Of a stretch of DNA of 64,000 nt, positions 1 through 64,000 are shown piece by piece. Under the pieces are notes generated by a model. The model made no database searches. It saw only the letters and a list, made by a program, of their open reading frames with translations, and was not told where the DNA came from. Within the stretch, counting starts at the first letter, position 1. Each line of letters opens with the position of its first letter. A program made the position numbers and the translations under genes. Where the stretch lies: assembly GCF_002878395.1 (NCBI RefSeq), contig NC_061112.1, positions 40,104,727 to 40,168,726 of the forward strand, read 5' to 3'. The stretch is from Capsicum annuum. Taxonomy: Eukaryota > Streptophyta > Magnoliopsida > Solanales > Solanaceae.

Positions 1-1009
1 ACCAAGTTTTTCAGACAGGTCAACTAAGATCACTATAGGTCTTATCTTTGGCTTGTAATATAGGCTAGGGGCTGGTATGATACTTGATGATATTTAAAGT
101 GACTAATCCTCCTTGACACTACACTAGCTGCTGGGATTCACTTATTAACCTTTTTCTATTCTTCTCTTTTCTTGATCACACTTATTCAGTATGGATGCTA
201 TGTTTTCTACAATCACTTCTTCTTTTTGACAAATTTTCTTTTCTTATTCTTTTCCACTTTACCCATCTTTTTATTTCTTTATTTTATTATACCTATATTC
301 ATACTCATTTGACATCACGTACCCCTAAGATAGCCACCCTCAACTTAGGCCATTTGTCTACGTCAAGAAGGACCAGGGCCGAAATAGGTTCATTGTGATA
401 TAAATGGGAAGGTGACAGGTGTCACAAAAATAAATAGGCTAATCAAGCTCAAAGTAGGGATCAAGGGATATTCTACATACATGGAAGGTAATTTAGGCGA
501 AAAATGGGCTAATATCAAAATGGCCTATGATCCTTTCCTAACCCCTATCCTTCAACTTAGGTAAGACTACTCGAGAAAGTTCTGGATTCAACATATATAG
601 GGAACTAAGTAAGATCTCATACACACATGGAACACAAGTATATCATAAGTTACTACTCATTCAGTTCATGCAACTGTTTAACAATGATTGTTATGTCACT
701 TGAACTAAGCCATACAATAATGCATAGTGGTCACACTTAGATGCAAATCACATATTTAAACCTTTAGACCATTGGAGAGGTGTTCACAAAATAAAAAACC
801 ATGCTCACTACCTCAGGAGCTTGTATATCTCCCAGTCAACTACAAAGTGTTACAACAACAACTCACTCTACACCCTCAACTTAAAATCAAAGAAAATTTG
901 AACTAATGGTTAGGGTATACCTGGAGTAGATCAAGCATGGGGATCATGGGTTTCCTCCCATGTAGAACCTGATTTAACATCGTGGCACGACTTAGGTATC
1001 TTGATTACT
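1..1009 (-). other. Athila-1 noncoding 3' region between integrase and 3' LTR
   Basis: No gene is seen. The segment aligns, inverted, with about 11560-12600 of Athila-2. For example ACCCTCAACTTA at 866-877 and 331-342 corresponds to the TAAGTTGAGGGT tracts of Athila-2 at 11640 and 12286, and bases 1-70 match the stretch near 12550-12610. So the window opens roughly 430 bp before the 3' LTR. Small open frames here (e.g. 195-398, +) have no support and are left out. Confidence 0.75.
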
Positions 1010-2383
1010 TCAAACTTCATTGAGACAGATAGTAGCAATACTTTTCATCGAGTCTTTTAAACCAATATAAAGTTTGACTCGTTGCCCATTTACCTTGACG
1101 GTGCAACCGTATTCATTTTTAAGTTCTACTACTTCGGATGAGTAGACTTGACTAACTCTAAATGGGCCTGACCAATTGGATTTAAGCTTACCTGGGAACA
1201 GTTTGAGCCTGGAATTGAACAGAATCACCAAGTCACCTTTTTGGAAGTCTCATTTCTCTATCCTCCAATCATGATACTTTTTCAACTTTTCTTTAAATAG
1301 GTCTGCTCGTTCATATACCCTGAGATAGAATTAATCCATCTCATTCAATTGTCCCAGTCTCAGCTCTGCTGCCTCCTTCCAACTTAAATTCAACCTTTTA
1401 AGTTCCCATAAGGCCTTGTGCTCCAGCTCTATTGGTAAGTGGCATGCCTTTACATAGACCAATTGAAATGGTGACATGCTAATGGGTGTCTTAAATGCAG
1501 TTCGGTATGCCCACAAGGCATCATCGAGCTTCCAGGACCAGTTTTTCTGACTAGCATTCACTGTTTTGTGTAGGATGGCTTTAATCTCTCGATTTGACAC
1601 CCCCCACTTTCCCACTAGTTTATGGGTGATATGGAGTGGCTACTTTATACTGTTTCACCCTATATTTTGATAAAGTTGCCCAAAACACTTTGTTGCAAAA
1701 ATGAGATCCTTCATCGCTTATAATAGTATGTAGTACTCTAAAGTTAGAGAAGATGTTCTTCTTTAGAAAAGCAACAACCCTTTTTCATTCATTATCAGAC
1801 AAGGCAGCAACTTCAACTCATTTCGAGACATATTCAATATCAACTAAAATATACTTCATCCCATATGAGCTTAAAAAAGGACCCATGAAATCAATGCACC
1901 ATACGTCAAATAATTCTACTTCAAGCATCTTAGTCAAAGGCATCTCATGTCTTTTGGAGATTGACCCCTACTTCTGACATTGGTCGCATTTCAACACAAA
2001 CTAATGAGCATCCTTGAACAATATTGGCCAATAGTAGCCGCTCTGATACACCTTCTTAGTCGTTCGATCACCTGCATGGTGACCTCTAACTGGGGAAGCA
2101 TGATATGCTTCTAATATGCATAATACATCCACTTTTGGCACACATCTCCTTATAATATTGTCATCACATCGCTGAAAAAAATATGGCTCATCCCAGAAGT
2201 AATGTGTCACATCATCCAGGAATTTCTTTCTTTGATGGAAAGAAAGATTTTCTAAAATGACCTCACTCACAACATAATTTGTAAAATCAGTGTACCAAGG
2301 TAATTTCTCCATAGCAGCAACCAAGATCTTCTCATCAGGAAATGCATCATTTATCTCTATTTCATCACTAATTGCCTGCTCAC
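1010..2383 (-). pseudogene. Athila-1 integrase (broken)
   Basis: This would be the DNA strand-transfer enzyme that inserts the element's cDNA. In order on the minus strand: the zinc-binding HHCC region near 2102-1980 (two in-frame stops just before and just after KCDQCQ), the core with DFMGPF (first Asp) and ISDEGSHF (second Asp, near 1700), then the conserved SNREIK block near 1580-1600. After it come a long helical stretch and a C-terminal block that reads LFPGKLKSNWSGPF followed by VNGQRVK (1010-1231), the GPY/F-type ending of Athila integrases. The expected catalytic Glu before SNREIK reads GKWG, so it is Glu to Gly. Stops and a frame change separate the pieces. Confidence 0.85.
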
Positions 2384-2817
2384 CTTCTATTCTAGATAGA
2401 TGATCCGCAACCTGATTTTCATAACCTTTTCTATCTTTGAATTCAAAGTCAAATTCTTGTAGCAGCAATAGCCATCTAATTAGCCTTGGTTTTGCATCCT
2501 TCTTAGCCATTAAATACTTTAAGGCTGCATGTTTAGTGTGGACCACCACCTTGGTCCCAAGCAGGTATGCCCTGAATTTGTCAAAAGTATACACTACAGC
2601 TAGGAGTTCCTGCTCAGTGAGAGTGTAGTTCTTTTGTGCTCCATTCAGTGCTTTACTAGAATAGTATATTGGATGAAACAGTTTGTCTTTCTTTTGTCCC
2701 AATACAACTCCAAGGGCAACACCGTTTGCATCACACATAATCTCAAATGATTTTGACCAATCCGGTGCAACAATTATAGAGGCCTCAACTAGCTTTTTTT
2801 AAGGCATTAAAATCCCT
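2384..2817 (-). pseudogene. Athila-1 RNase H
   Basis: The frame 2738-2001 opens with CDANGVALG (first catalytic Asp), then TEQELLAVV (Glu), [11 protein letters not shown] and [10 protein letters not shown] (last Asp). This order is the gypsy RNase H that removes the RNA strand during reverse transcription. The third acidic position, normally T-D-H, reads T-K-H (codon 2532-2534), so the copy should be inactive. The same open frame runs on into the integrase linker and zinc region. The join to RT lies in about 2740-2817, with a stop. Confidence 0.85.
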
Positions 2818-3812
2818 TCAATAATCATTATCAAAGGAAAACTTCACTTCTTTCTTCAAAAGTTTGCAAAGTGGATTTGCAACCTTTGAGAAATCTCTTA
2901 TAAACCTCCGGTAAAAGCCAGCATGTCCAAGAAAACTATGCACTTCCTTTACTAAAATGGGAGGTAGTAGTTTCTTAATAACTTCAACCTTGGTTTGATC
3001 AACTTTTATCCCTTTTGCTGAAATTTTATGCCCGAGAACGATGCCCTCCTTTACCATAAAGTGGCATTTCTCATAATTAAGAACCAAATTGAATTCAACA
3101 TATTGTTGCAAGGCTACACTCAGGTTTTCCAAACACATATCAAATGAATATCCCACCACTGAGAAATCATCCATGAATACCTCTATGGTGTCCTTCACCA
3201 TATATGAGAAGATAGATACCATGCACCGTTGAAAAGTAGGGGTGCATTGCATAGCCCAAATGACATCCTCTTAAATGCAAATATGCCATATGGATATGCG
3301 AATGTCATCTTATCCTGGTCTTTAGGAACAATATAGATATGGTTATATCTAGAATAACCATCCAAGAAGCAATACCATCCCCTTTCAGCTAATCGATCAT
3401 GCATTTGGTCTATAAAGGGCATTGGGAAGTGGTCTTTCAAAGTCCATGAATTTAGTTTATGGTAGTCCATGCAAACTCTCCACCCATTCATAGGCCTGAG
3501 TGGAATAAACTCATTCCTTTCATTTGCTACCATAGTCATGCCTCCTTTTTTAGGCACACATTGAACTGGGCTTACCCATTTGCTGTCATAAATAAGGTAA
3601 ACCACTCCTATATCCAACGACTTAATAATTTCCTTCTTAACCACCTATTACATTGGTGGGTTAACACGGTGCTGGTACTCTATGGTTGGAATATAATCTT
3701 TATCAAGTTGTATTTTATGCGTGCAGATGCCAGGGGGAATGCCAATAATATCTGCGATGGTCCATCCTATTGCTTTCTTGTACCTCTAAAGTACTGAAAT
3801 AAGTGCTTTTAC
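2818..3812 (-). pseudogene. Athila-1 reverse transcriptase, one-base frameshift
   Basis: Polymerase domain in two overlapping frames. The frame 3644-3195 carries KWVSPVQCVPKKGG, RVCMDYHKLN, FLDGYSRYNHI and MSFGLCNAP. The frame 3252-2818 carries TFQRCM, VFMDDFSVVG (active-site FMDD at 3166-3177) and GHAGFYRRFIRDF. The two frames join at the AGGGG run at 3238-3242, where one extra base in a C run of the sense strand shifts the frame. The upstream finger region (3645-3812) is readable with a stop near 3650. Active-site residues are still present, so this is one of the less eroded domains. Confidence 0.88.
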
Positions 3813-4796
3813 CTATTTCTTTCCAAAATCAGCCGCAATAATAACGGGTAGCATATTTTCATTGCCCAAAAACACGAACCTTAAGCGCCCAGGCAGTTCT
3901 TTCAATTCCAACACCGATGGCTCTTCAATGGATGGCTTAGCCGGTGGTGTTGGTCGATTAGCAAGATCAAGGTCTAGATTCTTAAGAGCATAAGTATATG
4001 AACCCATTCCTAACAAAGAAAAAACAGTCACTTTATACTCCTCAATTCCTTCATGATTAAAATTCATCAAAACTGTGACTAAAGGCTCGATAACAAGTTG
4101 CTTCTCTATTGATACCTTCTGTTCATCCTCATAATACACATCAACTATTAAGAACACACTCATTTCTTTATGCTACTTCATTGATTGTCATACATCAAAT
4201 CATACCACTTCATCATCTATCCTGAATAAGAGCTCATTTGCTCTCAAATCAATCAACACACTTCCGGTTATGAAGAAAGGTCGATCAAAGATTATGGCCA
4301 CTTAGAATTCCACCTCGCAATCTAGAATGATGAAATCTACAGGAAATATAAAGCTAGCTACCTTCACCAAGACATCGTACAAAATACCAACAGTTTATTT
4401 TACTGATCTATCTGCCATCACGAGTCCCATATTGGTGGGTGTGGGAATTCCCAGACCTAGCTTTCTATATAAAGCCAGTGGCATCAAATTAATGCTCGCT
4501 CCCAAATCACACAATTCCATAGCGAATTCCATAGTCCCAATCATACAAAGAATAGAGAATGCTTATGTGTCTGGCTTCTTCTGCACCAAGGTTCTCATAG
4601 AAATAGCACTATAATGATGGAGATTATCCTCCAGTTCATAGCTCACTACTCATTTATTTATCACAAGGTCCTTCATGAATTTAGCATATCCTAGAATTTG
4701 CCTGAGTGCCTCCACCAAAGGTACATTTATTGTCAGTTATTTGAGCATTGCCATGAACTTGCTGAATTTTGCATCATTAATTTTTTTCTTCAATCG
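3813..4796 (-). pseudogene. Athila-1 protease and protease-RT linker
   Basis: Aspartic protease that would cut the polyprotein. On the minus strand the motif MELCDLGASINLMPL is readable (DLGA at 4497-4508), the usual Athila variant of the D-S/T-G-A site, followed by RKLGLG. The frame 4163-3813 gives the linker with GIEEYKVTV, GMGSYTYA, LDLDLANRPTPPAKPS and LKELPG, ending IIAADFG, a stretch typical of Athila between protease and RT. Stops and frame changes occur in 4170-4330 and near 4620. Confidence 0.82.
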
Positions 4797-6500
4797 TTAA
4801 GGAAAGGGAGGTGGTGGCCTTGGGAGAGTTTTCGACATTACCTCCTTCTCCTTCTCTTTCCCTTTTTCTGGAGCATCATCAGAACCATCCAGCTTCTCAA
4901 TCTCCACTGGATATTCTTCTTTGGGTTCATTCTCTGCCTCAGTCACATCTTCAACCAAACTTTTGCCCACAGAATGGCCAGGTAATATCTTACCACTTCT
5001 AGTGGTAATATCCATACATGAGCTATCATTCCACAAATTCTAGATCGTATCACTTGGTAATATTCCACTCTTTCTTTTATTAAATACTGCAGAGAGTTGG
5101 CTTATCTGTTGCTTCAAATGTTTGATTACAGTGGAGTGTGAGTTTACCAACTAACTAATAGATGACATATCGGTCTTCATGGTGGTCACACCAGAGTTGG
5201 TAGCCTCTACTCTCTTCAGGAACTTATCCATCATGTCCTCTATGGACATCTTTTCAGAACTTATTGTAGTAGCCTCATAATTTCTAGGAGGGACATATAG
5301 CCCGCTCCTGTCATTACTGTTTCTCCAATTTCCCTGCTTCCTATCTTTATAACTAGGCTTATCATAATAATTCTGACCTTAATTTTGTTGGCTATTGCCT
5401 CAAAAACCCTCCTTCTTATTAACACAGTTCGTCTCTTCTTCTGAATTAGCATCAACTCTATCTTCTGATCCCACAACTTTCACATTCTCAATCTTACCTG
5501 ATACCAAGTTCTTGGTAAGCAAGTCCATCGGTATTTTTAGGTGAGCCATGTCTTGGTTATGCTCCTCATCTCTTCTGCATTGTTCCACAGTTATACCCAT
5601 AGAAATAGTGGGGCTAGCTACTACAGAGTCTCTTGTATGCCATACCCAACTCTGTTTGGTCATTCTCTCTAGTATTTCTAAAGCCTATAGAAATGTAAGA
5701 TCAATAAATGAACCACCAATAGCACTATCTATAATTATTTTTGTCACAGAGTTAAGAGCCCTGTACAAAGTCTCCATCAAATTTATGTCTGTCAGATTGT
5801 GGTTCGAACACTGCGTCACCTTCTTTTTGAATCTCTCCCAAGTTTCATACAAGGCTTCAGTTAGGAGCTCCCTAAAGTTTCTGATCTTATCCCTCAACTA
5901 TACCCTCCTGGAAGGCAGAAAGAACCTTTCTAGGAAAGCTCCTTTCAACTGCCTCTAGTTGGTTATAGAATCGGGTGTCAGCTCATTAAGCCATAATGTT
6001 GCCTCCCCAGACAGAGTCAATGGAAAATATCTCAATCGGATAGCATTCTGACCCACTCTTGGGTTATCAAAAGATTTACGGATGTGACAAAGTTCACCAG
6101 ATGCAAGTTGGGGTCATCCCCAGAAAGTCCACTAAACAACCCCTTCAGATTGAGGAGTTGAATCATAGTACTCGTTGAATTTTGCCCTAGGTGCCAACGG
6201 TGGAGGAAAAATTACTCCTGTTACACCTGCTCTATCCATTCCATCATCATCATTATTAAGGTTATGCTAGACCGGCTGGTAATCTTTTCTCCCTCAAAAT
6301 GAATGGTTCCTGTTAGTATTACGCTACACTGGTGCAGCTACTTGATCTGCACACCTTGGGTTACCAGGGTTTAACAACTCCTCATCTCCCAAATCCTTAT
6401 CCTCAGGATTTGGATGTCGTACTTGTTAATCAACATTCTGCATATTCACCTGAGCTCTAGCTAAGGATGCTAACCTGCCAGCCTCCTGCTGGTCTGCCAT
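4797..6500 (-). pseudogene. Athila-1 gag
   Basis: Capsid/nucleocapsid protein. The likely start is the ATG at 6500-6498 (MADQQEAGRLASLARAQ), about 175 bp inside the primer site, followed soon by a stop. The capsid core is visible at 5897-5685 (EALYETWERFKKKVTQCSNH ... NSVTKIIIDSAIGGSF), then a second piece at 5663-5400. The C-terminal acidic linker is at 5036-4797 with DITTRSGKIL, EIEKLDGSDDAPEKGKEKEK and PRPPPPFP. Several stops and frame shifts lie between. No zinc knuckle is seen, which is usual for Athila gag. Confidence 0.82.
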
Positions 6501-6674
6501 TCTTTAAATTCATTACGGTTCCAAATTAAATGGCAATAATAGTTCTCCAGAACTTTTGGTTCTTGGCATACACTACAAAGATCCCGCAATAAACAAAGAT
6601 AACAAATAAACGTAAAACCAGGAAACTTGACTAATAATTAATTAGCGCACATAAACTTCAATTAACAATCGTAC

Positions 6675-6692
6675 TCCCCGGCAACGACGCCA
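6675..6692 (-). other. Athila-1 primer binding site
   Basis: The minus strand reads TGGCGTCGTTGCCGGGGA, the classic Athila/Tat primer site complementary to the 3' end of an Asp-type tRNA. It lies a few bases inside the LTR end at about 6698 and fixes the orientation. The tRNA assignment is from family knowledge, not computed here. Confidence 0.88.
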
Positions 6693-6697
6693 TTTTT

Positions 6698-8192
6698 TAT
6701 AACACTCAAACTACACCTCTTTAACGATAATGTAAGCGATCGTTGTCAATATATAACCCAACTAGGTTGGGGTCAAATCCTACAGGGAATATGGTGTGAA
6801 CTTAAGTTGTTTACAATTTAATCAACTGAAAGTTGGATGTTTCCCAAAATGGGGGTTTTGGAGATTAGCCAATAATTGTTGGTCACTTTAGTTTCAATGA
6901 TTGTAATCAAGAGTTTATGAAAAACTAGAATTATATTCACTATGGGTTTTAGTACTTGACAGATGCTAATAGTGATTCAAGATTCTCATAGTAGGTAGGA
7001 CAATAGATTATCTTTATTGAAGTTATGCCTAAATGTCTCTCGACTTATTTAAGAATTTAATCACCTAATCCTTTTGGACTTAGGAAATTCATATTTACTA
7101 ACCAGACATTACCTCAGGTTAATCAACCTTGTTACAGCGTCAATTATTAAATGGAAATTTAGTGTTTCCAAGTCCCTGTCCATAATTCACTTCCTACTAT
7201 ATTTTATTTCTTATCTCAATCAAATAAAGCAAGTGCTATCTATCGTTTGCACCCAATAGACAATAATTAAAATCTCGGAATTATCAAGGAGTCCTATTAC
7301 TTTAGAATCTTAAACACTTAGTATCTTACCAAGACTTCACCTATAGATCGCATAATTTGTGTTAAAGAGATTTAGCCACTCATAATGTAATAAGCAAAAA
7401 AACTAGATGTATTCATAATTTGAAAGATGAACTTACCATAAGATGAATAGTAACTAGTGATTCTTAGATTAGATCACAATAGAAATCCTAAAATATTGAT
7501 GAAAATCTCTTCAAAGTTAATTATTTTTCAAGCCAAGAAACTAGAGAGAAAAGTAACAATATATGTGTGTCCTAAAACAGGTTCCTCTCCTCTTAGAAAA
7601 CCCTAACTATGCTTTAAATATTTTACCCTAATTATGGAAACAAAATCACAGAGTTCAGCAATTTCTTGGATTAGATGACAATATTCATGACACCTTATCA
7701 GGAGTCTGACGACTTATCATAGATGTCGTCAGCTCCTCTTTGCTTTTGACATTTGCTGCCTTAGGCTGAGGATGAAGCATGATAGCTTATTAGATCTTTG
7801 ACGACTTATCACAGATATCGTCGATGATTTACTTCAGCTCTCATGTTCTGCCTTAGACTAACGACGATTACGACAGCTTATCACAAAGTTGATGGCTTAT
7901 GACATATCATCGTTACTTCTTGCTACTAAATCCCATTCTCTATTTAAGGCTGATGGTATCTCTGATAAGTTATCACATGGCTAACGACTTATCAGGAATG
8001 TCATCAGATATACTTCTCTTCTATTTGCTTTAGATTTCAACTCTTTTATTTCCATCCTTGTTGGTTCTCTTGCATCTTGGCTTCTGCTACAAAATCAAAG
8101 ATAAAATAATCAAAAATGACAAAAGTTGCTTAAGACATTGCAATTATTCTCAGTTAAAAGCCTCAAATGTGTTAGCATCTGCTCACACATCA
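6698..8192 (-). repeat. Athila-1 5' LTR, about 1.5 kb
   Basis: On the minus strand the LTR starts TGATGTG at 8192 and ends in GTGTTATA just before the primer site. It aligns along its length with Athila-2's 3' LTR (13030-14472). Matching segments include the start (GCTAACACATTTGAG against TTAGCACATTTAAG) and the end (GATTTGACCCCAACCTAG). It contains the motif array 7694-7994, a TATA-like TATTTAAA (7613-7620 on -) and leader sequence with TTAGGGTTTTC. Small frames in it (e.g. 7074-7259, 8058-8336) are not genes. Confidence 0.85.
7694..7994 (-). promoter_or_regulatory. Athila-1 LTR motif array, four 19-bp pairs
   Basis: On + the motif is CTTATCA in the wider context GACGACTTATCA. Starts are at 7694/7713, 7786/7805, 7877/7896 and 7969/7988. 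Every pair is exactly 19 bp apart and pair-to-pair distance is 91-92 bp. The array ends about 75 bp upstream (sense -) of the TATA-like sequence. The same layout occurs in Athila-2. Binding by a host factor is inference. Confidence 0.75.
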
Positions 8193-8204
8193 TACGACTT
8201 TAGG

Positions 8205-8377
8205 ACGTGGCCCTTACAATATATCCCTTATGGCAAGTCCCTCTTGACAAGGCCCTTATGGCTTGACCTTCTTGGCATATCCCTTTCTATATGTCTCTTA
8301 TGGCATGGCCTTTTTAGCATGGACCTCTCAACATAGCCCTTTCAACATGGATTTGTTGGCATGTCCCTCTTGGTATG
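8205..8377. repeat. Minisatellite, about 14-bp unit
   Basis: About 11-12 degenerate head-to-tail copies of a unit near TTGGCATGTCCCTC (ATGGCAAGTCCCTC, TTGACAAGGCCCTT, ATGGCTTGACCTTC and so on). Unit length is mostly 14 bp, range 12-16. It lies in the 3' untranslated region of the Tat element directly beside the Athila-1 insertion. Tat/Ogre 3' regions are known to breed tandem repeats. An open frame (8058-8336, +) across it is a by-product of the repeat. Confidence 0.8.
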
Positions 8378-9424
8378 ATATGATGCAGTGGGAAGATAAG
8401 GATTAATTCAAATAATTGTGCAGCAATTAAGGAAAACATCACCTTTACCATCTAGCATGTTGGACCTTCTGTATGTACTATTTTAAACATCAAATATTCT
8501 TTATGATCCCTGATTTTCTGAGGAATTGAGTAAGTCATCATTTTTTCTTCCATGTTTGATGATACCTATTACTACAGGAAATATGTTAGTTTTGGAAAAC
8601 TAAACTATTTTCAGCTTCCTGACCATCCTGGCCCCTTTTTATCAGCCTTTGGATATTTGACTTTGTTATTTTTTTTCAAACCAATGGAATATGTTGAATA
8701 ACCAATGATTTTTTTGGTTCTTTGTTGGCTATAGGATAACCTATATCCACATAGAAGTCATTAGTTTTGGCAAAATTGATCTGTGTTAATTTCCTCGGTC
8801 TCCAGCTTCTGTCATTGTCATCATCAGCTTTTTATCATTTTTAGGTGTTTTTCATCCTTTGACTCCTGCTTCGACACCCTGGGTTGTTGGATGTAAGGAA
8901 AAATCATAGTATAAATTAATTTAAAGTAAGTACATTAGCAAAAAAATAAATTTTTTTAAAAAATTATAAATAAGATTGAGAGGCATCTCTGTCAGTTAAA
9001 TCAGATCATGTACTAGCTTTAATGAACATTTTTGGATCGAGGAATTCACACATCTTCCATTCTGTCGGTAAAATATAGAGATCTTTTAGTATTGTGGTTG
9101 AGGAGTTTCGGAGATGAGCCTGTGAGAAATATACTGTAGTTGAAGGTCCGTGAAGTTGACTATGATCTTTTGGCGCCGGTGAATCTTTGGCATTCTTTCT
9201 TTGAAGTATTTGGTATGGTATGGTGGAAATTTTGAGATCTTCCTCAAAATTTCTGTCCCAGTTACTGATATTTTCCTCAAAATTCACTCTTACTATATCG
9301 TCATATGATTTTTTACATTCGAACTGTGAGAGGATGACCTTCTTCTTTTAAATTTTCAAGATTCCTTTTCAAAAGTTTTTCCCCAGTTTTCATTTTTTGG
9401 GGTGTTATGATAGAGACTTTTTGG
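8378..9424 (-). other. Tat 3' untranslated region, no gene seen
   Basis: AT-rich sequence with no supported frame. Two stretches near 8575-8670 and 8745-8850 look like a diverged duplication about 170 bp apart: both hold TTAGTTTTGG, then CAGCTTC, then a TATCA-TTT tract. Minus-strand frames at 9006-9287 and 9313-9522 match nothing I recognise and lie outside the expected coding part of the element. Confidence 0.5.
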
Positions 9425-9775
9425 AACCTACGTATCCCGTTGAACAGGAATAAGGTTAAATGTAGTTCCCACGAAAAAAATATGAAAAAAGATATAATAA
9501 AATTAGTGATCGAAGCAAACAAAGGCCGCCTACTTATCCCATCCTTGGGAATTCAGGTCATCACATAATTCAAGAGAACATAAATAAGATTTTCTAAGGG
9601 TTTGAATGAAGCCGACATAAGCCGCCAACGTATCTTCATCTTAGGAATTTAGGTCAGACGTAGTTCATATATAAAAGAAAAGGGAATTTTCTCCTAAAGG
9701 GTTAGCCGAAGCTGACATAGGCTTCCTACGTATATTATTCTTGAGAATTTAGATCAAACATATTTCATGAAAGAT
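9425..9775 (-). repeat. Tat 3' UTR tandem repeat, about 100-bp unit, four copies
   Basis: Four diverged copies of a block around CCGCCTACGTATCC begin near 9427, 9529, 9625 and 9725 (spacing 102, 96, 100). Each is followed by a GGAATTCAGGTCA-like stretch and then a GTAGTTC-like end. They follow the integrase C-terminus on the minus strand, where Tat/Ogre elements usually carry tandem repeats. Confidence 0.78.
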
Positions 9776-9889
9776 AATGGGTAATTTTAAAGCTATTTTA
9801 AAGCATAAAAATAATTACAAATGGGAAAAGCAATTATAAGAAAATAAACACAAGGAAACACTGGATCTGAAATAGTTTCTCTTTACTGT

Positions 9890-10181
9890 ATCAGAATTTA
9901 TTGGCTTGGGCAGACCTTTGACCATCCATCTAATATGAAATCAAGGTTCATCCTAATAACACTTTGTAGACTTCATACGACCCTTGCTAATTTAGAGCAA
10001 ACTTCCCCTTATACTCATATTGGTGAGGGAATATGTGTTTGAGCACCAATTATCCAACTTTGAACATGTGAGCTCTTACTCTTTTGATAAAATCGCAAAA
10101 CATTCATTTTTGATATAAGTTGTCATGGGATATGATGCTCATCCTCTTTTCATTTATCATCATAAGTGTTTCATGAAGGGT
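9890..10181 (-). pseudogene. Tat integrase C-terminal fragment
   Basis: Minus-strand translation shows KRVRAHMFKVG, then LVLKHIFPHQYEYKGKF, then QGSYEVYKVLLG and a final PINS-like end. This is the C-terminal chromatin- and DNA-binding part of Tat integrase, broken by several stops. It is cut at 10181 by Athila-2. The matching integrase core, expected between here and the RNase H at 14471, is absent, so about 1 kb has been lost (see findings). Confidence 0.75.
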
Positions 10182-10559
10182 TGATGTGCTCACCTTTTGT
10201 TAGCACATTTAAGACTTATAACGTGGAATAATTGTAAGTTCTTAAGTAACTATCAATGGAGGATTACTAATCATAGTGATCGCAACTCTAGTTTCTCTAT
10301 ATCATTGATTTGAAATACTATAGTTTAAGCTTTGAGTTCTAAGGAGAATTAAAGTGTTAATAACTTTTGTTCAATCATTAAAAAAACCCTATTTTATCTG
10401 TTCGTATCATTTGTTTGAATTTAACTTGTAGCTACAGCTTCAAATTAGTTTAATCACCACTAAAATTATTCCTCGTGGATTTGACCCTGACTCCAAAGTT
10501 GGGTAAATATATTGACGATGACTACCTTGCACTAAATTGATGTCTAATTGAGCGTTATA
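10182..10559 (+). repeat. Athila-2 5' LTR with ~1.15-kb internal deletion
   Basis: Starts TGATGTGCTCACC and ends in GAGCGTTATA just before the primer site. It matches the two ends of the 3' LTR (13030-13103 and 14253-14472) but lacks everything between. The join is at TCA (10253-10255), which occurs at both edges of the missing segment (13101-13103 and 14253-14255). The lost part holds the motif array and the TATA box, so this copy has no 5' promoter. Confidence 0.82.
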
Positions 10560-10564
10560 AAAAA

Positions 10565-10582
10565 TGGCGCTGTTGCTGGGGA
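10565..10582 (+). other. Athila-2 primer binding site
   Basis: TGGCGCTGTTGCTGGGGA. Two transitions set it apart from the usual TGGCGCCGTTGCCGGGGA Asp-tRNA complement. It starts six bases after the LTR end. Confidence 0.85.
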
Positions 10583-10709
10583 ACAATTTGGCGTATTGAG
10601 TTGATTTGGAATTTTAGCTTACTTGCTTGAACTCAAACTTGTAAATATTTGTTTAGTTTATCTTTTTTATTTCTTTTTATTTTTATTTTTTTCTCACACC
10701 TTTCTTGAG

Positions 10710-11180
10710 ATGCCAGCCTGGATAGATGGTTTTTTAAGTGATGACAATTTTTGTTATTATTGTGGGGCTCCACATTCTAAGGCTTACTGTCCAGATTTAG
10801 ATAGAAGTACGTGGAGGGGACCTTCATAATATGATGCGGACACTGTTTTAACTGGGGAAATGACTGTAACTTGGTGTTTGGCTTGTGGTTAAAGTAATCA
10901 TTCTAAAGATATGTGTGCTATCACGATTCAAACGGACAAATTGATGAAATAAATTTTAGAGAATCAAGAATAGTTATGGGTAGAGCTGAAGGAGTTACCA
11001 CTGCCACCATGTCTACAATCGCTAAACAAAGAAGAATATGAGGAGGACATTAGCCAATTTGTGGAGAAAACACAACAATCATAGACACTCGATTTTCATT
11101 TTGATCTTGAGACTGACATTGAGAAGGTGAATAAAAGTGAAGGTGTTGAGAATAGTATAAATTTAAAGTAGGATTTGTTG
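10710..11180 (+). pseudogene. Athila-2 short protein with two zinc-knuckle-like motifs, broken
   Basis: An ATG at 10710 opens MPAWIDGFLSDDNFCYYCGA. The first motif is C-X2-C-X3-H-X4-C (CYYCGAPHSKAYC). About 40 codons on, after a stop at 10827-10829, the same frame shows a second C-X2-C-X4-H-X4-C with a stop inside it (C-L-A-C ... NHSKDMC). An acidic, Gln/Glu-rich stretch follows to about 11180. I cannot name the family. Zinc knuckles usually bind RNA or DNA, and this looks like the relic of a small nucleocapsid-like protein kept by the defective element. The start is judged only from the open frame. Confidence 0.5.
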
Positions 11181-13029
11181 GGCTACATTCGAAGCACTTT
11201 TCTACATTATTTTTAGATGATATCTTGTCAGTAGAATCATTTAAAATAGTAGAAGAGTGTGAAGATAAGGAACAAGAATCCTATATTCTTGATTTTACAC
11301 TAGACCAGCAACATAAAAACACACCTCACTTTAGGGCCGAGTGATTTACCATGCATATGCTATTACTCGATTCCTTAAATTTTGTACCACCCCCTACGAG
11401 GAAGGCAAGAAGATAGACTCTAAGTTGGGATTGAAATTCATATCCTCAAGGTGGAGGAAAAAACTGAGTTGGGTTATGCCATGACACTAAATTAGGCGCT
11501 TCTTGGGAGGCAACCCAAGGTGTTTTGTTGTTTGTATTCGTATTATGTGATTGACGTCAGATCTTCACACCCATGGTGCCATAGGTTTGTTTCTAATTCT
11601 CTTGTTTTGGTTTGACGCATAGGGAACATTGCATGATTTTAAGTTGAGGGTGGGGCAACTTATGGGTGTTGATGTCCTCTTGGCATTTTTGTTGTTGTGC
11701 CTCTTTTTCCTAGAGTCTTGTTCCTAGTAGAGCCAATATGTTTAGGCATATAGTGATTTATTGTAAAATATTGTAGTTGACTACGATAAATACAAGTACC
11801 TTAGGCAGTTAGCATATTTTTGTTGTTTTTTGAACACCTCTCCAATGGTGTATTTTATAATTGTGTGATATGCATTTATGTGTGACCACTGTGCATCTTC
11901 TTATGGAATTAGTACTAGTGACATGATAAGTATTTCTAAATAATTGCATGAACCGAATGGGTAGTAGCTTGTGATGTACCTTTGTGTTGTGTGTGTGTGT
12001 GATACTACCTAGTTCCCATTGTGTGTCAAATCCAGAACTTGCTCGATTGGTCTTGACTTGGTTGTAGGATAGCGGTTAGGAAAGGATCATAGGCCGTTGT
12101 TGATATTAGTCCACTTTTAGCCTAAATGACCTTCCATGTGTGAATAATATCCCTTGATCCTTATTTTGAGCCTGAATGCCTATTTTTTTAATTATACCTA
12201 TCACCTTCCCATTTGTATCATAATGAACCTGTTTTGGCCCTAGCCCTCCTTGGACATTGTGCACTTTGACTTAGGCAAATAGCCTAAGTTGAGGGTGGCT
12301 ATCACAGGGGTGCGTGATGTAAAGTGAGTATGAAGAAGGGTAAAAAAATGCAAGGCTGGGTGTGGTAGAAAAAGGAAGAGAAGAAAAGTTGTGAAAAAAA
12401 ATGAATGAATAAAAACTGTACCCAGCTTGAATGTACTTTAATCAAGAAAGGAAAAAATAAGGTAAAGTGAGACCCCAAAAATAGTTTAGTGCCAAGGAGG
12501 CTCAGTTACTTTAAATATCTGTGTGTATCATACCATCCCTAAGCCTACATTACAAGTTGAAGAAAAATCCTATAGTGATCCTAGCTTAACTGTCTGAATG
12601 CTTTGGTAATGAAAATAAGCTGGTATTTGGCATCATTGACTGGAACTTCTTGTCGAGAGTGAGTGTGTCTTAACCGTCCTTGCATGTATGTTCTTGATTT
12701 CATATATGAGTGAAGAGGGATTTCTTTGTTGTAAGGGAACATCGGTTGCATTACTAGCTGCTTACTTATTTGGGTAGTATAACTTGTACATATGCATGGT
12801 TATTATTTCTAATGTGATGTCATATCTTGATTCCTTTCTGTCATATTATTGATCTTCATTCATATACACAGCTGGGTTTAGAGTGATTGAACATGGAGAG
12901 GGTAATATGTGTTTGAGCTAAAATTGATAAGCAACTATCATAGGGATCTTATGTTTCTCTTAGTTAAGTATTGTAGTATGGTGTTATGTTATTTCTTGAG
13001 GACAAGCAATTGTTTTAAGTTGAGGTTGT
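11181..13029 (+). other. Athila-2 noncoding internal region
   Basis: No supported gene. Frame remnants up to about 11530 are too broken to assign. From about 11560 on the sequence matches the Athila-1 tail (1-1009, inverted). Purine-rich TTAAGTTGAGG tracts recur at 11638, 12286 (CTAAGTTGAGG) and 13015. The last precedes the 3' LTR and is the functional purine tract. Confidence 0.7.
13013..13028 (+). other. Athila-2 polypurine tract
   Basis: TTTTAAGTTGAGGTTG sits directly before the 3' LTR start (TGGTGTGCTGG, 13030). This is where plus-strand DNA synthesis would be primed. It is a weak tract with several T residues. Confidence 0.6.
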
Positions 13030-13219
13030 TGGTGTGCTGGCCTTTTATTAGCACATTTAAGACTTTTAACTTGAAATAATTGTAAGTTCTTAAGTAACTA
13101 TCATTGTTTTTTATTGTTTTCTCTTTGGTAGTGCAGGAAAGTCAAGATATAAGAAAACCAACAACAATGAAGACAAAGGAGGCAAATTTGGAACGAGTAG
13201 CCATAAAATTATAGTTGAT

Positions 13220-13546
13220 GACTTGTCTGATAAGTCATCAACTTGGTGAAAAGTCATCAGGACCATTGTCAGCCTTAGGCAGTGATCAGAAACTGAATTA
13301 GAAAAGTGACGACAATATTTATTAAGTTGTCAGACATCTGATAAGTCGTCAGGTTCGTCGCCAGCCGAAGGCAGCAACACTTGAAATAGGAAGAGGAGTG
13401 ACGACATGTTTGATAAGTAGTTAAATTCCTGATAAGCCGCCAGACATGTCGTCACTTTGAGGCAGAGAATAAGAAAATGGAGACATTTCTGACGACATGT
13501 CTAATAAGCTATCAGATCTCTGATAAGCCGTCAGATATGTCGTCAG
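13220..13546 (+). promoter_or_regulatory. Athila-2 LTR motif array, four 91-bp units each with a 19-bp pair
   Basis: TAAG cores of GATAAGTCGTCAG-like sites start at 13231/13250 (first base of the second changed), 13323/13342, 13414/13433 and 13505/13524. Every pair is 19 bp apart, with 91-92 bp between units. Each unit is flanked by inverted TGACGAC ... GTCGTCA elements. In unit 3 the arms GTGACGACATGT (13398-13409) and ACATGTCGTCAC (13444-13455) are perfectly complementary. The array ends about 50 bp before the TATA box. Confidence 0.8.
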
Positions 13547-13597
13547 CTAAAGAGAAAAATCTGAGTTTTTAATTTCAAATTTTTCTTAAGTTATAGA

Positions 13598-13606
13598 TAT
13601 AAATAG
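13598..13606 (+). promoter_or_regulatory. TATA box of Athila-2 3' LTR
   Basis: TATAAATAG, just after the motif array. Transcription would start about 30 bp downstream, near the GAGGGGGCTGAACACC stretch. In this position it could only drive transcription out of the element into the flanking Tat sequence. Confidence 0.6.
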
Positions 13607-14470
13607 CAGCTTTTAGGATTTCATTTGAGGGGGCTGAACACCTAGAACTTATTCCAGGGGAGTTTACTTTTCTTTTTGGCTCTCTTAACTTAGAATTCAA
13701 TATTCAACTCTTTGATTGGGTTTTGAGATTTTTCTCTTGAACTTGGAAGAGAATAAACTTCAAACTTCATCTTTTGTAAGTTTAATTACTTTTAATGATG
13801 AATATGATTGTTTCTATCTCTTTCTTTCTCATGTGGAACTAAAACCTACAACTAGGGTTGTGGGATCTATAATTATTCCTCCGTGGATTTAATAGTTGGA
13901 TAGGGTCTGAGTGATTGTGGAGACATCTTGATAATTTCTTTGTTATGATTGATATTTATTGGTTTCAAACAATAGATCCCTCCTTATGTTGATTTGATCA
14001 TACTGAAAAACAAACTAAAGGAAGCAAATTATTAACGAGGATTTGGGAAGGTTAAGTTCTCATCTAATGATTAATGCTGTAACAAGATTGATCAACTTGA
14101 GATAAAATCAGTATGAATAGAATTCTTACCTAAGTACGAGAGAATTAGGGAGTTCAACATCTAGGTAGGTTTAGAAACACTTAGATGGACTGTCAAAATT
14201 GATAATTTGGTATTTTCCATAAGTCACGAGAATCCAATACTACAACGATTATTCAATGGAGGATTACTAATCATAGTGATCGCAACTCTAGTTTCTCTAT
14301 ATCATTGATTTGAAATATTGCAGTTTAAGCTTTGAGTTCTAAGGCAAATTGAAGTGTTAATAACTTTTTTCAATCATTAAAAACCCCTATTTTATCTTTT
14401 TGTATCATTTATTTGAATTTAACTTGTAGGTATAGTTTCAAATTAGTTTAATTGCCCCTCACATTGTTCC

Positions 14471-15058
14471 TCATGGATTCAAAACCGAATCCAAATATGG
14501 AATCATATAGGATATATAGTCCAAAGCATCGGTGAACTCATTTTGTATCCTTGGAATATGATTGAATTCTTCTTCATAGAATTTCATAAATAACTTATGT
14601 ACCAATTCTACAAATGGGGTAATTTTGGAGCTCTTTACAGCCCATTCCCCTCGAACTTGATGAAGCAATAGATCAGAATCTCCAATGACTAGTAATTCTT
14701 CAACATACATATCAATAGCCAATTTGAGATTGAGAATACAAACCTCGTATTCAACCATATCATTTGTGCATGGAAAGCACAGTTTCACGTTAATTGGGTA
14801 ATGTTGCTTAGTTTTTTATGTTAAGACCGCGCAAATTCCTGAACTCTTAAAATTAACCTCCCCATCAAAGAACTATCTCCAACCCAAGTATACTTCAACA
14901 ATGTCTTCTCCTATGAACAATACCTCTTCATCTAGGAAATAAGTTTGGAGTGGCTTATATTCTTCATCAATTGGATTCTCTCCTATATAATCTGCTAGGG
15001 CTTTTCCTTTGATTGCTTTTTGAGTCATATATATAATGTCGAACTCGCTCAACAGCAT
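14471..15058 (-). pseudogene. Tat second (archaeal-type) RNase H and preceding linker
   Basis: The frame 15058-14873 reads LLSEFDIIYMTQKAIKGKAL then ADYIGENPI and FLDEEVLF, the linker after the first RNase H in Tat elements. After a break, the frame 14788-14471 has TNDMVEYEVCILNLKLAI, VIGDSDLLLHQVRGEW and FNHIPRIQNEFTDALDYIS. Those hold the acidic residues and order of the extra RNase H of Tat/Ogre. The part carrying the first Asp, near 14790-14870, is disrupted. It ends against Athila-2 at 14472. Confidence 0.82.
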
Positions 15059-16400
15059 TTGCTATTTGGCCAATTTCCATGTGGGAATGGCCTTTGGAAT
15101 ATGTACTTCAAAAGATCCATTTTGGAAATAAGATATATTGTATATGATGTCAGGTAATGCTTCAGCTTCTGGGCTACCAGGTCAATGCACAACACGTCCT
15201 CTCCAATAGCATAGAATGAACCTCATGTGGAGTGAGCTTCTTACTCAAGTAATAAATTGCTCATTCCTTCTTTCTAGTTCCATTAGTTTGCCCTAAGACA
15301 CATCTAAATACATTATCTAAGACCGATAAATACAACAACAGAGGACTTTCTTCTCTTAGAGAAACTAGTAACGATGGACTAGATAGATAATCATTGATCT
15401 TGTCAAAAGCTTGTTGCATTCCTTGGTCCATTCATTTGGTGAATCTTTCTTTAATATCTTGAGGATTGGTTTGTAAATAACTGTTGACTGGGCTATAAAC
15501 CTGCTGATATAATTCAATCTTCCTAAGAAACTTATGACTTCCTTCTTTGTCTTTGAGGAAGGCAGTTCATAGATTGCCTTATGTTTTAAGGGGTCAAGCT
15601 TTATTACCCTTCTACTAACTTTGAAACCTAACAACTTTCCGATGACCCAAAATCATACTTAGTAGGATTCAACTTTAAATTGTACTTCCTCAACCGATCA
15701 AAGAACCTTCAAAAGTGTGTCAAGTGTTCGAAACTCTTGTGATATTTGATGATCACATTTCCCACGTACACTTCAATCTCCTTATGGATCTTATAATGAA
15801 ATATGGTTGTCATGGCTCTCATATACGTAGAACCAACATTCTCGAGATCGAATGGCATCAACCTATAGTGATAAACACCCTAAGGTATAGTGAAATCTAC
15901 TTTCTCTGCATCTTCTTCATCATTAGTAGTTGATGATACTTGACAAAATAATACACTAATGACTTTATTTCATGCCTTATATAGTTGTCAATGAGAATGT
16001 GGATGTTGGTAATGGAAATTTATCTTCAGGACTGGCTTTGTTTAAATCTCAACAATAGACATAAATCTTGATCTTTCCATCCTTCTTTGGTATGGGAATA
16101 ATGTTGGCTAGCCATGTTGGGTACTTTATGATTTCAACTACATGGGCCTAGATTTGCATGGTGACTTCTTCCTTGATTCTAAAACTCAAATCTATCTTGA
16201 ATTTTTTAGACTCTTGATTTACAAGATTGAACCTTGGATCAATTGGAAACTTTTGTGGCACGATGTTTATACTCAATCTTGGTGTCACCATAGGACCAGG
16301 AAAATATATCACCGTACTCTTTAAGCAGCCCGATGATTCCTCTTTTTTGTGCTTCCATCAGATGAACACTGATTCTGGTTTATTTGACTTCACCATCATC
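15059..16400 (-). pseudogene. Tat reverse transcriptase and first RNase H (broken)
   Basis: From 16400 downward: FSWSYGD, a Lys-rich finger segment, KDGK/RMCVDY-like remains, HYRLMPFDLENVGSTYMRAM (near 15860), then the active-site region reading YVGNVIIK (YVGN at 15757-15768) where Tat elements have YVDDVIIK. Both catalytic Asp are lost. The thumb is clear at 15634-15365 with ELPSSKTKKEVISFLGRLNY. The first RNase H lies in 15060-15350 and is badly eroded. Frame breaks are frequent. Confidence 0.8.
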
Positions 16401-17135
16401 ACCTAGATTAATTACCTAAATTTTATCTAGGTTGGGTCTTTCCCGATTTCAAAATCTTTTAGATCCTCTGTTAATTAGTCTGGGGACACTACTTCTTTAT
16501 CACACTCTTCCCATTAATCGCTAGTTGCTTCAATTTGTTCATTTATCTCTTCACATGACATTGATAGGTTTTTAATCATTATAACTAAAATCATAACATA
16601 AGTTAGATTATATTGTTTAGATAATGCAACATAAATTAGATAGCAAATAGTTTTGCAATAAGAAAGCTTTCATTAAATTTTAAAAAATTACAAACATTGG
16701 GTATGATCTGCACTAGTGAGGGTTTGAGACTTTTGGAAAGCATAAAAAGTGAAAATAAGGTAAGTAAAAATTAAAGGGTGGGTCTTGAGCGTCATTCAGA
16801 CTACCACCAATTTTGAAAAAGCTAAATTTCATCCTTTCATCTACACATCAATCGGGGAATCATGCCCTGATTCATCTTTCTTGATCTTGATATTCTTAGG
16901 GAAATATTCTATTCTAGCATCACATAAAATCATCTATAATAGCATCACATTCTTTGAAAAAGTCTAGTTTAATAGCTTCTCCCCTGATTCATCTTTCTTG
17001 ATCTTGATCTTCTCAGGGAAATATTCTATAATAGCATCACACGAAATCTTCTATAATATCATCACATTCTTCGAACAAGCTGACTATTCCATTCTCGAGA
17101 CCATTGCTTATGGGATTTATAGATATAGAAAATGG
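16401..17135 (-). pseudogene. Tat protease-RT spacer with in-frame duplication
   Basis: An acidic, low-conservation spacer of the polyprotein. It contains two tandem copies of a 117-bp unit (16867-16983 and 16984-17100), which on the minus strand encode repeats around CDAIIEYFPEKIKIKKDESG. 117 bp is 39 codons, so the duplication was frame-neutral. A plus-strand frame at 16785-16967 is a shadow. Confidence 0.65.
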
Positions 17136-18302
17136 CTAGTAGAGTGGAGGTAACCTCTTCACTGACTTTGGACCTTCATTCTTTGTCTCTCTTTCACCTT
17201 CTTTACTTGGAACATAGCCTAACCCATGTTTGAAGAACTTCTCTGGGATCTCAACAATATCAATAATTCCATCCAAATTATTAGAATTATTGAAACCACT
17301 TCTCAGCATAAAAGTGGTCAACATTGTATAGATCAAAGGAATTGGCTTGTAAGGAGTTAGATCTTCCTCAGCTGCATTCATGATCTCCACCACCTAAAAA
17401 TCAGTCCCTATCGATACATCTTCAATCACAAAAACATAATCGTTAGGGTGACTCAGATGGATGCCTTCACCATGGACGACCACATCATTGTTTTCCCATA
17501 CTAATTTCTCTAATTGGTGAAATATGGAGGAAACGGCCCCCGCTGCATAAATCCAACTCCTTTCTAATAGAAAATTTTAACTTGTTGCAATGTCAATCCC
17601 TTGAAACTCATCTAAGAATTTAGCAGTCCCTATTTGAAGATGCAACTTAACTTCCCTGATGGTGTTTTTCTGACCCCCACTGAAAGCTCTTACATTTACT
17701 GTGTTCTGATGAATTTTGCCTATATCATAGTTCAATTGAGTCAGGATAAATAATAATAGATATTCAAACCCGAACCATCATTAATTAATATCCCACTAAT
17801 GATCTTATCTTGACATTAGACAGTGATATGTAAGGCCTTGTTATGAATACTCCTTCAAAGGGTAACTCATCTCCACCAAAGCTAATGCGATGGTCTCCCA
17901 CCACTCTACTTATTAGGGCCACTAAAGTTTTGGTACTTATGCCTATGGGTACGTAGTCTTCTTCAAGGATTTTCAACAAGTCTTGTCCGTGATATTGAGA
18001 ACTCGTAAGTAATACCTAAAATAGAAATCTGAGTAGGGGTCTTCTCCAAATGTTTTATAATAGAGTATTCTTTTGGTTGCATTCTTATCAGAAATTCTTT
18101 GACTTCTCATTAAGTTATTGAACTTTTTTATCACTCTTCTTGTGTGCATCATTAGCAAGATCTTTCAAAGTGTAGCATCTTCCTGATATAGTCTATCCTT
18201 GTACGGTGGCATCTTCTGCCATAAATTCTTCTCTTATGGATACCAAGGGAAAAACTTGATGAGCTGCGTTGAATGTGATAAATTTGGGCTTATTGATAAC
18301 AC
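17136..18302 (-). pseudogene. Tat protease region
   Basis: Minus-strand order: a short remnant 18158-17973, then 17979-17785 with VPIGISTKTL, RISFGGDELPFEGVFITRPY, which is the Tat block just before the protease. Next comes NDGSGLNI near 17745-17790, matching the D-N-G-S active-site loop. Then remains of a GRPWIH-like block read as KGVGFMQRG (about 17550), then GEGIHLSHP-like text near 17450. The final piece 17393-17136 has VVEIMNAAEEDL, TTFMLRSGF and KHGLGYVPS, the G-patch-like motif of Tat protease tails. It is cut by T1 at 18302. Confidence 0.78.
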
Positions 18303-18307
18303 TTAAG

Positions 18308-20591
18308 TGTAACACCCCGAGACTACACCCTAGATGCCACACGGTGCTTACAGTCTCAAAAGACCACAAGCTAAATCATAAGTTGGTACCTACTGTGAGC
18401 ACTAAATAAAATAACAGGGATATGTGCAGAACTTAACTGAAAAATGCCATAAGGTTTTAATGACAAAAAAATCAATACTACATCATAGTTTTAAAATGTC
18501 TGAAACATACTATCAATACTAATAAAAAAACTGATAATAACAACTGAAAACTGACAATCTGTCTGTACTAATCTGAAAGCCTCTAAACTAACTAAATATG
18601 GAGTTGATGGGATAAGCCACCAACTAAATCCGATTTCCTAAATAACTACACTGTTGACATAACTTTATATAAGATAACCTGTCCTCAAAGAAAGAGTACA
18701 GACCATTGTTGTTGCTGCTGATGGACTGGAAGGTCTAGGTACTGTTAGGAGCCTAAGCGTCCGAACCTATGATATGAGATATCATAGCGCAAGAAACGAG
18801 TATGCAGTCAGTACTTTGAATGTACTGGAATAATAAATGAGTTTAGGCAGATATGAATGACTCATATGAATGAATAAATAACTAACTGAATAAATAGCAT
18901 GAGATAACTAATGTAATAGTATGCGAGGAAGCTATAAAATCTGAGAATGCATTACCAAACATATGACATGATACTGGAATAGTCTGTAAACTAAAATGTT
19001 GAAATACTGATACTGAACAAATAATAATCGTATGTCATCATCAAGAAAGCCTAAAAACTGAACTATAAACTAAAAACCTGGCTGAGAATGTGGGATATAT
19101 CATCTAACTGACATGCCCTAATTTGAGCTAATTAGGGTACAACCTGTAACCCTAATTAGAAAGGTATCAGTATCATGCCATGGGCACTAACACTGGCTAT
19201 GTAAATGCACTGAAGTGAAGTCCCGAAGGACTAAAGAGTCACCCTCTACTAGCAAGTTCTCTAGCAAGATGTATGTCAACCCTCAACTGGCAGGTTAACA
19301 TCTCTAACCTATGTTGGCTATGTAGTTCTAGAATGCAAGGACTGCTACTAAATGTTACACCTTCAACTGGCAGGTGAGCCCCCATCCCTAGGTTCGCTCG
19401 GTGCTAAATCCTACTCCCAACTAAACTTAGTCGGAATACTGAACTGATCTAAACATAGCTGATAGGATAACTGGCTGAAATAATAATACTCAATATATCT
19501 AAAAACCATTTTGAAAGTAATAAGACTAAGTAAACAGCTAAATTTTGGGTATTCATAACCACCAGGACTCGATAAGATAAACATTAAAGGCATACCAAAA
19601 CTTTAAAAGCATAATAAGTAGTTATTTCTCAAAATTCACCTCTTAGGCATTTCATCAAACACTTGAAATTCATGAACTTAGGCATAGGAATGATTGAAAC
19701 ATGTGGTAATACCATAATCATAACACTAAAACCATACATTAGGGAATTTAACATAGAATTTCATGATTCAAACATGTAAAGGCTACTTTCCAACTAAAAA
19801 CACTTGTAAACATCAGGTATAATCCATATTCTCAAAAGTTTCATGAAATTTACTCATTGTAAACATGTGAATTCATGATTTAAAACACAAAAATAGGTAC
19901 TTGGACTCCATGGTTGAAAAGAACCCATGGATAAACATTTAACATACCTTAATTGAAGAATTCATGAAGGTTCTTGGTGGTTTTATTGAAACTTGAACTT
20001 GTATCTTGAAGGGGCTAGGGTTTGTTCTTGAGAGATAATTACTTTCTTAGAGAGAAATTATGAAAAATGGGGCATATAATGCCCCTTTGAGGTTTTAATT
20101 TTGTGTTTTGGACGGATTTGGGTAAGGGAAAATGACAAGACTACCCTTGGGATATTAAAATTCGTAACTGGAATGCTGATTGGGCCTTCACCGCGATGTG
20201 CCAAAGCTGTCATCACAATTTTACTATAATGCGGTACAATCATAGTGACTTACTAAATCTGACAATTGTCATTTTGAACTTCACTCCGATGTGGTAGAAG
20301 ACCACCTCAAAGCACTACAATCGCGGTGAGCTGTAATTTTGCAAATCAAAATATGGTACAAACCTCATCTAAAAAATCCAAAACTTATCGAGACATGCTA
20401 CTTACACCCCTGAAAATAAATTAACTTACAAATTTTCATCTGGAGGTCGGGAAGGTCACTTTAAAAATTAACGAAGTTAAGAGGCCAAAAATAAAACTAA
20501 GTCTCCAACACTTAGCCAAATTTTCAAGCTCTAAGCTTCTTGTACATGTACTATGGGCTAAATTAAGCTAAGAAAATTATGAGGTATTACA
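18308..20591 (-). repeat. T1 3' LTR
   Basis: 2,284 bp, aligned over its length with 25655-27924. In sense (minus) order it has the motif array (20332-20187), a TATA-like ATTATATGCC (20080-20071), a leader with AACCCTAG, a TCAGT-rich stretch, and a three-segment inverted-repeat region (19116-19157). No gene. Confidence 0.92.
20187..20332 (-). promoter_or_regulatory. T1 LTR motif array, ~93-bp repeat
   Basis: TTCACCGCGATGTG at 20187 recurs as TTCACTCCGATGTG at 20280, 93 bp apart. Partner sites are TAATGCGGTACAATC (20227) and CTACAATCGCGGTGA (20315). The other LTR has the same layout: TTCCCCACGACATG at 27517, TTCACCACAACGCGG at 27608, and partners at 27552 and 27645. About 100 bp downstream in sense is the TATA-like site. 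Confidence 0.68.
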
Positions 20592-20605
20592 ATATCTCCC
20601 CCTTG
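20592..20605 (-). other. T1 polypurine tract
   Basis: Minus strand reads CAAGGGGGAGATAT directly before the 3' LTR. It matches T3 (54125-54137) and T2 (39842-39855), and primes plus-strand synthesis. Confidence 0.85.
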
Positions 20606-20819
20606 GGAACATTCGTCCTTGAATGAGACTAGTTAAGCTGAAAAAATATAGAGGTACTGAGATTACATGTTGAATATGCATAACTAAAAAGATGATTACA
20701 TAACTGAGGGTGAAACATGGTTACTGACTAAACTGATTCATGAATACATGCAATGACATAAAGATGACCCCATGGATGGGACTGAGAATGGAAAAGAGAT
20801 AATCTAAGGAAAGTCATTA

Positions 20820-21010
20820 CCTTGAGTTGAGTCTGAGTTTGCGGAGAAAAGGTAAAGGTACTTGGTACGCTTGTCTGCTTCTGCTTCCCAAGTATCTCCC
20901 TTGACGGATTGATTTCTTCAAAGAACTTTAACCAAGGGAACTTCTTTGTTCCTTAGTCTGTGAATCTAGCGATCTACGCTCTAAATGTCTAAGCTCTCTA
21001 AAGAAACAAT
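20820..21010 (-). pseudogene. T1 chromodomain
   Basis: C-terminal end of pol. The minus strand shows RLRNKEVPLVKVL, then RNQSVKGDTWEAEADKRTKY and LFSANSDS, with a stop where a Trp codon is expected. Chromodomains direct chromovirus integration to marked heterochromatin (family knowledge). Confidence 0.8.
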
Positions 21011-22240
21011 GAAAGTTGGGCCACCAATACACTTCTTTAATAAAGAAACATGGAACACTAAATCCACTGATGCCAAATCTGCAGGTAAATCAAGCTCATA
21101 TGCTACCTTTCTAAAATGACTCAAGATCCTGAAAGGGCCTACATATCAGGGACTAAGCTTTCCCTTTTTGCCAAATATCTTCACTCCCTTCATGGAAGAA
21201 ATCTTCAAATATACAAAATCACCAATCTCAAATTCAAGATCCTTTTTCCTCACATCTGCATAAGATTTCTGTTAGCTATAGGCTGTCTTAAGCCTCTCCC
21301 TAATCAGCTGAACTTTCTCTAAAGCATAAAACACTACATCTAGCCCTATCAATGCAGTCTCACCAATCTCAAACCAACCAATAGGAAATCTACATCTCAT
21401 CCTATATAGAGCCTTAAACAAATCCATACTGGAATGATAGTTGTTGTTGTAGGCGAACTCAATCAATGAAAAGTTATCATCTAAACTACCCTTAAAGTTG
21501 ATAACAAAGGCTCTCAACATGTCCTCTAAAGTCTGAATGGTCCTCTTGCCTGACCATCTGTCTGAGGGTGAAAGGCTGTACTGAGATGAATTTGGGTACC
21601 AATACCCTTCTGAAAAGCCTGCCAAAAATAAGAAGTAAACTGAGTACCTTTATCTGAAATGATGGACAACGAGACTCCATGCTATCTAACCAACTCTGTA
21701 ATATAGAGCTTAGCATAGTCCTTAGCTGAATAAGAAGAAAAAAATTGGTTGATTTGGTCATCTTGTCCATAATGACCCAAATTGAATCATGCTGACGATG
21801 AGTATGCAGAAAACCCATCACAAAGTCCATGTTCACCTCTTCCCACTTCCAAGTGGGAATACTGAACTCCTGCATAGTGCCACTAGGCCTTTGATGCTCA
21901 ATCTTAACCTACTAACAATTAGCATACTTGGCTACAAACTCTACAATATCCATTTTCATATCGCTCCATCAATAATTTCCCGTAAATTATGGTACATCTT
22001 AGTAGCCCCTGGATGAATAGAGTAATGCGCACTATGTACTTCTACAAGAATCCATTGTCTCAAACCTTCTACAAATAGCACACATAGTCTACCCTGGCAA
22101 TGCAACACACTATCTCCCCATTGGGAGAACACCTCTACTTTTTGATCTTTGACTTAATCCTTCAACTTAACTAGACTGGGGTCCTTATCCTTCTTTTCTT
22201 TCACTTCAGCAAATAAACAAAATTTCAAACTATTCTAAAC
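21011..22240 (-). pseudogene. T1 integrase
   Basis: Frames 21875-21492 (EFSIPTWKWEEVNMDFVMGF, HRQHDSIWVIMDKMTKS) and 21625-21272 (KRTIQTLEDML, LIEFAYNNNYHSSMD, GWFEIGETALIG). A minus-strand HHCC zinc region precedes them near 21900-22010. The first Asp (NMDFV) is present. Around the catalytic Glu the sense strand has lost one base (about 21543-21548), so the usual GQAERTIQ breaks exactly at that codon and the frame changes. Confidence 0.85.
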
Positions 22241-22881
22241 CTATACACTACCCTCAGCAGTGTCAACCAAATGGGTGCCTAATCTAGGCAACTGATGAAC
22301 ATTCTGAACTAACTTTTTCTTATCATTCTTAACATGAGCAACACTACCCATAGACAATCTACTAAGGGAATTTGCCACTACATTGGCCTTTCCCAGATGA
22401 TACAAAACACTCATATCATAATCTTTTAACAATTCTAACCACCTCCTATCATGAAGATTTAACTCTCTCTACGAAAATACATACTTTAAACTTTTGTGAT
22501 CTATGAACACATCAACATGCACCCCATACATATAATGTCTCCAAATTTTTAGGGCAAACACAACAGCTATTAACTCAAGATCATGGGTAGGATAATTTTT
22601 TTCATAGGGCTTAAGCTATTTAGAGGCGTAGGCTATGACCTTACCTCTTTGCATTAACACACAACCAAACCAACTCTGTAAGTATCAAATTAAACAAAAA
22701 AACTATTTGAACCATCGGGCAACGTCAAAACTGAGGCTGAGGTAAGTCGAATCTTTAACAACTTAAAACTCTATTCACGAGAATCCGATCACTGAAATTT
22801 GACTTTTTTCTTAGTTAATCTGGACATGGGGGATGCAATAGACAAAAACCCTTTAATAAATCATCTGTAATAGTGAACCAA
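22241..22881 (-). pseudogene. T1 RNase H
   Basis: The frame 22432-22241 begins LKDYDMSVLYHLGKANVVAN and SLSRLSMGS, the end of chromovirus RNase H (A-D-A-L-S-R; here AN replaces AD, so the last Asp is changed). Upstream to 22881, [19 protein letters not shown] and HVHVDVF-like stretches are readable with stops. Confidence 0.75.
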
Positions 22882-23870
22882 TCACAAGAAACTCCTGATG
22901 TCTGACGGAAAGATGGGTTTAGGCCAGTTTCTCACTACTTTGATCTTTTGAAGGTTAACTCTAATGCTATCACTAAAAATAATATGGACAAGAAAGGATA
23001 CTGATCTTAGCCAAAATTCGCACTTACTGAATTTGAAGAACAACTGATGGGCTCTAAGAGTCTGCAATAATATTCTGAGGTGATCTGCATGATCATTTTT
23101 ATTACTGGAATAGATAAGAATATCATCTATGAAAACTATGACAAACATGTCTAAATACTGCTTGAACACTCGGTTCATCAAGTCCATGAAAGCTACTGGG
23201 GAATTTGTTAGACCAAAGGACATAAATAAGAACTCGAAGTAACCATACTGAGTTTTGAAAGCTATTTTTAGAATATCATATTTTCTGACTCTAACCTGAT
23301 GATGGTCGGATTTAAGGTCTATCTTAGAGAAATAAATGGCACCCTAAAGTTGGTCAAACAAGCCATCAATTTTGGGGAGTGGATACTTATTCTTGATTGT
23401 AACTTTGTTCAACTAAAGATAATCGATGCATATTCTAAGAGAGCTATCTTTCTTATGCACAAAAAGGACTAGAGCTTCCCATGGGGAAACACTAGGCCTA
23501 ATGAATACCTTATCTAAGATATTTCTTAACTATTCCTTTAACTCCCTAAGCTCTGTTGGATCCATTCTGTAGGGTGGAATAGATATAGATTGGGTATCTA
23601 GAAGAAGGTCTATTCTGAAGTCAATTTCCCTTTTGGGAGGGACTCCAGGAAGATCTTTAGGGAATACATCTGGGAATTCCTTTAATATTGAACTTGACTC
23701 AAGACTAGGAGTCTCAGAATTTAAGTCTTTAACTCAAACCAGATGGTAAACATACCATTTAGATATCATTTTTCTCACTCTAAGGTGTGAAATAAGATGA
23801 CCCCTAAGTGTTGAAGTACTACCCCGCTATTCAAGGACTGGTTTATTTAGAAACTAAAAATGAACAACGT
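22882..23870 (-). pseudogene. T1 reverse transcriptase
   Basis: The frame 23223-22882 has [32 protein letters not shown] (FIDD at 23122-23133) and KCEFWLRSVSFLVHIIFSD. The upstream half (23224-23870) shows the [16 protein letters not shown] linker, [19 protein letters not shown] and IDLKSDHHQVR-like text with stops. The Gln codon at 23158-23160 (CAG on minus) is still intact here, which is useful against T3. Confidence 0.85.
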
Positions 23871-23949
23871 TGTTTCTACAATAAACTAAAATGTAGCATG
23901 AGTGGAGCCAATCCATACTGAGAATGACATCAAAATTAGTTATTTCTAA

Positions 23950-24210
23950 CTCTATGAGATCTATTGAGTTGACTTTCTAGGATATTGTGCCCGAACAGTT
24001 CCTGTATACCTGTCTGGCTATAATAGAGGCACCTACTGGGGTGGACACTGAGAAGGGTTTTGCTAAAGTCTCAAGATTGACACCAAAATTAACAGTTATG
24101 TAAGGAGTTACAAAAGAAAGAGAACCTCTACCGTCTAACAAAGAATAAACATGTAAATAAAAGAATTGTAACGTACCAGTAACCATATAAAGAGAACTTT
24201 CCTGATTCTG
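23950..24210 (-). pseudogene. T1 protease
   Basis: The frame 24186-23977 reads MVTGTLQFFYLHVYSLLDGR then GSLSFVTPYI and VSTPVGASIIARQVYRNCSG, the chromovirus aspartic protease. The active-site loop LLDPGATLSF of the family reads LLDGRGSLSF: Asp kept, loop altered. Confidence 0.83.
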
Positions 24211-24329
24211 TCAGGACTGAAGTACATACAATTAATTTGGGCACTGACCACTGATGGCACTAGAAGTGGAACCCTGCTGAGTTGGGCGACCAGATGGAAC
24301 TAGGGACGACTAGACTAACCCTGCTAACC

Positions 24330-25431
24330 ACTTTGTGGGTAATCTATGACCCTATGTCCTGGCTTTCCATACCCAAATCATGCATCACTACTAGCTCTAC
24401 ACATACCCTGATGGTTTCTAATGCATTTTTGGCAAAGAGAATTTGTGTGATCACTGTTCATGCTTCCTTTGGGCTTAGGGCCTAGCGCCCTATCCTGATT
24501 ATCATGTATGAACTTTGGTGCTGGCGTACTAGATGAACATAGAGTTGGGAATGAAGATTTCTGATATAATTAAAGATGTTTACCACCCTACGACCTCGGC
24601 TGAGCAAAACTAAAGCTACCTGTTCTGGCTTTTTTATCCTCTCTCTCTTTTCTTAAACTTTTATTCCTCAATCTTTTGAGCATGGACCATCAACCTAGAC
24701 AAGTCCATCTTAACTTTTATTCCTTAATCTATTAAGCATGGAACATACCTAGACAAGTCCATCTTTTTAATCAACAGCACAATCCTACACTTCTTAACCA
24801 CGTTATCAGCTACACCAGAGACAAGCTTACCCATCCTAGACCTGTCATCAGACACCACATTAGGAGCATACCTAGCAACCTAAGTAAACTTAAGATAATA
24901 CTCCTTCACACTCATGTTTTGCTGCCTCAAATTAATAAACTCCTTCACCTTAGCTTACCTTAACTCCAAGGCAAATAACCTATCTAAAAAATTTACCGCA
25001 AACTCTTCCCATTTAATAGGACCTGCATCTGCCCCTCTATCTCCCTTCTACTGCCTATACTAGGTGTGAGAAATATCCTGAAACTAGTAAGCACCCATTT
25101 CTGCATTCTAACTAGAAGTCACACCCATAATATCAGTTACATTTGGAACCATGTCAAGAAACTCCTATGGATCCTCATTAGAATTAGATCCTAAAAATAG
25201 ATGAAGGTTCATTCAGGTAAAGTCCTAAATCCTAGCTACGGTAGTATTAGCCACTATAATGGCTGGAATGGTAGCCGGCTTATTATTCTAGGCTACCACT
25301 TAGTGAGCTAAAGTAGTGAAGTCACCTCTGAATTTGGCATGAGAGACATGCTCATTCAGTGGATCCTTCTAAATAGGCGGATGTGCGGGCTGATTCCTAT
25401 TTCTTCTTCTATTATTCTTTCGGGAAGGAAT
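24330..25431 (-). pseudogene. T1 gag
   Basis: The expected start codon reads ATT (25431-25429) in a context matching the ATG of T2 and T3 gag (then PSRKNNRRRN). Capsid text follows with many stops: NEHVSHAKFRGDFTTLAH, EFLDMV, NFLDRLFALELR, KEFINLRQQNMSVKEYYLKF, RYAPNVVSDDRSRMG. The zinc knuckle near 24360-24410 reads FGYGKPGHRVIDY: His kept, cysteines turned to Tyr. Confidence 0.8.
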
Positions 25432-25638
25432 ATTCTATAAATAGAAAGAAGATTGAATTAGAAAGAGAGTTTAAGTTGAGCTCATGCTTACTCATACAAT
25501 ATGAATACTAAGAAAAAGGGAAACCTTTTCAAAAACATCTTGTAGCCTCTTGAACATAAGTGTAGGGAACTTCACACCCATGCATAATACTCTACTCAAC
25601 GTGGGTTTCAGACTCTCTAGGATATTTTGAAACCTTAG

Positions 25639-25650
25639 GCTGTGATACCA
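25639..25650 (-). other. T1 primer binding site
   Basis: Minus strand TGGTATCACAGC, one change from TGGTATCAGAGC, the complement of the initiator Met tRNA 3' end. It lies four bases inside the 5' LTR. The track-like frame 25492-25770 across it is not a gene. Confidence 0.88.
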
Positions 25651-25654
25651 ATTT

Positions 25655-27924
25655 TGTAATGCCATGAGAGTACACCATGGATGCCAAACGGTACTTACAT
25701 CCCTGATGGACCACAAGCTAACCCATGAGTGGGTACCTACTGTGAGCACTAAATAAAATAAAAAGGACATGTGTAGAACTTAAATGAAAAATTATATAAG
25801 GTTTTAACAAGTAAAAAATCAATAATGTATCATAGTTTTAAAATGTCTGAAAAATACTATCAATAGTAATAAAACAACTGATAATAATGATGAAAAACTG
25901 ACTATCTGTCTGTACTAGTCTGAAAGCCTCTAAACTAACTGAATGTGGAGTTGATGGGATAAATCTCCAACTAACTCCGACTGACTAAATAACTGAATTG
26001 TTGACATAATTGCATATAAGATAACCCATCCTCAAAGGATAAGGACTAGCCATTATTGTTGCGGCTGAAGGACTTCAAGTTCTAGGTACGGTTAGGAGCT
26101 TGAGCATTCGAACCTATGATATGAGACATCATAGCATAAAAAACCAGTATGTTGTCAGTACTTTGAATGTACCGATATGCTAAATAAGGTTAGGCTGATA
26201 TGCATGGCTCATATGTATGAATAAATAACTAACTGAATAAATAGCATAAAATAACTAATGTATAGTATGAGAGGAAACTGTAAAAATTTAAGAATGCTTG
26301 ACCAGGCATATGACATGCTACGGGGATAGTCTATAAATCAAAATGCTGAAATATTAATACTAAACGACTAATAATTGTATGCCATGGTAAAACAAGCCTG
26401 AAAACGAAACTCTGAACTGAATACTGGCTGAGACTAAGGGAACTATTATCTAACCGACATACCCCAATATAAATCAATTGGGGTCCAACCTGTAACCCCA
26501 GTTGGAAGGGTGTTAGACCGTTCCACTGGTACTAACACTGGCTATGTGGATCCGTTGAAGTAAAGTTCAAAAGGACTAAAGATTCACCCTCTACTGGCAG
26601 GTGCTCTAGTGAGAACTGGCAGGTCAACATCTCTAACCTACGCTGGCTATGTAGTTCTGGAACACAGGGACTACTAATAAAGGTCACAACCTCAACTAGT
26701 AGGTGAGCCCCCTTCCCTAGGTTCGCTCGGTGCTAAATCCTACTTCCAAATAAACTTACTCTAAATACTGAACTGATCAAAACATGACTGATAGGATAAC
26801 TGGTTAAACTAATAATACTCAATATGTCTAAAAACCATTCTAAAAGTACTAAGAGTAAGAAAACAACTAAATTTTTTGTATTTATAACCCCCGGGACTCA
26901 ATAACATCAACAGTAAAGTCATACCAAAACTTTAACAGCATAATAAGTAGTCATTTTTCAAAATACATCTCTTAGGCATTTCATCAAACACTTGAAATTC
27001 ATGAACTTAGGCATGGGAATGATTGAAACATGTGTTAATAACATAATCATAACACTAAAACCATACATTAGAGAATTTAACATATAAATTCATGTTTCAA
27101 ATGTGAAAAGGCTATTTTCCAACTAAAAACACTTGTAAACATCATGCATAATCGAAATTCCTTAAAGTTTCATGAAATTAACTCATTGTAAAAATGTGAA
27201 TTCATGATTTAGAACACAAAAATAGGTACTTGGAATCCATGAGTGAAAAGAGCCCATGGATGAACATTTAACATACCTTAATTGAAGAATTCATGAAGGT
27301 TTTTGGTGGTTTTCTTGAAACATGAGCTTGAATCTTAAAGGTGCTAGGGTATGTTGTTGAAAGAAAACTACTTTCTTGGAGAGATATTATGAATAATGGG
27401 GTATATAACTCCCCTTTGAGGTTTCAATTTTGTGTTTTGGATGGATTTAGATGAGGGAAAATGACAAGACTACCATTGGGAAATTAAAATTCATAACTGG
27501 AACTCTGATTAGGCCTTCCCCACGACATGTCAAGGTTGTCATCATAATTCTACCATAATGCGTGCAATCGCGATACTTGCTAGAATCTGAAAATTGTCAT
27601 TTTGAAATTCACCACAACGCGGTGATATGACCACCGTTATAGCCACCACGACGCACCACAATCGCGGTAAGATGCTCTTTTGGAAATCCAAACATGGTCC
27701 AACCCTCGTCGGAAGAATCCAAAATAAACACGAGACATGCTAATTACACCCTTGAACATGAATTAACTTAAAAATTCATATCTTGAGGTTGGGAAGGTCA
27801 CTTTAAAAATCAATGAAGTTAAGAGTCCAAAAATGAAACTAAGTCTCCAATAATTTTCAGGTTCTAAGCCTTTTGTATATGTACTATGAGTTGAATTAAG
27901 CTAAGACAATTATGGGGTATTACA
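25655..27924 (-). repeat. T1 5' LTR
   Basis: 2,270 bp, TGTAATGCC ... ATTACA. It matches the 3' LTR (18308-20591) throughout with many substitutions. The motif array is at 27517-27670, with inverted-repeat segments at 26461-26503. Confidence 0.92.
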
Positions 27925-27929
27925 TTAAG

Positions 27930-29917
27930 GAAACCACTGTCGTTTTTCTTTCTTTCTTTTTGTCCACGTCTTTAGGGATTTCGTACACTATAAACTTTAT
28001 CACCACCCACCCATCATTTACTTTTATTATACTGATGGTCTCCTTTTCATTATTTGGAAATGGGTTGGTGGTAATATTTAGTGGCATTGTTTGAAATGAA
28101 ATCACCTTATGATCAATCAAATCATAAATTTTGTGCTTCAAATTAATATAGTCCTTAGTCGTGTTTCCATCACCCTCTAAATGATATGCATAGTGTTTAT
28201 CAACATGAATGAATCAAAAATTAGTATTAGAGGGATTTAGTGGGATAAATTTGATGAAATCTGCTTTCTTTAACCTTTTGGAATAATGATTTTTAGTTTT
28301 ATCCAAAGCAATAAAACTCTTGGTTACTTTTATTTCATTATTTGGGTGAGGAAGATTATGGTAATTCTGGTTGGTATGGGGAGGGACTTGATGGTAATTC
28401 TTATTAACTGGGGCTTTTTTGTAGGCTTAGAAATTAGGGATTGGAGCTTGGTATGTGGGCTGATAATTTGGTAACAGAAATGGGAAATTCTATTGATTGG
28501 TGGAGAAATTTAGTTGTGGAGCTTGGGGACTGGGATAGATATAAAACACAGGTTGAGAATTTTGTGGAGTTGAAGGGTATATATACGGTGATAAAATTTT
28601 CCCAAAATTGGACCCAAAGGATTTCTTTGACTTTGGGTTTGGACTAGAGGATACAAAAGACACATATTTTGTCTTTTTCTTTGGGAGTCCTAAAAATCCA
28701 AGTTGTGAAGAGGTTTTGATGATTTTTCCTATCTTAAGTCCTTTCTCAACTGTTTCACCGATCTTAACTAGATCCGTGAAGGTAGCATGAACCGCCGATA
28801 TTATCTTACCATAAAACTTCCTCTCCTGATCTTGGGTTAATACAATAACTATTTCTTCTTCTATCATAGGAGATCGCACCTTTGCTTCTTATTTCTGCCA
28901 ATGATAGGCATATTCACAAAAAAATTCATTGGAATTTTTCTTGATACAGTTCAAAGAATATGGATCAAGAACTATCTTTAAATTATAGGCAAATCTAACA
29001 AAATCCCTAGCTAAAGCACTCTATTCATGCCCCCTTTTTGGCTCTTACAAATCAAACCATTCTAACGCTTCTCCACTTAGGTTCGACTGAAAAGCCTTAT
29101 TAGCAATGCTTTATTTCTATCGGTGCCTACCATTTGGACATAATATCCTCTTAAGTGGGCAGTATGGTTTCTACTAGCATTGAATGTTTTAAACTTAGGA
29201 ACTTTATATACTTTGGAAAAATTCAAATCGTGGTGGATGCAAAGGTCATCATTACTAAACCCCGTTGCATTGGGAAAACTATACACTTTCTCCATCTTGT
29301 CAATATCCTTCTTTATCAACAGTATCTCCCTAGAATATTCATCTTCAAGAGCCTTACACTTTTTTTCCACCTCCTTATAGTGGTCAATTCCTAGGTTTTA
29401 GGAAATGTATGGTAAGATATAGGTATTATAGTCGCATGGAGAGTAGCAGGAAGCATATTATGAGTTAATAAAGAATTCTAGCCAGTATGAGTAGGGTTTC
29501 GGAAGGTGGGAACTGGATTTCAGGGAGCATTATCATTAGGATTAAAAGTACGGCGAATATTTTTAGAGTAAAGAAATTTGGGGAGGTATTTTGGTAATTT
29601 AGAGTGAAGTTTTAAGGATGGTAAGCATTTGGATTATTGTCGCGGTTGGTATTATAGGTAGTAGGAGTATGGGTTTGGCATGATATATTGATGGGATTGA
29701 CAGGAGGTGCAGGCATGGAAGAAGAGGATATGTCATTTGGCTGGTTTCCATCGTTACAAGAGCTAAGAGGAGGGAATCGGAGTGGAAGATCATGGTTATT
29801 CAAGACTGGCATATTTATGAAAATGGCCATATCAGACATATCTTTTGCTTGTTGTACTTCTTCTTGAATCTCCACCATTCTCCTAGTTAGTCTGGCGATT
29901 ATATCACCTTGTGTCAT
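27930..29917 (-). pseudogene. Tat gag
   Basis: Minus strand from MTQGDIIARLTRRMVEIQEE (29917). It continues with DDLCIHHDLNFSKVYKVPKF, then YYVQMVGTDRNKALLIRLF (29370-29077), then FYGKIISAVHATFTDLVKIG (28879-28490). The spacer has LNFSTNQ/Pro-rich text. A C-terminal zinc region near 28200-28140 runs into LKHKIYDLIDHKVISFQ. The zinc region reads HYAYH ... KDY, so cysteines are replaced by Tyr. Gag is cut at its C-terminal end by T1. Plus-strand frames here are shadows. Confidence 0.82.
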
Positions 29918-30834
29918 TATTACACCATCCCTTACACTAATTTTGGTAAGAGCAGTTTCATCGCTACGACCAGTTATTCTTTCCTCTTCAGTAACTAAGC
30001 GATGATCAAGGGAGGGATTTTTATTTGACTTAGATCTAGTAAGTATTAATGATCAACCAGCTTTTACTCAACACAGATCAATTTCTACTTATTTAATTAC
30101 CTGATAAAGTAAAAAAACTCCACAAACAAACATGTTGGATCCTATTAGGGGTAAATAATGAAAGATATCCAACATAAAGTAAACATGTAAAGTTAATTTC
30201 ATCTAAAGTAAATTGAACCACGGGTGGGTAGTTCAATTTACCTTCAATTCAAACAACGTACGTAAGACCATAAAATAGTTATATCACATAAATCAGTTAT
30301 GTCACACAATAATAGGATAATAAATGTGTCTTAATTGCGTGACCCTCTTAAGCAAAGGGTTGGTCTAGAAAATTTGAAGAAAGTATAGTCCTTTTAAAAC
30401 TAATCCATTATCCCCCAAAATATCCACAGATATGTAAAAAAGGCATAAAATCCTACAAAGTAGCACAAAAGTGATACAATATTTAGGGAAAGGAAAAATA
30501 ACATGAGAAAAAGAACAAGGTCCCATCCAGGAGATTAAAATAGAAAATACTAGTGTCCAGATGCTCCTTCGTCGACCTCCACCCTCTTATCTTTGTCTTC
30601 TCTTACCATATACAATATCTTTGGTGCCCTATATGTGTCCTAACAATATCTTTATCTTCTTCACTCATATGGGTCCACTAAACTTTAAGGCAGTCAGAGG
30701 GTTTGGTAACTATTTTGAGTCTTCTGCAAGGGACCGATTGAGCCATTCCTACATAGAAATAAATAAAGTAAGCCTTCACCCCATTTAAAAGGATAATGGA
30801 TTAGTTTGATTAACATATACTCCACCAACATATA
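29918..30834 (-). other. Tat 5' leader, first part
   Basis: Untranslated leader between gag and the primer site, no gene. The plus frame 30561-30788 has no family match and I do not support it. It is interrupted at 30834 by solo LTR C, and the duplicated target ATATA is at 30830-30834. Confidence 0.6.
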
Positions 30835-32981
30835 TGTAACGCCTCAGAAGTACACCCTGGACGTCACACAGTGATCAAGACTACAAAAAGTCCACCCTTC
30901 AAGCCTACTTAACTTGGAACTCATGAGAAGAGTAAACTAGCATATAAAATTTGAAGATAGTTGTATTAATCTTAACTGAAAACACTTTTGAGTCTAAAAA
31001 ACAAAACAGTCAGACAAGCCTCTACTACTAATAAGAGAACCACTAGAATAAACCCCAGTTGACCCAAACTTAACAAAAGACAAATAACTAAAATGCTTCA
31101 AAAATATCAAAGTCTAATAAATTGGGTCCTCAAACTATGAGGACTCACCAAAAGTCAAGATATAGGTGTTGATGCCTGTAGTCAACCATGCTTCTGAAAT
31201 TGAGCACTAGAACCTACATTATAAAAGAATGTAGTAGATAGACATATATGTGGGTCAGTACCTCTAGAATGTACTGAGTATGTGGGGATAAATGCATAAG
31301 TAAAACAATACTTAATATACTCATATACTTTGAAATAATGCATGCTAAGTGCAAATGACTCACATTGATCTTGGATAAAACGAAAACTGCAAAAATCATA
31401 AACATGAGTAACAAAGAATAAGTACAAACTTTGTGAGACATAACTCTTAGTTTTAAAGTCTTTACTTTTATTCTTTTTTGGGGAGGTTCTTCTTACCGAC
31501 ATAAACCATGTGAGCTATCATGCAGTCCAACATCTTACCCACGTTGGGGAGGCTGTTCTCCCTTGCTATCAAAATAGAACCTTAATCTTAGTGATCACTA
31601 TACTTAACCCATATTGGGAATTTAAACTATGGTGGCATGTAGTTCTGGGAAAAGTGACCTATGATTCATACCCAACTTGGTGTTAAATACTATTCCCATA
31701 TTACTTATATACTTATACTTTAGAAATCCACCTTAAAATAATATAAGGGTTAGTTTACTAGAAACTAATTATGCTTTTCTTTGATTCAAACCATAATTAA
31801 GGTAAACAAATGTGGATTTCAAGTCTTGTCATTGAATCAAAAGATCAACCTTTCTTGTAACTTAGTACTTAAACATAAGCGTTAAATCTTATACTTCCTT
31901 TCATATAATTTATAATACGATATCATGCTTGAAACTCAATTTGAACTCTTTAATCAACTTTTAAAAACAAACTCATGGTAGTTATAATCATAATAGAGAA
32001 TTCTTCAAGACAAAACACAAATATATGATAACAAGAATGCACTTTACTTCTTCAATCACATAGTAATTCCGTAAACTCAAAATAAAATAATGTGGGCATG
32101 AACCCTAGTTGCAAATCATATAACTTATGTTTTTAAACAAATTTTGGGCCAAAGAAAGGAAGAATGTCCTTGTTCATAAACCTCACATACCTTAATTGGA
32201 TAAATCCTTGAAAAGAACATTGAATTTGGAACTTAGCTCCTTGATTCTTGAGAGAAGACACTTGGATTTTGTTCTTGCGGATAGGGAAAGGGTTTTTGAA
32301 TCGTGAATTAAATGCTTATAGTTAAGGGAGTAGAATTTATGTGTTTAAAACCACCTTAATTCATTTAGGAGTGATTAGGGATGGTTTAGGGTGTGAAAAG
32401 ACTTTAACATCCTTGATTTAAGTCAAACGGAGAAACTTTTTGGCATAATGCTTTTGTGTGCGGCGCATGCCAATCGCATACCTTGGGTTGTGCAGCGCAT
32501 GCAAATTGCATACCTTAGGTTTTGAGGTGCATGAAAATCACACACTTTAGATTTTGCGGTGTATTCCAATCGCACACCTCATCCAATGGCCATTTGCAAT
32601 TGTCATGCGATGCACAATCTTTGCATGGTCATAACTTTTTGCTAGGGTATCGAATTAAGGAGAAATTGTTATTGTTGGAAATCTAATTTAATTATCTATA
32701 ATTTGGTGGGCCTTGAGAGGTAAAATTCCACATATGAAAGAAGTTATGCACATTCAAAGCTGACCCTTATGGAATCAAATATAAAATTTTGGCTGAATCA
32801 AAGGCTCTTAGCTCAACTTTGCTCTAAGTGATTCCTATGAACATTTTCGCCCCTCATAAGCACTCTTCTCACTAGGCTAATGATAAGGACACATGTATTC
32901 AAATGTAAACCATGGGATTAGAGTTTAATCACGTAGAGGAAACGGTTCAATTTCTATCTTAAGAAAATACGGGGTGTTACA
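30835..32981 (-). repeat. C: solo LTR, 2,147 bp
   Basis: Starts TGTAACGCC and ends GGGGTGTTACA, with flanking 5-mers ATATA (30830-30834) and ACATA (32982-32986), one transition apart. No gag or pol and no second LTR, so the interior was probably lost by LTR-LTR recombination. Orientation minus by comparison with T1. It contains the motif array 32461-32580 and the GTCTTTTCACACC-like block (minus, about 32395-32407). Minus frames 31182-31502 are not supported as genes. Confidence 0.82.
32461..32588 (-). promoter_or_regulatory. C LTR motif array, four 32-bp units
   Basis: GCAT/GTAT cores lie at exactly 32-bp steps (32465, 32497, 32529, 32561). Each is followed about 10 bp later by a second GCAT/CACA-like core and CATACCTT or CACACCTC. 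The first unit begins CGGCGCATGCCAATCGCATA. Confidence 0.75.
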
Positions 32982-32986
32982 ACATA

Positions 32987-33442
32987 AGTATGATTCATTT
33001 ATGATTGACTTGTGTTCAATAGATAAAGGATATGTTTTCTAATAGACGATGGACCCAATACCCCCCTCAGGTGTTGGATCATCCTAGGCTCATGCCTAAA
33101 AAGAGAATTTTGGTTTTGCTCGATCCTAGGTGTCTAAAGTAGGCTTGGACTAGGTTCCCAAGTGGAAAACTTGTGTTTGGAAGTACAACTAGCCATAAGA
33201 CGCCTAACATACCAATAGATTGTCGTATACCAACACTTCATATGGAATTGATAAATAAGGGCTGCAATAACCGTAAAATCCCAAACAATTTATATATTTC
33301 GAATGTCGAAGAATGCCATAAAATGCAATCGTTTAAATTTTTCAAAAATTTAAACACATAAGCAAACAAACAGTTTAAATTTTACAAACCCGAATATTTA
33401 ATCAAAGAAGTTTGTTCAAATATTTGGTTAGAACCTAGTTAA
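32987..33442 (-). other. Tat 5' leader, second part
   Basis: Continuation of the untranslated leader up to the primer site. No gene seen. The plus frame 33173-33361 is unsupported. Confidence 0.55.
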
Positions 33443-33460
33443 ATCCCCAATAGAGTCATC
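33443..33460 (-). other. Tat primer binding site
   Basis: Minus strand TGATGACTCTATTGGGGA, close to the TGGCGACTCTGCTGGGGA site common in plant Tat-type elements. It is diverged at three positions. It sits next to the inner end of the LTR at about 33464. Confidence 0.65.
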
Positions 33461-35370
33461 ATTTCTGTTTTATCCTTTTTGTATTTTCATCTAAAAGAAA
33501 GTGGTTTCGATTTTTTAAAACTATTTGAAAGAAACTTCAAGAAAATTTCCAACTAATTTTAAGCAAATTACAGCGTTACCACTTGATTTTTATAGAAAAT
33601 ATCCAGAAAACTTAGAGTAAGTTCAAATTGTAATTATTTTTGGATTTAAGAGGAAAATAATAATTTTTTGCCCTCATGGAAAAAGAAGAAGATTATACAA
33701 TTATTTTCTTATTATTATGTTAATTATTATAAAAAAATAAAGTCATTTTCATATAAATAAAACCTTTCAGAAAGAGTTGTTAAGAAAGCATTAAATTATA
33801 AGTACATTACTAATTTCAGAAAGTTAATTTCCAAAACAACTTAATTTCTTAAGTTTGAAGAAAATTATTTCAATCTAAATAACTATTAGTCATGTGGACT
33901 TGTTTTAAGGAGAAAAAAATATGAAGGCACGATTTAATCTATTTTAAACAAGATGCATTAGGTGAGAAAAGTTATAGATTAAGTAGAAAAGTCAAGATAA
34001 AATAAAATGACAACAACATAGGGAACCACCAGATTAATTAAGTATAGTTAAGATTAATATAAGTAAACAAGAATAAATTATAAATTACAAGAGAATAAAA
34101 GATAAAGAGTAGGAGTTGGGCCCTTTTTGGCCCATCAATAGCCTATCTAGTTTTTGGGCTTTCAATTTTATATTTCAGTCTACTTTTCTCCATGCATATC
34201 AGTTGTATATCACAGCTAATTTTCTTAAATTTTTCTGTGTATACACTCTATATCAATGTATAAATATCCGTACACTCATATGAAGCTCCATTGTGCATCA
34301 TATATTTGTGTATACCAGCCACCTTCGACCTGAAAGACCTATATATCTATCATGTACAATGTATACCAACAGATATTTCTTCATTCGTCCCTTTGATGAC
34401 TTTTGGGACTTGATCCCGGATAGATATAATAATATGGAGTTCAGTCGAATTCGAATGACTTCTCATGCATCAAATAAAAGATAAGAATATTTATATTGAA
34501 ACATATACTTGATGAATATGAATTAATCAAAAGAAATTCTAAGCATGAAAAACTTGAACTTCTTTCATTATGAACCAAACAAAACACGTATTTATATTTG
34601 TTCCAAACCAATGAAAAGTGAGAGAAATAGTAAACAATAGTAATGCTAGTTTCCCAATCCAAAGTGAGAAGAAAAGAAAGATACTCAACTACTAATCTTG
34701 CTTAAGAAAAAATAGTAAATAGGATATAAGAAGAAAGAACATACACATAAAAATAATGCTAGTTAATCAAAACTATGCTTGATTTTGACCATTTAATAGT
34801 CTGAAACTTACAAATTCATAAAATACTTAGACATGACATACAAAAAATGTAGCTATCATAATGACCGATTTAAAATAATTCATTGAGGAACGAGAAGTGA
34901 AAATATGATAGATTATCCACATCCATAACAATCCAATAATGAATAATTAGAAAACCATTATTGAAACACTTCATTAGAATACTTTTACAGCTTCAAACTT
35001 TAATAGCCATACATCGATAGTCAATCAATATTCAGAAAACACCACTCCTAATATAATCATCATATTGAGATTCATATTTTCTTCACAAGCGAAGAAATAA
35101 ATACAAAAGGGATGAAGTTTTCAACTTTTGGAGAGCAGCAAACTAGGACTACGGGCCTTGACGGCGAAAGCTTCCACCAGAACTTGATACATTTTAACTT
35201 TATCCCATCAAAGTTTGAATTCTGACTCGTTGCATTCTAAGATTTTTGTAGAAATTAATTTTTCAAGTGTATCTCTTCTCGAATTCTTTGATTATGTGGG
35301 ATTAGAGGAATGCTCCTTTCGAATCCCTAATTTTTCTTTAAAGAATTTCTCTATTTTTTTACATAGGTGG

Positions 35371-35380
35371 GTATATAAAG
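35371..35380 (-). promoter_or_regulatory. TATA box of Tat 5' LTR
   Basis: Minus strand CTTTATATAC followed by CCACC, between a GTT-rich upstream tract and a leader. A canonical plant TATA context, but the start site is inferred. Confidence 0.55.
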
Positions 35381-35458
35381 CGAAGGGGGAATATAGGGGT
35401 AAAAAGGAAAAATGAGTTTCAAACTTGGGATAAGGTTTGAGCCAAAATTGTACGGAAT

Positions 35459-35650
35459 GATTTGTTGTTGTTGAGTTGTTATTTCAACTGTTGTTTTCTA
35501 TTGTAACTACACGTCATTTTTTGTTGGAGTTGGTCGATGTTGTACCGTTGTTCTCGTTGGTACGTTGTTGTGTGTTGTCATTGTTTTATTATTGCTGTTA
35601 TGCGAAGCTGGTGTTGCTGTCGTGGATATTATTGTTGTTGTTTTAGTCGG
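35459..35650. repeat. GTT-rich low-complexity tract
   Basis: A degenerate trinucleotide tract (TTG/GTT on +, AAC on -) with interruptions such as GTACGTTGTTG and GCTGTCGTGG. It lies about 80-270 bp upstream of the Tat TATA box in sense, the same place where other LTRs here keep motif arrays. A minus frame through it (35507-35710) is Thr/Asn/Pro-rich and not a gene. Confidence 0.7.
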
Positions 35651-36246
35651 GTCAGGGAAAGGGTTATAAGGTGGGTTGGTTGGGTTTATTGAAATTAAAA
35701 AGAAAAGCATAGGTAGATTAAGCTATTTATTAAATAGCTAAATTATATTGAGATTTAATCAATCTCATTTAAATTTTAGTCAAATTAAAAATTAATTAAT
35801 CAATTGTATTACAATTATGGTTGAATTGATTCAATTATGGTCAAATTCAATTAATCAGCTAATTGAATCAAAATTTGATACGAACTACAAAATCGATTTA
35901 ATTTCATTTTTCTTGATTTAATAAAATTAGAAAAATATTTTTTTCAAATAGATTATTTTCAAGAACAAATTATATTTAATCAAGATTTATCCGATTTGAA
36001 CTAATCTTCATGATAGTTCTTCATTAAATATTGACTTTTGATAAAATAATTATTTAATCAACTAAAATTACAAGATCTCGTATACATAAATACGAAGATG
36101 TATAATTCATCATTTAAATGACAAAATTAACCTAAATAAATAATTTAGAAAGTATTTACCCAGATAAAATAAATATTTTAATTTTATTTAAAATGAAAGA
36201 AACTCAAAATCAAACCTATTCGTGGAAAAAAAATTAGGTGTCAACA

Positions 36247-37638
36247 GAGAGTGATTCAGCATAAAGTATTGAGTGGCGAGGCTATGGAAGACTCACTCGA
36301 CTCAGATAGTGTTTTGTGGATTGGAAGCTGAGTTTGTGTGCTGAAAGTGGGTGACTGGGTGAGGTTGATCTTGGAGGAAGTTCATTGTACTAGGTACTTC
36401 ATTCATTCGGTAGTGACTAAAATGTATCGTGATTTGAGACAACACTACTGGTGGGGTGCTATGAGGAAGGATGTAGCAGATTTTATAGCTCATTTCCTAT
36501 GTTGTCAATAGGTGAAGGCTGAGAATTTGAGGTTGGGTGGTTTGTTTCAGAGGTTACCCATCCCGAGTGGAAGTGGGAATGGATCACTTATTTTGATAGT
36601 GTTTGGTTCATTATGGATTAATTGATCAAATTTTCTTATTTTATTCAGGTTTCCTATAGTGCTGAGAGGTTGGCCTGTATCTATGTTCGTGAGATGCTTC
36701 ATCTCCATGGTGTACTAGTGTCTATTTCCTAAAAGGTTTAATTTTCAGTTCTCATTTTTAGAAGGCTTTTCAGATGGAGTTTGGTACTCGAGTTGATCAT
36801 AGCATAACTTTTAAAACCCATACTGATTGTCAGTAGGAGCACACTATTCAGGTTTTGGAGGATATGCTCTGCGCCTGTGTTTTGGACTTTGGAGCTTAGT
36901 GGGAGAAATATTTATCCTTGGAAGAGTTTGCGTATAATAATAACTACCATTCGAGTATTGATACGCTCCTTTCAAGGCTTTATATCGTAGTCTTTGTCGC
37001 TCTCAAGTTTTTTGGTTTGAGGTTTCTAAGATTAGACCTCGAGGTACAAACTTGCTTCGTGAGTTTTTGGATAGAGTTTGGTTTATTCAGGATCAACTTT
37101 GAGCAGCTCAGAGAAGGTAGAGGTGCTATGCAGATTGCAGACTTGATGCCTTGAGATTCACTATTGGTGATTGAGTTTTCCTTTGTGCATCACCCATAAA
37201 AGGCATGATAAGATTTGGGAAGAGGGCAAGCTTAGCCTCGGGTATATCAGTCCATTTGAGATTCATTGAACTATTGGGGATGTAGCTTATGAGTTAGCAT
37301 TACTTCCAGATTTTTCAACCATTCATCAAGATTTTTATATATCCATGCTACGGTGTTATATTTTGGATGAGTCTCATGTCATTCGTTGGGAGAAAGTGCA
37401 GTTAGATGAGAGGTTGTCCATTATTGATGAGCTAGTTTCCATTTTTGCCTGGAATATTAGGCGGTTCCATTTTAGAGATATTTCGGTGTTAAGGTCCAAT
37501 GAAGACACTGTTCTATACATGATGCTACTTGTGAGGTCGAGTACGATGTGCATAGTAGTTATTCCCTATTTTTTTACTGATTCGAGTGTTTACCTTACCT
37601 TTAGTTTGAGAATGAACTAGATTCTTAGTGGTGGATAT
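36247..37638 (+). pseudogene. Element A integrase and chromodomain remnant
   Basis: In order: zinc region HCTRYFIH, TKMYRDLRQHYWWGAM, RKDVADFIAHFLCCQ with a stop (the first Cys of the CxxC reads Phe). The core is degraded, with the second-Asp region lost. Then HTIQVLEDML, EEFAYNNNYHSSID (36918-), GDVAYELALLPDF, and SMLRCYILDESHVIRWEKVQ (37345-) leading into EEP-like DELVSIFAWNIRRF and a decayed chromodomain. About five frames are needed to read it. Immediately downstream a weak purine tract (TAGTGGTGGATAT) precedes the LTR. Confidence 0.8.
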
Positions 37639-37689
37639 TGTAAGGACTTGATTCTATGAATTTTTCTTTTTATGTGTTTTGATCATTTT
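37639..37689 (+). repeat. Element A 3' LTR, piece 1
   Basis: TGTAAGGACTTGATTCTATG opens the LTR. B begins TGTAATGACTTGATT on its sense strand. The piece ends with the ATTTT target of T2 (37685-37689). Confidence 0.78.
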
Positions 37690-39841
37690 TGTCACGGCCC
37701 AAGGCTAACCCACTAGTTGCGACACGATGCTTAAGGCCACAAATGACCCCAACCTAACCGTGGTCTGGTACCTGCTATGAGCACTAAATAAGATGAAAGC
37801 AAAACAACATGTGCGGAATATGAACCAATAAAGTAATGTCATTCTAAATACGACAACATATAAAAGACATGTCTAAAGTATCTGATAAACACTAGAAACT
37901 GAACTGTCTGTCTGAAACAACTTATAATAACTGAAAAACTAAATAACTATCTGACTGTCTGAAAGCCTCTAAGAATCATAAGGAGTTTATGGACAAATCC
38001 CCTAACTAAATCCAACTGACAGAGCATTAAAAAATACTGGAATAATGGTAAAGCACCTCATGTCCACGATGGAGGAGAACTCACCACTACTATTGTTGGG
38101 TGATGCTGGACGGTCTATGAACGATTGAAAAATTGAGTATTCGAACCTATGTTATAAGCCAACATAGCGCAAGAGAAGGGCATGCGATTAGTACTTTGAA
38201 TGTACTGGTACGTAAGATAAGAACCAACTGAGAACTCAAGACCAAGCATAAACATGTACTAAAATAACCTATAAATCTATGTTATTGAATCACCATAATA
38301 ACATGACCGGATAATTGGAGTCTGTATATTCGATCAAGCAATCCTAAACTGATCTATACTGAAAACTACACTGAAACTGTGGTAGCTAACTACAGCCGAT
38401 ATGCCCCAATCTGAGCTATTGGGGTCAACCCAGTAACCCCAGTTGAAAGGGTGTTAGTACCTTGTCAAGAGTACCAACACGTGGCAGGTGATATGGATCC
38501 ACAAGGCTGATGTCCCAAAGGACAAGGGTATCATGCCTAACTGATGGGGGACCCCTCATAATCTACAGTGGCGTCATAGGTCTAGAACGTAGGGACTACT
38601 ACCAACGAATCATGCCTAACAAACTGGGGAGCTGCCATCCCTACATTCACTCGGTGCTAAGTATTACTCCCAACTGAATGAAATTGGTATTATTATTAGT
38701 TTAACATGATATGGTACTATACTGATAAATGCTTAGCATGAACATGATAATCTGAATCTGATAAAAAATGGTTTGACAGACTTGTTACTTGCAAAAAAAA
38801 ACATGTAAAACACCTAGGTATCGGGTGTTCATAAGCTGCCAATACTGAATGATTACAAAATATGATAACAATGCTTAAAATAGTAGTATGAAGTTATAGT
38901 TCTAAGACCCAAAATATAAGACATTTCAACAAACAGGTGAGAAACATGAATTTGAATATAGGGATGTGTTACACATGAGAGGACAACATATTTACATGGT
39001 TTAATGCATAATTTGATATTGTAACATGAAATCACTTGAATATGACATGGGAACTTGAAATTTAAAGCATAAAATAACCTAATTTTACATGGGATCACAT
39101 GAGGACATAGATTGAGTCAATTTACTAAGGAAAAGCATGGATTGATTTCATCTTGAACGTGTGAAAATTCTATAATGAAGTAAAAACTCATACTTTAATC
39201 AAAAAGATGGTTTTGGGGATCAATGGGTGAAAAGGACCCATTTATGAATACCCTACATACCTCAATACCTAGATTCATGAAGATTGCTTGAACTTGAAAG
39301 CTTGAACTCGTTGATTCGGGGAATGGGGATAGGATTTTATTCTTGGGAAGAAGGAGGGTTTCTAATGAGTAATTTTGAGAGAAAGGGGAAAATAATGCCC
39401 CTATTGATGTCCCCAACCATGTTATGCACTACTTGGGTTGAGGAAAAAATATTAAATTGCCCCTTGATTTCTGTAATCAAGAAGCTGGATGAAAGAAACC
39501 AACGCGTTGCATCCCTTACTCTAGGGGATAGACTAACGTGTCGTATCCCTTGCTCAGAGGGAGAGACCAACATGTTGTGGACCCCATCATAATGGGAGAG
39601 ACCAAAGCGCTGCAGGCCTATTGCGAGGGATCTGTGTCTCCACTATCCAAACATGTCCTGAACCCCATCCAAAAATCCTAAAACTTTCCTGAGACATACC
39701 TTTAATAGAAAAATAAAATCTCTAAAGTCTTGGGGTCTTGAAATGACTAAGTCCTCGAAACTTACTCACATTTTCAATCCTTGGACCTTTTAAGCATGCA
39801 ACTATAACTGATCCGAGCTTATAATCTTATGAGTTATTACA
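37690..39841 (-). repeat. T2 3' LTR
   Basis: 2,152 bp, TGTCACGGCC ... GTTATTACA. It contains the motif array 39498-39615 and inverted-repeat segments 38404-38444. Frames 39195-39592 in it (both strands) run through the motif array and are not genes. Confidence 0.9.
39498..39620 (-). promoter_or_regulatory. T2 LTR motif array, four 34-35-bp units
   Basis: CCAACGCGTTGCA (39498), CTAACGTGTCGTA (39532), CCAACATGTTGTG (39566) and CCAAAGCGCTGCA (39601), at steps of 34, 34 and 35. The core in two copies is a perfect 8-bp palindrome (AACGCGTT, AACATGTT). The other LTR has cores at 56763, 56797, 56831 and 56866 with the same 34-34-35 steps. Confidence 0.78.
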
Positions 39842-39855
39842 ATATCTCCCCCTTG
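39842..39855 (-). other. T2 polypurine tract
   Basis: Minus strand CAAGGGGGAGATAT directly before the 3' LTR, nearly identical to T1 and T3. Confidence 0.85.
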
Positions 39856-40074
39856 GGACCATTCGTACTCGAATAAGACTAGTTAACCTGAGATACTATG
39901 TATATTGAGAGTCTATACTTGAACACTAATAAAATGAAACATGATCAGATAACTGGGTCTGAAATATAACACATACTATATGGGCTAAACTAACTTCATC
40001 AATGCATGTTGTGATAAGAGAACAGTAGCATAGCTAAAATAGAGAATGAAAAGAGTCAATCTAAGGAAAAAATT

Positions 40075-40490
40075 TACCTCAAGATGAGTCTGAATTTGTG
40101 GAGGAAAGATGAAGGTACCAGGCTCGCATATTTGCTTCTGCTTTTTAAGTAACTCCCTCTTTGGACTGATTTCTCCATAGAACCTCAACCAAAGAAACTT
40201 CTTTATTCCTTAGCCTACAAATATGATGATCAAGGATCTCAACTGGGACTTCTTCATAAGAAAGACTATCCTTAACATTTATACTTTCTAAAGGAACAAC
40301 AGAAGCTGAATCACCAATGCATTTCTTTAACAAAGAAATATGGAACACCAGATGCACTGATGCCAAATCTATAGGAAACTCAAGCTCATAAGCTACCTTC
40401 CCAAAACAATTTAAGATTCTATATGGGCCAACATAGCAGGGACAGAGTTTCCCCCTCTTGACAAATCTCTTCACTCCTTTCATAGGAATT
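40075..40490 (-). pseudogene. T2 integrase tail and chromodomain
   Basis: The frame 40483-40145 has MKGVKRFVKRGKLCPCYVGP, YRILNCFGKVAYELEFP, SVHLVFHISLLKKCIGDSAS and then the chromodomain start YEEVPVEILDHHICRLRNKE followed by VLWRNQSKEGVT. The rest, with the final helix, reads on to about 40085. A fairly well preserved piece. Confidence 0.88.
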
Positions 40491-41450
40491 TTTTTTCAAA
40501 TAGACCAAGTCACCAACATCAAACTCAAGTTTCCTTCTTCTCACATCTATATAAGATTTATGATGGCTTTGGGTTGTCTTTAGCCTCTCTTGAATTAACT
40601 AAACTTTCTCCATCTTTTCAAATACTGAATCTAGCCCTATCAAAGTAGCCTTACCTACTTCAAACCAACCAATAGAAGATCTACATCTACTTCCATAGAA
40701 AGCCTTAAACGGGGCCATCTGAATACTAGAGTGATAACTATTGTTGTAGGCAAACTCAATCAAAGGTAAGTTTTCATCCCAACGACCTTTGAAGTCAATA
40801 ATACATACCCTCAACATGTTCTCTAAAGTCTAAATTGTTCGCTATACATGACTATCTATTTAAGGATGAAAAGTTGTACTGAGGTGAGCTTTGGTGCCAA
40901 GACCCTTCTGAAAAGTTTTCCAAAAGTGAGAGGTAAACTGAGTACCTCTATCTAAAAAAATAGATAATGGAACCCCATACAAATTCACCAAATCCCTAAG
41001 ATAGAGTCTAGCATAAGCCTTAGCTGAATACAAAGTATGAACTGACAAAAAATAAGCTGACTTGGTCTTTCAATCTACAATGACCCAAATCGAATCATGT
41101 TGATGATGAATACGAGGCAAACCTATCACAAAATCTATATTCACCCTCTTCTACTTCCAAGTGGGGATGCTAAACTCCTGAAGTGTGCCACTAGGCCTTT
41201 GGTGATCAACCTTAACCTGCTGACAGTTCGAACACTTAGCCACAAACTTTGTAATATCTTTCTTCATACCACCCCACCAATAGATTTCGTGCAAGTCATG
41301 GTATATCTTAGTGGCTCTGGGGTGAATATAATACCATGTACCATGCACTTCTGCTAATATTCATTGTCTCAAACCATCAACCCTAATAATGAAGCATACC
41401 ATATCCCCTATGGGAGAAAACCTCCACCTTCTTATCTCTAATCGCCTCCT
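40491..41450 (-). pseudogene. T2 integrase core
   Basis: Frames 41348-41151 (zinc HHCC: HGTWYYIHPRATKIYHDLHE, KDITKFVAKCSNCQQVKVDH), 41048-40860 (LYSAKAYARLYLRDLVNLYG, FLDRGTQFTSHFW: second Asp kept as LDRGTQF) and 40817-40599 (LPLIEFAYNNSYHSSIQMAP, GWFEVGKATLIG). The catalytic Glu codon is a TAG stop on the minus strand, just before RTI (near 40842), with another TAG where Gln of TIQTLE is expected. Confidence 0.86.
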
Positions 41451-42110
41451 TTAACCTAACCAAACTAGGATCCTATATTTCTTTCCTTTTACCTTGGAAA
41501 TCAATGAAGATTCTGCTCCATTCAGAACCCATATACTACTTTCGGCCAAATCAACCAGCCAAACTCCTAACCAAGTAAGTTGATGAACCTCACAGACTAA
41601 CTCTTTCTTATCACCTTCAACATGGGCAACACTACCCATAGACAGTCTACTAAGGGCATTTGTCACTACATTGGCCTTTCTCGGATGATACAACACACTC
41701 ATATCATAATTTTTTAACAACTAAAGCCATCTTATCTTATGAAGATTTAGGTCTTTCTGCATGAACACATACAGTAAACTCTTGTGATCCATGAACACAT
41801 GAACATGAACCCAGATAAAGATATTGCCTCCAAATTTTTACAGTGAATAAAAGGACTACCAACTCAAGATCATGGGTTGGATGATTCTTTTCATATGGTT
41901 TAAGTTGTCTAGAGGAGTAGGCTATGACCTTGCCTATCTACATCAAAACACAGCCAAGAAAAACTTTAGAAGAATCATAATATACTATGAACCCATCTGT
42001 GCCATCTGGCATAGTCAATACTGGAGCGGAAATGAGTAGAGTCTTTAACTCCTAAAACCTCTTCTTGCAGAACTATGACCACTAGAATTTGATCTTTTGT
42101 TGGGTTAGCC
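41451..42110 (-). pseudogene. T2 RNase H
   Basis: The frame 41720-41451 reads LKNYDMSVLYHPRKANVVTN and ALSRLSMGSVAHVEGDKKEL. The last acidic residue (ADALSR) reads TNALSR. The upstream part with YKPYEKN-like and [15 protein letters not shown] text is readable with stops up to 42110. Confidence 0.78.
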
Positions 42111-42960
42111 TAGATATGGGAGATGTAATATAATAAAACCCTTCGACAAACCATCAGTAATAGCCATCCAAACTCAAGAAACTCCTAATATTAGATAGAG
42201 AGATGGGTCTATGATAGTTTTTTACTGCTTTGGTCTTTTAAGAATCAACTCAGATGCCATCACCAGAAATGTATGACCAAGAAAAGCTACTGATTTCAAC
42301 TAAAAATAGCACTTGTTGAACTTAGCGAACAATTGATGATCTTTAAGGGTCTGCAACAAAACTCTCAGATGGTCTGCATAATTATTCTCACTATGGGATA
42401 AACAAGGATATCATCAATGAAGACTATGAAAAACATGTCCAAGTAATTTTTGAACACCCTATTCATCAAGTCCGTGAAAGTTGTAGGGGCATTTGTTAGT
42501 CCAAAAGACATAACTAGGAATTTAAAGTAACTATACAAAGTTCTGAAGGTTGTCTTTGGAATGTCACATTCTCTGACTCTAACCTGATGATGATCGGATC
42601 TAAGGTTTATATTGTAGAAATAACTTATACCCTGAAGTTGGTCGAATAAGTCATCAATTCTGGGAAGTGGATCTTATTCTTGATGGAAACTTTGTTCAAC
42701 TGATAGTAGTCGATACACATTCTGAGAGAACCGTTTTGCTTATGCACCAATAGAACTGGAGTACCCCATAGGCAAATACTAGACCTGATGAAACCTTATC
42801 TAAGAGATCCTTGAACTATTACTTAAATTTCTTAAGTTCAACTGAGCCATTCTACAGGGTCGAATAGAGATAGGCTGGGTATCTGGAAGGAGATCTATTT
42901 TGAAGTCAATTTTCTTTTTAGAAGGAATTTTGGAGAGATCTTTGGGAAATACATCTGGAA
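42111..42960 (-). pseudogene. T2 reverse transcriptase
   Basis: The active-site region reads [15 protein letters not shown] (FIDD codons 42410-42421). Neighbouring blocks [15 protein letters not shown] and [18 protein letters not shown] text are near 42470-42560. Stops and frame changes are scattered, and no long open frame is left. Confidence 0.8.
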
Positions 42961-43520
42961 ATTCCCTTACAACTAAAACTGATTCAAGACTCGAAGTCTC
43001 AAAATTTTAGTCCTTGACTTAGAAGAGATGGTAAATGCAACGCTTAGATATCATCGTTCTTTCCTTAAGATATGAAACAATTTGACCCCTAAGCACTGAA
43101 GTACTACCCCTCCATTTGATAATTGTCTTATTAGGAAATTGGAACTGAACAATTCTATTTCTGTAGTCGACTAAAGCATAACATGAGTGGAGCCAATCCA
43201 TGCTGAGAATGATGTAAAAATCAGTTATCTCTAACTTCACAAGATCAACTAAAGTAAATTTTTGAGACACTCTGACCGGTTAATTTCTGTGTACCTGTCT
43301 GGCTATAATAAACCTACCCACTAGGGTAGACACTAAGAAAGGATCTACTAATATTTCTGGATTGATGTCAAAGTATACAGCTATGTAAGGCGTCATAAAT
43401 AAAAGTGAAGTTCCAGGATCTAACAGTGCATAAATGTGAAGATGAAAGACTTACAACATACCTGTAACCACATCAAGAGAACTTTTCTGATCCTAGCTAG
43501 TCTAGAGGGCATATAATTTA
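42961..43520 (-). pseudogene. T2 protease
   Basis: The frame 43270-43019 has MSQKFTLVDLVKLEITDFYI then ILSMDWLHSCYALVDYRNRI, the second half of the protease and start of the linker. The first half, with LLDPGTSLLF near 43420, follows upstream with YVLHLHIYA before it. The active-site Asp-Pro-Gly looks intact. Confidence 0.8.
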
Positions 43521-43559
43521 TTTTGGCGATGGAAGTGGCACCCTACTGAGTCGGGTGAC

Positions 43560-44597
43560 TGCTGGTCCTGCTGATCACTTCTATCCCTCCACATGCCTAT
43601 AAGGCACTCTCTCACCCTATGTCCTAGTTTACCATACCCCAAACACCTATCACTACCAGCTCTACACTTACCCTGATGATTTCTACCATACTGTAGAGCG
43701 AATTGGTATGACCATTGTCCATACTTCCCTAGGACTTGGAGCCTGGTACTCTATTCTAGCTGTCCTTCCTGGACTTTGGCATTGGAGCACTGGCTAAAGA
43801 TGGAGCTGGGACTGAAAATTTTTAGCAAAATTTGGAATGGTTACCGCATTCTAACCTTGGTTGAGAAAAGTTGAAACTACTTGTTATGGCCCTCTTATTC
43901 CTCTTTCTTTCTTCTTAAGTTTCTTCTTAATATGTTGATCATGAACCATAAGTCTAGATAATTCCATCTATCAAATACACCAAATACAAACTTACTCATT
44001 TTGGACCTATGGTCAACCACCATAATAGGAGAATACCTTGCTAACTGAGTGAACTTGAGCGAGTACTCCTTCACACTCATACTACCCTACTTCAAATTTA
44101 TGAAATCCTGAACCTTAGCTTCCCTCAACTCTAGTGGGAAGAACTTATTTAGGAAAGTCGTGGAAAACTCTTTCCATTTTATAGGATCTATTTCTACACC
44201 ACTATCTTCCTTCCGCTGCTTAAACCAAGTGTGAGCTACTTCCTGTAACTGATATGCAGCCAACTCTGCACTCTAATTTGAGGTGACACCCATGATTTCT
44301 GTCACCCTCTATACTATATCCAAAAACTCCTAAGTATCCTTCTCAGACTTGGACCCAGAAAACAAAAAAGGGTTTCATCTAAGTGAATTCATAAATCCTA
44401 ATGGCAACTATATTTGCCACTGGAATTGCTGGGGAAATGGCCTACTAGTTGTGCTTAGCAGCTATAAAATGGGCCAAGGCTATGAGATTAGCCTGAAACT
44501 CAGAATGCGAAATATGGTCATTCAGAGGATCTTCCTAAATAGGTGATGGTGCTGGCTGATCCCCGTTCCTTCTTCCATTGTTTCTTATGGGAGGCAT
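43560..44597 (-). pseudogene. T2 gag
   Basis: The start ATG at 44597-44595 gives MPPIRNNGRRNGDQPAPSPI and then a stop. Capsid text continues with MSVKEYSLKFTQLARYSPIM (44080-43895), VVDHRSKMSKFVFGV and a charged tail. The zinc knuckle (43645-43604) reads CLGYGKLGHRVREC: the second Cys is Tyr (43636-43634). Confidence 0.83.
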
Positions 44598-44802
44598 TAT
44601 TGTAAACAGAATAACGGATGAGTTAGAAAGGGGAATTAAATAGAGTTCATTCTCTTTTGCATGACATGAACATTGATAGAAAGGGAAACTTTCCTAAAAT
44701 ATCTTGTAGCCTCTTGTCTATAAGTGCGGTGCGCTTAACACCCATGCACAAGACTCTAGTCAACATGGCTTTCAGACACCCTAGGAAACTTTAAAAACTT
44801 AA

Positions 44803-44814
44803 GCTTTGATACCA
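44803..44814 (-). other. T2 primer binding site
   Basis: Minus strand TGGTATCAAAGC, one change from the initiator-Met complement TGGTATCAGAGC. Confidence 0.86.
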
Positions 44815-44819
44815 AGTTT

Positions 44820-46571
44820 TTTCATGACCCGGGTCTACCCCTAAATCACGACATGGTCCTTAAGGCCAATAGTGACCCAAAGCTTACCCATGGTTTGGTA
44901 CCTATTATGAGCACTGAATAAGATAAAAGAAAAATAACATGTGCAAAATAAAGTATTGTCATTCTGAATATGGAAACATATAAAATACATGTCTGAAGTA
45001 TATGATAAACACTAGAAATTAAACTATTTGCCTAAAATACTGATAATACTTGAAAAGCTGAACGGCTATCTAACTAACTAAAAGCCTCTAAAAATCATAA
45101 GGAGTTGATGGGATGAATCCCCCAACTAACTCCAACTGACTGAGCATACAAAATATTAAAATAATGGTAAAGAACCTCATGTTCTCAATGAAAGAGGACT
45201 CACCACTACTGTTGTTGGGTAATGCTGGACGGTCTATGAATGGTCGAAAAACTGAGAATCCCAACCTATGTTATAAGATAACATACCGTAAGATAAGGGT
45301 ATATGATTAGTACTTTAAATGTATTGGTAGGTGATATAAGTACCAACTGAAATACATATAGTAATGGAACATGGATGTATGAATAAGTAAAACTGAGAAT
45401 GCAAGACCAAGCATAAACATGTGCTGAAATAACCAGTAAATATGTGTGACTGAATCTCTATAATAACATGGCAGGATAATTAGAGTCTGTATACTTATTC
45501 AAGCAAGCACACACTCTGTATACTTATTCAAGCAAGCACAAACTGATCTAGACTGAAAAATACACTAAAATTATGGGAGCTAACTACAACCGACATGCCC
45601 TAATTTGAGCTATTGAGGTCCAACCTATAACCCCTATTGAAAGAGTGTTGGTACCTTCCCAGGGTACCAAAAAACGACTGATGAAGTGGATCCACAAGGT
45701 TGATTTCTCGAAGGATAAGGGTGTCATGCCTAATTGATGGGGGACCCCTCATAATCTATGGTGGCGCCATAGGTCTAGAACTTAGGAACTGCTACTAACG
45801 ACTTATGCCAAACTAACGGGGGAGCCTCCATCCCTCCATTCACTTAGTTCTAAGTGGTACTCCCAACTGAATGACATTGGTATTATTATTAGTTTAACAT
45901 GATATGGTACTGTACTAATAAATGCTCAGAATGAACATGATAATCTGAATCTAATAATAAAATCATGGTCTGACTGACTTGTTACCTGAAAATGGAAAGA
46001 TGTAAAAGACCTAGGTATCGGGTGTTCATAACCAGCCAGCACTGAATGATTTCAAAATATGATAACAATGCTTAAAACAGTGGTATGGAATCATAGTTCA
46101 AAGACCCAAAACATAAGTTATTTTAATAAATAGGTGAGAATCATAAATTTGAACATATGGATGTTTTACACATGAGAGAACAACATATTTACGTGGTTTA
46201 ATACATAATTTAATATTGTAACATGAAATCACTTAAATATGACTTGGGAACATGAAATTTAAAGCATGAAATAACCTAATTTTTCATGAGGTCATATGAG
46301 GACATAGATTGAGTCAATTTACTAACGAAAAGCATGGATTGAATTCATATTGAACATGTGAAAATTCTATAATGAATTAAAAACTCATACTTTAATCAAA
46401 AAGAGGGTTTTGGGCTCAATGTATTAAAGGGGCCCATTGATGAATACCCCACATACCTAAATATCTAGATTCATGAAGATTTCTTGAACTTGGAAGCTTG
46501 AACTCTTGGATTCTTGGGGAAAGGAGCTTGGATTTTATTCTTGGGAAGGAAGAGGGTTTATAATGAGTAAT
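44820..46571 (-). repeat. T2 5' LTR, inner piece
   Basis: Matches 37690-39841. It contains a 29-bp tandem duplication (45486-45514 and 45515-45543, TCTGTATACTTATTCAAGCA...) that is single in the other LTR. It ends with GTAAT (46567-46571), the target of T3. The outer piece is 56638-57145. Confidence 0.88.
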
Positions 46572-49019
46572 TGTAAGACCCCAAACAATCCTAAGCTCAA
46601 TTCAGTCTTGTAAGCTTGCCATAGGGTCCCCAGACTTAGAAAATTCTAGCTAAGTATTCAGACTTAGTATAATTTTGGCCTTCGCAAGTTGGAAACCCTA
46701 TTTCACGACTCTTATGACCTTAAATTATGAATCTTTAGATTGATTCATGATCAAGAATGCCAGTAAGTATCCCCAAACAAGTTTCAAATTTTTTGGACCT
46801 CGTTTAGATCATGTTCAAGTGACCAAAATAGTGAGTCGATGCGATCTCGACGCGTCATGTCATCCATCGAGTCAAAAGATAACTTTTCCCTCAACTCAGT
46901 CTAAATTCCAGTGAACCAAAATAGACTCAACACGGTACATTGGCCATCGTATTGATGCTAACTACGCAGCGCATCGACAGTTCAGTTTTCAGTAATTAAA
47001 AAGTCGCATCCTTAGGGGTATTTGGGTCTTTTCCCACAACCTTCATCCCCCTAAAAACACGAAATTTAGCCTTCTTTTTTCAATATGCACTCATTATTTC
47101 AAAAATTTCTCAAGAAAAAAAACCCTAGGTGATTAAATTTCAAATTCAAGGCTCAAGATTCCACCGTTAATTTTCAAGAATTTAGCAACCAAGGTATGTC
47201 AAGTGTTCATCCAAGGGTTCCCTCCACCCTTGGAATCCAAGAAGCTCTTTTAAACTTCAAGTCGCTTGATTTGATGCTTTGCATGATTTGGATACAAGTG
47301 TATTAATGATTATAATGTTTATTGGGTTTATATTCTATGATTAAGTGCAAGATTTATGTAAAAACAACTATCATGTATGTAGTATCATGTGAATTCAAAT
47401 TAAAGCCTTGAAATTATGATGCTCATGTATTTATTAGTACTCTGTACACATACAATGCTTTCCAAGTATTTGATGAGTTGTTCATGAGAATAAAATAATG
47501 AAATTATATCATGATAGCATGTATTCAAGTTTATGTCATGTAAGTGTTTGCTAGAATGTCTCTATGAATGAATGATGATCAAGTAGTTATTTATCATGTT
47601 TCAAAATTGTGCCATGTCATATAATTTATGCTATCGACTCTCAGGATACTATCAATCATGTCACGATCATTAGTACTCTTATTCAGTTAAAGAACTTAGG
47701 AAAACTCAGTAGACTCAGTATCAGTCCAGTCTAGTTCTTTATTCAGTTCAGGCCACAGTAAATTCAGTAGTTAACAGAATTCAGTTGTATTCGTCAGTTA
47801 ATGGAACTCAGTTCAGTTTAGTTAGATAGTATAATCAGTAACAATTTAGTCAAGCCTAGTACGAACTAGAAATTAGTTCAGTGTCTATTCAGTTGGAAGT
47901 AGGATTCAGCACCGAGTTAACCCAGGGATAGGAGCATTCCTGCAAGTAGAGGGCTTGACCCTTAGTAGCAATCCCTGCGTTATAGAACTACGTAGCCAGT
48001 GTAGGTTGAGATATCTTCCTGCCAAATATTATGAGGGTTGCTATATCTCATTCGAGTTTTCCAGTTAGGGAGGGTTAATGAAAGACTTTTCTGTCAGAGA
48101 GGGTTAACTCATAGCTTGTCTTTACCCATGGCACGGTACTGACACCCTTCCAACTGGGGTTATAAGTTGGACCCCAATCTATTTAGAATAGGACATGTTG
48201 GTTAGATGATTACCTCCCATAGTCTCAGTTTTAGTTTTAATCTCAGTACAAAACTCAGTTCAGTTCTACAGATTCAGGACTGTCAGACACAGTCACTTCA
48301 TTCAGTACGGAACTAAGTATGGTTCCACAGAATTAGGAATATTAGATAAATTCATTTAGTTATCATAATTCAGTATTAGTATACTAAGATATCAGTTAAT
48401 CAGTATTTAGACTTAGTATACATTGTTATCACGATATCAGTTATAGTATATGTATTCATGCATGTACTCCCATTCTATTATATTCATGTCATTCAGTTAG
48501 TATTGTTCATGCATATGAACCCATGCATTTTAGCCTACCTCACTTAGCATACCAGTACATTCAAAGTGCTGACACATACTTTTCTCTTGCGCTATGATAT
48601 CGTAAATCATAGGTTCAGACGCACGGGCTTCCAATCATCCCTAGCAGTACAGATTTTCAGCAGTCAGAGTTAGTGGTGAGTCCTCATAATTCGAGGACAT
48701 GATTATTATTTTAGCATTTCAGTTTTATTTTAGTAGCCAGAGTCAGTTGGGGACTTATCCCATCAACTCCACATCTCAAATAGTTTAGAGGCTTTTCAGA
48801 CTAGAGTATTTTTAGATAGACGTTTCAGTTTTGGTGTTTCTATACCATATTTAGTTTTACTTTAGTATTTAACCTTATGGCATGTTTTCTTGCCTAATTT
48901 CTGCATATTACAGTATTATTATTCATTTGTTGTAGCAGGTACCAGTCATGGGTTAGCTTATGGTCCTTCGGGATTATAAGCACAGTGTAGCATCTGGGGT
49001 ACAAACTTGGGGTGTTACA
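46572..49019 (+). repeat. T3 5' LTR
   Basis: 2,448 bp. Motif array 46836-46980, then the block GGGTATTTGGGTCTTTTCCC (47017-47036), a leader with AACCCTAGGTG, then a long TCAGT-rich part (47640-48470) and inverted-repeat segments (48152-48192). No gene. Confidence 0.93.
46836..46980 (+). promoter_or_regulatory. T3 LTR motif array
   Basis: TCGATGCG (46836) and TCGACGCG (46847), then TCGAGTC (46867), and a second diverged unit ending in CGCAGCGCATCGAC (46966-46979). In the 3' LTR the unit start TCGATG is at 54402 and again at 54495, 93 bp apart. The 5' copy has lost about 13 bp in between. Confidence 0.6.
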
Positions 49020-49023
49020 AACT

Positions 49024-49036
49024 TGGTATCAGAGCC
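49024..49036 (+). other. T3 primer binding site
   Basis: TGGTATCAGAGCC, perfect complement of the initiator Met tRNA 3' end, five bases after the LTR. Confidence 0.92.
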
Positions 49037-49242
49037 GAAGGTTCAACAGAGTCCTAGGAAGTCTAAAAACCATATCTAGTAGAGTCTTACGCATGGGCGT
49101 ATAGCACGCCACACTTATGGACAGAAGGCTATGAGATGCTTTAGGAAAAATTTCCCTTCTTTTAGTACTCATAACATGAGAGTGGGCATGAGCTCAAGTT
49201 AAACTCTCTATCTAATCCAATTTTCTCTTCTGTTTATAGAAT

Positions 49243-50450
49243 ATGCCTCCAAAGAGAGATAAGGGAAGAGGAACGGGAGACCATCTAGAACCCCATCCCC
49301 TCCATCTAGATCCTCTAGACAAACATATCTCCCTCACTGAGTTTAGAGCAACTTTCACCATCTTAGCTAATTCTATGGTAGCCCAGAATGAACTTCCATC
49401 TACTGTTTTGGCCAACCCAGTGGCCAATACTTCTGCTGCTAGGATTCAGGATTTCACCCGAATGAACCCTCCATCTTTTACTAGGTCTAAGTCAGATGAG
49501 GACCCTTAGGAATTTCTTGATTAGTTGCAGAAAGTTACAGATATTATGGGGGTGAAAGCTAGTAAGAGTGACGAGTTAGCCATATACTAATTACAATATG
49601 TGGCACACTCATGGTTTAAACAATGGAAAGCAAAAAGGGTCGCACATGCAGGGACTATAGAATGTGAGGAGTTTGTTATTGCTTTTCAGGATAGGTTCTT
49701 CCCACTAGAGTTGAGGGAAGTGAAGGTTTTGGAGTTTATAAATTTGAAGCAGGGCAACACGACGATGCAAGAGTATTCTCTTAAGTTTACTCAATTAACC
49801 AGATATGCTTTTTATGTGGTAGAAGATAGCAGATCTAAGATGAGTAAGTTTATGTCTGGCGTATCTAACAGTGTGGTCAAAGAGTGTAGGACCATAATAT
49901 TGATTAAGAAGTTAGATATATCTAGGCTCATGGCACTGCTCAGTAGGTAGAGAAGGCTAATAATAAAGATAAGGAGAGAGAGAACAAGAGAGCGAGAATA
50001 GGTAGTTTCAACTTTGCTCAGCCTAAGTCAGAGGGTGGGAATCGTTCTCAGTTCCACCTAAAATCCTCAGTTCAATATCTATCCTCATCTAGTGCTCCTG
50101 TGCCAAAATTTAGAGATGGCAACAGAGATAGGGCGTTAGGACCTAAACCCCAGGGTGATGTTAACAGTGCTCGAACCAATCCCTTTTGTTAAAAGTAAGG
50201 CTGAAACCACCCGGGTATCTGCAAAACTAGTAGTGATGTGTGTTTTGGATGTGGCAAGCTAGGCTACAGGGTCAGACAGTGTCCTCAAGTGGGTTCTCAG
50301 AGTCAGCATAACCATCTCCCAGCTCAGTCTGGTTTCCTGAATTAGCAAGGTGATGCATCCAGTGCCACCAGTAGGCAGTGTCTAAATAGACTATATGCTC
50401 TTCAGTCTCGACAAGCTCAGGAAAGTTCTCCTGATATGGTCACTGGTACG
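49243..50450 (+). pseudogene. T3 gag
   Basis: Starts ATG at 49243 (MPPKRDKGRGTGDHLEP). Capsid: EFRATFTILANSMVAQN, FTRMNPPSFTRSKSDEDP then TAG (49507-49509) and a second TAG (49522-49524), both where Gln is usual. A clear stretch 49600-49950 follows with FVIAFQDRFFPLELREVKVL, MQEYSLKFTQLTRYA, DSRSKMSKFMSGVS. The zinc knuckle (50241-50282) reads CFGCGKLGYRVRQC, with His replaced by Tyr (50265-50267). Confidence 0.88.
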
Positions 50451-50852
50451 TTATAAGTTTATTATTTGCATTTTGATGCTTTGCTAGACCCAGGAACTTC
50501 CTTGTCCTTTCTTACTCCATATATAGTTGTTGACTTATAAGTAAGTCACGAAATCCCACTAAAGCCTTTCTCAGTCTATACCCCAGTGAGTAAATCTATT
50601 ATAGCCCAACGAGTATACAGGAACTTTCTGGTTATGGTATCTAAGAAAGTCACTTCAGCAGACTTACTCGAATTAGAGATGATTAATTTTGATGTCATTC
50701 TCGGCATTGATTTTATTCATTCCTACTCTGCCTCAGTGGACTGTAGAAACAAAATTGTCCAGTTTCAATTTCTGAATGAACCCGTCCTTGAGTAAACGGG
50801 TAGTAATTGAACACTTAGGGGTCAGCTTATTTTTTACCTTTGGGCGAGAAAA
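50451..50852 (+). pseudogene. T3 protease
   Basis: Reads FDALLDPGTSLSFLTPY (Asp-Pro-Gly intact, near 50480-50520), a stop at about 50537, then KSIIAQRVYRNFLVMVSKKV (50586-), ADLLELEMINFDVILGIDFI and YSASVDCRNKIVQFQF. This is the aspartic protease with its usual C-terminal GMDWL-like block (here GIDFI). Confidence 0.85.
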
Positions 50853-51780
50853 ATGATATCTAAGGTATGTGTCTACCATCTCATTCGAGTCCAGGACTCT
50901 ATTTCAGAACCCCCTAATCTTGAATCAGTGTCAGTGACATATGAATTTCTAGATTTGTTTCCCAAAGATCTTCCTGTAGTTTCTCCTAAAAGGGAAATCG
51001 ACTTCGAAATGGACCTTTTTCCAGACACTCAACCCAACTCTATTTTTCCATACAAAATAGCACCTACAAAACCAGTGTGTCCCGATGGGGTGCCTCGATT
51101 TTTTTTGTGCATAAAAAAAATGGTTCTCTCAAAATGTGTATTGCTTACCGTCAGCTAAATAAATTCACGGTCAATAATAAGTATCCACTTCCTAGAATTG
51201 ATGACTTTTTTTACCGACTTTAGGGTTCCAGTTACTTCTCCAAGATAGACCTCAGATCGGGCTATCATCAGCTCAGAGTCAGAGAATGTGACATCTCAAA
51301 AATAGCCTTCAAAACTTGGGATGGTCACTTCAAATTCTTAGTTATGTTATTTGGTCTTACCAATGCTCCTACAGCCTTCATGGACTTGATGAACTATGTG
51401 TTCAAGTAGTACTTGGACATGTTTGTCATAGTCTTCATAGATGACATTCTTGTCTACTCCCACAGTGAGCATGATCATATAGACCATCTCAGAATTGTAT
51501 TGCAGACTCTCAAAAACCATCAGCTATTTACCAAATTCAATAAGTGTGAATTTTTTCTGAGGTCAGTAGCCTTCCTTGGCCATATCATTTCTGGTGATGG
51601 CATTAGAGTTGATCCCCAAAAGATCGAAGCAGTAAAAAATTAGCCTAGACCTATCTCTCCTCAGATATCAGGAGTTTTTTGGTCTTGGCAGGCTATTACC
51701 CATGGTTTGTTGAGGGATTTTCATCTATGCCATCCCCTATGTCCAAATTGACTAAGAAGAAAGTCAAATTTTAGAGGTTA
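50853..51780 (+). pseudogene. T3 reverse transcriptase with internal deletion
   Basis: The linker VSVTYEFLDLFPKDLPVVSP and [19 protein letters not shown] leads to KIAPTKP (ends about 51078). A frame change then leads directly to [20 protein letters not shown] and [20 protein letters not shown], skipping about 23 residues usual there. Then [14 protein letters not shown] (first Asp kept), [15 protein letters not shown], a TAG at 51407-51409, and [12 protein letters not shown] (FIDD at 51434-51445), [20 protein letters not shown]. Confidence 0.88.
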
Positions 51781-52470
51781 GATTTTTGTGAAAAGAGTTT
51801 TTAGGAGTTAAAGACTCGACTCACTACAGCTCCATTTTGACCCTACCAGATGGTTCAGATGGGTTTGTGGTATATTACGATGCCTCCAGAGTTGGTTTAG
51901 GGTGTGTTTTGATGTAGAGAAGCAAGGTCATAGCCTACACCTCTAGACATCTTAAGCCCCATGAAAAGAACTATCCTACTCATGCTCTTAAGTTAGCAAC
52001 AGTAGTATTTGCCTTAAAGATTTAGAGGCACTATTTATATGGGGTGCACATTGATGTGTTAACTGACCATAAGAGCTTACACCATGTGCTCTCTTAGAAA
52101 TATTTAAACCTCTGTCAGAGAAGGTGGTTGGAGTTGTTGAAAAACTACAACATATGTCCTACATCATCTGGGTAAAGCCAATATAGTGGCTGATGCTCTC
52201 AGTAGGATGTCCATGGGTAGTATTGCTCATGTGGAGGATGGTAAGAAGAAGTTAGTTCAGAAAGATTATCAATTTTCCTGACTAGGTATTCTCATAATCA
52301 ATTCAGTAAAAGGCAGTGTATGGGTGCAGAGTAGTTTAGAATTATCCCTAGTTTTTGAGGTGTAGGAAAAGCAAGATAGGGATCCCAGTCTAGCTAAGTT
52401 AAAGAAATCATTCAGAGATCATAAGGTAGAGGTTTTCTCCCAAGCTGGAGATGGTGTTTCGCACTTCCAG
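51781..52470 (+). pseudogene. T3 RNase H
   Basis: Readable with stops: YYDASRVGLGCVL (first Asp, near 51875), a stop after [36 protein letters not shown] (the usual Glu position reads LK), LYGVHIDVLTDHKSL (Asp kept), RRWLELLKNY, ADALSRMSMGS (52191-) with the last Asp kept. Confidence 0.83.
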
Positions 52471-53459
52471 GGTCGGCTATGTATGCCAGGTATAAATGAC
52501 TTGAGATAGCGAGTTCTTGCAGAAGCACATGGTGAATGGTACTCTATTTATCCAGGGGCCACTAAGATATACCATGATTTATGGTAAATTTTTTGGTGGA
52601 GTGGGATGAAGAGAGACATTGCAGAGTTTGTGGCTAAGTGCTAAACATATCAACGAGTTAAGATTGAGTATCAGAAGCCTACTAGGTCTATACAGGAGTT
52701 TAGTATTCCTGCTTGGAAGTGGGAAGAAGTGAACATGGACTTTGTCATGGATTTGCCTTGCACTCATCGCCAGCATGATTTCGTTTGGGTCATCATAGAC
52801 AAGATGACCAAATCAGCTCATTTTCTACCAGTCCATACCTCATATTTAGTCGAGGATTATGCTAAACTCTATATCAAGTAGTTAGTCATATTGCACGGTG
52901 CTTCATTGTCCATTATCTCAGATAGAGGTACCCAGTTCACCTCTTATTTTTGGAAAGCATTCCAAAAGGGACTGGTACCTAGTTCACCTTAGTACAGCCT
53001 TTCATCCTCAGACAGATGGTCAAGCAAAAAGAACTATTTAGACTTTAGAAGATATGTTGCAAGAGTGTGTGATAGAGTTTCAAGGTAGTTGGGATAACCA
53101 CTTGCCTTTGATTGAATTTGCATATAACAACAACTATCATTCTAGCATTCAGATAGCTCCATTTGAGGTTCTTTATGAGAGCAGGTGTAGATCTCCTATC
53201 GGTTGGTTTGAAGTGGGTGAGGCCATAGTGGTAGGGCCTGACTTTGTATTTGATACCTTAGAGAAAGTTCAGTTGATTAGGAAAAGGCTTAAGACAACTC
53301 AGAACTGACAGAAATCATACATAGATGTACGCAAAAAGGATCTCGAGTTTGAGATTGGTGATTTTGTGTATTTGAAAATCTCTCCTTTGAAAGAAGTGAA
53401 GAGGTTTGGAAAGAAGAGGAAACTCAATCCCTGATATGTCGGTCCTTACCAAATTCTCA
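52471..53459 (+). pseudogene. T3 integrase
   Basis: Zinc region AEAHGEWYSIYPGATKIYHD then WWSGMKRDIAEFVAKC, stop, TYQRVK (CxxC broken: stop and Tyr). Core EEVNMDFVMDLPCTHRQHDF and ISDRGTQFTSYFW (both Asp kept). After a one-base frame change, TDGQAKRTI then TAG (53039-53041): the catalytic Glu reads Lys. Then LPLIEFAYNNNYHSSIQIAP and GWFEVGEAIVVGPD (53054-53308). Confidence 0.87.
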
Positions 53460-53868
53460 GCCATTTTAAAAAGGTAGCTTACGAGCTTGAGTTGCCTTCA
53501 GACTTAGCTTCAGTGCACCCAGTGTTCTAGGTCTCCTTGATTAAGAAATGCATAGGTAACCCAGCAGTCATAATCCCTATAGATGGCATAGATATTTAGA
53601 ACAGCCTCTCTTATAAAGAAACTCCCGTCGAAATCCTTGATTATCAAATTCGCAGACTAAGGAACAAAGAAGTCCCTCTAGTCAAAGTTCTTAGGTGGAA
53701 TCAGTCCGTTGAGGGAGCTACTTGGGAAAAAGAGGCAGACATGCAGACCAAGTATCCTCTCCTTTTCTCCGCAAATTCAAACTCAGCCCAAGGTAACAGT
53801 TTTTATTTGAATTACTTAGCTACCAACTTGGTATCAATTAACGTTGCATACTCCATCATGCATTCATG
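53460..53868 (+). pseudogene. T3 integrase tail and chromodomain
   Basis: HFKKVAYELELPSDLASVHP, VF then TAG (53528-53530), VSLIKKCIGNPAVI. The chromodomain reads YKETPVEILDYQIRRLRNKE, VPLVKVLRWNQSVEGATWEK and EADMQTKYPLLFSANSN, then runs to a stop at about 53868. Aromatic-cage-like residues (Tyr, Trp, Trp) are present, so this is the best preserved chromodomain here. Confidence 0.87.
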
Positions 53869-54124
53869 AATTAGTTTAGTCATGTACTCAGGCATCAACA
53901 TGCATATCCAGTATATAAGCTCAGCTTATCAGTAATCTCAGTCATGTATTCATGAATCATGTTCAGCTATGTAATCATGCATCAGATATGCATGTTCAGT
54001 ATGATAATTCAATTTATCAGTAATTTCAGTCATGAAATCATACTTCAGTTGTGCATGCCAAATGTCTAAATCCAATCTATCAGTATTCTCAGTTTAATCA
54101 GTCTCATTCGAGGAGGAATGTTCC

Positions 54125-54137
54125 CAAGGGGGAGATG
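54125..54137 (+). other. T3 polypurine tract
   Basis: CAAGGGGGAGATG immediately before the 3' LTR. Confidence 0.88.
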
Positions 54138-54138
54138 T

Positions 54139-56632
54139 TGTAAGACCTCACAAAATCCTAAGCTTAACTTAGTCTTTTAAGCTTCCTAAGGGGTCCCCAG
54201 ACGTAGAAAATTCAAGCTACGTATTCAGACTTAATATTAATTTGGCCTTCAAAAGTTGGCAACTCTATTTCACAACTTTTATGACCTTAAAGTATCAATT
54301 TTTAGATTGATTCAAGATCAGGAATGTCAGTAGGTGTCCCCAAATAAGTTTTGGATTTTTTAACCTTGTTTAGACCATGTTCAAGTGACAAAAATAGTGA
54401 GTCGATGCGATCTCGATACGTCTCACCATCCATCACGTCGTTCATTGCGTCAAATGGATAATTTTTTCCTCATCTCTGTGCAAATATCAGTGAATCGATG
54501 TTGACTCAACACATCACGTTGGCTATTGCATCAATGCCAATGACACGGTCTTTTGATCTGTGCATCAATAATTCATTTTTAAGTCATTAAAATGCCGCGT
54601 CCTAGGGATATTTGGGTCTTTTCCCACATCTTTCATCCCCCCAAAACATGAAGTTTAGTCTTCTATTTGTAACATACACTCATTATTTCATAAATTGCTC
54701 AAGATCAAAAAACCCTAGGTGATTAAATTTCAAATTCAAGGCTCAAGATTCCACCGTTAATCTTCAAGAATTTAGCAACCAAGGTATGTCAAGTGTTCAT
54801 CCAAGGGTTCCTTCCACCCTTGGAGTCCAAGAAGCTCTTTTAAACTTTAAGTAGCTTGATTTCATGCTTTCCATGATTTGGATCAAGTGTTTCCATGATT
54901 ATAATGGCGATAAGATTTATGTAAAAACAATTATCATGTATGTAGTATCATGTGAATTCATGTTAAAGCCTTGAAATTGTGATGCTTATGTGTTGATTAG
55001 TACTATCTGCATATACAATGCCTTCCTAGTGTTTGATGAGTTGTTCATGAGAATTAAATAATAAAATTATATCATGATAGCATATATTCAAGTTCATGTC
55101 ATGCAAGTGTTTGCTAAAATGTCCCTATGAATGAATGATTATCAAGTAGTTATTTATCATATTTCAAGATTGTGCCATGTTGTATAATTTATGCTATCGA
55201 GTCCTGAGGATATTCAATACCTGACAATTTAGCTGATTACCTAGAGCCATGGTCAGTCTTAGGATAGTATCAGTCATTTCACGATCAGTAGCATGTCACG
55301 ATCAGTATTACTCTCAGTAAGTTATAAAACTCAGGAGAAACTCAGTAGACTCAGTATAAGTCAAGGCCAGTTCAGTATTCAGTTCAGGCCTCAGTAAATT
55401 AATCCAGTTAATAGAATTCAGTAGTATTTTATCAGTCAATGGAACTTAGTGAACTCAGTTTAGTTCTGTTAGATAGTATAATCAGTAACAGTTCAGTCAA
55501 GCCTAGTATGAACTAGAAATCAATTCAGTGTCTATTCAGTTGGGAGTAGGATTCAGCACTGAGTTAACCCAAGGATGGGGGCATTCCTGTTGGCAGAGGG
55601 TTTGACCCTTAGTAGTAATCCCTTTGTTATAGAACTACATAGCCAGCAAGGGTTGAGATATCTTCCTGCCAGATATTATGAGGGTTGATATATCTCATTC
55701 GAGTTTTCCTGCCAACAAGGGTTGACGAAAGAGCTTCTTGTCACAGAGGGTTAACTCACAGCTTGTCTTTACCCGTGGAATGGTACTGACACTCTTCCAA
55801 TTGAGGCTACATGTTATACCCCAATCTATTTAGAAAGGGGCATGTCGGTTAGATAATTACCTCCCATAGTCTCAGTTTCAGATTTAGTCTTAGTATAGAA
55901 CTTAGTTTAGTTCTACAGATTGAGGAATGTTACAGTCACTCCGTTTAGTACAAAACTCAGTATAGTTTCACTAAATCAAGACTATCAGATATAGTCATTC
56001 AGTTATCAATATTAGTATACTCAGATATCAGTTAATCAGTATTCAGACTCTGTATCCATTGTTATCACTATCTTGCATATACTCTTATTCAGTTATATTC
56101 ATGTCATTCAGTCAGTATTGTTTATGTATATGAAACCATGCATTTCAGGCTACCTCACTTAGCATACCATACATTCAAAGTACTAATGCATACTTTTCTC
56201 TCATGCTATGATGTCTTATATCATAGGTTCATATACACAGGCTCCCGATCATCCCTAGCAGTTATAGATTTTCAGCAGTCAGAGTTTGTGGTGAGTTCTC
56301 ATTTTTCGAGGACATGATTATATGTCAGCATTTCAGTTTTATTTCAGTAGCCGGAGTTAGTTGGAGATTTGTCCCATCAACTCCATATCTTAGAAAGTTG
56401 AGAGGCTTTTCAGACTAGAGTATTTTCAGACAGATATTTCAGTTTTGGTATTGTTATACCGTATTCAGTTTTATTTCAGTATTGAACCTTATGGCATGTT
56501 TTCATCCTAATTTCCACATATTATAGTATTATTATTCAGTTATTTTAGCAGGTACCAGTCATGGGTTAGCATGTGGTCTTTCGAGATTATGAGCATCGTG
56601 TAGCATTCGGGGTACATACTCGGGGTGTTACA
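54139..56632 (+). repeat. T3 3' LTR
   Basis: 2,494 bp, TGTAAGACCTC ... GGGGTGTTACA. Motif units start at 54402 and 54495, the ATTTGGGTCTTTTCCC block is at 54609-54624, with TCAGT-rich sequence 55250-56110. No gene. Confidence 0.93.
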
Positions 56633-56637
56633 GTAAT

Positions 56638-57145
56638 TTTGAGAGAAAAAGGAAGATGATTCCCCTATGCATGTCCTTAATATTGTTATGGACGACTTGA
56701 GTTGAGGGAAAAAGACTCAATTTCCCCTTGATTTCTTTAATCAAGAAATTGGATGAAAGACACGAACGTGTTGTGTCCCTTACTCTGAGGGAGAGATCAA
56801 TACGTCGCGTACCTTGCTCCAGGGGAGAGACCAACGCGCCGCAGACCCCATCACAATGGGAGAGACCAACGCACCATATACCTATCATGAGGGCTCTCTA
56901 TCCCCACTATCCAAACACCTCCTAAAACCCATCAGAAAACTCCAAAAACTTTCCCGAGACATACCTTTAACCTCCCTAAACATGAATCTACTCAAATGGG
57001 GTCGGGAAGGCTAAAAATAAAATCCTTAAAGTCTTGGGATATTGAAATTACTAAGTCCTCAACACTTAGTGTAACTTTCAAGCCTTGGACCCCTTAAGCA
57101 TGCAACTACAACTGAATCAAGCTTAGAATCTTATGGGGCATTATA
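56638..57145 (-). repeat. T2 5' LTR, outer piece with second motif array
   Basis: Continues the T2 LTR after T3. It carries the four-unit array (56763-56880) and ends GGGGCATTATA, where the outer end CA reads TA. Frames 56628-57014 on both strands run through the array and are not genes. Confidence 0.88.
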
Positions 57146-57150
57146 ATTTT

Positions 57151-57744
57151 ACCCCTTTCTATGGTTGTTATATGTTGTTTTTGTGGTGTGAGGATGGTTG
57201 GCATAATTTTTGATGCAATTTGAAATGATTTGTGCGAGTTTGTGGTCTTTAGAGATTAAAAAGGCCTCATAGATGACTTTGGTCAACATTTATTATTTTG
57301 TGTATCAAATGGCAAAATAGACTATGCCAGCAGATCCAAAACGTCGATTTTGAGATGGTAGCATAGTAGGATTGATTTGATGGCTTTTGGATCTCATTTT
57401 GACCCTTGATTTGGAAATTTGTGAAATTTGTTCTCTAGGATCAATTTTGTGAAGACAATTTTTTTGAAAATCAAATATCGCCATTGAGTTTGACACATCA
57501 AACTTAGTCTAGTAGCATATTTTTTTCCTTCACGAGATTTCAAATGAATCTCGTACGGTGGATCGACAACTTTGCAACTTAGCAAAGTTGTTGATCCACT
57601 TGATATCTGGTGTAACAGCTTTAACAGCAAAAGGACTGCTAAATCAGTAGCCGCTTTAGCAGGTTAGGCAATGCTTTAGTGAACCCTTCCAGTCAGGGCA
57701 ACTACCGCTAAAATGGAGTTTTGACCGCTTCAGCAATCTCCGCT
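57151..57744 (+). repeat. Element A 3' LTR, piece 2, with motif array
   Basis: Aligns with sense-strand B (for example CATCGGATGGCAAAA-like and CCAACAAATTCGAAACG-like stretches against 57308-57350 here). From 57618 it holds GCTTTA/GCTAAA motifs at 57618, 57638, 57653, 57673, 57707, 57727 and 57742 (steps 20, 15, 20, 34, 20, 15). It is cut by solo LTR B at the last motif. Confidence 0.78.
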
Positions 57745-60317
57745 TGTCACAGCCTAAAAACTAAGGGTAATGATAGAAATTGTCGTGTCAAGCCTTGACA
57801 AGTAAGCAATCACCCAAACTGATATGAAATGGAAAAACAACACCTAAAACCCAAATCATGACTTTGAGAACAAAGTTGAACTTCAAATATACAACAAAAG
57901 CAGAAACATATATAACAATGATACTATAAATCACCCAAGTTCTAGTGTGACAATGTAAGAACCAACTATGTATTTCTTGAAAGTTAGAAATATACAACTG
58001 ATAGTCCAAAATGAAGCATAAATTTGTCTCTGAATACGAAACTAGACATAAACTATATAAGAAGGGGTAGGAGATCAATTCTGGGAGCATATATCAACTG
58101 CACCTTAAAATACTACAAGCACCACCTAAAACCAGCTACCATGCAGTGTATTCATGCCTGAATCTATACCAAAAGGGCATATTAGGGATGAGTACACTCC
58201 ACTTTTACTCATCAGGTATCATAGGATGACTAAGTAAAGTAGAAAATAAAGTATATAAAATACGCACTATGGATACGTCACTGCAATCAGAAAATGTCCA
58301 AAATGGTAGCCCACACTATCTCCACTAACAGTTCTAACATATAACATATTCACTAATTATAAGTACGGAAAAGAAATATAGAATTAATAAAGTGCAATCA
58401 TAGAATATGCATAATGTATGAAATGCAGTGAGAATAAGAATGATGATGTGATATGTCAGAGGTTGTCGCACAATCTTCGTATATACCTACCGAGCTCTAC
58501 TTTTGAGGCAGGACCCATGGGGGGTTCACAACCCATATACAATCCTATAACTAACACCAATACTAATCCAGTATCCATAACTCTTCTTCGGTAGAGGATT
58601 TTTAAAGACGTCATATTTTTGTCCAAAAAAATAGTATTTCCATAGTAGTATGCCTCATAAATGTATATGTGATATGAGGATGTAATACTCATAACCAAAC
58701 CAGAATGATAATATCAAAATCCAACCAATATACAAGCACGTAAGTCAAAAATCCACTTAATAGGGGAACTATCCATGATCTAATATAGTCTATGTACCAG
58801 TAGAGTAAAATATGCAATAATAAGCCATTAATACCATATAAATCCCAACTTAGGAAATTTCCACCAAGAAGAAAACAACCAAATATATAAATACGAAGCG
58901 AACAACATCATATAAGACCCTACACGGTCGCACATAGCAAATAACATCTCAAACCACTAATAACAATATCATAGGTCCTCATATGGGAACATAATAGTAA
59001 TAAAACCAATTTTATAACTAAAACCCATATCCATAATATGTTTTTATATTAGTATTAACTACCTATCCCAATCTGAAGAAGATTAAGCGATAACCTACCT
59101 CTGATGAAGAAAACCTAATCCAAAAGCCTCTAATCACGAAGTCTTTCCCTCACCAATGACCTCAAAACCAATTAAAAATAAAAATATAGAATTTGTAAAT
59201 CAAAAGAAAATCAATGATAAATATATTGCCTATTTTTGAGTTGGAATCAAAATAGACCTCTGAAATGGGTTTTCGAAACAAAGGATAGAAAGAAAATTTT
59301 AGTGCATAAGTACATTACCCATGATTTAAGGAAGCCATAGAAAAAAACCCAAGTAAAAATGAATTGAAATTGGGATTTAAATTGAAGAAATACTAATTTA
59401 GGCCTTTTGGGTCAAAATCTCCAAATTCCATATTTTAGATCATGTTTTAACAAGATTTAGTTGACAAGAATCAAAGAAAATAATTAAACTAGGGATTCAA
59501 AGCTTACCTAAGCTTGAAAATGGAAGAAATTTCCCAAAAACACTAAAGCTCGAACCTCTAAGTCTCAAAATGGTGAAAAATTGAGAAAAGCTAATTTTTT
59601 ACGAGGCTCAGTTGTGATTGCTTAAGCAACTAAATGGTCGCTTATGCGATCATCGCTTAAGAGTCCAAGTAATCACTTAAGCAGAAAGGGTCACCTCAGT
59701 AGGGACACTTAAACTGCCCTTCGGTCGCTTAAGCAATTGGGGGCACCTCAAAAGAAGCCTCTTGATCTCTTAAGCGACCATAAGTTTGCTTAAGTGACTG
59801 CCTTATTTGGTGATGCACCAACAAATTTGGAGTTTTCAAAGTTTCCAATGGGTCCCTCAATATTCATTCGGAATCTCTAGATTGCAACCGAGATATTCTA
59901 CTAGAATAATTCAACGTTCTAGACTTAATGGCAAAATTAGATTTTCGAAATAAATTTATTTTCACAAAATTAACCCCCTAGACCTAATTTTACAACTTTT
60001 AAAATTAGGAATCAAAATAAGATACAAAAGTTATAAAAACACACCAACAATGTTACCAACTCAAAATCAACGTTTCGAATTTGTTGGCGCAGTCCTTTTT
60101 GCCATCCGATGCATAAAATAATAAATATTGAAAAAAGTCAATGCTAGAGCCTTTTTAAACTTCAAAAGTTACAAATGCACATAAATCACACCGAAATATA
60201 TTAGAAATTATGTCAATCCTCCCCACACACCAGAATTATCACATAGTAACCACAGAAAGGGGTAAAATGATCAAATCACATAGAAATGAATAATTCACAA
60301 AAAATCAAGTCATTACA
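57745..60317 (-). repeat. B: solo LTR, 2,573 bp, same family as A
   Basis: TGTCACAGCC ... TCATTACA, flanked by CCGCT (57740-57744) and CCACT (60318-60322), one transition apart. No interior. Inverted, it aligns with A's LTR from start (TGTAATGACTTGATT) to end (CCTTAGTTTTTAGGC). It contains the motif array 59621-59794. Minus frames at 57788-58090 and 58456-58698 are not supported. Confidence 0.82.
59621..59794 (-). promoter_or_regulatory. B LTR motif array, four pairs exactly 20 bp apart
   Basis: CTTAAG-type cores of GCTTAAGC(G) start at 59621/59641, 59656/59676, 59708/59728 and 59769/59789. All four pairs are 20 bp apart. Two cores differ by one base (CTTATG at 59641, CTTAAA at 59708). The motif is its own reverse complement. 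The homologous place in A has GCTTTAGC-like motifs with the same 20-15-20 steps. Confidence 0.8.
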
Positions 60318-60322
60318 CCACT

Positions 60323-62255
60323 TTAGCAACCCGACACAATTGGGATAAACTGCAAAAGTATTCAACCTAAGCTTAAACAATGACTGCTTTAGCATTTAGA
60401 GTTGGATAGGTTTAAAAACTCTTTTCCCAAATTTTTATTTCATTTTAAGACTTTGAGCTTTAGATTAAGGGATTTTTGAGCAAATTCTTCTATTTTCAAG
60501 CATGGGTAGGCTCTAAATCACTATTTAAATTATTTTACTTCGATTATTGTCCCTTAAAACTCGTTAATTTATGATTTCAAAATGAGAATTTGGGGATTTG
60601 GGCCCGAAAGACCTAAAAAGGATATTCTTCGATTTAAGCCTCATTTTTAACCCATTTTCACTTGGATTTTATCCTATGGGTTCCATTAATCATGGGTAAG
60701 GTTTTTATAAATCAAATTTTTGATTTTACCCTTTCATCTAAAAAAACTCATTTTAGGGGTCTGTTTTGACCCTGACTTGAAAGTGCGCAATATGAATATC
60801 GTTAGATTCCTTTTAACATATAAATTTTATATTTGTATGTTGTAATTGATTTTAAAGCTATTCAAGAGGCAAAATCTCTACATTAAAGGACTTAAGGCTT
60901 GGTTTCTTACATTGTGAGGTAGGTTATGGATTTACTTTCTTCAGACTAGGTTGGGTAGTTAATAATTATATAAATGCATTCTTTGGGTATGGGAAGTCAA
61001 TCATGAAAAGTACCCATGTGGGGGCCTATATTTGTTATGTGTTGCCTGTATAGGATTTTATCTGATATTATTGGTATCTTTTATGCATTGGTTATTTCTT
61101 TCACGATAAAAATACCAAGTTGGGGGTTAATGTGATATTAATGGGGCCTTACATGTAAATTTATTCTTATAGTACATTGCTTATAATAAATCATGGATGA
61201 TTGACGTATTGAGTAGATTATGAGATCACGCGTGTATACATTGAATGGATTTGAAATCATCATATTGGTTTAGTTGTGAATATTTGCATCATCATATCAA
61301 ACATACATTCATGAGATATCAATACTATTAAGGAAATACTGATTTTGACAAAAATGAGATACTTTTAAAAAATCCTCTGTCGTAGCCCATGAGTCAGAGA
61401 TGAGATGTGGATATTATGATTGGGATTGAGTATTGAGAAAGTATATGGGTTGTGAACCCCTTATGGGTCCTACTTGTAAGCATTAAGGTTCGATAGATAT
61501 ATATAGAAGGCATGTGATAACCTTAGTCACATCACGTTATCATTACCATCAGCATTGCATTTCATACATTATGCATATTCAATTTTGTGCTTTTGTGATT
61601 AATTCGATGCATATCTATTCTATTTCTTTTATGTACCTGTCTTCTTACTTATGTACTATAATTATAATTGTTAGTGGAGATGGTGTAAGTTACCATTTGG
61701 GCTATAATTTTATGGCAGATGGCGTGCTCATAATATGTATTTATATACCTTATTTTGTAATATGCTCAATTGTCCTACGATACCTACTAAGTATAAGTGG
61801 ACTATACTTATCCCTACGGTGACCTTTTGGTGAAGATCTAGGTACGGGTGTGCTGCGCAACAACTGAGATCATGTGGTTGCTCATTAATACTTTGAGGTA
61901 TTGTCTATTCTATCCCTTTAGAGTCGACCTTAATCCTTCTCCTATCCAAATGATGTCTTTATTTTGTACTAGAGACAGACTTGTAGTTCTCACCTTTTAG
62001 TTGTATTTTTCAGTTCTAAGTTGTATTAGATTGTTCTTACATCGTGACACCAGGTTTTGGGATGGTTTATGGTATCATTTTTATTCAGATTTCTACTATT
62101 ATCATATATGTATGGTTTTTTGCTTCTCTCACGAGGTTTCGCCTTGCGAATTATGTTATGATATTCTTCTTACTTATCAGTTTGAATGATTGGCTTATTT
62201 GTCGAGGCTTAGCCATAATAAATTCCATCATGACCTTAGTTTTTGGGTCGTAATA
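60323..62255 (+). repeat. Element A 3' LTR, piece 3
   Basis: Continues the A LTR after B: one more motif (CTGCTTTAGCA, near 60381), CTCTTTTCCC (60420-60429), a leader, then text matching B inverted, such as GAGGTAGGTTATGGATTT (60915) and GGTTGTGAACCCCTTATGGG (61448). Ends about 62255. Hydrophobic frames at 61514-61822 and 62001-62253 are AT-rich chance frames. Confidence 0.75.
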
Positions 62256-62531
62256 GTTCTCTAATAACATTATATCTCAATTATTCTCTTTTATTAGGGT
62301 TAAGAATATGGACATAAGTTGCTTTGTAACTTCTATCATTATTCTACCTCATTACTATTGTAACCTCCAACATCCGAATTGAATAACAAGGATTCAATCT
62401 TGTGAAACCGGTGTATAGGAGAAATCTAAAAGCCTATACAAAATTTGACATCTCTAGTTTGGAAAGAAGGAAGATGATCAGGATCTCATGTAAAACAAAG
62501 TCCAAATTTAAGAGGTACTTACCTAGAGAAA
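62256..62531. other. Spacer between element A and LTR D
   Basis: 276 bp, AT-rich, no gene or repeat that I recognise. It may be the original insertion target of A and D. Confidence 0.5.
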
Positions 62532-64000
62532 TGTAATGACCCTTCTAGTAATTTTTCCATAATCTCGCTTATTTCTGCCGTTAGAGATATTTCATAGTTA
62601 TCCCGAGTCATTTATTACTTGTTAGAGCTGATAGTTTGGTTACCAGGCAATTCGTTTAGTTCTTAGAACCAATTCCTTATTTGGAAGTCTTCGCTGGTTC
62701 AAAATGGTCATCAAGTGAAAACTTATGTTAAATGATCTCGGATATGGATTCTGACTTTACCAGCAGTTTTGAAATATCAATTTTAGGCTAGATAGACCAT
62801 TAGTTCAGACCCCACTGCACCCGAGCTCATTTGACCCATTGGTCAAAAAGTCAAAAATTGGAAAATATGGGTGTAGGGCCCACACTTGGCCTAAATAGAC
62901 TTAGATGAAAAATCCAACATCACTAATGTGTCCCAAACATTGAATTTAGTAGGGTTACATAGCTTATTTGTGAAAACCAAAGTCCGAATAAGTTTTGGAG
63001 GTCAAAAACTGAACAGGGACCCTGGTGATCGCAGCCAGTGTTATGGAGATCGCATCCCTATAAAGCACGAATGTGGTACCTCTTTTCTTGGAGGGGTTAT
63101 AAATAGCCCCCTTAGTTGCGAAATAGGACATTTTCACCTCTCCTTGAGACCTAGAAACCCTGTAATGATATGTTAACTTCAAATTGAGTCTTGGGTGTAA
63201 GTTGAAAGCTTGTTTAACATATATTTTCATGATTAATAGTGGATTTAAGGTAAGAATCATTCATTTTCAAACTTTAATTTCTTGAATTTTTAACCAAACC
63301 CCAATGAGCTTGAGGGCATAATTTTAGCCTAAATAAGCTTGGTTTTTACTTGATTCTTGAGGGTTATGATTCCCTAATGGTGTATGCACATTGAGTTGAT
63401 CTCAAAAATATATTTTAGGTATGTGGGACCCACTTGGGGGATTTAGGTGTTGTTTTTTGATCCAAAGCACAACAATACAATATGGGTATCAATATTCTCG
63501 TAATAATGTATAGATTGTGTTTTCAATAGCTTGGCACCTTGAAAAGGCTTCTCGAAAGCAAAAAGTAAAGGTTTAGCAGGTAGTTGAGCATTAATCGATT
63601 TGAGGTAAGCTAGGCTTACTCTTTGTTAGATTGAGTTATATTTTGATACAATTGTGATATTTTGTTAGATTGGGATGGATTTTAAGAATTGGATTTATGA
63701 AATGCAAGACTTGGGTTAGTTGGATCATTTAGGCTATGCGAATCTTAGAATTGAAAAGTTTGACTTGGTTTCCTTTAACTTAGGTGGAATAGACTTCACT
63801 ACTCATGTTTAGCACGAGAATGCCTTTGAATACTCAATACTAAGTAAATTGCACTAGTTGCTCATACTTAGAGTAAGTTGGCCTTAGTTACTAATACTAG
63901 TGACGGTTGCCTTAGTTTAATTGGACTTCGTGAAGGTGCTTGTTTAAAATATCTACCTTAAGGCTTATGGTGGTTTCTACACATCTAAGAGTTGATTTAG
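62532..64000 (+). repeat. D: LTR (solo or 5'), runs off the window
   Basis: Begins TGTAATGACCC, like other chromovirus LTRs here. GATCGCA is at 63027 and 63048 (21 bp apart), then a TATA box (63099-63107), then leader text. No purine tract precedes it, so it is a 5' LTR or a solo LTR rather than a 3' LTR. The end is not seen. Overlapping frames (62928-63176 +, 62964-63260 -) are not supported. Confidence 0.6.
63099..63107 (+). promoter_or_regulatory. TATA box of LTR D
   Basis: TTATAAATAGCCCCC, a strong plant TATA context, about 50 bp after the GATCGCA pair. Confidence 0.6.

Follow-up and report, generated by a model that had tools for sequence, protein, structure and literature searches.

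Analysis of a 64,000-nt window of the Capsicum annuum genome (NC_061112.1:40,104,727-40,168,726, forward strand, assembly GCF_002878395.1), by which we mean the whole stretch of DNA analysed, allowed the comparison of eight LTR families, Athila, T1, T2, T3, A, B, C and D. Searches against Pfam matched RVT_1 in pieces of T1, T2 and T3, and SH3_Tf2-1, which we take as the sign of a Ty3-type element, in T2 and, below the cut-off, in pieces of B; the tail piece of T3 gave no Pfam match and the coding parts of A, C and D are absent from the window. The Ty3/gypsy LTRs of the window are presumably Tekay-like and Athila-like. Each LTR was analysed over its initial 1500 bases by sliding self-similarity against dinucleotide shuffles, and the arrays are listed in Table 1. 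The TATA places of T1, T2, T3 and C were judged by eye.

Table 1. Motif arrays, corresponding places and TATA words of the LTRs in the window.
Feature	Position	Strand	Observations
Ath1, Athila-type LTR, U3 array	7668..8033	-	GATAAG and GACGAC/GTCGTC words; 92-bp units; direct z 9.1, lag 92
Ath2, Athila-type 3' LTR, U3 array	13203..13553	+	91-bp units with 19-bp pairs; z 12.3; lags 91, 12, 19; 16 genome copies
Ath2 TATA word TATAAATA	13598..13605	+	
T1 left LTR array, decayed	20182..20347	-	z 3.1; 93-bp local run P 0.02
T1 right LTR array	27515..27680	-	CACCGCG / CGCGGTG-like words in both orientations; z 7.0; 30 genome copies
C solo LTR array	32452..32617	-	about 4 units x 32 bp; z 14; 16 genome copies
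T2 left LTR array	39492..39637	-	4 units x 34-35 bp, GTTGGTCTCTCCC word; z 10; 30 genome copies
T3 left LTR, homologous place	46826..46986	+	CpG cluster; z 0.8; autocorrelation local P 0.86, global P 0.075
T3 right LTR, place as in T3 left	54393..54573	+	z 0.8-1.4; only an 81/93-bp local run, local P 0.005, global P 0.31
T2 right LTR array	56753..56888	-	z 7.7; LTR split by T3
B LTR array, piece 1	57614..57744	+	GCTTTAGC-type sites; interrupted by LTR A insertion; not significant alone; 18 genome copies
A solo LTR array	59613..59803	-	GCTTAAGC-type sites; direct z 30, inverted z 16; 16 genome copies
B LTR array, piece 2, beyond the A insertion	60318..60400	+	by reading; without excess alone
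D LTR, GATCGC site pair 21 bp apart	63025..63075	+	autocorrelation; 2.06 sites per copy over 16 genome copies, none in 2
D TATA word TATAAATA	63098..63105	+	TATAAATA there in 13/16 genome copies

The claim of the earlier note that motif arrays stand before the promoter in most families of the window was partly confirmed: copies from the genome bear it out for Athila, T1, T2, A, B and C, D is weak, and T3 is unclear in the window. The Ath2 array ends about 45 bp upstream of its TATA word. The window arrays of the T1 left LTR (z 3.1) and of D (direct z 3.8) are weak, and higher peaks, of 7.6 and 4.0 respectively, lie elsewhere in these LTRs, both at 1201. Neither self-similarity nor autocorrelation found significant repetition at the array place of the T3 left LTR, and in the T3 right LTR repeats were stronger downstream of the array place than at it. 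The direct z of the B window copy was 0.2, not significant in self-similarity against shuffles, and its inverted z was 4.6, but the latter spans a hairpin immediately upstream of the array.

Genome copies of seven families were retrieved via the leader downstream of the array, the array being left out of the query, while the evidence on T3 is that of its two window LTRs. The copies retained were the best-scoring 16-30 of 40 listed per family, some pairs among them being the two LTRs of the same element, and repetition in each copy was scored as a direct z of at least 3 in the array window as compared with an upstream control window. Among the best 30 of 40 listed, 25/30 arrays of T1 were repetitive (upstream 1/30, downstream 0/30; the set includes the window's own two LTRs), as were 18/30 of T2 (upstream 0/30, downstream 1/30; one window LTR included). 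The best 16 of 40 gave 13/16 for A (upstream 1/16; two copies identical) and 14/16 for C (upstream 0/16), the best 18 of 40 gave 18/18 for B (upstream 1/18), and for Athila two array windows scored 14/14 and 15/15 against 0/14 upstream among the best of 40 listed. D reached 3/16 in a 175-base and 4/16 in a 100-base window against 0/16 upstream (best 16 of 40 listed); in the same copies GATCGC sites numbered 2.06 per copy against 0.15 in shuffles and were absent from 2/16. The U3 of T1 measured 382-444 up to the leader anchor in 30/30 copies, the best of 40 listed, with an array homologue in every one. Absence of arrays from younger copies, which the earlier note had named as contrary evidence, is spoken against by the terminal branches of the 30 best-scoring T1 copies, though at most suggestively (rho -0.36, P 0.052 with array CpG; rho -0.33, P 0.07 with inverted z; rho -0.12, P 0.52 with direct z).

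The leading array words were TCACCGCGA in T1, GGTCTCTC in T2, CGCTTAAG in A, GCTTTAGC in B and TCTGATAAG in Athila. CpG per kb in the best-scoring copies was 60 in the T1 array, 14 upstream and 5 in the leader (observed/expected 1.07, 0.45 and 0.19), 38, 13 and 6 in T2, and for array against upstream 42 and 9 in C, 42 and 20 in A, 39 and 21 in B, and 22-25 and 8 in Athila. Motifs described as CpG-rich thus exceed their flanks in these six families, but this does not hold as a shared rule, two arrays outside the window (L002 and L005, below) having no CpG. Palindromes, named in the earlier note beside CG-richness as a mark of the motifs, were confined to some families: an inverted z of at least 3 was obtained in 21/30 T1, 14/16 A, 18/18 B and, over 350 bases, 13/14 Athila copies, but in 0/30 of T2, 0/16 of D and just 4/16 of C, always among the best-scoring copies. 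Short perfect palindromes were rejected as the common unit (12 against 10.4 in shuffles, not significant, 12 window arrays pooled), while 12-mer palindromes with one mismatch numbered 18 against 10.4 in the same arrays (P 0.013), six of the 18 being in A. Scanning of the best-scoring copies found a nearby TATA word in 15/16 A and 16/16 D copies and, scattered in position, in 12/30 T1 and 14/30 T2 copies; for C and Athila the stretches scanned were cut short of the TATA place.

Autocorrelation in the window gave significant steps of 91/92 (with 19 and 12) in Athila, 34/35 in T2, 32 in C and 20 in A, and no significant step in the T1 right and T3 left LTRs. These agree with the steps proposed earlier for Athila (91 with 19), T2 (34-35), C (32) and A (20); about 93 in T1 and T3 appeared as local runs in one LTR each, 51 bp picked by hand gave the step of 21 in D (P 0.02 for the local and 0.08 for the global test), and B gave a lag of 89 (P 0.005; local run P 0.13, not significant). 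When the best-scoring copies were pooled, the main period was 34 in T2 (z 20.6), 35 in A (z 8.5), 34 in C (z 7.8) and 35 in D (z 7.1), with shuffle maxima of 3.4-4.0, and 34 in B (z 8.7, shuffle maximum 3.7). A main period of 34-35 bp is common to T2, A, B, C and D, which may represent inheritance in two lineages rather than five, since A, B and D are mutually related and T2 is related to C. The proposal that the sites lie on one face of the helix was not upheld: the main periods (34, 34, 35, 35, 92, 95) average about a quarter turn off whole 10.5-bp turns, as by chance, and only the secondary steps of 19-21 bp come near two turns. Helical phasing as a general rule was rejected on this offset of the six pooled periods, the post hoc P of 0.004 on 11 steps mixing weak and hand-picked ones.

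The flanks of T1, T2 and T3 are homologous on both sides of the array, those of C clearly downstream only. Leaders of T1 and T2 genome copies gave a mean z of 10.8 with every pair at least 4, while array similarity between families had a mean z of -0.6 to 1.0 with at most 4% of pairs reaching 4 (15 family pairs among T1, T2, C, A, D and Athila, at most 100 copy pairs each), and the T3 array, in single window copies, had no measurable similarity to the other families. A common ancestry of the arrays across families was rejected at the sequence level by this comparison, and the statement that the motif differs by family while its place persists was borne out by T1, T2 and T3, whose flanks align and whose arrays do not. 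Between copies the array changes fastest, with values of 0.76 against 0.81 and 0.90 in the rest of U3 and leader for T1 and 0.67 against 0.76 and 0.85 for T2. The interpretation in the earlier note, of host-factor sites or escape-driven silencing targets that turn over quickly under a spacing constraint, is partly supported: rapid turnover at a fixed place and a regular spacing (the 34-35 bp of five families) are borne out, the same-face argument is not for the main periods, and the words may be sites of either kind.

Comparison of the two LTRs of an element indicated faster post-insertion divergence of the array (71-73% identity against 82-90% in the rest of the LTR), with 124 differences against 95.5 expected from base context and the excess at CHH and A/T sites. 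Since base context accounts for most of the array divergence, the LTR pairs reveal no constraint on inserted copies and are silent on function, and functional constraint read from them was rejected. The core types of A and B cluster by copy in the 33 best-scoring copies (mixed-pair statistic 116; permuted mean 219.6, minimum 165). Among them 13/15 A copies are pure and 15/18 B copies mixed, so that the switch of core was not clean, which weakens the candidate of a single clean switch in A. Spacers between main-type A copies have an identity of 0.49, the repeated sites thus being embedded in unlike spacers; conservation of core over spacer in A is inflated because the cores guide the alignment.

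Outside the window, a search of genome contigs found 7 contaminant loci in bacterial assemblies, three of them informative. Arrays upstream of a TATA-like word were present in L004 (z 38.5), L002 (z 20.5) and L005 (z 12.7; TATA-like word by eye, about 300 bp off), all of tandem units with 91-93% matches, and CpG was nil in two of these three (L002 and L005). The sequence of L001 stops short of the promoter, and L003, over the part that was read, is without the promoter part of the LTR. Viral contigs contained no relative by tblastn with the T1 RT, alignment A1, two patterns of the primer site and a word of 15 bases from Athila as queries, and the plasmid search gave a single distant RT, in a Wolbachia record. 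Repeats outside the array place are also carried by the T1 and T3 LTRs and by L002.

From these patterns we infer that the arrays are probably promoter-proximal clusters of binding sites in Ty3/gypsy U3, the words of which are rewritten at a fixed place. Sequence-specific DNA-binding proteins, one or a few for each family, would read that family's own word, which could be rewritten while the place before the core promoter is retained. The protein would bind the array and activate the promoter, and would be of host origin; in T1, A and B, with their palindromic words, it may be a dimer. The basis of this reading is the place, the repetition, the family-specific words, CpG above that of the flanks, arrays without similarity between families whose flanks are homologous, the 34-35 bp period, the clustering of A and B cores and the arrays of L002, L004 and L005. 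T3, unclear in both window LTRs, B, unclear in its window copy, and the weak D count against it, as do the faster divergence of inserted arrays, the mixed cores of B copies, the lack of CpG in L002 and L005, the possible inheritance of the period in two lineages and the repeats elsewhere in the T1 and T3 LTRs and in L002.

Alternatively, read-through RNA might fold at the palindromic clusters, supplying small RNAs and marking the element for silencing, a model put forward for maize Sireviruses in the accessible part of the literature, where Sirevirus palindromes are also reported as small-RNA hotspots. The lowest-energy 120-base window of the first 1400 LTR bases does lie inside the array in T1 right, both T2 LTRs, A, C, Ath1 and Ath2, with fold z values of -6.7 in Ath2 (the lowest), -4.8 in Ath1 and -4.3 in A. 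However, no such minimum falls at the array in T1 left or either T3 LTR, the strong fold of B is just upstream of its array, and maize Ty3 elements are generally without a hairpin peak as far as the accessible text goes. Inverted symmetry, absent in T2 and D and rare in C, is not the common factor, and we regard this model as unlikely.

Slippage could also build tandem repeats that are unselected, with CpG as a by-product. The array as the fastest-changing part of U3 and leader in T1 and T2 copies, the closely matching tandem units of L002, L004 and L005, and the repeats elsewhere in T1 and T3 LTRs would fit such a neutral minisatellite. It is nevertheless improbable given the constant place in 30/30 T1 copies (best of 40 listed), A sites in unlike spacers, which are not a product of slippage, a 34-35 bp period common to families without array similarity, and T1 array CpG near expectation within depleted flanks. 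Finally, the array might recruit a factor, perhaps element-encoded, that would keep the promoter unmethylated, by analogy with VANC at VANDAL transposons, whose targets are short, arrayed, of variant types by subfamily and evolve via tandem repeat formation, according to the available part of PMC5735166. Clustering of A and B cores by copy below the permuted minimum and the CpG retained in arrays are consistent with this, but CG-context sites in LTR pairs change as much inside arrays (0.42) as outside (0.45), so that inserted arrays decay like the rest of the LTR, and we consider such a platform very improbable.

If the arrays are binding platforms, some of the DNA that is most abundant in plant genomes would be driven by family-specific factors, which could be found by simple pull-down, family by family. 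In the A/B series, where related promoters carry copies of three kinds, palindromic (GCTTAAGC), mixed and directional (GCTTTAGC), a change of binding specificity could then be followed at many sites, and it could be tested which side drives its tempo, the host or the element. More speculatively, and as a rather improbable reading, plant Ty3/gypsy LTRs may possess a standing pre-promoter slot in which spacing (34-35 or 92-95 bp) outlives words, each lineage keeping up with a changing binding factor by rewriting its word throughout the array, in a recurrent arms race or swap of partners that would also run, independently, in Ty1/copia Sireviruses and DNA transposons.

U3 tandem boxes other than those of Tnt1 are likewise tied to transcription control, and promoter assays exist for Tnt1-type boxes. 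Tnt1 and the like boxes belong to Ty1/copia, unlike the Ty3/gypsy LTRs of the window. For Tnt1, the accessible part of PMC3601003 links U3 tandem repeats to transcription control. The accessible part of the study of 13 Sirevirus (Ty1/copia) elements (Bousios 2010, PMC2829016) describes family-specific palindromic repeated motifs that form CpG islands upstream of TATA, 12 of the 13 elements having a CGG-CCG core. The earlier claim that nothing of the kind had been described across clades is therefore partly wrong; for Ty3/gypsy, a full-text literature search, most subscription papers being outside its reach, found no description of such arrays. Sirevirus arrays, as far as the accessible text of PMC2829016 describes them, and window arrays are alike in their short repeated, family-specific motifs, palindromic in some of the window families; a CpG-rich patch close upstream of TATA may also be common to both, and by eye the T1 words TCACCGCG/CGCGGTGA and the maize CACCGGACTGTCCGGTG both have CACCG...CGGTG arms. 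The CGG-CCG core was not found among the leading words of T1, T2, A, B and Athila, T1 alone coming near, and the host elements were not found to be Sireviruses, T1, T2 and T3 carrying RVT_1 and T2 (B below the cut-off) SH3_Tf2-1. In contrast to the Sireviruses as there described, the window arrays lie in Ty3/gypsy LTRs, palindromes are not general, a 34-35 bp period comes back in several families, and families whose flanks are homologous have unlike words. In VANDALs, an element-encoded protein, VANC, binds motif arrays and demethylates (Hosaka 2017, PMC5735166, accessible part); unlike the LTR elements of the window, VANDALs are DNA transposons, and their binder is both known and encoded by the element. 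The likeness, within the accessible text of PMC5735166, lies in arrays of short motifs in non-coding DNA and in their rapid turnover, and perhaps in variant types per subfamily.

Self-comparison and analysis of the flanks indicated that the window consists of nested LTR retrotransposon DNA; the clade names used here, Athila-type included, are those of the earlier note. Proteins related to the T1 reverse transcriptase come mostly from plants, Solanum and Withania included, which makes a member of the Solanaceae, for instance Capsicum, the likely host. The B LTR is interrupted twice, by T2 and by A. The insertion point of A lies within a site of the B array (CCGCT^TTAGC), duplicated as CCGCT/CCACT at the two junctions, and a passage of a review describes palindromes as preferred insertion sites of nested plant LTR elements (PMC12477314). 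Directly upstream of the B array a near-perfect hairpin with arms of about 18 bases was observed (57558-57599), where the fold z is as low as -6.7 in 120-base windows. The 5' LTR (10182-10500) of Ath2, the second Athila-type element, has lost about 1.15 kb by self-comparison, including its entire array and promoter.

Retrotransposon features located in the window
Feature	Position	Strand	Remarks
Two Athila-type elements	left side of window		
T1	18308-27924	minus	target duplication TTAAG
Splice-donor-like site	27276	minus	leader of T1 right LTR
T2	37690 to ~57145	minus	target duplication ATTTT
T3	46572-56632	plus	inside right LTR of T2; target duplication GTAAT
A	junctions 57740-57744 / 60318-60322	minus	solo LTR nested in B LTR, between pieces of B array
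C		minus	solo LTR
D	right edge of window		

The earlier note had claimed that most LTR families carry motif arrays at fixed steps just upstream of the likely TATA or leader. When the window LTRs were scanned 200 bases at a time for approximate 10-mer repeats, with z taken against dinucleotide shuffles, this placement was upheld in part: repeat peaks were found there in A, C, both Athila LTRs, both T2 LTRs and the right LTR of T1, none in T3 and B, and weak ones in D and the left LTR of T1, which have higher peaks elsewhere. CpG clusters coincide with the array places in the window, and most LTRs then have a CpG-poor leader.

Further copies in the 3.21-Gb assembly were found with the leader downstream of the array as query, since copies should not be chosen by their arrays, and the stretch upstream was then read. 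Per family, 40 candidates were scored and 16-30 of these read; the sets include the window's own LTRs (two in T1, one in T2), and in some cases a single element contributed more than one LTR. Among the copies read, direct repeats with z of at least 3 were found in 25/30 array windows of T1 (upstream control 1/30), 18/30 of T2 (0/30), 14/14 and 15/15 of Athila (0/14), 13/16 of A (1/16), 14/16 of C (0/16) and 18/18 of B (1/18). D gave few, 3/16 or, with a shorter window, 4/16, against 0/16 upstream. Sites resembling GGCGATCGCGG with at most 3 mismatches average 2.06 per D copy against 0.15 in shuffled sequence and 0 upstream, a partly circular count because the word was derived from the same 16 copies, two of which carry no such site. 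The array structure is real in most families, and our confidence in it rests on these genome copies.

The T1 array words TCACCGCGA and TCGCGGTGA occur in both orientations (32 occurrences, 20/30 copies), while the T2 word TTGGTCTCTC is without inverted symmetry. Athila arrays contain GATAAG 2-11 times per copy with GACGAC/GTCGTC around it; CTTATC is absent from 14/16 copies. The word of A is GCTTAAGC, which is shared by B beside GCTTTAGC/GCTAAAGC, and in both a TATA-like word follows the last site by about a dozen bases (by eye, in A also by scan). Pooled periods are 34 bp in T2 and C, 34 then 35 bp in B, 35 bp in A (also 20 and 15) and D (also 21), 95 bp in T1 and 92 bp in Athila (also 19). 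Because T2 is related to C, and A, B and D to one another, the 34-35 bp period does not represent five independent cases.

Alignment of the flanks on both sides of the array revealed mutual similarity among T1, T2 and T3 (z 7-21), and C aligned with these downstream (z 6.5-12.8) and barely upstream (z 1.0-4.6), the best local identities among the four being 67-77% over 72-257 bases. The arrays of their window copies did not align with one another (z -0.2 to 1.0), nor did genome-copy arrays in any of the 15 pairs among T1, T2, C, A, D and Athila. That the words differ between families while the place stays, as the earlier note proposed, is supported: the flanks of T1, T2 and T3 are homologous, yet their arrays do not align.

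Within LTR pairs identity is 71-73% inside the arrays against 82-90% outside, and the 124 array differences observed are mostly predicted by base context (95.5 expected). As this greater divergence after insertion is mostly due to base context, CpG-rich arrays in old copies suggest that the source elements carried more CpG there than these copies now show. In T1 higher CpG tends to accompany shorter branches (P 0.052).

In the set obtained with the A query, 13/15 distinct copies have a single core type (9 CTTAAG, 4 CTTTAG/CTAAAG) and 2 are mixed; clustering by copy gave a permutation P below 1 in 20,000, with one duplicate copy included. Comparison of the four homologous sites nearest the TATA shows the two types to differ at the core centre, as their definition requires. 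Between copies of the main type the spacers have an identity of 0.49, between copies of the other type 0.68, and between one type and the other 0.48. One clean core switch is made less likely by the mixed copies, 15/18 in the B-query set. By-copy clustering persists over the 33 A and B copies (116 against a permuted minimum of 165), and we read the series as a graded change of a putative binding word.

Splice-donor-like sites, NAG|GTATGT or NAG|GTAAGN, were observed in leaders of T1, T2, T3, C, A, D and two contaminant loci (L002 and L005), ranking second by score in the scanned LTR part of T2, A and D. The site falls within a 5-base range in 26/30 T1 copies and a 4-base range in 23/30 T2 copies, and is absent from the scanned stretch in 3/30 and 6/30, respectively. 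Judged from sequence, the leader may possibly be spliced.

Six apparent eukaryotic retrotransposon contigs (L001-L006) were noticed inside bacterial assemblies of a species-level public collection, for example an Asteraceae-like element in an assembly labelled Labilibacter sediminis. The array layout is present in three: L004, whose reverse transcriptase is closest to Asteraceae, has a 19-bp CpG unit (x5.6) ending about 13 bp ahead of a TATA-like word; L002 a 51-bp unit (x4.4) ending about 10 bp ahead of TATAAATA; and L005 a 63-bp unit (x~3) with a TATA-like word, identified by eye, about 300 bp downstream of it. CpG is absent from the L002 and L005 arrays. L006 has a short LTR-like stretch, perhaps fungal (3307-3500), in which GCAAGCGTGA / CACGCTTGC are repeated around a TATA-like stretch (by eye).

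The putative role of the arrays is likely regulatory, as far as their sequence indicates. Arrays of this kind are already known: family-specific palindromic repeated motifs of Sirevirus LTRs, forming CpG islands ahead of the TATA (PMC2829016), VANC targets in Arabidopsis, short motifs evolving through tandem repeat formation (PMC5735166), and the Tnt1 U3 tandem repeats mentioned in PMC3601003. In maize, hairpin-forming regions are described as concentrated in Copia LTRs, Ty3 elements being generally without such a peak (PMC10760457). Within the full-text literature searched, the features that seem new are the occurrence of such arrays across Ty3/gypsy families, the substitution of one array word for another where the flanks are homologous, the recurring 34-35 bp period, and the A/B series.
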